A DNA stretch of 36,264 nt from Gammaproteobacteria bacterium (lineage in GTDB: Bacteria; Pseudomonadota; Gammaproteobacteria; Steroidobacterales; PWYM01): assembly GCA_020832005.1 (NCBI GenBank), contig JAFIFN010000025.1, positions 1 to 36,264 on the forward strand, read 5' to 3'. This document shows positions 1 to 36,264 of the stretch, piece by piece. The notes beneath the pieces are model-generated. The model saw nothing but the letters and a program-made list of their open reading frames with translations, had not been told where the DNA came from and searched no databases. A program made the translations under genes and the position numbers. Position 1 is the stretch's first letter. Every line of letters starts with the position of its first letter.

Positions 1-73
1 GCGCAAGATTGGGTGCACGCTGGTGGATGGCCTCGATATCGGCAAGTGTTGTGTGTTTGAACCAGATGCTCAT
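1..73 (-). CDS. PaaI-like hotdog thioesterase, N-terminal fragment (truncated by window edge)
   Basis: Reverse complement from ATG at 73 reads MSIWFKHTTLADIEAIHQRAPNLA..., resembling the N-terminus of PaaI/YdiI-type thioesterases (MSIWFK..TL..I/LN). Only about 24 codons are visible; not in the ORF track because it runs off the edge. Confidence 0.5.
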   Translation of the reverse strand, partial: MSIWFKHTTLADIEAIHQRAPNLA

Positions 74-134
74 GCCATTACCTCGTCACAGATCAAGCAC
101 GGTGACTATACGACAGGGGCCCGACCACCAGCGC

Positions 135-149
135 ATAACTGGAAGTTAT
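135..149. promoter_or_regulatory. LysR-type box ATAACT-GGA-AGTTAT (T-N11-A) between divergent thioesterase and TonB receptor genes
   Basis: 6-3-6 inverted repeat; same architecture as 12651-12665 and 22049-22063. Confidence 0.6.
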
Positions 150-269
150 CTGGGAAGGCGAAGATGGCCTTTCCTCCCTGTGGCCTGAGCGTGTCACGAT
201 GCATGGGCGACGCTTAAGCGGAGGCCTCTGTGGCCCTGAACCGCGCGATGAGTTTTCCGGGGGAGGAAG

Positions 270-2432
270 ATGAACAAGATCCGCTCGATTGGACTGGTAT
301 CAGGTTCGCTGCCTGTACTGATGGCATTGGTCCTGCTTCCGCAGGGATCGTGGGCCCAGAGGCTGGACGAGATTGTCGTCACGGCGCAAAAGCGCGAGCA
401 GAGCCTGCTCGAGGTACCGATCTCGATCACCGTGATCGGCGGTGAGGCCCTGGATCAATTCGGCATCTCGGACTTCGAGGAGCTTCAGGTTCAGATTCCG
501 AACTTCTACTTCAAGGGCACACCCGCCAATGCCGCGATCTACATTCGCGGCATTGGAACCACTGGCAACGTTCTGGCTTTCGAACAATCGGTTGCGCTGT
601 TCGTCGACGGCATTTACGGAGGTCGGAACAGGCAGTTCCAGCAGCCGTTTCTCGACGTCGAGCGCATCGAGGTTTTGCGCGGCCCCCAGGGCGCGCTGTT
701 CGGTCGAAACACCAGTGCCGGCGCTGTCAACATCACGACGCGCAGGCCGACAGAGGAGTTCGAAGCCTTGGCGAGCGCCGAGTACGAGCTTCGTTATGAC
801 AGCTGGAATATAGGCGGCACGCTGTCCGGGCCTGTCTCCGATGACCTTCAATTGCGCTTCACCGGAGAGTACGGGGAGTCAGGCGGTTACGTCAGGAACA
901 TCGGGATGAACCGGGACGAGCCACAGCGTGACAAGCTTCTGGCGCGCCTCAGCGCGACGTGGCAGGCCACGGACACTGTCGAAGCGTTCGGCAAACTGGA
1001 GTATGCGAAAAGTGATGTCATAGGTGCGGCCTTCGAATTCATTCCGGGGGGAGGCCGCGCGACCTTTGTCAAAAATACCGTGGAAGACCTCGCGCCGATT
1101 GTGGACGAATCGACTGCGCTGAACGCGGTACTGCAGTTCAATATGGCGGTCGGGGATCACGAGCTGATCAGCATCACCGGGTACTCGTCATTCGACTACA
1201 ACAACGCATTCAATATCCAGGCCAGGCAGCCCGAGCGACTCGTCACGCTCGGCGAGGAAGACTTCCGTCAGATCTCGCAGGAGATCCGATTGTTGTCTCC
1301 CCTGGACCGGCCCATCGAGTATGTGCTGGGCCTGTACGCTGACAGAGCCGACATGGAGATATTCCGCGAGTCCATCGTCCGACCTGCGGGGGTCGGCAAT
1401 CCGATGAGCATTACCCGTCGGTGGTTCGATCAGGATACTAATACCTTCTCTGGCTTCGGGCAGGGCACCTGGAACCTGAGCGATAGCTGGCGCGTCACTG
1501 CAGGGCTTCGCTGGACGCGAATGAGCAAGGAGGCGGACCTCGAGCGCACGGTGATTGGCTTCAGTCCTACCGCCCGGACAGACCCTCTGTCGCGCAAGCG
1601 CACGGAGTCCAGGTTCGATCCGTCGTTCAACGTTCAGTGGGACGCTACGGATCGAATGATGTGGTACCTGAGCTATGCCGAAGGCTCAAAGAGCGGTGGT
1701 TTCAACGGAGCTTCCCCGAATGATACCGAGGCCACCTGGGAGTTCGAAGAGGAGTCCTCCGAGTCTTTCGAACTCGGTACCCGCATCGCATTGCCGGGAG
1801 GCTATCTCAATATCACTGGATATCGCGCGACCTACTCGAGCCTGCAGCAGGCTGTGCTGGATATCAATACGGCATCGTTCATCACCGGGAACGCAGGAAA
1901 GGCCCGCAGCCAGGGCGTCGAGGTGGATTCCGCGTGGCGGTTGACCGACGCGCTTCAGGCCACAGCGTCAGGTGCGTATCTGAACGCCAAATACGTCAGT
2001 TACCCGAACGCGCCCTGTGTCTGGCCCAACAACCAGATCTCGGGATGCGCAGAGGACATCGCCGGTACCCGGCTACCTAATGCCCCTCGCTTCACCGGTA
2101 CGCTGGGGCTCAACTGGGACGCACCGGTGACAGCAACCGGGATCCGGCTTCTGGCCGGCATGACCGCAGCCTACCAGGGCACGACGATTCAGCAGCCCAG
2201 CCTCGATCCACTTCTGGTGCAGAGCGCCTACTGGAAGCTCAATGCCAGGCTCGGTCTGGCCGCGCAGAATGACCAGTGGTATGTCACGCTGATCGTGAAG
2301 AATCTGACCGACGAAATCACGGCCGGTTTTATGGCCGAGACGTTCCCCGCCGGAATCAATCCCGCGCTTGACCGGGTTCATCTTCCGGATCCACCCAGAA
2401 CATACACGTTGCAGGCTGGTATGCGATTCTGA
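270..2432 (+). CDS. TonB-dependent receptor
   Basis: Signal peptide, plug motif LDEIVVTAQKREQSLLEVPISITVI, IEVLRGPQGALFGRNTSAGAVNI, C-terminal beta-strand ending in F; strong SD (gggggaggaag). Confidence 0.95.
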   Translation: MNKIRSIGLVSGSLPVLMALVLLPQGSWAQRLDEIVVTAQKREQSLLEVPISITVIGGEALDQFGISDFEELQVQIPNFYFKGTPANAAIYIRGIGTTGNVLAFEQSVALFVDGIYGGRNRQFQQPFLDVERIEVLRGPQGALFGRNTSAGAVNITTRRPTEEFEALASAEYELRYDSWNIGGTLSGPVSDDLQLRFTGEYGESGGYVRNIGMNRDEPQRDKLLARLSATWQATDTVEAFGKLEYAKSDVIGAAFEFIPGGGRATFVKNTVEDLAPIVDESTALNAVLQFNMAVGDHELISITGYSSFDYNNAFNIQARQPERLVTLGEEDFRQISQEIRLLSPLDRPIEYVLGLYADRADMEIFRESIVRPAGVGNPMSITRRWFDQDTNTFSGFGQGTWNLSDSWRVTAGLRWTRMSKEADLERTVIGFSPTARTDPLSRKRTESRFDPSFNVQWDATDRMMWYLSYAEGSKSGGFNGASPNDTEATWEFEEESSESFELGTRIALPGGYLNITGYRATYSSLQQAVLDINTASFITGNAGKARSQGVEVDSAWRLTDALQATASGAYLNAKYVSYPNAPCVWPNNQISGCAEDIAGTRLPNAPRFTGTLGLNWDAPVTATGIRLLAGMTAAYQGTTIQQPSLDPLLVQSAYWKLNARLGLAAQNDQWYVTLIVKNLTDEITAGFMAETFPAGINPALDRVHLPDPPRTYTLQAGMRF

Positions 2433-2456
2433 CAGGCGCGATTGCGGAATCGCCTG
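2433..2456 (+). other. Intercistronic hairpin CAGGCG(CG)ATT-GCGG-AATCGCCTG
   Basis: 9-bp stem with a 2-nt bulge, starting immediately after the receptor stop codon; no U-tract. Confidence 0.4.
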
Positions 2457-2490
2457 CCGGAGATCACAAGCCGTGTTCGGAGGATGAGTC

Positions 2491-3225
2491 ATGAGTAACT
2501 CTGTTCAGTTTCGTCGACGAGGACTGCTCTCGGGCATCATGGCCCTGGTGGGCGGTAGCATCGCTTCGCGTGCCGCCAACGCAGAGGAGAAGGCACAGCG
2601 TAATGGGCCTAGAAAGGAAGTTTTGACGATCGATGTAGCAGTGCTGGGTCACACCAACTATGACAATGAAGGCGGTGCGGCCAACCGCCACCCGGATTAT
2701 CGTGACCAGCACCCCGATGAGGCGCGATTTCGCGCTGGATTCCGGCAAAGTGACCTTCGGGGAAGCATGCAGTATCACGAGGGACTGATCTATCCTGGCG
2801 GTACGATTCCGGAACCCAAAGACAAACGTGACGTCAACTGGAACTTCGAACGCGAACCGATCGGCACTTTTTTCGATCGCGGTTGGGTGGTCATCAACAA
2901 CAAGACCGACGGTCCGTATGAGGCCCGACCGGATCCGCATCTGCTATCCCATACAGACTACTATCTGGGCGGAGTTGTCAATGCGGATAACCTGACGCCG
3001 ACCGACATGATCGCAGTCGTTGGTCTTCAGCATGATTCACAGCAGGAAGATCCAAGATTTCTCAGAGCAATCGTCGGCGGCACCGGCCGCTTCGCGAACG
3101 TCCGAGGACAGATGATCCAGCGACCATGGGGTAACAACAGCTCGATTCTTCAAGGTCTGTTCATTCCGAAAGGCATCAAGCCACCTTCGCCGAACTTCCG
3201 AATCGAATTCGAGTTGTGGTTGTAA
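2491..3225 (+). CDS. Allene oxide cyclase/dirigent-like barrel protein with Tat-like signal (paralogue 1)
   Basis: N-terminus RRRGLLSGIMALVGGSIASRAANA; C-terminal VGGTGRFANVRGQ signature typical of AOC/dirigent-type barrels; near-identical C-terminus to 10674-11414. Confidence 0.6.
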   Translation: MSNSVQFRRRGLLSGIMALVGGSIASRAANAEEKAQRNGPRKEVLTIDVAVLGHTNYDNEGGAANRHPDYRDQHPDEARFRAGFRQSDLRGSMQYHEGLIYPGGTIPEPKDKRDVNWNFEREPIGTFFDRGWVVINNKTDGPYEARPDPHLLSHTDYYLGGVVNADNLTPTDMIAVVGLQHDSQQEDPRFLRAIVGGTGRFANVRGQMIQRPWGNNSSILQGLFIPKGIKPPSPNFRIEFELWL

Positions 3226-3326
3226 AGGCAGGTTGGGCGGCTTAACCGAAGCGCTTTGCGAGCGTGCGAGGACAGGGCCACGAATCTGGCTGAGGCGGCT
3301 AGAGAACACAGTCGCTGACCGGCAGG

Positions 3327-3356
3327 GTTATGGCCTGCATCCAAGATGTAATTGGT
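3327..3356 (+). promoter_or_regulatory. Bipartite element GTTATG-N18-ATTGGT (site A)
   Basis: gttatg gcctgcatccaagatgta attggt, 61 nt upstream of the CMD gene start. Confidence 0.65.
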
Positions 3357-3417
3357 TGGCTGAACGTGCCGCTGGCAGTATGGCTGCTCAATCGGGTGGT
3401 TTCGCCTGGAGACTCGT

Positions 3418-4056
3418 ATGGCCCACATAAAGCCCCGGGATCGATCCGAAGTGCCGGACCTGGAAGCGCAGTTCGCACAGTTCGAGTCCATGGCCGGATT
3501 CGTACCCAACAGCCTGCTGACCATGGCCCATCACCCGCCGATCCTGCGTGGCTATATGCAGTTGGGCCACGCGGTCATGAATACCGGCACTGTCGACGCA
3601 GGACTCAAGCGTCTGGTGGCGCTTGTGGCCAGCACAGCAGCCGGTTGTCGATACTGCCAGGGTCATATGGCAACGTTTGCGGCGTTTTCAGGCAGTTCGC
3701 CTGAGGCGCTCGAGCGCGTTTGGCGCTTTGAATTCGACACAGATTTCTCGCCTGCCGAGAAGGCCGCGCTGCGCCTGGCGCGGGATGCTGCGCAAGTACC
3801 CAATGCTGTGGAAGCGGAACACTTCGTGGATCTCAGTCCGCACTTCACCGATGCGCAGATCGTAGAGCTGGTCGGTGTGATAGCCATGTTCGGATTTCTC
3901 AACCGCTGGAACGACACGATGGCAACGACACTGGAAGCCTTGCCCATGAAGGCCGCCAGCCAGGGCATCGGCAAGTCAGGTTGGACGGCCGGCAAGCATG
4001 TTGCCGAGGATTCCGCGCCGGCGGCGCCAGCAAGTCCAGACTCGAAGAGAAACTGA
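3418..4056 (+). CDS. Carboxymuconolactone decarboxylase/AhpD-like family protein
   Basis: CRYCQGH CxxC motif, AhpD-like helical context (LVALVAST..CRYCQGHMATFAA); SD ggag upstream. Confidence 0.85.
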   Translation: MAHIKPRDRSEVPDLEAQFAQFESMAGFVPNSLLTMAHHPPILRGYMQLGHAVMNTGTVDAGLKRLVALVASTAAGCRYCQGHMATFAAFSGSSPEALERVWRFEFDTDFSPAEKAALRLARDAAQVPNAVEAEHFVDLSPHFTDAQIVELVGVIAMFGFLNRWNDTMATTLEALPMKAASQGIGKSGWTAGKHVAEDSAPAAPASPDSKRN

Positions 4057-4057
4057 C

Positions 4058-5329
4058 GTGATCAAATCAGGCACGACTTCGCGGGTGTTTTACGGCTGGG
4101 TCAACGTGCTCGTGGCCGGTATCGGCCACATGACCAGCGTATCGGCACTCGTGTTCTTCACCTTTGGTGTGTTCCTGGCGCCGCTGCAGCAGGAATTCGG
4201 CTGGTCGCGCACCGCGATTTCCGCGGCGCTGATTGCCGCGGTCAGCGCGACAATCATCATGCAGCCACTGGCGGGTTACTGGAGTGACCGCATCGGGCCC
4301 AAGCGCATCATTCTTGCGTCCATCGTGGGCTTCAATATCGTCTTCGCCTCGATGTATTTCCTCACGCCCAGTATCTGGCACCTGTATCTGATGTTCGCTC
4401 TGCTGACCACAACCGGGGCAGGGACCTCGCCGATCACCTACTGCAAGGTGATCACGGAGTGGTTCACGGAGCGCCGGGGACTGGCGCTGTGCCTGAGCCT
4501 GCTCGGCGTCGGCCTGGGTGCAAGCCTGGCACCGGTACTCGCGAACACCTTGATCGAACAGTTCGGCTGGCGGATGGCTTACGTAGGACTGGCGGCGATT
4601 GGTTTCACCCTGAGCTTTCCGCTGATCGCACTGTTCCTGGTTAACGCACCGCGTGACCGGGGTATGCAGCCTTATGGTCACGATCGCCAGCTGGAGGTCA
4701 TGCCGGATAATTATGGGCTGGGTGCGGCCCAGGCCCGGCGTACCTTGAACTTCTGGGTGCTCATCATTGTTTTCCTGCTGGCCGGGGTGACCTTGAACGG
4801 CACGATGCTGCACATGGTGCCGATGCTCATCGACTCCGGCGTGTCTGCACAGACTGCGGCCATGACGGCCGGCTTGCTCGGTGTCTCGCTGATGGTAGGG
4901 CGCGTCATTGCCGGGTTGTGCCTGGACCGGTTTTTCGGGCCGCACGTGGCGCTGGTCTTCATGACTCTGCCCATCATTGGCCTGGGGATCTTTCTTGGTG
5001 ATGGCACCGGTGTGCTGGTCTATGTTGCCGCCATCAGCATCGGCCTGGCGCTTGGCGCGGAGATCGATATCGTGGCCTACTTCGTCGGACGCTATTTCGG
5101 TATCCGTGCTTACAGCCAGATCTATGGCTTCATATTTGCAGCCTTCTCGGTGGGTACCGCCACGGGGCCGATCATCATGGGTGTCGTCTACGATACCACC
5201 GGCAGTTACCAGGGTGCTCAGATCGCCTTTATCGGCATACTGCTGTTATGTTGCTTCATGCTTTCACGTCTGAGCGCCTATCCGGAGTGGGGCGTACGCG
5301 AAGACCAGACCCTCGATGCCAGGGCATGA
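4058..5329 (+). CDS. MFS transporter (monocarboxylate/OFA-like)
   Basis: GTG start at 4058, 1 nt after the previous stop; FYGWVNVLVAGIGHM, AGYWSDRIGPKRI, about 12 hydrophobic segments. The ORF track start at 3998 overlaps the upstream gene. Confidence 0.9.
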   Translation: MIKSGTTSRVFYGWVNVLVAGIGHMTSVSALVFFTFGVFLAPLQQEFGWSRTAISAALIAAVSATIIMQPLAGYWSDRIGPKRIILASIVGFNIVFASMYFLTPSIWHLYLMFALLTTTGAGTSPITYCKVITEWFTERRGLALCLSLLGVGLGASLAPVLANTLIEQFGWRMAYVGLAAIGFTLSFPLIALFLVNAPRDRGMQPYGHDRQLEVMPDNYGLGAAQARRTLNFWVLIIVFLLAGVTLNGTMLHMVPMLIDSGVSAQTAAMTAGLLGVSLMVGRVIAGLCLDRFFGPHVALVFMTLPIIGLGIFLGDGTGVLVYVAAISIGLALGAEIDIVAYFVGRYFGIRAYSQIYGFIFAAFSVGTATGPIIMGVVYDTTGSYQGAQIAFIGILLLCCFMLSRLSAYPEWGVREDQTLDARA

Positions 5330-5392
5330 GCCAGGTGCCAGTTTACGCGGGTACGCAGGCCCGGAGACGGCCGTGCCGCGGTGGCCGCTGAC

Positions 5393-8300
5393 ATGGATGT
5401 ACCAACGAAACTGCGCGAGGTAACGCTCGCCGACAAGTACACCCTGCGAAAGGGTGCGGCGCTGCTGTCGGGCACCCAGGCGCTGGTCCGGCTGCTGCTC
5501 GAGCAGCATGCGCGTGATGCCGATGCGGGCCTGAACACGGCCGGGTTCGTGAGCGGCTATCGTGGCTCACCGCTGGGCGGGTATGACCAGGCCCTGTGGG
5601 GTGCCGGGGACGCACTGGGCATGGCGAACATCGTGTTCCAGCCCGGTGTCAATGAAGACCTTGCCGCCACGGCCGTGTGGGGGACGCAGCAGGCGCCGCT
5701 GCTGCCGGGCTGTCGATATGACGGCGTATTCGCCCTGTGGTATGGCAAGGGTCCGGGCGTCGATCGCTCCGGAGACCCGATAAAGCACGGCAACCGGATG
5801 GGCACCTCCCGCCATGGCGGCGTGCTGCTGGCCGTGGGCGATGATCATCCGGGGAAGTCTTCGACCGTCGCGCACCAGAGCGAACAGGCGCTCGCGGCCA
5901 ATGGCGTACCAGTGCTGTATCCGGCGTCTGTGCAGGAGATCATCGATCTGGGCCTGCACGGCTTCGCGTTGAGCAGATTCTCCGGGCTCTGGGTGGCGCT
6001 GAAGTGCGTGAACGAGACTGTCGAGAGCACCGCGACGGTCACGCTGGCGCCGGATCGGCCAAGCATCGTGCAGCCGCCGGACATTGAACTGCCGCCCGAA
6101 GGTCTGCATGGGCGATTGGTATTCGCACCGGCCGGCGACGAGCGGCGACTGGTGCGCTACAAGCTGCCCGCGGCGCAAGCCTACGTACGGGCCAATCGAC
6201 TCGACCGTGCGGAATTTGATCATGCCGGTGGACTGGGCATCGTCACGGCGGGCAAGGCCTACAGTGATGTCATGGAGGCGCTGCGGCTGCTGGGGATAGA
6301 TCGCCAGCTCGCGCGTTCGCTGGGCGTGGATGTCTACAAGGTGGCGATGATCTGGCCACTCGAGCCGTCCGGTGTCACCGACTTCGCCCGTGGTCGCTCG
6401 CGCGTGCTGGTGGTCGAGGAAAAGGACGGCATCATCGAGCCGCAGCTCGCCCGCGCGCTGTTCAACCTGCCACACGAGCAGCGTCCGTGCCTGGTCGGCA
6501 AGCACGATGAGCATGGCGCGGTCCTGATCAGCGCCGATGAGTCGCTGGCACCGATGACGCTGGCGCACCTGGTCATCGAGCAGCTTGTGGCCATCGGCGT
6601 CGACGTGTCCGCACTGCGCGCCCGGCTGCCGGAGTCCCCGGCGGCCCTGCAGCCGCTGCCCCCGGCGGGCGTACGGGTGCCGTACTTCTGCGCCGGCTGC
6701 CCGCACAACACCTCGACGCATGTGCCCGAGGGCAGCCTGGCCATGTCCGGCATCGGCTGTCACACCATGGCGATACATATGGAGCGCGACACGCTGCCGC
6801 CCACGCACATGGGCGGCGAAGGCATGAACTGGACAGGCATCCAGCCGTTTACCGACATGCCCCATGTGTTCCAGAACCTTGGTGACGGCACCTACTTCCA
6901 CTCGGGCCTGCTGGCCATTCGCGGCGCGGTCACCGCCGGCGTGAATATCACCTACAAGCTGCTGGTCAATGACGCGGTCGCGATGACCGGAGGTCAGCCT
7001 GTGGAAGGCGGCCTTGGTATTGGCGAGATTGCCAGGCAGCTGCTCGCCGAGCGCGTGGCTCAGGTCGTGGTGGTCAGTGATGCGCCGGAGCGTCATCGCA
7101 GCGGTCTGCCGGCCGGTGTCGAGGTGTTTCACCGCGACCGGCTGATGGGGGTTCAGGCGAAGCTGCGCGACACGCCAGGCGTGACTGCGCTGATCTACGA
7201 ACAGGGCTGCGCTGCCGAAAAACGTCGGCACCGCAAGCGTGGCACGATGCCAGAGCCCGATCGTCGCGTATTCATCAATCCACTGGTCTGTGAAGGCTGT
7301 GGCGACTGCAGCGTGAAGTCCAACTGTGTCGCCGTCGAGCCCGAAGAAACTGAGCTCGGGCGGAAGCGGCGCATCGACCAGGCCGCCTGCAACAAGGACT
7401 ACAGCTGTGTGAAGGGCTTCTGTCCTTCCTTCCTGTTGATCGACGGCGGGCAACTGCGCCGCGGCACAGGTGCCCCCGGCGCGGCAGCGGGTGACGCGGC
7501 CATCCCGGAACCGCCCGTCACCGCTGAGCAGGCGCACGCCGATATCCTGCTGACCGGCGTGGGCGGGACCGGCGTGGTCACGGTCGGTGCGCTGCTGTGC
7601 ATGGCTGCGCACCTGGAGGGGCGCAGCGCCAACGTTTTCGACATGACAGGGTTGGCGCAGAAGGGCGGCGCGGTGTACAGCCATATTCGCATCGCAGCTG
7701 CCGGGGAGTCACTGGCAGCGGCACGTATTCCCGCGGGTACGGCGACGCTGGTGCTGGGCTGCGACCTGGTGGTCACAGCCAGTGATGAGGCGCTGGCCAC
7801 GGTCACTCCGGGTCTCACGCACATCGCGCTCAACATGCATCGGGTGCCTACCGCCGGGTTTCAGCGCGACCCCGACATCGATTTCGCCACCGGCCAGCTG
7901 CTCGAGCGTATCCAGGCGCGTGCGGGTGCGCAGGCGGTGGCCCAGGTCGAGGCCACGCGCGCAGCCACGCAACTCACCGGCAATGCGCTGGGCGCGAACC
8001 TGTTCCTGCTCGGTTTCGCCCTGCAGCGTGGCTGGGTGCCGGTCTCGAGCCAGGCCTTGCGTCAAGCCATCGAGCTCAACGGCGTGGCTGTCCAGGCCAA
8101 TCTGCGCGCGCTGGCGCTGGGACGACGCGCCGCACACGAGCCGGACTGGCTGGACGCGCAGCTCGGTGCACCGAGCGACGCTGCGGCGGCAGGCACGTCG
8201 GGCGATGAAGAGGCCCTGGCGCGATTGATAGAACATCGTGCGGCGTTTCTGACCGACTACCAGAACGCAGCCTATGCCCAACGCTATCGACAGCAGCTTG

Positions 8301-8869
8301 AACGCGTGCGCGAGTCCGAGCAGAAGGTATCGCCCGGCTCGGTGCAGCTGACCGATGCCGTGGCCCGCACGCTGTTCAGACTGATGGCCTACAAGGATGA
8401 GTATGAAGTTGCCAGGCTGCATCTTCATCACGAAGCCCGTGCCCGCCTCGAGGGTGAATTCGAGGGTGACTATCGTGTCCGGGTGCTGCTTGCACCCCCG
8501 CTTCTGGCGCGGCGGGATGCAGACACCGGCGAGCCGCGCAAGATCGAGTTCGGCAGCTGGATTTTCGCGGTCTTCCGCCCGCTGGCCGCGCTGAAGATTC
8601 TGCGTGGAACCTGGCTCGATCCCTTCGGCTACACCGCCGAGCGGCGTATGGAGCGCGGCCTGATTCGTCGCTTCGAGCAGACCTGCGAGCGCATCGCGGC
8701 CGGGCTGAATCCAGACACACTCCCGGTTGCCGTAGAGCTGGCCAGGCTGCCCTTCGGCATACGCGGTTTCGGTCACGTGAAGCAACGCAACCTGAGCGCG
8801 GTAGACCAGCAATGGCGGGAACTGTTGCAACGATTCGAGCCCGATCAAGGCCGCAGGGATACGCCATGA
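5393..8869 (+). CDS. Fused indolepyruvate:ferredoxin oxidoreductase-type 2-oxoacid oxidoreductase (IorA-IorB)
   Basis: GYRGSPLGGYD, Fe-S motif CEGCGDCSVKSNC, GCAAEKRRHRKRG, gamma domain TGVGGTGVVTVGALL; about 1158 aa single chain. Confidence 0.93.
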   Translation: MDVPTKLREVTLADKYTLRKGAALLSGTQALVRLLLEQHARDADAGLNTAGFVSGYRGSPLGGYDQALWGAGDALGMANIVFQPGVNEDLAATAVWGTQQAPLLPGCRYDGVFALWYGKGPGVDRSGDPIKHGNRMGTSRHGGVLLAVGDDHPGKSSTVAHQSEQALAANGVPVLYPASVQEIIDLGLHGFALSRFSGLWVALKCVNETVESTATVTLAPDRPSIVQPPDIELPPEGLHGRLVFAPAGDERRLVRYKLPAAQAYVRANRLDRAEFDHAGGLGIVTAGKAYSDVMEALRLLGIDRQLARSLGVDVYKVAMIWPLEPSGVTDFARGRSRVLVVEEKDGIIEPQLARALFNLPHEQRPCLVGKHDEHGAVLISADESLAPMTLAHLVIEQLVAIGVDVSALRARLPESPAALQPLPPAGVRVPYFCAGCPHNTSTHVPEGSLAMSGIGCHTMAIHMERDTLPPTHMGGEGMNWTGIQPFTDMPHVFQNLGDGTYFHSGLLAIRGAVTAGVNITYKLLVNDAVAMTGGQPVEGGLGIGEIARQLLAERVAQVVVVSDAPERHRSGLPAGVEVFHRDRLMGVQAKLRDTPGVTALIYEQGCAAEKRRHRKRGTMPEPDRRVFINPLVCEGCGDCSVKSNCVAVEPEETELGRKRRIDQAACNKDYSCVKGFCPSFLLIDGGQLRRGTGAPGAAAGDAAIPEPPVTAEQAHADILLTGVGGTGVVTVGALLCMAAHLEGRSANVFDMTGLAQKGGAVYSHIRIAAAGESLAAARIPAGTATLVLGCDLVVTASDEALATVTPGLTHIALNMHRVPTAGFQRDPDIDFATGQLLERIQARAGAQAVAQVEATRAATQLTGNALGANLFLLGFALQRGWVPVSSQALRQAIELNGVAVQANLRALALGRRAAHEPDWLDAQLGAPSDAAAAGTSGDEEALARLIEHRAAFLTDYQNAAYAQRYRQQLERVRESEQKVSPGSVQLTDAVARTLFRLMAYKDEYEVARLHLHHEARARLEGEFEGDYRVRVLLAPPLLARRDADTGEPRKIEFGSWIFAVFRPLAALKILRGTWLDPFGYTAERRMERGLIRRFEQTCERIAAGLNPDTLPVAVELARLPFGIRGFGHVKQRNLSAVDQQWRELLQRFEPDQGRRDTP

Positions 8870-8906
8870 CGAGGTCTGGCCGGATCACAGCGAGGCGCAA
8901 TCCCTC

Positions 8907-10661
8907 GTGAACACGCTCTACAGTGCCCCTGTGCAGGACATCATGGCAGCCCTGATGGGTGCCGGCGAATTGCAGGGCTGGCACGGTGAGCTTGCAGCCG
9001 AAGACGTCAATGGCATCCTCGATGAGGCGGGTCGTTTCGCCGGCAATGTGATCGCGCCATTGAATGCGTCGGGCGATCGGGAAGGTATCCGGGTTGTCGA
9101 TGGCCGGGTGCATTGCGCGCAGGGATTCGCCCAGGCCTGGCAGCAGTTCAGTGGCGCCGGCTGGCCCGCGCTTGCGCAGCCGTGCGCTTATGGTGGCCAT
9201 GGCATGCCGGCAACGGTGCATGCGGCTGTCGCAGAACTTTGGGCCGGCGCCAATCTGGCTTTCGCGACCTGTCCGGAGCTGGCCGTCGGTGCGGTGCTGG
9301 CGCTTGAACACCACGGGTCGGAGGCCCTCAGGCAGGCTTTTCTGCCAGGCCTGATTGACGGCAGCTTCACCGCTACGATGTGTCTGTCGGAGCCGGCGGC
9401 GGGTTCCGATCTTGGTGCCATCCGAACTACAGCGCAGCCCGCCGGGGACCACTTTCTGCTGCGTGGCAGGAAGCTGTTCATTACCTGGGGCGATCACGAC
9501 CTCACCGAGCAGATCGTACACCTGGTGCTTGCACGCCTGCCCGATGCGCCGGCCGGCAGTCGCGGTTTGTCAATGTTCCTGATGCCTGCCGTGCTGGAAG
9601 AGGGCGATTCTGCGGGCCTTCGCAACGACATCGAACTCATCGGCACCGAATCCAAGATGGGCCTGCATGCCAGCCCGACCTGTGCATTGGCGTTAGGCCC
9701 GAATCATGGCGCCGTGGCCCACCTGGTGGGTGAGCCGCATGCAGGGTTGGCCTGCATGTTCACGATGATGAACCACATGCGCCTGGGTGTCGGCGTTCAG
9801 GCCAACGGAGTGGCGGCACGTGCAACCAGCGCGGCAGCGCTCTGGGCGCAGGAACGCGTGCAGGGCCGTACGCCTGAGAACGCAGCGTCGAAGGCCATCA
9901 TCGGCCACGCGGATGTGGCCCGCATGCTTGCAGACATGCAGACGCTGACCCAGGCGGGCCGCAGCCTCGCTCTGATGGCAGCACGGCGGATCGATGAGGC
10001 CGATGCCGGCAATGCTGCCGCAGCGGCGCAGGCGGCGTTGCTGACCCCGGTGGTCAAGGCTTGGTGCAGTGATATGGCCGAGGCGGTGTGCAGCATGGCG
10101 ATCCAGATTCATGGCGGCATGGGTTACGTCGAGGAGACCGGTGTCGCACAGTTGTATCGCGACGTGCGCGTCACCTCGATCTACGAAGGCACGAACGGCA
10201 TCCAGGCGCTGGATTTCCTGCGCCGCCGGGTGCTTGCCGATGAGGGTCATGCACTGGGCAGCTTGTTCGCTGACATCGACGGCTGGCTGCAAGACCAGGG
10301 CGTGCCTGAACGATGGCGCAGCGCGGTCAGCGATGCGCTCGAAGAGCTCCGTGCCACTGCCGGGCTTGCGATCAGGGCTGTCGGGCGCGATGGCCTTGAT
10401 CCCGGCTGGATCGCCGTAGATCTGTTGCGCCAGTGTGGTGAGCTGGTGGCTGCTGCCCTGCTGGTTCGAAACGCGTGCGTCGCAGTCCAGGGCGTTGCGC
10501 AACCGCCGCACTACCAGCAGCAGCGAGCTGCCGCGCTGGCTGACTGGGGTTTGCAGCTGCTGTTGCCACGCAGCGCAGCTTACGCGAGACGTATTCGCCT
10601 GGTCTGTGAGTCGTCGGGTCAATCCGAGTCGATACGCTGGCTGACCGAAGCCCCGGCGTGA
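8907..10661 (+). CDS. Acyl-CoA dehydrogenase (long, about 584 aa, with C-terminal extension)
   Basis: GTG start; TMCLSEPAAGSDLGAIRTTA, MAIQIHGGMGYVEETGVAQLYRDVRVTSIYEGTNGIQALDFL. Confidence 0.93.
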   Translation: MNTLYSAPVQDIMAALMGAGELQGWHGELAAEDVNGILDEAGRFAGNVIAPLNASGDREGIRVVDGRVHCAQGFAQAWQQFSGAGWPALAQPCAYGGHGMPATVHAAVAELWAGANLAFATCPELAVGAVLALEHHGSEALRQAFLPGLIDGSFTATMCLSEPAAGSDLGAIRTTAQPAGDHFLLRGRKLFITWGDHDLTEQIVHLVLARLPDAPAGSRGLSMFLMPAVLEEGDSAGLRNDIELIGTESKMGLHASPTCALALGPNHGAVAHLVGEPHAGLACMFTMMNHMRLGVGVQANGVAARATSAAALWAQERVQGRTPENAASKAIIGHADVARMLADMQTLTQAGRSLALMAARRIDEADAGNAAAAAQAALLTPVVKAWCSDMAEAVCSMAIQIHGGMGYVEETGVAQLYRDVRVTSIYEGTNGIQALDFLRRRVLADEGHALGSLFADIDGWLQDQGVPERWRSAVSDALEELRATAGLAIRAVGRDGLDPGWIAVDLLRQCGELVAAALLVRNACVAVQGVAQPPHYQQQRAAALADWGLQLLLPRSAAYARRIRLVCESSGQSESIRWLTEAPA

Positions 10662-10673
10662 ACGCCTCAGCGC

Positions 10674-11414
10674 TCAGATCCAGAGTTCAAATTCGATCCG
10701 GAAGTTCGGCGAGGGCGGCTTGATGCCCTTGGGAATGAACAGTCCCTGCAGCACCGAGGTGTTGTTACCCCAGTATCTCTGAATCATCTGGCCGCGGACA
10801 TTGGCGAAGCGGCCGGTGCCGCCGACGACGGCGCGCAGGAAGCGTGGATCGGCCTGCTGGTTGTCATGCTGCAGTCCCACGACCGAAAGCATGTCGGTTG
10901 GAGTCAGGTCCTCCGCGCTGACGACACCACCGAGATAGTAGTCCGTATGCGAGAGCAGATGCGGATCGGGCCTGGGCACATAAGGTCCATCCGACTTGTT
11001 GTTGATGACCACCCAGCCGCGATCGAAGAACGTACCTATAGGCTCGCGCTCAAAGTCCCAGTTCACGTCACGCTTGTCTTTGGGCTCCGGGATCGTGCCT
11101 CCGGGGTAGATGAGACCCTCGTGATACTGCATGCTGCCGCGCAGGTCACTCTGGCGAAACCCGGCGCGAAACCGGTCATGGTCCGGATGCTGTTCGGCGT
11201 AGTCCGGATGGCGATTCCACGCACCGTCTTCGTTGTCGTAGTTCGTATGTCCCAGGACCGCGACATCGATGGTAATCACTTCGCGTCGGCTGCCCGGGGC
11301 TGTCTGCGATGACTGCGCTGACGCCGCACGTCCTGCAAGCGCGCCGGTGAGCAGGCCCATCACACCGGCCATCACACCGCGGCGTCCGAATTTCGTTTTT
11401 GCAGTCATGTTCAC
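10674..11414 (-). CDS. Allene oxide cyclase/dirigent-like barrel protein with Tat-like signal (paralogue 2)
   Basis: GRRGVMAGVMGLLTGALAGRAASA leader; VVGGTGRFANVRGQMIQRYWGNN; GTG start at 11414 or ATG at 11408. Confidence 0.6.
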   Translation of the reverse strand: MNMTAKTKFGRRGVMAGVMGLLTGALAGRAASAQSSQTAPGSRREVITIDVAVLGHTNYDNEDGAWNRHPDYAEQHPDHDRFRAGFRQSDLRGSMQYHEGLIYPGGTIPEPKDKRDVNWDFEREPIGTFFDRGWVVINNKSDGPYVPRPDPHLLSHTDYYLGGVVSAEDLTPTDMLSVVGLQHDNQQADPRFLRAVVGGTGRFANVRGQMIQRYWGNNTSVLQGLFIPKGIKPPSPNFRIEFELWI

Positions 11415-11427
11415 TCAACTCCCGTAT

Positions 11428-12081
11428 TCAGGTCAGGTGCCATAGCTCAAAGCGCAGCCGAAAGTTCGGCGACGGTGGAGATACGCCAGAGGGCAGGGCG
11501 AGCCCGCGCAGGCCCGTGCTGTTACGGCCGATGCGACGCTGTGTGACAGAGCCCTTGGCGGTGGCGAATCTGCCAGTACCGCCTGCAACCGCCCGCACGA
11601 CAATGTCGTCCGGCGGCACACCATTCTCCATGCCGGTCGTGGTCAGCATGTCCGTGGGCGTGAGGTCCTGTGCCGACACCGTTCCGCCGAGGTAATAATC
11701 GGCGAAGGACAGCAGATGCGGATCTGGCCTTGGCTCGTCCGGGCCGTCCGTACGGTTGTTGATGATCACCCAGCCGCGGCTGAAAAAGCTGCCCATGGGA
11801 GGCTGCTCGAAGCGCCAGACCACGGCGTTGTAGTCATCATCGGGCGGCTCCGGGATCGTTCCGGCAGCGTATACCAGCCCCTCGAAGTAGAACGTGGTGC
11901 CGCGAACATCACTTTGCCGGAAGCCCTCCAAGGCCTTTCCGGGAACGTCATCGCGAAAGTCAGGATGCATGTTCCAGGCGCCGCGCCGGTTGCTGTAGTT
12001 CGTGTGGCCGAGTACCGCGACATCGACCTCGACGATCTCGTGACGGGCACCTGTCGCATCGCCGTAGTTCTTATCGTTCAA
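11428..12081 (-). CDS. Allene oxide cyclase/dirigent-like barrel protein, leaderless (paralogue 3)
   Basis: EVDVAVLGHTNYSN...VAGGTGRFATAKGSV; proposed TTG start at 12081 preceded by GGAGA SD; the longer ORF (to 12168) would overlap the DoxX coding end. Confidence 0.58.
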   Translation of the reverse strand: MNDKNYGDATGARHEIVEVDVAVLGHTNYSNRRGAWNMHPDFRDDVPGKALEGFRQSDVRGTTFYFEGLVYAAGTIPEPPDDDYNAVVWRFEQPPMGSFFSRGWVIINNRTDGPDEPRPDPHLLSFADYYLGGTVSAQDLTPTDMLTTTGMENGVPPDDIVVRAVAGGTGRFATAKGSVTQRRIGRNSTGLRGLALPSGVSPPSPNFRLRFELWHLT

Positions 12082-12107
12082 TGGTAGTCTCCAGCGTGGT
12101 TGTGCAG

Positions 12108-12536
12108 TCAGAATTTCGGCGTACGTTGGGGGCGAAAGATCTCGCGAAATGCGTCTCGATATCCCCACAGAAGCACCAGGTTGAGAATCAGCACGACAAC
12201 ACCGTCGGCGATCTGGGCCTGATAGATCGTAATCAGGAAGATCACGATATTGACGGTAACGGGTGTCAGCAGTACCAGGCCAGCTACGACGAAGCGATTG
12301 CTCAGAAGCATGATGCCACCAGCAACCTGCAGCGCCTTCACAAAGGCGAAATAGCCGCCAGGAATCATCAACTCGAGAAACTCATGGCTGTTGCCAAGCG
12401 CGACAAGCTCGAAAAAGTAGTTGAGTCCGGCAAACAGGTAGAAAGCACCGACGAGAATACGCGCCGCATGCAGCACGGCAGTGCCAGTTCGTGCACGCCA
12501 GTCGATTGCTGTGCTCGCCGCGCGGATGGCGTTCAT
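12108..12536 (-). CDS. DoxX family membrane protein
   Basis: MNAIRAASTAIDW..ILVGAFYLFAGLNYFF..; four hydrophobic segments; start at ATG 12536 rather than the 13145 ORF start. Confidence 0.75.
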   Translation of the reverse strand: MNAIRAASTAIDWRARTGTAVLHAARILVGAFYLFAGLNYFFELVALGNSHEFLELMIPGGYFAFVKALQVAGGIMLLSNRFVVAGLVLLTPVTVNIVIFLITIYQAQIADGVVVLILNLVLLWGYRDAFREIFRPQRTPKF

Positions 12537-12650
12537 TCGATCCCCCCTCCGCAAAGATGCCTGTGCCCTGGATCGCACACTGCTTCGATGCGTGGCGTTT
12601 ATCCTTGCACGGTCGTTGTGCCAGCGGCAGTGTTTGTTGAGCACTCTCAG

Positions 12651-12665
12651 ATAACTGAGAGTTAT
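12651..12665. promoter_or_regulatory. LysR-type box ATAACT-GAG-AGTTAT between divergent DoxX and hydratase genes
   Basis: Perfect 6-3-6 palindrome, overlapping a second palindrome ACTCTCAG-ATAA-CTGAGAGT (12643-12662). Confidence 0.65.
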
Positions 12666-12704
12666 GGGCTTTCGAACCTGCCTGCGCCCGTTATCTCGGT
12701 TGCG

Positions 12705-12734
12705 GTTATGCCCCCGAGCCGCGAAGATATTGGC
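12705..12734 (+). promoter_or_regulatory. Bipartite element GTTATG-N18-ATTGGC (site G)
   Basis: gttatg cccccgagccgcgaagat attggc upstream of the hydratase gene. Confidence 0.6.
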
Positions 12735-12858
12735 GGTCTGTGCTGCTGACCGGCAAGCTGTCGCCTTATGGCCGGGAAATCCAGCAAATCGTCCGTCACG
12801 GTCGCCGGCGCCATTGGCTCGCCAGGCCGGCGGGTGCTCGGAGAATTGCATTGTGCCT

Positions 12859-12894
12859 GCGCTCGGCGGCGTATATGCGCTCGGCGGCGTATAT
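12859..12894 (+). repeat. Exact tandem duplication of 18 bp (gcgctcggcggcgtatat x2)
   Basis: Two adjacent identical 18-mers in the leader/5' region of the hydratase gene. Confidence 0.9.
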
Positions 12895-12922
12895 CTGTCC
12901 AGGATTTCACGGACGCAAGCGC

Positions 12923-13714
12923 GTGAGCGCAAGACAGGCGCAGTTACAGCAGCTTGCTGCGGCACTGATCGCAGCGCGCAGGGGCTGGCGCAGCATTGGC
13001 CACGACCGCGCAGTCCTCCCGCGTGACCTGGCGGAGGCCTATGCAGTTGCCGCGCGGGTGGCTGCGGACTCGGCGCCGCATTGCGGCTGGAAAGTCGGCG
13101 CGACCTCGAAGCGAGCTTGGCAGATGCTTGGGCTGCAGGCGCCATTCTTCGGCCGCATCAGCGAGCGCTGGGTATGCCAGTCTGGGGCCGTGATCGGCTG
13201 TCGGGCAGGCACGCTGTCGCTGGAAGCCGAGATCGGTGCCGTGCTGGATGAGGCGGCGCTGGAGAAGCTGGCCGCAGGCGTGCCGGCAGCCATGGCGCTT
13301 TCGCAGATCTTTCCCGTGATCGAGATCAACCGTCCCGACTTTGCCGAGCCCTTCGCCGCCGGCGGTCTTTGCCTGATCGCCGATAATGGTGTCAATCGCG
13401 GCCTTATCCTGCCGGCACACGATACGCTGTGGAGTGCACAGCAGGCACAGCGTGCAGTGGTCGATGTCACCATGAATGGCGAGGTGGCTGCTCGGGGCGA
13501 GGCAACACAGGTGCTGGACGGCCAACCACTTTCGGCCGTGGACTGGCTGTATCGAACCCTGCCGGAATTCGGCCTGGCCCTGCAGCCTGGCGACTTGGTG
13601 GCGACCGGCGCCATGATGCCGCCGCTGGAGGTCCGGCCCGGCGACCAGGTGGTTTTCGAGTTCCAGGAGGGTGCCCGTATGGCCGTCGATATCACGGCAA
13701 ATGAGGCCGCCTAG
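12923..13714 (+). CDS. 2-keto-4-pentenoate hydratase / 2-oxohepta-3-ene-1,7-dioate hydratase family (FAH superfamily)
   Basis: GWKVGATSK, EAEIGAVLDE, SQIFPVIEINRPDF, GDLVATGAMMPPLEVRPGDQVVFEF; start uncertain (GTG 12923 proposed; ATG 12875 also in frame). Confidence 0.8.
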   Translation: MSARQAQLQQLAAALIAARRGWRSIGHDRAVLPRDLAEAYAVAARVAADSAPHCGWKVGATSKRAWQMLGLQAPFFGRISERWVCQSGAVIGCRAGTLSLEAEIGAVLDEAALEKLAAGVPAAMALSQIFPVIEINRPDFAEPFAAGGLCLIADNGVNRGLILPAHDTLWSAQQAQRAVVDVTMNGEVAARGEATQVLDGQPLSAVDWLYRTLPEFGLALQPGDLVATGAMMPPLEVRPGDQVVFEFQEGARMAVDITANEAA

Positions 13715-13722
13715 CCTGGCAG

Positions 13723-13752
13723 GTTATGGGCGCGGGTAAAAAAGCAATTTGT
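13723..13752 (+). promoter_or_regulatory. Bipartite element GTTATG-N18-ATTTGT (site B, variant)
   Basis: gttatg ggcgcgggtaaaaaagca atttgt, 64 nt upstream of the NicX-like start; one mismatch in the second box. Confidence 0.5.
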
Positions 13753-13816
13753 ATTTCAGGGTCGGGCCTGTCGAGAATCAGGCTCGGACGCTCACAAGAC
13801 TAGGGAAGGGGGACGG

Positions 13817-14863
13817 GTGCTTCAGGAAAGAATCGAGGAAAAATGGATCCGGGCGTTCATCCGAACCTTCGAGCTGTGTGAGGTGACCGCCGGGGATGAG
13901 GTTGTCATCCTCTCCGAGACCCAGTCACGTGCCATCAATGTCCAGCTGGCCGAACTGGCGCTGCTGCGCATGGGCGCACGCCCCTGCCATGTGGTCATGC
14001 CCACGCCGGCCCAGGAGGCGCCCGTACCGGTACGTTCCACGGGCTCCACGCACGCGCTCGATGGCCTGAAACCCGTGCTGGCCGCGCTGACCAGTGTCAG
14101 CTTCATCGCCGATCTCACTGTTGAAGGCATCATGCATGCGCCGGAAACACCCAAGATACTGGGCTCGGGAGCGCGCGCACTCTACATCAGCAATGAACAC
14201 CCGGAGGCTTTGGAGCGCCTGCAGCCTGATCCGGTGCTGTTTCCCAAGATACAGAAAGGTCGCGACCTGATGCTCGGGGCCAGCCGCATGCATGTCGCCT
14301 CCAGCGCCGGCACCGATCTGACGGTCGTCCTGGCCGGCGCACGGGTCGGCGGCAATTTCGGCGTGGCAACCCGCCCCGGTCAGCTGGCGAGCTGGCCAGG
14401 TGGCATCTGCAGTTGCTTCCCGCCTGCCGGCTCGGTGAACGGCACGCTGGTGCTTGACGCCGGTGATATCAACCTCACTTTCAAGCGCTACCTCGAACGC
14501 CCCATCCGGCTGACGATCAAGGATGATTTCGTCACGGACATCGAGGGCGATGGGCTGGATGCGGACCTGATGCGCAGCTACTTCGAAGCCTGGGGAGATC
14601 GCAATGCCTACGGAGTCTCACATGTGGGCTGGGGCATGAATCCGGCGGCTCGATGGGATGCGCTGGTTATGTATGACAAGCGCGATACCAACGGCACCGA
14701 ACAACGCGCATTCGCCGGCAATTTTCTTTACTCGACCGGCGCGAACCCCTCTGCGGAGCGCTATACGCTTGGGCATTTCGATCTGCCCGTCCGTCACTGC
14801 GATATCTCGCTCGACGACACTGTGGTAGCGATTCAGGGTCGCCTGCAGGGCGAACTGGCCTGA
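13817..14863 (+). CDS. NicX-like Fe(II) ring-cleavage dioxygenase (2,5-dihydroxypyridine 5,6-dioxygenase family)
   Basis: GTG start, SD aaggggga; collinear with NicX: GTLVLDAGDINLTFKRYLERPI, YGVSHVGWGMNPAARWDAL, RAFAGNFLYSTGAN, GHFDLPVRHCDISLDD (His / His-x-Asp metal ligand set retained). Confidence 0.8.
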   Translation: MLQERIEEKWIRAFIRTFELCEVTAGDEVVILSETQSRAINVQLAELALLRMGARPCHVVMPTPAQEAPVPVRSTGSTHALDGLKPVLAALTSVSFIADLTVEGIMHAPETPKILGSGARALYISNEHPEALERLQPDPVLFPKIQKGRDLMLGASRMHVASSAGTDLTVVLAGARVGGNFGVATRPGQLASWPGGICSCFPPAGSVNGTLVLDAGDINLTFKRYLERPIRLTIKDDFVTDIEGDGLDADLMRSYFEAWGDRNAYGVSHVGWGMNPAARWDALVMYDKRDTNGTEQRAFAGNFLYSTGANPSAERYTLGHFDLPVRHCDISLDDTVVAIQGRLQGELA

Positions 14864-14883
14864 TCGCTCTCGACCACCCAGGT

Positions 14884-15753
14884 ATGAAGCTCAAGACACT
14901 CACACTGGGTCCACCGCCTAAAATCGCGGTGGACGTTGCGGGCAACGGGCCCCTGGTCATTCTGTTGCATGGTATTGGCGGCAACAGACTGAACTGGCGC
15001 CAGCAACTGCAGAGCCTGGCACCGGAGTTCACCGCTGTCGCCTGGGATGCTCGCGGCTACGGTGCTAGCGAGGATTACGAGGGGGCGCTGGATTTCGCTG
15101 ATTTCAGTGCAGACCTGCAGCGCGTGATCGATGCTTTCGGTTGCCGGCGGGCCCACCTGGTCGGCCTGTCGATGGGCGGGCGTATTGCACTGGACTTCTA
15201 TGGTCGCGCGCCCGACCATGTGGCGTCGTTGGTGCTGGCCGATACCAGCGCAGGTACAGAGACGACACGTTCACGCTCAGCGCTTGACGAGGTGTTGCGA
15301 CTGCGACAAAAGCCGCTGCTCGATGGACAGACGCCGGTGGAGATGGGCTACGGTATGGCGCAACACCTCGTGGCACCGAATGCCAGCGTCGCGGCTGTCC
15401 AGTCGGTCATCGACAGTTTCGCGGCCCTGCGCAAGGCCTCCTACCTCAAGACGCTTGATACCGTGACCCGCTACACTGCGTTCCCGCCCTTCGGGAGCAT
15501 CAAGGTGCCCACACTGGTGATGGTCGGTGAGCACGACAGGATCGCGACCCCCGACTACGCGCGCAGCATGGCCGCAGCGATTCCCGACGGACAGTTCTGC
15601 CTGCTGCCCGATGCCGGGCACCTCAGCAACCTGGAAAACCCGGACGCGTTCGATCGTGCGCTTCTCGCGTTTCTGCGACGTCACGCCGGGGCTGCCGATA
15701 CGCCGCCGCGCGGCGCGGAGGAGATGGAATCAGATCGATCGGCGCGAGTATGA
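14884..15753 (+). CDS. Alpha/beta hydrolase (PcaD/NicD-like)
   Basis: LLHGIGGNRLNW, nucleophile elbow GLSMGG, GEHDRIATP, DAGHLSNLENP. Confidence 0.85.
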   Translation: MKLKTLTLGPPPKIAVDVAGNGPLVILLHGIGGNRLNWRQQLQSLAPEFTAVAWDARGYGASEDYEGALDFADFSADLQRVIDAFGCRRAHLVGLSMGGRIALDFYGRAPDHVASLVLADTSAGTETTRSRSALDEVLRLRQKPLLDGQTPVEMGYGMAQHLVAPNASVAAVQSVIDSFAALRKASYLKTLDTVTRYTAFPPFGSIKVPTLVMVGEHDRIATPDYARSMAAAIPDGQFCLLPDAGHLSNLENPDAFDRALLAFLRRHAGAADTPPRGAEEMESDRSARV

Positions 15754-16760
15754 GCGCTCAAACGGCAATCGTCCTGGCGCGGCACCCTCAGGGCGTACCT
15801 CACCTCGATGACTTTCGGTTCGAACAGCGGAACGTCCCGGATGCGGGGGATGGCGAGGTGCTGGTCGAGGTGCGCTATCTGTCCATGGATCCATTTCTGC
15901 GGCTGCAGCTGGCTCCCTCGGCCAGCATGGGACGACCGGTTCGACCCGGGGACGTGATTCCGGGCCGCGCACTGGGAAGGGTGAGAACCTCCAGGGATCC
16001 GAGCCTGAAGACAGGTGACTGGGTCATCGGTGACCTGGGATGGCAGCGGTTCAGTGTGATGGCGGCACAGAGCCTGTCGCGTATCGACGTGGACGACGGC
16101 CTGGGACCCTCGGTGTATCTGGGTGCGCTCGGCAGCCCGGGACTCACAGCCGCGCTGTTGCTTGAAGCGACCCAGGCGGCTGCCGGCGATACCGTGGTGA
16201 TCAGCGCTGCGGCCGGTGCGGTGGGCAATGTCGCCGCGCAGCTCGCGCGGCTGCGCGGTTGCCGCGTGATTGGCCTGTCCGGATCCCAGGCAAGGCGTGA
16301 CTACCTGCTCTCGGTGCTGGGACTCGACGCCGTCCACGATCATCGGGATCCCGCAGCGCTCAGCGCAACCCTGGTCGAGCGCGGCGGTGTGGATGTGTTC
16401 CTGGACAGCATCGGCGGTGCGCTGCACGATGCTGTGCTCTCGAGCATGAATCCGCTCGGCAGGATCGTTATGTATGGATTCATCTCCGGCTACAACAGCA
16501 GCGGAAAACCCGCTAGCTATGGCTCGATGATGGAGGTGCTTCGCAAGCGTCTGACCGTCAGCGGTTTTCTGGTCGGGGATCATGCCTCACTATTTCCTTC
16601 AGCCCTCAAGCAGCTGCACGAACTCGTGCGCTCGGGGCGCCTGACGGTGGTCGAAAATATCCACCAGGGCCTGGGCGCGACACCGCAGGCGTTCGCCTCT
16701 CTGTTCGACGCCGCACCTCCGGGAAAGACATTGGTGTGTCTGGATGATGACCCACTGTGA
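15750..16760 (+). CDS. NADP-dependent medium-chain oxidoreductase (CurA/leukotriene B4 12-hydroxydehydrogenase-like)
   Basis: 4-bp ATGA overlap with the upstream gene; VRYLSMDPFLRLQL, VVISAAAGAVGNVAAQLARLRGCRVIG. Confidence 0.88.
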   Translation: MSAQTAIVLARHPQGVPHLDDFRFEQRNVPDAGDGEVLVEVRYLSMDPFLRLQLAPSASMGRPVRPGDVIPGRALGRVRTSRDPSLKTGDWVIGDLGWQRFSVMAAQSLSRIDVDDGLGPSVYLGALGSPGLTAALLLEATQAAAGDTVVISAAAGAVGNVAAQLARLRGCRVIGLSGSQARRDYLLSVLGLDAVHDHRDPAALSATLVERGGVDVFLDSIGGALHDAVLSSMNPLGRIVMYGFISGYNSSGKPASYGSMMEVLRKRLTVSGFLVGDHASLFPSALKQLHELVRSGRLTVVENIHQGLGATPQAFASLFDAAPPGKTLVCLDDDPL

Positions 16761-16790
16761 TATGCCCTCGCACCTGCCAGGAGTCTTGAC

Positions 16791-17411
16791 ATGAAAATGG
16801 CCAATGCCCTTGGTGTACTGGTCGCGCTGGCGTTGCTTGCCAGTGCGCAGATGCCTGCATCAGCTGCTCCCGGCAAGACGGACAGGGCAGTGCCGGGGTG
16901 GCATCTTGGCTTGCCGGTGCAGCTCAACGCCATCGTACCGCCGGCCTACGGCGGCGATGGGCCCGAGGGGCCCAGTGACTCGGTGCCCGACATGCGGGTG
17001 ATGCTGACCTCACCGGTGCGAAGCGATCTGCCGCATGCCCCTGATCGGATGATTCCCTACCGCGGCAAGGAGCGACTGCTCCCCGCGCACATGAATACGA
17101 TCGAATTTTTCCCCAAGGCCCAGTGCCCGCACGACGCACTGGGTTACTTCGTGGTGGCCGGACCTGAGGCGACAGCCGATACGGTGCGCGTGCGTGACAT
17201 CGACGATCCCGCGGATTCTGCGCCCGGCAGCGCGCTGGCCTATGCAATCCGCATCGGCTTCGTCTGGGTGGAGCTGACCAGCCATGTGGTGATCGATGCG
17301 GGGGTCGCGATGAGGCTGCTGGAGCTGGTGCCCTTCGAGTATGGTGGACTGATGTGGGCACAGTGGTACGGTGGCCCGGCCCCCGGTGCCCTGCAGCGTT
17401 GTAACGATTGA
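16791..17411 (+). CDS. Secreted hypothetical protein
   Basis: Signal peptide MKMANALGVLVALALLASAQMPASAAP; two Cys in the mature part; no recognised domain; correct operon spacing. Confidence 0.7.
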   Translation: MKMANALGVLVALALLASAQMPASAAPGKTDRAVPGWHLGLPVQLNAIVPPAYGGDGPEGPSDSVPDMRVMLTSPVRSDLPHAPDRMIPYRGKERLLPAHMNTIEFFPKAQCPHDALGYFVVAGPEATADTVRVRDIDDPADSAPGSALAYAIRIGFVWVELTSHVVIDAGVAMRLLELVPFEYGGLMWAQWYGGPAPGALQRCND

Positions 17412-17426
17412 CGGGAGTAAGTGCTG

Positions 17427-18383
17427 ATGAAGGCGGTAATTCTGGATCGCTATGGGGACGACATCGATGAGGTTCTGCGCTACGGCGAGATCGCGGCGCC
17501 GGAGATGCGGCCCAATGACGTGCTCGTGGAGATTCACGCGGCAGCTTTCAATCCCTACGACTGCAAGATCCGGCGCGGATGGTTGCAGGGCTTCTATCCG
17601 TTGCGCCCCCCGCATGTCCTGGGGACCGACTTCGCCGGCGTGATCGTCGATCGGGGTGTCGAGGTGGTGGGACTGGAGGTAGGTGACAGGGTGTACGGGC
17701 TCCAGGAGACCATGCGCTCCGGCAGCTACGCCGAACTCACGGCCGTCAACTACATGCTGGCGCGCCGGATGCCCGCGAATCTCGACTTCATTGAAGCCGC
17801 ATCAATTCCCATGACGGCCATGACCTCGTGGTTTGCACTTGTCGAGCTGGGCGAGATCCGCGCCGGCAGCCGCGTGCTGATCCACGGCGCCGGTGGCGGC
17901 GTCGGCAGCACGGCGGTGCAGCTGGCCAAGGCGATGGGCTGCTGGGTTGCCGCCACCTGCAGTGAAAGGCATGTGGAATTCGTACGCGGGCTTGGTGCGG
18001 ACCTGGTGATCGACTATGGCCGCGAGGACTTTACACAACTGCTTGAGGACATCGATGTCGCCCTGGATCCGATCGGCGGCGAGGTCAATCAGCGCACCTA
18101 TGGCGTGCTGCGACGCGGCGGTGTAATGCTGGTCGTGCTGCGCGCCGATCCGGTAGAAATTGCCAATCGGGAACCCATGAGCAAGAAGTTCGGTGTCAGC
18201 GTCCGCGAGGTGGCCTTCGAAAACCGCCCGGACACACTCGACAAGGTCCGGCCATTGTACGAGAAGGGCATCATGCGGCCCGTGGTGTCAGATGTCCTGC
18301 CGCTCGCGCGCGCAGGCGAGGCTCATCACCGCAGCGAACAGGGGCACCTGCAGGGCAAGCTGATGCTGAAGGTGCGCGACTGA
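17427..18383 (+). CDS. Zinc-type/quinone-oxidoreductase-like MDR alcohol dehydrogenase
   Basis: MKAVILDRYGD, PHVLGTDFAGVIVD, VLIHGAGGGVGSTAVQLAKAMG. Confidence 0.88.
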   Translation: MKAVILDRYGDDIDEVLRYGEIAAPEMRPNDVLVEIHAAAFNPYDCKIRRGWLQGFYPLRPPHVLGTDFAGVIVDRGVEVVGLEVGDRVYGLQETMRSGSYAELTAVNYMLARRMPANLDFIEAASIPMTAMTSWFALVELGEIRAGSRVLIHGAGGGVGSTAVQLAKAMGCWVAATCSERHVEFVRGLGADLVIDYGREDFTQLLEDIDVALDPIGGEVNQRTYGVLRRGGVMLVVLRADPVEIANREPMSKKFGVSVREVAFENRPDTLDKVRPLYEKGIMRPVVSDVLPLARAGEAHHRSEQGHLQGKLMLKVRD

Positions 18384-18424
18384 CACCGCAGCAATGAATT
18401 GCGATAGCACCTGCATGCCCATGC

Positions 18425-18454
18425 GTTATGGGCTTGAGCCAACAAGCAATTGGT
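18425..18454 (+). promoter_or_regulatory. Bipartite element GTTATG-N18-ATTGGT (site C)
   Basis: gttatg ggcttgagccaacaagca attggt, 54 nt upstream of the DapA-family start. Confidence 0.65.
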
Positions 18455-18508
18455 GCCTGTGGGGTCAGGCTTGTCACCATAGCGGTGAACAGGCCAGTGG
18501 ATGCGAGC

Positions 18509-19531
18509 ATGTCGGATCTGAAGCAATGGGCGCGGTCCACTCTCAGGGGTATTGAGAACTGCATATTTCCGTCATTCTCGGCCGACTTCAGCCGTCTCGA
18601 TGAGGCGGGTATCCGCTGGGACGTCGAGCACAGTATCCGTCATGGCTTCGTCTCGACAGTATGTGCCGTCGAGGCGGGTCTGAGCGCCCGCGAGGCGAAG
18701 CAGTTCGTCGATATCGTCACTGTCGCCGCGAGCGGGCGGATCTCGGTATCGGTAAATCTGATAGCCGATACGCTGGAAGACACCCAGGAGCTTGCGCGCC
18801 ACGCTCAGCAGGCTGGCGCTGCTACTGCCCTGCTGGGCTATCCCTTTCACTTCTGGCCGTCCTCGGCCGGCGAGGTCATCGAGGCCAGTCGCCGCATCTG
18901 CCGTGCCGCACCGGATCTTGGGTTCTTCGTCTACCCAAGCCACAAGTTCAACTTCGGGCGACTAGACCCGATGGGCTTTCCCCTCGAAGTCATCGATGCG
19001 CTGCTCGAGGAGCCCAACGTGATCGGTGTGAAGATGGGTCTGCTGGAGCCGGGGTTCATCTTCGAGGTGTTTCGTCGCTACGGCAGCGATGTGGTCATCG
19101 AGTTCCCGTGGGAGCGCTGGTGGCCGCTGCTGATCGACAGCAAGCAACTGCAGTTCGCCGGCGCAGGCGCCTATGAACTGTTCCAGACACCAGAGCAACC
19201 GCGCCTGGTGGAATACTTCGGCGCGCTGCAGCGCGGGGAGGTCGATGCCGCAATGCAGATCTACTGGTCGCTGGTGCCGGTGCGCGAGTGCTTCGAGCAG
19301 CAGTTCATGCCGACACAGGCGCTGGGCACCTACCACTGGCCGCAACAGAAGTTCTACCAGTGGTTGACGGGGGGGAACGGCGGGTTCACCCGTCAGCCGG
19401 TGATGAAGCTGCTCAAGGCAGAGATGGACCAGGCTGCTGCAGCGGTGCGAGCAATCGGTGTAGAGGTGCCGGAGGACTATAGCGGATTTTTCCGCGGCCG
19501 CGCCGCCACAAAGGCAGACCGGCATGCTTGA
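18509..19531 (+). CDS. Dihydrodipicolinate synthase/N-acetylneuraminate lyase (DapA) family protein, diverged
   Basis: TIM-barrel collinearity; GFFVYPSHKF (Tyr) and PNVIGVKMG (Schiff-base Lys); ATG 18509 rather than the 18428 ORF start. Confidence 0.75.
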   Translation: MSDLKQWARSTLRGIENCIFPSFSADFSRLDEAGIRWDVEHSIRHGFVSTVCAVEAGLSAREAKQFVDIVTVAASGRISVSVNLIADTLEDTQELARHAQQAGAATALLGYPFHFWPSSAGEVIEASRRICRAAPDLGFFVYPSHKFNFGRLDPMGFPLEVIDALLEEPNVIGVKMGLLEPGFIFEVFRRYGSDVVIEFPWERWWPLLIDSKQLQFAGAGAYELFQTPEQPRLVEYFGALQRGEVDAAMQIYWSLVPVRECFEQQFMPTQALGTYHWPQQKFYQWLTGGNGGFTRQPVMKLLKAEMDQAAAAVRAIGVEVPEDYSGFFRGRAATKADRHA

Positions 19532-20723
19532 TCTGCGACCCGACGACGATCAGCGCATGCTCCGGGACACCGGGCAGCAGTTCGCACGCCGGGACATCCT
19601 CCCGTTCATCGAATGGCTTAATGCCACGGATGCCTCGACGGATATCGAGGACATCTCTGCGAGGACACGCCAGCTGTTCTCTGCTGGAAAGGCGCTTGGC
19701 TTCACCCACCTGCTGCTGCCTGAGCGCTATGGTGGTGTAGGCGGTCGCTGTATCGATGCGGTGTTGTTGCTCGAAGAGCTTGGTGCGGCCGATGTTGCCG
19801 TAGCGGCGGATCTTTTCGCCCTGAATGCGACGGTGCCACTCATCGTGCTGCAGGCTGGCAGCGAAAGCCAGCGTGAGCAACTGCTTGGGGAGTTCATCGA
19901 GCAGGATCTCATTCTCAGCGGTGCCCTGAGCGAGCCCACGGTCGCCGGCTCCGAACTGTTCTGTCCGCAGCCCGACGCCAGCCTGGGCATACGTACCCAG
20001 GCGCGAAGGGATGGCGACGGCTTCGTGCTCAGTGGTCAGAAGTCGGCGTTCATCACCAATGCGGCACTGGCGGACCGGTTCTTCGTGATGGCGCGAACGG
20101 ATCCGGCCAGGCCTCTGCACGATACCCTGTCGGTGTTTCATGTGGCGGCGGGGACACCCGGACTTCAGGTGGGTCGCCGGACCGAGCTGATCGGCTGGCG
20201 CGCATCACACCATGCCGAGGTGCTGCTTGATGGCGTGCGCCTCGATTCATCCGCCCTGATCGGGCGGGAAGGGCAAGGGGTGGCCATCATGTCCTCGCTG
20301 CCGCAGATGCCGATCTGCCTGGCGGCCTGTTTCCTGGGTCTTGCGCGAACGACCCTGCAGACGGCGCTCGAGTACGCACGCGAGCGGCGCAGCTGGGGCA
20401 AGCCCATCATCGAACACCAGGCCGTGGGTCTGAAACTGGCGGACATGCGAGCAGAGCTGGATGCCGCGCGGCTGATGGTGTGGGATGCCGCCCTGGCCGT
20501 GGACACAGACCCCCAGGCCGCCGCGACGCTGAAAGCGCCCGCTGCGAAAACCATGGCCGTGGATGTTGCCATTCGCAATTCCCAGCGCGCCGTGGAAATC
20601 CTCGGCGCGTATGGCGTCACGCGCGAATACCCGGCGGGCAGGCTGATGAATGACGCCTGGGTGGGGTACGCCTGCGACTTCACCCGCGACATGTTGCGCC
20701 TGGGCATGGTGCCGTTTCTTTAA
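19524..20723 (+). CDS. Acyl-CoA dehydrogenase
   Basis: Overlaps upstream stop; GALSEPTVAGSE, GRRSWGKPIIEHQAVGLKLADM, AVEILGAYGVTREYPAGRLMNDA. Confidence 0.92.
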   Translation: MLDLRPDDDQRMLRDTGQQFARRDILPFIEWLNATDASTDIEDISARTRQLFSAGKALGFTHLLLPERYGGVGGRCIDAVLLLEELGAADVAVAADLFALNATVPLIVLQAGSESQREQLLGEFIEQDLILSGALSEPTVAGSELFCPQPDASLGIRTQARRDGDGFVLSGQKSAFITNAALADRFFVMARTDPARPLHDTLSVFHVAAGTPGLQVGRRTELIGWRASHHAEVLLDGVRLDSSALIGREGQGVAIMSSLPQMPICLAACFLGLARTTLQTALEYARERRSWGKPIIEHQAVGLKLADMRAELDAARLMVWDAALAVDTDPQAAATLKAPAAKTMAVDVAIRNSQRAVEILGAYGVTREYPAGRLMNDAWVGYACDFTRDMLRLGMVPFL

Positions 20724-20750
20724 TCCTCAACAGCAAGGAAGACATTCGAC

Positions 20751-21062
20751 ATGATTACTGCGATCACCCACTTCCCGTTACGTCCAGGCATGACCATGGA
20801 CCAGCACATCAAGGAGATCCAGAAAACCATTCCGCTCTACCAGGGAGAAGAACAGCTGGTGCGCAAGTACCTGTGCCTGGATCTGGAGGCGGGCACTGGC
20901 AGGGGCGTGTACCTGTGGAAAGACAAGGAGGCAGCGCTGGCGTATTTCGACCGCGTATCTGCGGCAATGCAGGCGCAGCTGGGATTCGCGCCGAAAATCG
21001 AATTCTTCGATACGCCGGTCGTCGTTGACAACGAAAAAGGCGAAGTCCAGGTCGTGACGTGA
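20751..21062 (+). CDS. YdhR-like dimeric alpha-beta barrel protein
   Basis: About 103 aa: ITHFPLRPGMTMDQHIKEIQKTIPLYQGEEQLVRKYLCLD...GGVYLWKDKEAALAYF-type pattern. Confidence 0.6.
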   Translation: MITAITHFPLRPGMTMDQHIKEIQKTIPLYQGEEQLVRKYLCLDLEAGTGRGVYLWKDKEAALAYFDRVSAAMQAQLGFAPKIEFFDTPVVVDNEKGEVQVVT

Positions 21063-21089
21063 GGCGACGCCGGGATATCAAGGTACGCT

Positions 21090-21110
21090 GCGCTGCTAGC
21101 CTGTCAGCGC
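21090..21110. terminator. Possible hairpin between convergent YdhR-like and LysR genes
   Basis: GCGCTG-CTAGCCTGT-CAGCGC, 6-bp stem; overlaps the LysR stop codon. Confidence 0.3.
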
Positions 21111-22009
21111 GGTATCGCGACCTCCCGCAGTGTCGCGAGCAGCGCGTGCGCGGCAGGCGAGAGAATCGCGCGCTCCCGATAGGTCACCGTCACATCCACC
21201 TCGCGGGACAGGCCTTCGACCTCCACTGCACGCAAGCGCTCCGGCTCGCGCGGACGCGAGAGCAGCTGCATGGGCAGAAAGCTCAGAAACTGGTTTTCCT
21301 GCAGCAGGGTGCGAATGAAGCTGGCCGAATTGCTTGTGACAGCCGGTTGCGGCGGCGACAGCCCCGCGGCCAGGAACGTCTCCTCCATGAGGTGACGCCA
21401 GCGTTGGGTTTCCGGCGGCAGCACCCACGGGTGATCAAGCAACTGAACCAGGCGCAGCGACTTGTGACGCAGCAGCGGATGCTTACTGCCCGCCACCACC
21501 GAGACGCGGTCCCGGAAGATGCGCTCGGTGGCCAGATCAGCGTCACGTGCCGGAGGCCACGCACCAATGGCAAGTTCCAGCTCGCCGCGACGCAGCGCCG
21601 GCATCAGCGTATCGACCAGGCCCTCGATCACAGTCACGGCGATGCCGGGGCGCTCCTGATAGAAGCGCTGGGTTGCAATCGGCATCAGCGTGGCAGCGAT
21701 GCTCGGGCCCACGCCAATGGTCACCTGGCCCTTGGCCGCGCCGCGCAGATTGGCAAGCTCGGATTCGGCGTGCCGCATCTCGGCGCGAATGACTTTGGCA
21801 CGTTGCGCAAGCGCCTCACCAAACACCGTCGGCACCACACCAAGCGGCGTGCGATCGAAAAGTTTCACCTGGAGGTCTTCTTCGAGCTGGCGCAGGCTCT
21901 TGCTCAAGGCGGGCTGTGTCAGGAACAGTTTTTCCGCTGCCTGGCCAATGCTGCGCAGGTCATAGACGGCGAGAAAGTGCCTGAGTCGTCGCGAGTCGAG
22001 CAGCTCCAT
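21104..22009 (-). CDS. LysR-family transcriptional regulator
   Basis: MELLDSRRLRHFLAVYDLRSIGQAAEKLFLTQPALSKSLRQLEEDLQVKLFDRT HTH; start at 22009. Confidence 0.95.
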   Translation of the reverse strand: MELLDSRRLRHFLAVYDLRSIGQAAEKLFLTQPALSKSLRQLEEDLQVKLFDRTPLGVVPTVFGEALAQRAKVIRAEMRHAESELANLRGAAKGQVTIGVGPSIAATLMPIATQRFYQERPGIAVTVIEGLVDTLMPALRRGELELAIGAWPPARDADLATERIFRDRVSVVAGSKHPLLRHKSLRLVQLLDHPWVLPPETQRWRHLMEETFLAAGLSPPQPAVTSNSASFIRTLLQENQFLSFLPMQLLSRPREPERLRAVEVEGLSREVDVTVTYRERAILSPAAHALLATLREVAIPR

Positions 22010-22048
22010 ACGAGGTTGCCTCCGGGTTGGTTCCGTCAGGGCTTGAGC

Positions 22049-22063
22049 ATAACTTCTAATTAT
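22049..22063. promoter_or_regulatory. LysR-type box ATAACT-TCT-AATTAT between divergent lysR and fadJ-like genes
   Basis: Imperfect 6-3-6 inverted repeat, T-N11-A, 40 bp upstream of the LysR start; followed by G-N19-ATTGA on + strand. Confidence 0.7.
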
Positions 22064-22170
22064 GGGTCTGGCTAGATATGGAAATTGAAAATCATGTGTC
22101 GGGCTCGCAGCATGTGAGCCTGGCGCTGTCGTTGAGCGTCGATCGGATGACTGGCTAAGGAAATCGAACC

Positions 22171-24279
22171 GTGAGCGAACTGGTAACACTGGAACGGCAG
22201 GGTCATGTGGGACTCCTGCTTATCGACAATCCGCCCGTAAACGCATTCACGCGCGAGTTGCGCGAGCAGCTGCGCGAAGCGATCCAGGCCTTCGCGGCCG
22301 ACCCGCAGATGCTGGCCGGTGTGCTGGCCTGCGAAGGCAATACGTTCATCGCAGGGGCCGATCTGAAGGAGTTCGATACCGGCATCGCCGCGCCTCTGCT
22401 CAGGGACCTGCTGGATGAGATTGAAGCACTGGACAAGCCGATCGTCGCGGCGCTGCATGGCAATGCGCTGGGCGGCGGCGTCGAAACCGCGCTGGCCTGT
22501 CACGCGCGCGTTGCCCTCAAAGGCACACGCCTGGCCTTTCCCGAGATCACGCTGGGGATTGTGCCGGGGGCAGGGGGCACCCAGCGACTGCCGAGGCTGA
22601 TCGGCATTCCTGCGTCACTGGACCTGATGCTCTCCGGGCGCATGGTCCCGGCGGATGAGGCGCTTGAACTGGGCCTGGTGGACAAGGTCGTGGAGTCCGA
22701 ACTTCGCCAGGCGGCGGCTACGCGGGCCATGGAGCTCGCGGCGATGGGTCATGAGCACCTTCGTGCGTCCGCGCGAGAACTGCCTGGGGATGTGCCATCA
22801 GCCGAATACTTCGAGCAGCAGCGACAGGCAGCCGCCGAGCGATATCCGAATCGCACAGTCCCGGGCAGCATCGTCGATGCCATCGCGGCGGCGGGTTCGC
22901 ATACGCTCGCCGACGGCATCGCCTATGAAGCCAGGCTTTCGGATGACTCGCTGGCCACAGTCGAGTCGCGTGCGCTGCGCCACCTGTTCTTTGCCGAGCG
23001 CCAGACCGCGGAGGTACCCGGCCTGGACGCCGGTATTTCTCCGCGGCCCATCACCTCGGTGGGCATCATCGGTGGCGGCACCATGGGTCGCGGCATCGCC
23101 ATGGCATTCGCCAACGCCGGGATTGCGGCCCGGCTGATCGATGTCAGCGCCGAGGCCGCGGCCAAGGCGATGGCCGAGATCCGACGGACCTATGAGAGCC
23201 GCGTGAAGCGCCAACGCATGACCGCCGAGGTGATGGAATCCACGCTGAGTCTGATCAGCGGCGCCGGCAGCATGCAAGAGCTCAGTGATGCGGATCTCGT
23301 CATCGAGGCGGTGTTCGAGAACATGGCGCTCAAGCAGGAGATATTTCAAGAGCTCGACCAGATCTGCAAGCCGGGGGCCATGCTGGCAACGAATACCTCG
23401 ACACTGGATATCAACAAGATAGCGGCAGTCACCTCGCGACCCGCGGATGTGCTGGGGTTGCATTTCTTCAGTCCCGCGCATGTCATGCGCCTGCTGGAGA
23501 TCGTCCGCACCGATCAAACGGCCGACGAGGTTATCCGCAGTGCCTTCGAAATGGCCAGGCGCATTCGCAAGACGGCGGTGCTGGCGGGGGTGTGCCACGG
23601 CTTCATCGGCAATCGCATCATGGATCCCTATGGGCGCGAGGCTGAGCGGATGCTCCTCGAAGGTGCCAGCGTCGAGCAGGTCGATGGCGTGCTGCAACGC
23701 TTCGGTTGGGCCATGGGGATTCTCGCCGTTTACGATCTCGCCGGGGTCGATGTGGGCGTGAAGATCCGCGAGGAGCGCCGCGACAGCCTGCCGGATGATC
23801 CCAGCTACTATCTGCCCTCGAAGCTGCTGGCTGATCAGGGCTGGCTGGGCCAGAAAAGCGGTCGCGGATTCTACAATTACGATCCCGAGACGCGAAGCCG
23901 TACGCCCAACCCGGAGGCCGAGACGATGTTCCGGCGCGCCGCGGACGAACTGGGTATTCCCCAGCGTGAGCTAAGCGACGAGGAAATCCTCAATCGCTGC
24001 ATGTATGCGCTGATCAATGAAGCGGCCCGGGTGCTCGAAGACGGGATTGCACTTCGGGCGGCCGACATTGATGTCGTCTATACCAACGGCTATGGATTTC
24101 CACGCTATCGCGGTGGGCCCATGTTCCATGCCGACCAGATCGGACTTGCGAAGATCGTCTCCGGCATCGAGGCTTTCTCCCAGCAGCTGGATCCACAGTA
24201 CTGGCAGGTCAGTGCGCTGCTCAGATCTCTCGCCGAGAGCGGCGGAAGTTTCGCAGATCGGGACCGTGGCAAGGGTTGA
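22171..24279 (+). CDS. Enoyl-CoA hydratase / 3-hydroxyacyl-CoA dehydrogenase fusion (FadJ/FadB-like)
   Basis: GTG start; EGNTFIAGADLKEF, GIVPGAGGTQRLPRLIG, IIGGGTMGRGIAMAFANAGI, LGLHFFSPAHVMRLLEIV. Confidence 0.95.
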   Translation: MSELVTLERQGHVGLLLIDNPPVNAFTRELREQLREAIQAFAADPQMLAGVLACEGNTFIAGADLKEFDTGIAAPLLRDLLDEIEALDKPIVAALHGNALGGGVETALACHARVALKGTRLAFPEITLGIVPGAGGTQRLPRLIGIPASLDLMLSGRMVPADEALELGLVDKVVESELRQAAATRAMELAAMGHEHLRASARELPGDVPSAEYFEQQRQAAAERYPNRTVPGSIVDAIAAAGSHTLADGIAYEARLSDDSLATVESRALRHLFFAERQTAEVPGLDAGISPRPITSVGIIGGGTMGRGIAMAFANAGIAARLIDVSAEAAAKAMAEIRRTYESRVKRQRMTAEVMESTLSLISGAGSMQELSDADLVIEAVFENMALKQEIFQELDQICKPGAMLATNTSTLDINKIAAVTSRPADVLGLHFFSPAHVMRLLEIVRTDQTADEVIRSAFEMARRIRKTAVLAGVCHGFIGNRIMDPYGREAERMLLEGASVEQVDGVLQRFGWAMGILAVYDLAGVDVGVKIREERRDSLPDDPSYYLPSKLLADQGWLGQKSGRGFYNYDPETRSRTPNPEAETMFRRAADELGIPQRELSDEEILNRCMYALINEAARVLEDGIALRAADIDVVYTNGYGFPRYRGGPMFHADQIGLAKIVSGIEAFSQQLDPQYWQVSALLRSLAESGGSFADRDRGKG

Positions 24280-24287
24280 CAGGCGCG

Positions 24288-25136
24288 ATGCGGCTCGCCT
24301 GCTTCAGGTTTCGTGAGCGTACTTGCGTCGGCGTCGTCCTCGCAGATGAGCAGTTGCTGGATCTGAGTGACCTGGTGGAGACGCCCGACGCGGGTGTGAT
24401 GCGCCTGTGGGAGCGGCTGCAGAATGAGGGCATGCCCGATACCGCCGGACGCATGCGGCTGGCGCAATCCCAGGTCGAGCTGCTGCCACCGGTGCCCGCA
24501 CCACGGCAGTTTTTCGGTATCGGTCTGAATTACCGAACCCATGCGCGCGAGATGGGTTTGGAAATTCCCGAGCGGCCGCGCGTTTTCATCAAGCTTCCGG
24601 GTTCGGTGAATCAGCCACGTGGCACGGTGGCGCGGCCGGCTTTTGCGCACACGCTTGACTACGAAGGCGAGCTCGGCGTTGTCATTGGTCGCACCTGTCA
24701 CCGCGTGTCCGCTGCCAACGCGGCCGACTATATCGCGGGCTTCTGTGTGGTCAATGATTTTTCCATCCGCGAGTACGTCAATCCCGATCTGCTGCTGCTT
24801 GGCAAGGGCTGTGCAGGGTTCGGGCCTTTCGGTCCGTGGCTGACCGGCGCAGATGAGGTCCCGGATCCGCAAGCCTTGCGCATTCGAACCTGGGTAAACG
24901 GCGAACTGCGCCAGGATGATTTCACGGCGAACCAGATCTTCACCTGCACTGAAATCATTGAGTGGCTGTCGCGCGCGATACGGCTGATGCCTGGCGATGT
25001 GATCGCCACGGGTTCGCCGTCGGGCACCTGCGCCAGTCGACCTGACAGCGGTTTCCTGCAGGCAGGCGACCAGGTGCGTGTGGCGATTGACGGTCTTGGA
25101 GAACTTCAGCACGATATCATTGATGAGTGCTTCTGA
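24288..25136 (+). CDS. Fumarylacetoacetate hydrolase family protein
   Basis: FFGIGLNYRTHAREMG, DYEGELGVVIGR, NDFSIREYV, PGDVIATGSPSGT. Confidence 0.9.
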   Translation: MRLACFRFRERTCVGVVLADEQLLDLSDLVETPDAGVMRLWERLQNEGMPDTAGRMRLAQSQVELLPPVPAPRQFFGIGLNYRTHAREMGLEIPERPRVFIKLPGSVNQPRGTVARPAFAHTLDYEGELGVVIGRTCHRVSAANAADYIAGFCVVNDFSIREYVNPDLLLLGKGCAGFGPFGPWLTGADEVPDPQALRIRTWVNGELRQDDFTANQIFTCTEIIEWLSRAIRLMPGDVIATGSPSGTCASRPDSGFLQAGDQVRVAIDGLGELQHDIIDECF

Positions 25137-25139
25137 GTC

Positions 25140-25163
25140 GCGCATCACTTCCCTGTGATGCGC
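25140..25163. terminator. Bidirectional terminator-like stem-loop between convergent genes
   Basis: Perfect 9-bp stem GCGCATCAC-TTCCCT-GTGATGCGC, 3 nt after the FAH stop and before the receptor stop. Confidence 0.6.
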
Positions 25164-25189
25164 ATAGCCCGTGCAGCACCTGACCTTCC

Positions 25190-27682
25190 TCAGAAGCGGT
25201 AACGCATAGTTGCGCCGAACGTCCTGGGCCGTGTGGTAATGACCAGCGGTGCGGTCAGGCCACCGGTATCCAGTGAGTTCGTGACCCCGAAAGAATCGAA
25301 CAGATTATTGACCCAGAACTCCAGGCTGAGCTCGTCGACCAGCCGCATACCGATCCTGGCATTCACCTGATGGTAATCACCGATCTGCTCAGGCTGCAGC
25401 TGTGACACGAAGTCGCCACCCTTGGATTCCATCTTGCCGACATAGGACCAGTCGATTCGCGCGAAACTCTCACGATCAAGCAGGCGGAAGTCCAGATTAA
25501 GGCCGACGTAACCGGAAACCTCCGGTGTCAGCTCCACCTTCTGGCCCGAAGCGATGCCGGCGGGCGCAAAGTCGTCTGTATAGCGGGCACGCGTGCGGGC
25601 GAAAGCCGCGTCAACGCGCAGCCAGTCGGTCAGCAAGGCCGAAACCTCAAGCTCCACGCCGTCGATGCGCGCGTCACTCACATTGAGCAGTCCGTCCGCT
25701 TGGCAGCGGCTGGGGCCCATCGCCAGCGCCTGCAGGAATATCTGGGTCTGCAGATCACTCCAGCGGGTGTGGTAGGCGGCTGCATTGAGCTGCACTCTGC
25801 GATCGGCCAGCAGCATCTTGCTGCCGACCTCGAAGTTCCAGACGGTGTCTGCATCGGTGGGCGGCAGTCCGTCCGGGTAACCCAGGGAGGCGAGCTCTGC
25901 ACCGCACAGCTCCAACGGCAAATCCCGGTTGACCACGCCGGTGCGATAGCCCTCGGCTACTGCTGCGTAATGCGTGAATCGATCGTCGGGACTCCACGTC
26001 AAGCTGAACCGCGGCGTAAAAATGGTCTCCCGGTTATCGGCCGTGCTGTCGCTTTGCCCGGTGAACTGGAAGCCGGCATTGCGGATATCCGCCTCCTGCT
26101 TGAGTGTGAACCAGCGAAAGCTGAAAGCTGCCGTCAGCGTAGGCGTCAGGTCGTAGGCGATCTCACCGAACACCGCCGCCTGCTCATCACGGTAGTCGGC
26201 CCATTGCCGCGCCACTTCCATCGGCGGTGGGGGTGTGCCGGGCGGTTGGCGCAGCAGCGCCTCGGTAAACAGGATATTCAAGCCGCTGAGATCATCGGCC
26301 GCCAATGTGAACCCCTGATTGATGCGCTGAAAATACAAGCCGCCCAGCCACTGCAGCGGGCTGTCTGAAGTCGAGGCCAGTCGCAGTTCCTGGCTCAACG
26401 ATCTGGGGTTGTCTTCCCGCTGAACCAGCACCGGGATGGTATTGGCCACACCGGTGGTGATGAACGAGATGGCCGACAGCCCTGTCGCAAGTGATTCAGT
26501 CCGATCCCAGTAGGCGGTGGATGAGGTCAGTCGCGCGCCCTCGAAGTCATGTTCGACCACCAGATTCGCAAGCTTGAGTTCATCACCTGTGCTCGGGGTG
26601 ACCGGGTCGGCATACTGGAACGACCTGTAGTCGCTTGGCTGCGTGACAATCAGCGAAAACATCGGATTCACGGTATTGGGCACGATCACCGTGCCCGGCC
26701 GCGGCCCGGGTATATTCTCGATGGCCTCAGCCCACGCGTTACCCTTTGCTGAGCGCTCCTCGTAGGCCAGGATCAGCTCTGCCGAGGTCTGGTCGCCGAT
26801 CACCCAGTTGCTGACCAGGCGGCCGCCCTTGACGCGACTGGTGTTCACCCCGCGCTGGATATTGGGGGCTGCGGCGAAGTTGGCTGCGTCCGGATTGACC
26901 ATCAGGATCATGGGCAACAACGCACCTGGCCCTGGCGGAAACGGTGCGCCTGGTGGCGGCAGTGGCGGCGCGGTGGCGGCCAGCTCGGCCATGGTGGGTC
27001 CGCCTTCGAAAATATTGTCGTACCAGCCACCTTCCTCGGCCGTGTATACGGTCAGTCGCACACCCGCACGATTGGCAATAATCGGCAGGTTCAGCGTCAG
27101 GTCGGCGTCATAGCCGGAGCCGCCGTTGCGTGTGGACGAAGTCCCGGCGTTCAAGGCAACACCAAAGGCCTCGAGATCGGTGGAACGCGGAATCTGCTTG
27201 ATGGCGCCGCCCAGCGAGTTGGCACCGTAGAGCTGCCCCTGCGGACCGCGCAGAACCTCGATCCGCTCCATGTCTACAAGTCTTGGGTTGAAACTCGAAT
27301 TGACGTTTCGCCCGGTGTGAATGATCGGCACCTCGCCAAGGTAGATCGCGGTGGTCGGTGAGAGTGCTGCGCTACCTGATCCGACACCGCGGAATTTAAC
27401 TTCGTTGCCCAGAGTCGAGTTCTCGGCGAAAGACGCACCAGGGATGGTGCGCAGGTAGGTTGCATAATCTGTGATGCCGCGCTCTTCAAGCATGGACTGG
27501 CTCAGGGCGGTGATGGCCACCGGCACATCCTGCACCGCCTGCTCGCGCCGCTGTGCCGTGACGGTGATCTCCTCGATGGTGGTGCGCTGACTTGTCGTAC
27601 GTTGATCGGCAAGGCTGATGTCAACGCCCGCCAGGGCGAGTGAGATGCAGCTCGACAGGCACAGTGCATGTCCGTTCTTCAT
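25190..27682 (-). CDS. TonB-dependent receptor
   Basis: IEEITVTAQRREQAVQDVPVAITAL, MERIEVLRGPQGQLYGANSLGGAIKQIPR, C-terminal ...TFGATMRYRF; start ATG 27682. Confidence 0.95.
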   Translation of the reverse strand: MKNGHALCLSSCISLALAGVDISLADQRTTSQRTTIEEITVTAQRREQAVQDVPVAITALSQSMLEERGITDYATYLRTIPGASFAENSTLGNEVKFRGVGSGSAALSPTTAIYLGEVPIIHTGRNVNSSFNPRLVDMERIEVLRGPQGQLYGANSLGGAIKQIPRSTDLEAFGVALNAGTSSTRNGGSGYDADLTLNLPIIANRAGVRLTVYTAEEGGWYDNIFEGGPTMAELAATAPPLPPPGAPFPPGPGALLPMILMVNPDAANFAAAPNIQRGVNTSRVKGGRLVSNWVIGDQTSAELILAYEERSAKGNAWAEAIENIPGPRPGTVIVPNTVNPMFSLIVTQPSDYRSFQYADPVTPSTGDELKLANLVVEHDFEGARLTSSTAYWDRTESLATGLSAISFITTGVANTIPVLVQREDNPRSLSQELRLASTSDSPLQWLGGLYFQRINQGFTLAADDLSGLNILFTEALLRQPPGTPPPPMEVARQWADYRDEQAAVFGEIAYDLTPTLTAAFSFRWFTLKQEADIRNAGFQFTGQSDSTADNRETIFTPRFSLTWSPDDRFTHYAAVAEGYRTGVVNRDLPLELCGAELASLGYPDGLPPTDADTVWNFEVGSKMLLADRRVQLNAAAYHTRWSDLQTQIFLQALAMGPSRCQADGLLNVSDARIDGVELEVSALLTDWLRVDAAFARTRARYTDDFAPAGIASGQKVELTPEVSGYVGLNLDFRLLDRESFARIDWSYVGKMESKGGDFVSQLQPEQIGDYHQVNARIGMRLVDELSLEFWVNNLFDSFGVTNSLDTGGLTAPLVITTRPRTFGATMRYRF

Positions 27683-27865
27683 TCGTGTGACTCCCCACAG
27701 TAATGCGTTTTCAGGCAGGGCCCGCAAAACCCGCGTGCACCAGGGTTCTTGCAGGCATGTGATCGCCCACATCCATGCTCGCGATCTTTCCGGCAGCCGC
27801 CGATGCGTGACGGTCAGCTGCTGTCGCTTTGTTGGTCGGGATCGTGCAATAGATCGCTGATCACA

Positions 27866-27895
27866 GCCAATGCAAATTCAGACCGATCTCATAAC
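27866..27895 (-). promoter_or_regulatory. Bipartite element GTTATG-N18-ATTGGC (site F)
   Basis: On minus strand: gttatg agatcggtctgaatttgc attggc, between the SDR stop and the receptor start. Confidence 0.65.
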
Positions 27896-27945
27896 CCGTT
27901 TCGGTGGTCGATCGATTCGCTGCCACGCCAGGCGCTGCGTTCGCG

Positions 27946-28980
27946 CTATGTCGTGGCTGACGTGACTGGCGCAGGTGCAAGGTGGGACGGTGCTGTAGAT
28001 GCCGTCGCCTCGGCTGAGGCGGATGCGCGGAGTTGGTCATCATGGGCAAGAAGGAACTCGCGCATGCTGGCAGGTTCGCGTCCGGACAGGCGGACAACAG
28101 CATCGGTGACGACTGCGGCAGCTTCCGTGATGCCGCTGTTCGGTGGCGGACCAGCCGGACCCTCTGGCCCCGGCGGATCCTGGTCCAGACCTTTCGGGTC
28201 ACGTTCGACGACCTTGATTTCTCGTCCCGTGATCTCGCCAACAATCGCTGCGATATCTGCCGTGTTGACAAGCTCCGGGCCGGTAACGGTGAAGGTCTTG
28301 TTTTCGAATCTGCTACCGCCCGCCAGCGCGCCTGCGGCTGCCGCCGCGCAATCCCTGCGTGTGACCAGCGCGCTCTTTGGATCGCCGGGCCACGCGACAG
28401 CTCTTCCGGTGCGTGCCATGTGCAGCGCCTGGGCCAGTCGCATGTCGGCATAGAGGCTGTTCCGCAGGATCGTCCACTGCGTGCCACTGGCATGCAGAAA
28501 CGCTTCGCTTTGGCGGTGGGCCTCGGTGACGGGGTCGCCGCCCTTGTCGGCACCTACAAACGAGGTGTAGACGATGTGTCTGACACCGGCCTGGGTCGCT
28601 GCATCGAACGCCGCCTTATGACGCTGCGCCCTTTTGTCTGATTCACTGCCCAGTGCGAGACTGATCATGAGCATTCGCGTGCCCCCGGCGTAGGCCTGAA
28701 GCAGAGAGTCGGGCTTATCGACGTCGCCGAACGGCGTACTCGCGCCCTTCTCGGCGTACTCGGCCAACCGGTCAGGCGAGCGGCTCACCAGAATCAACTG
28801 CTGAGCCGACACACCGCGGCCAAGCAGCTCCTCGACTACCAGCCGTCCGAGCTGGCCTGAGGCACCAGACACGATGATTCTGTCTTCGGATGCACTCATG
28901 GCCATGACTCTATAAGCAACAGGGGAGAGCAGGCTCGTCATGAGCAGGCTCCGGCGTGTGAGGCGGATGGCGTCTGTCAA
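27946..28980 (-). CDS. NmrA-type NAD(P)-binding SDR with Tat-like/hydrophobic N-terminal extension
   Basis: LTRRSLLMTSLLSPVAYRVMAM then IIVSGASGQLGRLVVEELL; HIVYTSFVGAD; a start at an internal Met is possible. Confidence 0.8.
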   Translation of the reverse strand: MTDAIRLTRRSLLMTSLLSPVAYRVMAMSASEDRIIVSGASGQLGRLVVEELLGRGVSAQQLILVSRSPDRLAEYAEKGASTPFGDVDKPDSLLQAYAGGTRMLMISLALGSESDKRAQRHKAAFDAATQAGVRHIVYTSFVGADKGGDPVTEAHRQSEAFLHASGTQWTILRNSLYADMRLAQALHMARTGRAVAWPGDPKSALVTRRDCAAAAAGALAGGSRFENKTFTVTGPELVNTADIAAIVGEITGREIKVVERDPKGLDQDPPGPEGPAGPPPNSGITEAAAVVTDAVVRLSGREPASMREFLLAHDDQLRASASAEATASTAPSHLAPAPVTSATT

Positions 28981-29025
28981 GGTGAAGCTCCGCTGTGAAG
29001 TGTCAACGTGACGGCGTATGGCACA

Positions 29026-31551
29026 TTAGAAGTCCCAGCGCAGCGTCAGGCCCACCGTGCGCGGACGCACCGGGAACATGGTGGGTGCGGTGAAGCCGCC
29101 GGTATCGAGTGCCCATGTGACGCCATACTCATTGAAGAGATTATCGACCCACAGCTCCACACGCTGACGTTCACTCAGCGCCACGCTCGCGCGCAGCCCG
29201 ACGATGCTGTAGTCACCGATCTTGAACGGCTGCTCCTGGGTGACGAAATCGCCGGGCTTGCGAGGCTTCTCACCGACGTAGTTCCAGTCCACGCGGGCAT
29301 AGGCCTCGCGGCCGAAGAGATTAAAGCCGTGCTGCAGGCCAACGTAGGCGAGCCAATCCGGCGTGTTCTCAACCTTGTCGCCGGGGCTGACACGATACTG
29401 CGGGATCGCACGGGTCCAGGTCGCATCCGTGTATGACAACGACATGTCCAGGCGCAGCGTATCGGTGAGCCGTGCAGACAACTCGAGTTCGGCACCGTCG
29501 ATTTCTGCGTCGCCGACGTTGAGGATGGCGTCGCTGTTGCACTGGCTGAAGGCAGGGTTCGGTGCGAACGAAGTCATGAAAACCTGTCCCTGCACGTCCT
29601 TCCACTTGATGCGGTAGGCCGCGGCGTTCAAAGTGATCCGCCGATCCGCAATGCGCAGCTTCGCGCCGACCTCGTAGTTCCAGGTCGTGTCCTGGTCAGT
29701 GGGCTCCAGGCCGTCGGGAAAACCGGCGTTGGCCAGTTCCTGGCCGCAGATCGCCTGTGGCAGGGCGCGCGGCAGTATCCCGGTGCGAAAACCTTCAGCG
29801 ACGGTTGCGTAATACAGCTGGTCGTCAGTCGCCTGCCAGGAGAGGTTGAATCTTGGCGTGAACTTGCGATCGGTATTGCTGTCTCGCGTCGTGCCCTGCG
29901 AGAGGAACTGAAAGCCCTCGCCCGTCACGACCGATGTCTGATCGACCTTGAACCAGCGAAAGCTGAAGGCGGCGTTCAGACGTTCGGTGATGTCGTAGCT
30001 CAGTTCGCCAAACGCCGCGATCTGCTTGTCCACATACTCGGCCTGCTGGCGGGTCACGACGCGGGTGGCGGGCGCGGGACTGGTCGGCGGTGTCAGCACA
30101 ACCCGGTTCCAGTAGAGGATATCGAAGCCGCTGAGGTCGCTGCCGAGCAGCAGGAAGTCCTGGTCGATCTTCTGATAGAACAGACCGGCCAGCCAGGCGA
30201 ATCGGTTGTCAGTCTCGGAGGTCAGGCGTAGCTCCTGGATGAAGCTGCGCGGCTTGTCCTCGCGCTCGATGAGAAAGGGCACCGCATGGTTGAGACCGGT
30301 CACGAAGCGACCGATATTGGAGCCGTCATTGTTGAGCACAGTGGTGCGGTCCCAGTACGCGGTTGAAGATGTCAGGCTTGCCGCGCCCAGATCGTAGGCA
30401 AGCACGAGGTTGGCGAGGAAGATGTCATCCGCCGTGGATGAGGCGGCGGCCTCGATGTGCTCGTATCTGCGGGCACGCGAGGGGGTCATGTACGGACTCG
30501 AGGCCGCCGGGTTCATGGTGTTGGGCACCAGAAACGTGCCCGGGATCGGACCGGGAATATCAGGGATATGCTGCGTCGCGGCGCTGCCATCAACCGTCAC
30601 ATCTTCCCAGGCCAGCATGAACTCCACGTTGAGACGGTCGCTGGGCATCCATCCGAAAATGCCGCGAGCACCGGTATAGGAGCCGCTGTTGACGTCCTCC
30701 CTGCGAAGCGCCGGGGTGGCGTAGTTTGCAGCCGCAGGCTCGCGGGCCAGAATCCCCGGCGGTCCCGGCACGGTCACCGGCGGACTGACACCCGGGGGCG
30801 ACACCGTGACACGGGTCTGGGCGGGCAGCGCGCCACCTGGCTGACCGATCGGCGGGGCGAAATCGGCAAGAAAGCCCAGCGTCGGCCCGGCCGGCTTGAT
30901 GTTGTCGGCCCAGCCGGCGGTATTGCCGCCATAGACTGTCAGACGCAGGCCGGCATTGCCGTTGAACGGCAAATTCACTGTGAGATCGCCCTCGACGCCG
31001 GTCCCGCCATAGGCAATCTTCGACGTCGAAGCGCTGCCCGAGATGCCCAGCGCATCGAAGTCGGGTTGCCTTGGGATGTTCTTGATGGCGCCGCCGAGGC
31101 TGTTCGACCCGTAGAGCTGGCCCTGTGGCCCACGCAGCACCTCGATGCGCTCCATGTCGACCACGCGGAAGTTGTAGCTCGAATTGACGTTGCGACCGGT
31201 GTGGATTAGCGGCACTTCGCCGAGGTACACGGCGGTCGTCGGAGATAATTGCGCGGTGCCGGCGCCCACGCCGCGGAACTTCACTTCGTTGCCCAGACCG
31301 CTGATGTCGTAGAAGGAAGCGCCTGGTACCGTCGTGAGGTAGTTGGAGAAATCAGTGACACCCCTGGCCCGCAGCGCCGCCTCGTCGATCGCGGTCACGG
31401 CGACCGGGACCTCCTGCAAGCTCTGTTCCCGACGTTGCGCCGTGACGACGATGTCGTCGATGACGGCTGGCGCGGCGTGGGCCATGGTGCCAGGATCCGT
31501 CAGTGCTGCGGAGGCAGAAACTACCCAAGCCAGTCCTGATCTCATCCGCAT
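29026..31551 (-). CDS. TonB-dependent receptor (close paralogue of 25190-27682)
   Basis: IDDIVVTAQRREQSLQEVPVAVTAI, MERIEVLRGPQGQLYGSNSLGGAIKNIPR; SD gggggagg before ATG 31551. Confidence 0.95.
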   Translation of the reverse strand: MRMRSGLAWVVSASAALTDPGTMAHAAPAVIDDIVVTAQRREQSLQEVPVAVTAIDEAALRARGVTDFSNYLTTVPGASFYDISGLGNEVKFRGVGAGTAQLSPTTAVYLGEVPLIHTGRNVNSSYNFRVVDMERIEVLRGPQGQLYGSNSLGGAIKNIPRQPDFDALGISGSASTSKIAYGGTGVEGDLTVNLPFNGNAGLRLTVYGGNTAGWADNIKPAGPTLGFLADFAPPIGQPGGALPAQTRVTVSPPGVSPPVTVPGPPGILAREPAAANYATPALRREDVNSGSYTGARGIFGWMPSDRLNVEFMLAWEDVTVDGSAATQHIPDIPGPIPGTFLVPNTMNPAASSPYMTPSRARRYEHIEAAASSTADDIFLANLVLAYDLGAASLTSSTAYWDRTTVLNNDGSNIGRFVTGLNHAVPFLIEREDKPRSFIQELRLTSETDNRFAWLAGLFYQKIDQDFLLLGSDLSGFDILYWNRVVLTPPTSPAPATRVVTRQQAEYVDKQIAAFGELSYDITERLNAAFSFRWFKVDQTSVVTGEGFQFLSQGTTRDSNTDRKFTPRFNLSWQATDDQLYYATVAEGFRTGILPRALPQAICGQELANAGFPDGLEPTDQDTTWNYEVGAKLRIADRRITLNAAAYRIKWKDVQGQVFMTSFAPNPAFSQCNSDAILNVGDAEIDGAELELSARLTDTLRLDMSLSYTDATWTRAIPQYRVSPGDKVENTPDWLAYVGLQHGFNLFGREAYARVDWNYVGEKPRKPGDFVTQEQPFKIGDYSIVGLRASVALSERQRVELWVDNLFNEYGVTWALDTGGFTAPTMFPVRPRTVGLTLRWDF

Positions 31552-31637
31552 GTTGTATGCCTCCCCCAAGTGTAGTTTGGTAGCCTGATGCTAGGCCTTT
31601 GTATGCCGGGAATTCGATATCAGGGTGCCCTCTCAGG

Positions 31638-31667
31638 TCCAATGAAATAACGGACCGGCCACATACA
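31638..31667 (-). promoter_or_regulatory. Bipartite element TGTATG-N18-ATTGGA (site E, variant)
   Basis: On minus strand: tgtatg tggccggtccgttatttc attgga, 86 nt upstream of the receptor start; followed by a TTGGAC-N17-TATCGA promoter-like pair. Confidence 0.5.
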
Positions 31668-31757
31668 TACGGATTATGAGTCGTGAAAAACGCGGTGCTC
31701 GTTGCGTCGTTGCGCGGCGTGTCGATTTTTCGGCCAGCACATGTCGATTGTTCGTGC

Positions 31758-32633
31758 TCAGTCAGTGCGCCCTGGCAGGGCGCGAAGATAATCGAACATC
31801 AACGCGAGATCCTCATCAGACAGGTGCTGGTAACCCTGCCAAGGCATGAAGAATGGATTGATTACCTCGCCGGTCGGCAAAGTGCCCGTGCGCATGACCT
31901 GCTCGAAATCCTCTAGTGGCCACTGTGCCATCGCGCTGCTGCTGGTGAGGTCGGGACCTGGCGGGGCGCCGGGCTCGGGCCCCTGTCCTCCCGTCAGCGT
32001 AGGGCCATGGCAGAAATCACAGCCGCCGAGCGTGACGAGATATTCGGCGCGACTGGCCGCAGGCTCCGGGCGCGGGCGCGTGTGATCCATCTTCTCCGCC
32101 CTGACCAGGTCACCCTTGATGCCGGAGTTGATGATGATCCGTGGAATGATGCCGAGATCCATGCGGGCACCTTCATTGTCCACTGCCGGCAGGCTTTTCA
32201 GGTAGGCGATCATGTCGCCGAGATCCTCATCGGTCATATGAAAGTAGTGATCAACGGGCATGAAGGCGAAAGGATTGCCCTCACGGCCCACTCCGTGACG
32301 AACGGCCCTGACCCAGTCGACGACGGTATACTCGCCGCCGATGCCGCCTTCGCCCGGGGTCAGGTTCGGTGTGGTGATGTATCCCCAGATCACCGACTCA
32401 GACATGGTCTGCCCGGCGAGGTCCGGGCCATGACATACACCACAGACACCCACGGCATGCGCCATGTACCAGCCGCGCGCCAGCGCATCGGCGTCATCGG
32501 GTATCGGCACCGGGTCGGGATTGACGTCGAAGACCTGATCGCGTGGAGAGTAGGAGGCGAAGATTGCCAGTACGATAATCGCAACCAACAACAATGATGT
32601 CGCCGTGATGGCGAGAAATTTCAGGGGTGTCAC
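31758..32633 (-). CDS. Diheme c-type cytochrome, membrane-anchored or secreted
   Basis: Two CxxCH motifs (CGVCHG, CDFCHG); N-terminal hydrophobic segment. Confidence 0.9.
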   Translation of the reverse strand: MTPLKFLAITATSLLLVAIIVLAIFASYSPRDQVFDVNPDPVPIPDDADALARGWYMAHAVGVCGVCHGPDLAGQTMSESVIWGYITTPNLTPGEGGIGGEYTVVDWVRAVRHGVGREGNPFAFMPVDHYFHMTDEDLGDMIAYLKSLPAVDNEGARMDLGIIPRIIINSGIKGDLVRAEKMDHTRPRPEPAASRAEYLVTLGGCDFCHGPTLTGGQGPEPGAPPGPDLTSSSAMAQWPLEDFEQVMRTGTLPTGEVINPFFMPWQGYQHLSDEDLALMFDYLRALPGRTD

Positions 32634-32684
32634 TCAGCAGTTCTCCAGGGAGCTATGACTGCAGCTCAGGCGGCGGTGCTCAGC

Positions 32685-33620
32685 TCACACCGTGGCCTCG
32701 CCACGCAGGGTGGGAGTCACCGCATCAGTTGGCAATGATGCCCAGATCTCGCGGTGATCGCGTATGTAGTCCCGCATGGTCAGCGGTGGACGATCCAACA
32801 GCTGCTTAAGCGTATCGGTCATGGGCGCGTTCTTGCCGGTCCTGCTCAAAACGTAGGCGATGGTCATGAAAAACAGCACATCCAGGCCTACTCGACGACG
32901 CAGCATCCGCCACCAATAGCGCGGAAACGATGGATTGGCATAGCGAATCGGTCGGCCGAGTTCCTCAGTCATGATCTCGGCGACCTGGTAGAAATCCAGG
33001 GCCTCGGGGCCGGTGACCAGATAGGTCTGATTTCGATGCGCGGCTGGATCGCGGAGAATATTCAGCGCGGCCTCGCCGAGATCGCGGGAGTCAAGAAACG
33101 AATGCAGACCGCGACGTGCAGGAATGAATATCTCGTCATACTTGGCGATATCGACCCAGTGGGTAGAGACTACGCGCTCGAGATTCTGAGCAAAGTAGGA
33201 TGCTTGCAAAATCGTGAAGGGCACGCCTGATTCCCGTACACGCTTCTCAACGGTGTGATGTGGCACGATGGGTCGCGTGTCGGCGCCGGGTACCGAGATG
33301 TAGACGATATGACTGCATCCGGCGGCGACCGCTGCGTCCACAAACGGCACCATCCAGGTCTTGGCGGTCCTGGGATGCGGCAGCGGAAACAGCAGAAACA
33401 GAGTGGAAATGCCCTGTAGCGTCGCCGGCCAGGTGGTCTGGTCTTCGTAGTCGAATTTGACCACTGGCGCATCGTCGCCGTAGCGCTTACGGATTTTCTC
33501 GGGCGTGTGGGCCGCAATACGGTAATGCAGCGTATCCTGCTTCCGTAACAGTCCGACGAGCTCGGTACTTACGTTGCCGTTGGGACCGGTGATGACAATC
33601 ATTTGGGGGTTCCTGGACAC
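32685..33620 (-). CDS. NmrA-type NAD(P)-binding SDR
   Basis: MIVITGPNGNVSTELVGLL, HIVYISVPGAD, TILQASYFAQNL, GPEALDFYQVAEIMTEELGRPI. Confidence 0.88.
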   Translation of the reverse strand: MSRNPQMIVITGPNGNVSTELVGLLRKQDTLHYRIAAHTPEKIRKRYGDDAPVVKFDYEDQTTWPATLQGISTLFLLFPLPHPRTAKTWMVPFVDAAVAAGCSHIVYISVPGADTRPIVPHHTVEKRVRESGVPFTILQASYFAQNLERVVSTHWVDIAKYDEIFIPARRGLHSFLDSRDLGEAALNILRDPAAHRNQTYLVTGPEALDFYQVAEIMTEELGRPIRYANPSFPRYWWRMLRRRVGLDVLFFMTIAYVLSRTGKNAPMTDTLKQLLDRPPLTMRDYIRDHREIWASLPTDAVTPTLRGEATV

Positions 33621-33727
33621 GCACGGCTGACAGCAACCTCATCTTTGTCGGCGACACCTGTCTGGTCAAGGCACACTTTCATAGCTTTCCCGCACATCAC
33701 CATGAGAAATAAGCGGCGCTGGCTGCA

Positions 33728-34543
33728 TCAAGGCAAGGACACATTCGTGTCCTTGAGTATTGCGGCCGAGCGAATCACTCGACCGTCAGGCAGTTCGGTG
33801 GTGGCCTCGAAACGCACCGGTTGCCCGAGATCCGGCACCCACCAGTCCGTGCCGTGGATACGGATGCCCTCCGAGCTGACTGAACTATTGGGCGCATGCC
33901 AGGCCTCGAAGCGGCCGTAGGGCGCGTCGATGACCTGTGTGCCGGTCACATGCAGTTCGTTGTCGATGTAGCCGCCGTCGCGCCAGGTCAGACGGTTGTC
34001 GTAGGCGGTGGCCTCATGCCATTGACCTGGAATGAAGATCTGTCCGCCGTCCTCGGCAAGCCGCGGCTGACCATCCGGGCCCTGGTTGTCGGCAAAGAAG
34101 TAGACATCGCCGGTGTCACTGGTCTGGCGGAAATAGAATTTCGCCGGTCCGGCCGGCGAATCGCCGAAAATTGTCGAGGAGGGTAGCGCGGGCGCATCGG
34201 CGTCGGTGGGTTCCGGCATCTGCGATGGTGCGCCGGTCGGCGGCATGATGCGCTCTTCAAGCACGATGGCAAGCACACGTTCACCTTCGAGTTGCTCGGC
34301 TTCGATGCGAATATCCACCTCGCCGGACAGCATGACGGGCGAGGTGGATGCGCCCATGTCCATTTCCACGCTCAGCTGGTAGGTCCACTGCATGCCTGGT
34401 GACAGCATGCGCAGTTGCGTGGTGGCCGTATGCGCTTCGAGTGATGGATCGGCCAAGGGGTCGGTCTCGACAGACGGCTGGCATGCGCTGAGCGCCACGA
34501 GCAGGGCGCCAAAGGGCCACCCGCGTGCAGGAAAATTGATCAT
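33728..34543 (-). CDS. Predicted lipoprotein of unknown function
   Basis: Signal with lipobox LSAC (ALLVALSAC-QPSVE). Confidence 0.75.
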   Translation of the reverse strand: MINFPARGWPFGALLVALSACQPSVETDPLADPSLEAHTATTQLRMLSPGMQWTYQLSVEMDMGASTSPVMLSGEVDIRIEAEQLEGERVLAIVLEERIMPPTGAPSQMPEPTDADAPALPSSTIFGDSPAGPAKFYFRQTSDTGDVYFFADNQGPDGQPRLAEDGGQIFIPGQWHEATAYDNRLTWRDGGYIDNELHVTGTQVIDAPYGRFEAWHAPNSSVSSEGIRIHGTDWWVPDLGQPVRFEATTELPDGRVIRSAAILKDTNVSLP

Positions 34544-34833
34544 CAGTGCTTTGATCTCCGTAGACGCTTGTCACTAAGGGCCAGACTGATGGCCGGAACA
34601 TGATGCAGCAGCCACGATCTTGAACCGGCCTGTCGCTCAGTCAATGGGGCGAAGCACGGTGCGCTGCCTTGCCGTCGGGGTCAGCGCCTTGCCACGGTCT
34701 TGCGCGGATGGCTTGCGCAGCTGCGACCGAGTCATGTGCAAGCGGCTGGCGGGGCATGGATTTCAGCGTTCTCGGCATGCCAATGTCGATGTGGGCGGTT
34801 TCGGCGCCACGCACGCACGAGGGATAAAATTAA

Positions 34834-34863
34834 GTTATGTAGTGGGCTGAATAGTTCATTGGT
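34834..34863 (+). promoter_or_regulatory. Bipartite element GTTATG-N18-ATTGGT (site D), overlapping a LysR-like box ATAAAATTAAGTTAT (34824-34838)
   Basis: gttatg tagtgggctgaatagttc attggt; upstream of the CoA-ligase gene; followed by TTGGTG-N17-ATAGAT. Confidence 0.65.
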
Positions 34864-34963
34864 GGCTATAGGGCGGCTCGGATAGATTGAGGATGCAAAC
34901 GCGCATCCGCGCGCGGCGTCCGCGCCCGTATGTCCGCCCGTTGCTCTACGAGAGACTGCACCA

Positions 34964-36264
34964 ATGCCTACTGTCGCCACAGCGCATATCGACTCGTTCG
35001 CTCGCGATCACCTGCCGCCGCGCGAGCAGTGGCCGGAATTCCGGTTCGAGCTGCCTGAACTGGCCTACCCTGAGCGGCTGAACTGTGCCCGGGTGCTGCT
35101 CGACGAGGCCGTGGACGAGGGCCACGGAGAGCGCAGCGCCCTGCATGCCGCCAGTGGTACCTGGTCCTACAACCAGGTGCTGGAGACCTCGTGCCGCATC
35201 GCCCATGTACTGGTCGAGGATCTTGGTCTGGTACCCGGCAACCGGGTCTTGCTGCGCGGTGCCAATACCCCCTGGCTGGTGGCCTGCTGGTTCGCGGTCA
35301 TTCGCGCGGGGGGTATTGCGGTCACGACGATGCCCATGTTGCGTGCCGGTGAACTTGCCGTGATCGCTGAAAAGGCGCAGATCAGCCACGCATTGTGTGA
35401 TGCGCGCCTGGCGGAAGAACTCGAGCAGGCTGCCGGCGACACGCCCTGGTTGCAGCGCAGGCTGCTTTTCGGCGATTCGGCCTTTGAAAAGCGTCTTGAC
35501 AGCAAACCAACGCAGTTTCCCTGCATTGATACCCACCAGGAAGATGTTGCCCTGCTGGCTTTCACCTCGGGCACGACCGGGGTTCCCAAGGCGACGATGC
35601 ACTTCCACCGTGACGTACTTGCAATGAGCGATACCTTCGCCCGATACATTCTTCGCACCAGTCCCGACGATATCTACCTGGGCAGCCCGCCGCTGGGCTT
35701 TACCTTCGGGCTGGGCGCGCTGCTGGTGTTTCCCTTTCGATTCCGTGCAGCTTCGGTGCTGGTTGAGGCACCGTCGCCGGACAAGCTGCTCGCGGCCATC
35801 GAGCAGTTCGGCGTCACCGCGCTATTTACGGCGCCGACGGCCTATCGCAGCCTGCTGGGCGAGATCGATGAGCGTCACCTGCGTACGCTGAAGACCTGCG
35901 TGTCGGCCGGCGAGCCGCTGCCGCGCGCAACCTCTGATGCCTGGCATGATCGTACGGGAATTCGCATCATTGATGGTATCGGCACCACCGAGATGATCCA
36001 CATATTCCTGTCCTGTGCCGGCGAGGAGATTCGCCCGGGCAGTACCGGCAAGCCGGTGCCGGGTTACGAGGTGTGCGTGCTCGACGAGCGCAATCGACCA
36101 CTGCCGCCCGGTAATTCGGGCCGACTGGCAGTCAAGGGGCCTACCGGCTGCCGATATCTTGGCGACAAGCGTCAGCGTGACTACGTCATTGACGGCTGGA
36201 ATGTCACGGCGGACCGCTATCGCGTGGACGAGGACGGATACTTCTGGTTCATTGCGCGCGCAGA
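34964..36264 (+). CDS. Benzoate-CoA ligase-like AMP-dependent synthetase (3'-truncated by window edge)
   Basis: Hand translation from ATG 34964 stays open to the end; P-loop LLAFTSGTTGVPKATMHFHRD, IIDGIGTTEMIHIFLS, GWNVTADRYRVDEDGYFWF; absent from the ORF track because no stop codon is present. Confidence 0.9.
   Translation, partial: MPTVATAHIDSFARDHLPPREQWPEFRFELPELAYPERLNCARVLLDEAVDEGHGERSALHAASGTWSYNQVLETSCRIAHVLVEDLGLVPGNRVLLRGANTPWLVACWFAVIRAGGIAVTTMPMLRAGELAVIAEKAQISHALCDARLAEELEQAAGDTPWLQRRLLFGDSAFEKRLDSKPTQFPCIDTHQEDVALLAFTSGTTGVPKATMHFHRDVLAMSDTFARYILRTSPDDIYLGSPPLGFTFGLGALLVFPFRFRAASVLVEAPSPDKLLAAIEQFGVTALFTAPTAYRSLLGEIDERHLRTLKTCVSAGEPLPRATSDAWHDRTGIRIIDGIGTTEMIHIFLSCAGEEIRPGSTGKPVPGYEVCVLDERNRPLPPGNSGRLAVKGPTGCRYLGDKRQRDYVIDGWNVTADRYRVDEDGYFWFIARA

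Follow-up and report, generated by a model that had tools for sequence, protein, structure and literature searches.

Why should one short bipartite sequence recur, always with the same spacer, ahead of the operons of a single contig? The question is raised by a window of 36,264 nt from a gammaproteobacterium, which comprises the whole of contig 166 in a fragmentary assembly of 278 contigs, and in which a sequence-only reading had noticed GTTATG-N18-ATTGG in front of most transcription units and proposed that it joins them into one regulon. Our answer, to which we give a probability of roughly 0.86, is that the element is the site through which the PcaQ-like LysR-type transcriptional regulator (LTTR) encoded in the window would autoregulate and would activate a catabolic regulon carried on that one contig.

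Copies of the element in the window and in its genome

A pattern scan of both strands of the window returned five exact copies and two variants with the same spacing (Table 1), bearing out the original count. The element is 29 nt long; the sites noticed earlier therefore stand, but the 30-nt ranges assigned to them exceed it by one base. As had been observed, each of the seven copies falls between genes and is oriented toward the next gene, in a window of which gene models fill approximately 92% (hand sum). Site G precedes a hydratase whose true start is probably further downstream than the ORF start. The proposed target operons most likely form a set of neighbouring operons for degrading a ring-shaped compound. 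For the three orphan proteins, fold prediction yielded no usable model (pLDDT 36).

The exact element would be expected by chance approximately 0.006 times on both strands of the window; the earlier figure, for equal base frequencies, was approximately 0.017. Among all 6-N(10..25)-5 gapped words in the window it was the most over-represented (log10 Poisson -13.3, the runner-up reaching -5.6), and for the best gapped words of 40 dinucleotide shuffles the median was -6.7, with one at -12.4. Since one shuffle in 40 was nearly as extreme, the post-hoc search of the window has by itself modest significance only, and tests elsewhere were needed. A scan of the entire assembly (4.18 Mb), as the sequence-only reading had advised, found five exact copies, all of them those of the window, and none of the reversed control. 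When one mismatch was allowed, site B and 14 copies elsewhere were added; the control also gave 14, placing such copies at control level. The repeated element is real. Because the CoA ligase gene is cut by the contig end and the assembly is fragmentary, members of the regulon beyond that end would have been missed if they were unassembled.

Table 1. Elements, dyads and genes of the window, in order of position
Feature	Position	Strand	Description
Perfect dyad ATAAC-N5-GTTAT	135..149		Upstream of TonB receptor 1 (270); one of only two in own genome
Site A	3327..3355	+	Exact; 91 nt upstream of start (3418) of CMD-MFS-indolepyruvate oxidoreductase-ACAD operon
Proposed target operon A	3418..10661	+	CMD-family protein, MFS transporter, indolepyruvate ferredoxin oxidoreductase-like, acyl-CoA dehydrogenase
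Perfect dyad ATAAC-N5-GTTAT	12651..12665		Between divergent 11428-12168 (-) and hydratase (+); the other of the two in own genome
Site G	12705..12733	+	Exact; upstream of hydratase ORF 12740-13714
Proposed targets G and B	12740..18383	+	Hydratase; NicX-like dioxygenase, alpha/beta hydrolase, CurA-like reductase, unknown-family protein, quinone-oxidoreductase-like
Site B	13723..13751	+	ATTTG variant, one mismatch; 94 nt upstream of NicX-like gene (13817)
Site C	18425..18453	+	Exact; upstream of DapA-like gene
Proposed target C	18485..21062	+	DapA-like aldolase, acyl-CoA dehydrogenase, YdhR-like protein
LysR-type regulator, PcaQ-like	21107..22009	-	HTH_1 and LysR_substrate; putative binder
LTTR box ATAACTTCTAATTAT	22049..22063		lysR/fadJ divergent intergenic region; 9/10 dyad positions
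fadJ-like and FAH-family genes	22171..25136	+	Divergent from lysR
Proposed targets F and E	25190..31569	-	TonB receptors 2 and 3, with NmrA-family gene between
Site F	27867..27895	-	Exact; 123 nt upstream of TonB receptor 2 (27772)
Site E	31639..31667	-	TGTATG variant, two mismatches; 98 nt upstream of TonB receptor 3 (31569)
Site D	34834..34862	+	Exact; 130 nt upstream of benzoate-CoA-ligase-like gene (34964)
Proposed target D	34964..36264	+	Benzoate-CoA-ligase-like gene, truncated by contig end

The dyad, the predicted promoter layout and the LysR protein

We aligned 25 sites, seven from the window and 18 from outside it. As the 18 were gathered with the GTTATG-N18-ATTGG pattern, one mismatch being allowed, part of the conservation within both boxes follows from the way in which they were chosen. 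This does not affect the dyad half, the test of spacers, the search for perfect dyads or the matrix made from window sites only. In the alignment, a degenerate ATAAC at columns -9 to -5 was the dyad partner of GTTAT at columns 1 to 5, and its offset gave the highest peak outside the motif itself. The resulting 15-bp sequence, ATAAC-N5-GTTAT, has the T-N11-A form of LTTR-regulated promoters, with a left half that is poor at several window sites and degenerate at many of the 25. Judging from the aligned sequences, GTTATG is the conserved, strong right half of this predicted LTTR box; it had correctly been recognized as a conserved box, but as only one half of a dyad that had been missed.

A weak -10-like signal was found at columns 50-56, i.e. 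21-22 nt downstream of ATTGG. The sequence-only reading had seen a -10-like hexamer only at sites D and E; such a signal does exist, but as a weak one common to the 25 aligned sites. Lying at a fixed distance, it suggests transcription starts that would place the centre of the box near -65 and ATTGG at approximately -36 to -32, a layout consistent with the classical arrangement of a recognition site and an activation site. In the mechanism that we propose, a LysR dimer would occupy the 15-bp box near -65 as its recognition site, WWKKN-ATTGG, overlapping the -35, would be the activation site, and a LysR tetramer would span the two. With a pathway intermediate as the probable inducer, LysR would shift onto ATTGG and RNA polymerase would be recruited at each operon of the cluster, an effect of activation rather than repression.

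The original inventory of sites had overlooked three further dyads in the window, at 135, 12651 and 22049 (Table 1). The two perfect ones, at 12651 and upstream of TonB receptor 1, are without ATTGG and may have less to do with activation than with binding or repression. The third, with an imperfect ATTGG, lies in the promoter region of lysR itself, where it would likely mediate autoregulation. A search of nine genomes for perfect dyads yielded ten places (strand pairs merged), of which eight accompany this cluster or a lysR gene. The own genome has two, both within the window; the clusters of genomes G298 and G397 have one each; G396 has three, all on contigs bearing these sites; and G399 has one, immediately upstream of a LysR paralogue. 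The remaining two, in G401 and G377, had no such neighbour. The dyad in G377 (C88), situated between cysM-like and pseudouridine-synthase-like genes with no such LysR adjacent, and that in G401 (C51), with no LysR of this kind adjacent, were left as chance or unexplained occurrences. Whole-genome searches of G398 and G400 gave no perfect dyad.

Dyads matching at 8-9 of the ten positions were present at four lysR promoters, those of the window, G377, G396 and, in weaker form, G298, so that the box recurs in the regulator's own promoter region; in addition, a 10/10 dyad was located upstream of a LysR paralogue in G396. No clear dyad was seen at the lysR promoters of G398, G399 and G400. Dyads at both lysR and pathway promoters are what one would expect if an LTTR governed its own gene as well as its pathway.

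The protein itself is a LysR-type regulator, with an N-terminal HTH_1 domain and a LysR_substrate domain both scoring far above the gathering score. Its best NCBIfam match was TIGR02424 (PcaQ), at 165.5 bits against an equivalog cut-off of 303.8, a score that makes it PcaQ-like and does not identify it as PcaQ at the equivalog level; no protocatechuate dioxygenase gene was recognised in the window, nor was the regulation of pca genes that characterizes PcaQ indicated. The recognition helix QPALSKS was the same in the paralogue and in all lysR orthologues except that of Variovorax, where one S is replaced by T. Apart from LysR, the window yielded no recognised transcription factor, nor any recognised gene for a sigma factor. 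The suggestion that this protein binds the element is supported as a reading, in which the binder is one that we infer.

Conservation in other genomes and alternative readings

In 117 genomes of the order (116 besides the own genome), the exact element occurred at background, with roughly 80 matches vs approximately 72 for the control (hand tally), and this background level indicates that it is not a general promoter element. The NicX cluster was absent from all four congeners, and the element from three of them. Among further genomes drawn from the order, G298 and G377 carry the same cluster (NicX-like protein 73% and LysR 65-68% identical). In both, the element lies upstream of NicX and a TonB receptor, and in G298 it also precedes the CoA ligase. 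A genome-wide search of G377 with one mismatch allowed gave only two matches, both of them cluster sites. G400 has three exact copies, two of them no more than 8 kb from the lysR orthologue, and sites in G396 share contigs with lysR genes. Sites resembling site A in G042 and G110, downstream of a transaldolase-like gene (read from the translation), were dismissed as chance, and in G298 one exact copy (34489) that falls within the indolepyruvate oxidoreductase gene and has a low full-matrix score was likewise taken as a chance occurrence in coding sequence.

A scan of a genome collection with the NicX alignment gave 80 loci. Loci of the window type contain hydratase, NicX, alpha/beta hydrolase, CurA, QOR, acyl-CoA dehydrogenase and LysR, and those of the other type are 73 loci without this LysR. 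A LysR orthologue (at least 50% identity) was present in nine of nine window-type genomes, and lysR in every genome with sites. The element was found upstream of NicX in Rhodospirillaceae bin98, Erythrobacter sp. WG and a Sphingomonadales MAG, and upstream of a DapA-like gene in Variovorax; counterparts of site B precede NicX in five other genomes and counterparts of site C precede DapA-like genes in two. The comparison with related genomes that had been called for thus places the element at orthologous promoters (NicX-like, DapA-like, CoA ligase and TonB receptors) in clusters from Gamma-, Alpha- and Betaproteobacteria carrying the LysR orthologue. Together with its rarity elsewhere in the own genome, this supports the proposal of one regulon spanning both strands.

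At the 73 other NicX-bearing loci, without this LysR, the element was absent. A matrix derived only from the seven sites of the window, at a score of at least 12, detected the NicX promoters of five of the eight other clusters vs none of the 73 controls (Fisher p 2e-6). With the spacer at 18, cluster DNA contained 12 exact and 24 near matches, whereas any other spacer from 8 to 30 gave at most one and two, respectively; 1.16 Mb of lysR-less NicX loci held no exact copy at spacer 18. Rhizobial plasmids carry NicX clusters (54%) of a different type, in which no convincing copy of the element came to light. G397 and G401 possess the LysR orthologue but have no recognisable element at the NicX promoter. 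The C15 sites of Variovorax sp. J22P271 adjoin a different LysR (34% identity), on a contig other than that of the cluster, suggesting that boxes of this type may serve more than one related LTTR.

It is improbable that another regulator encoded elsewhere, for example one of the AraC/XylS type making direct contacts approximately two helical turns apart, binds the element while lysR merely travels with the cluster. Boxes at about that distance, one of them beside the -35, would suit such activators, and some sites are without a clear left half; the ATAAC half in dyad register, the perfect or near-perfect dyads at several lysR promoters, the constant company of lysR and the lack of a second recognised regulator in the window, however, argue for LysR. 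We consider it very unlikely that the copies are promoters of an alternative sigma factor, with GTTATG as the -35 and ATTGG as the -10, which two boxes with an invariant 18-nt spacer and a constant orientation do resemble, since this would leave unexplained the upstream ATAAC half and the ATTGG-less dyads at lysR promoters, and since a weak -10-like signal lies further downstream and the window has no recognised gene for a sigma factor. Chance or repeat-derived copies noticed post hoc, a notion that the one extreme shuffle and the background level in other genomes of the order might encourage, are already refuted by the confinement to one contig of 4.18 Mb, the orthologous placement elsewhere and the unique spacer, and retain next to no probability.

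Relation to known LysR-type systems

Control by the PcaQ-like LysR, as proposed here, has several precedents. PcaQ of Sinorhizobium and Agrobacterium has the box ATAACC-N4-GGTTAT and the PcaQ-type PA2206 the 15-bp box ATTGCCTGGGGTTAT (PMC3557286, PMC5002191), and PcaQ-type relatives read GGTTAT half-sites (PMC3557286). The present LysR falls by profile in the same LTTR branch and appears to share the GGTTAT half-site, and the likeness would extend to the predicted position of the box, near -65 for PcaQ or beside the -35 for PA2206, and, for PcaQ, to the link with aromatic catabolism. Unlike that of PcaQ, the dyad here is 15 bp rather than 16 bp, its left half is often degenerate, a conserved ATTGG follows 18 nt downstream, and the enzymes are not the pca set.

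LTTRs typically have a palindromic T-N11-A primary site near -65 and a secondary site reaching the -35, with a tetramer that shifts on inducer (PMC4834489, PMC11739112). The closest precedent for a shared primary site combined with a conserved, unlike secondary one is the ThnR regulon of tetralin degradation. There, several promoters of the cluster have in common a primary site centred at -64 and a conserved secondary site of different sequence, which at the PB promoter is required for independent activation (PMC4834489). ThnR differs, however, in needing the co-activator ThnY and in having its conserved ATTTC at -49 to -45 (PMC4834489), compared with a predicted position of approximately -36 to -32 for ATTGG here. 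LTTRs of the BenM/CatM type, in which a tetramer rests on a recognition site and an activation site near -35, would be similar in this to the arrangement proposed here. Their half-sites differ from those here, and the solved BenM and CatM chains were only distant matches to the LysR protein of the window. The activation sites of LTTRs are usually poorly conserved.

The system is a well-made example of a familiar bacterial control circuit and not a new kind. What is distinctive is the strictness of ATTGG and of its spacing, retained across three proteobacterial classes. More tentatively, we suggest the possibility of an LTTR regulon in which the activation site (WWKKN-ATTGG) is as strict as the recognition half-site and held at a fixed spacing, so that one half-site plus ATTGG would be the effective operator, kept across Gamma-, Alpha- and Betaproteobacteria and controlling a ring-cleavage pathway, as yet undescribed, with a NicX-like dioxygenase at its core.

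Through the element, dispersed operons and three TonB receptors would belong, along with an LTTR, to a single testable regulon that serves a catabolic pathway not characterised before. The motif could be used to find the same pathway in other genomes. A strict activation box at a fixed distance would also lend itself as a model of the way in which LTTR tetramers make contact with RNA polymerase.

LysR genes with nearby sites in other genomes

A second cluster, encoding a LysR paralogue (39%), was found on contig 35 of genome G396, where many sites of the window's type are present and precede a TonB receptor and, as read from its translation, a Rieske-dioxygenase-like gene. In the Variovorax genome G400, a different LysR gene (34%) lies between two divergent, very similar sites on contig 15, and the translations downstream of these sites resemble a Bug-type solute receptor and a TauD dioxygenase. 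In S. meliloti and S. fredii, an ATAAC-N5-GTTA box directly follows a LysR gene with 33% identity, suggesting that the 15-bp box (ATAAC-N5-GTTAT) is common across the LysR branch.

Positions of the genes and sites discussed
Feature	Location	Strand
Paralogous protein, ~245 aa	2491-3225	+
Paralogous protein, ~245 aa	10674-11414	-
Paralogous protein, ~245 aa	11428-12168	-
NicX-like dioxygenase	13817-14863	+
NmrA-family reductase	27949-28980	-
NmrA-family reductase	32688-33620	-
Sites, G396 contig 35	L191: 4505, 6264, 12265, 12298, 15026, 16081	
Divergent sites, G400 contig 15	L194: 9287, 10324	
Sinorhizobium box	L225: 3410; L226: 3411	

NicX-like dioxygenase

The NicX-like protein matched 2,5-dihydroxypyridine dioxygenase (7cn3, E 2e-53), and no obvious pyridine genes were present in the surrounding cluster. 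Its relatives number in the hundreds, the best 80 sharing 60-73% identity and spanning several phyla, suggesting a broad uncharacterised ring-cleavage family.

Paralogous proteins and possible substrates

The three paralogues of the window share 52-80% identity, and none had a match in Pfam or NCBIfam. Two begin with an RRxx signal-like segment, and the family carries a GGTGRFA..G motif reminiscent of allene-oxide-cyclase/dirigent barrels; a Sphingomonadales cluster of the window's type encodes relatives as well. Together with these dirigent-like proteins, the two NmrA-family reductases, found with TonB receptors, hint at phenylpropanoid dimers as possible, though unproven, substrates.
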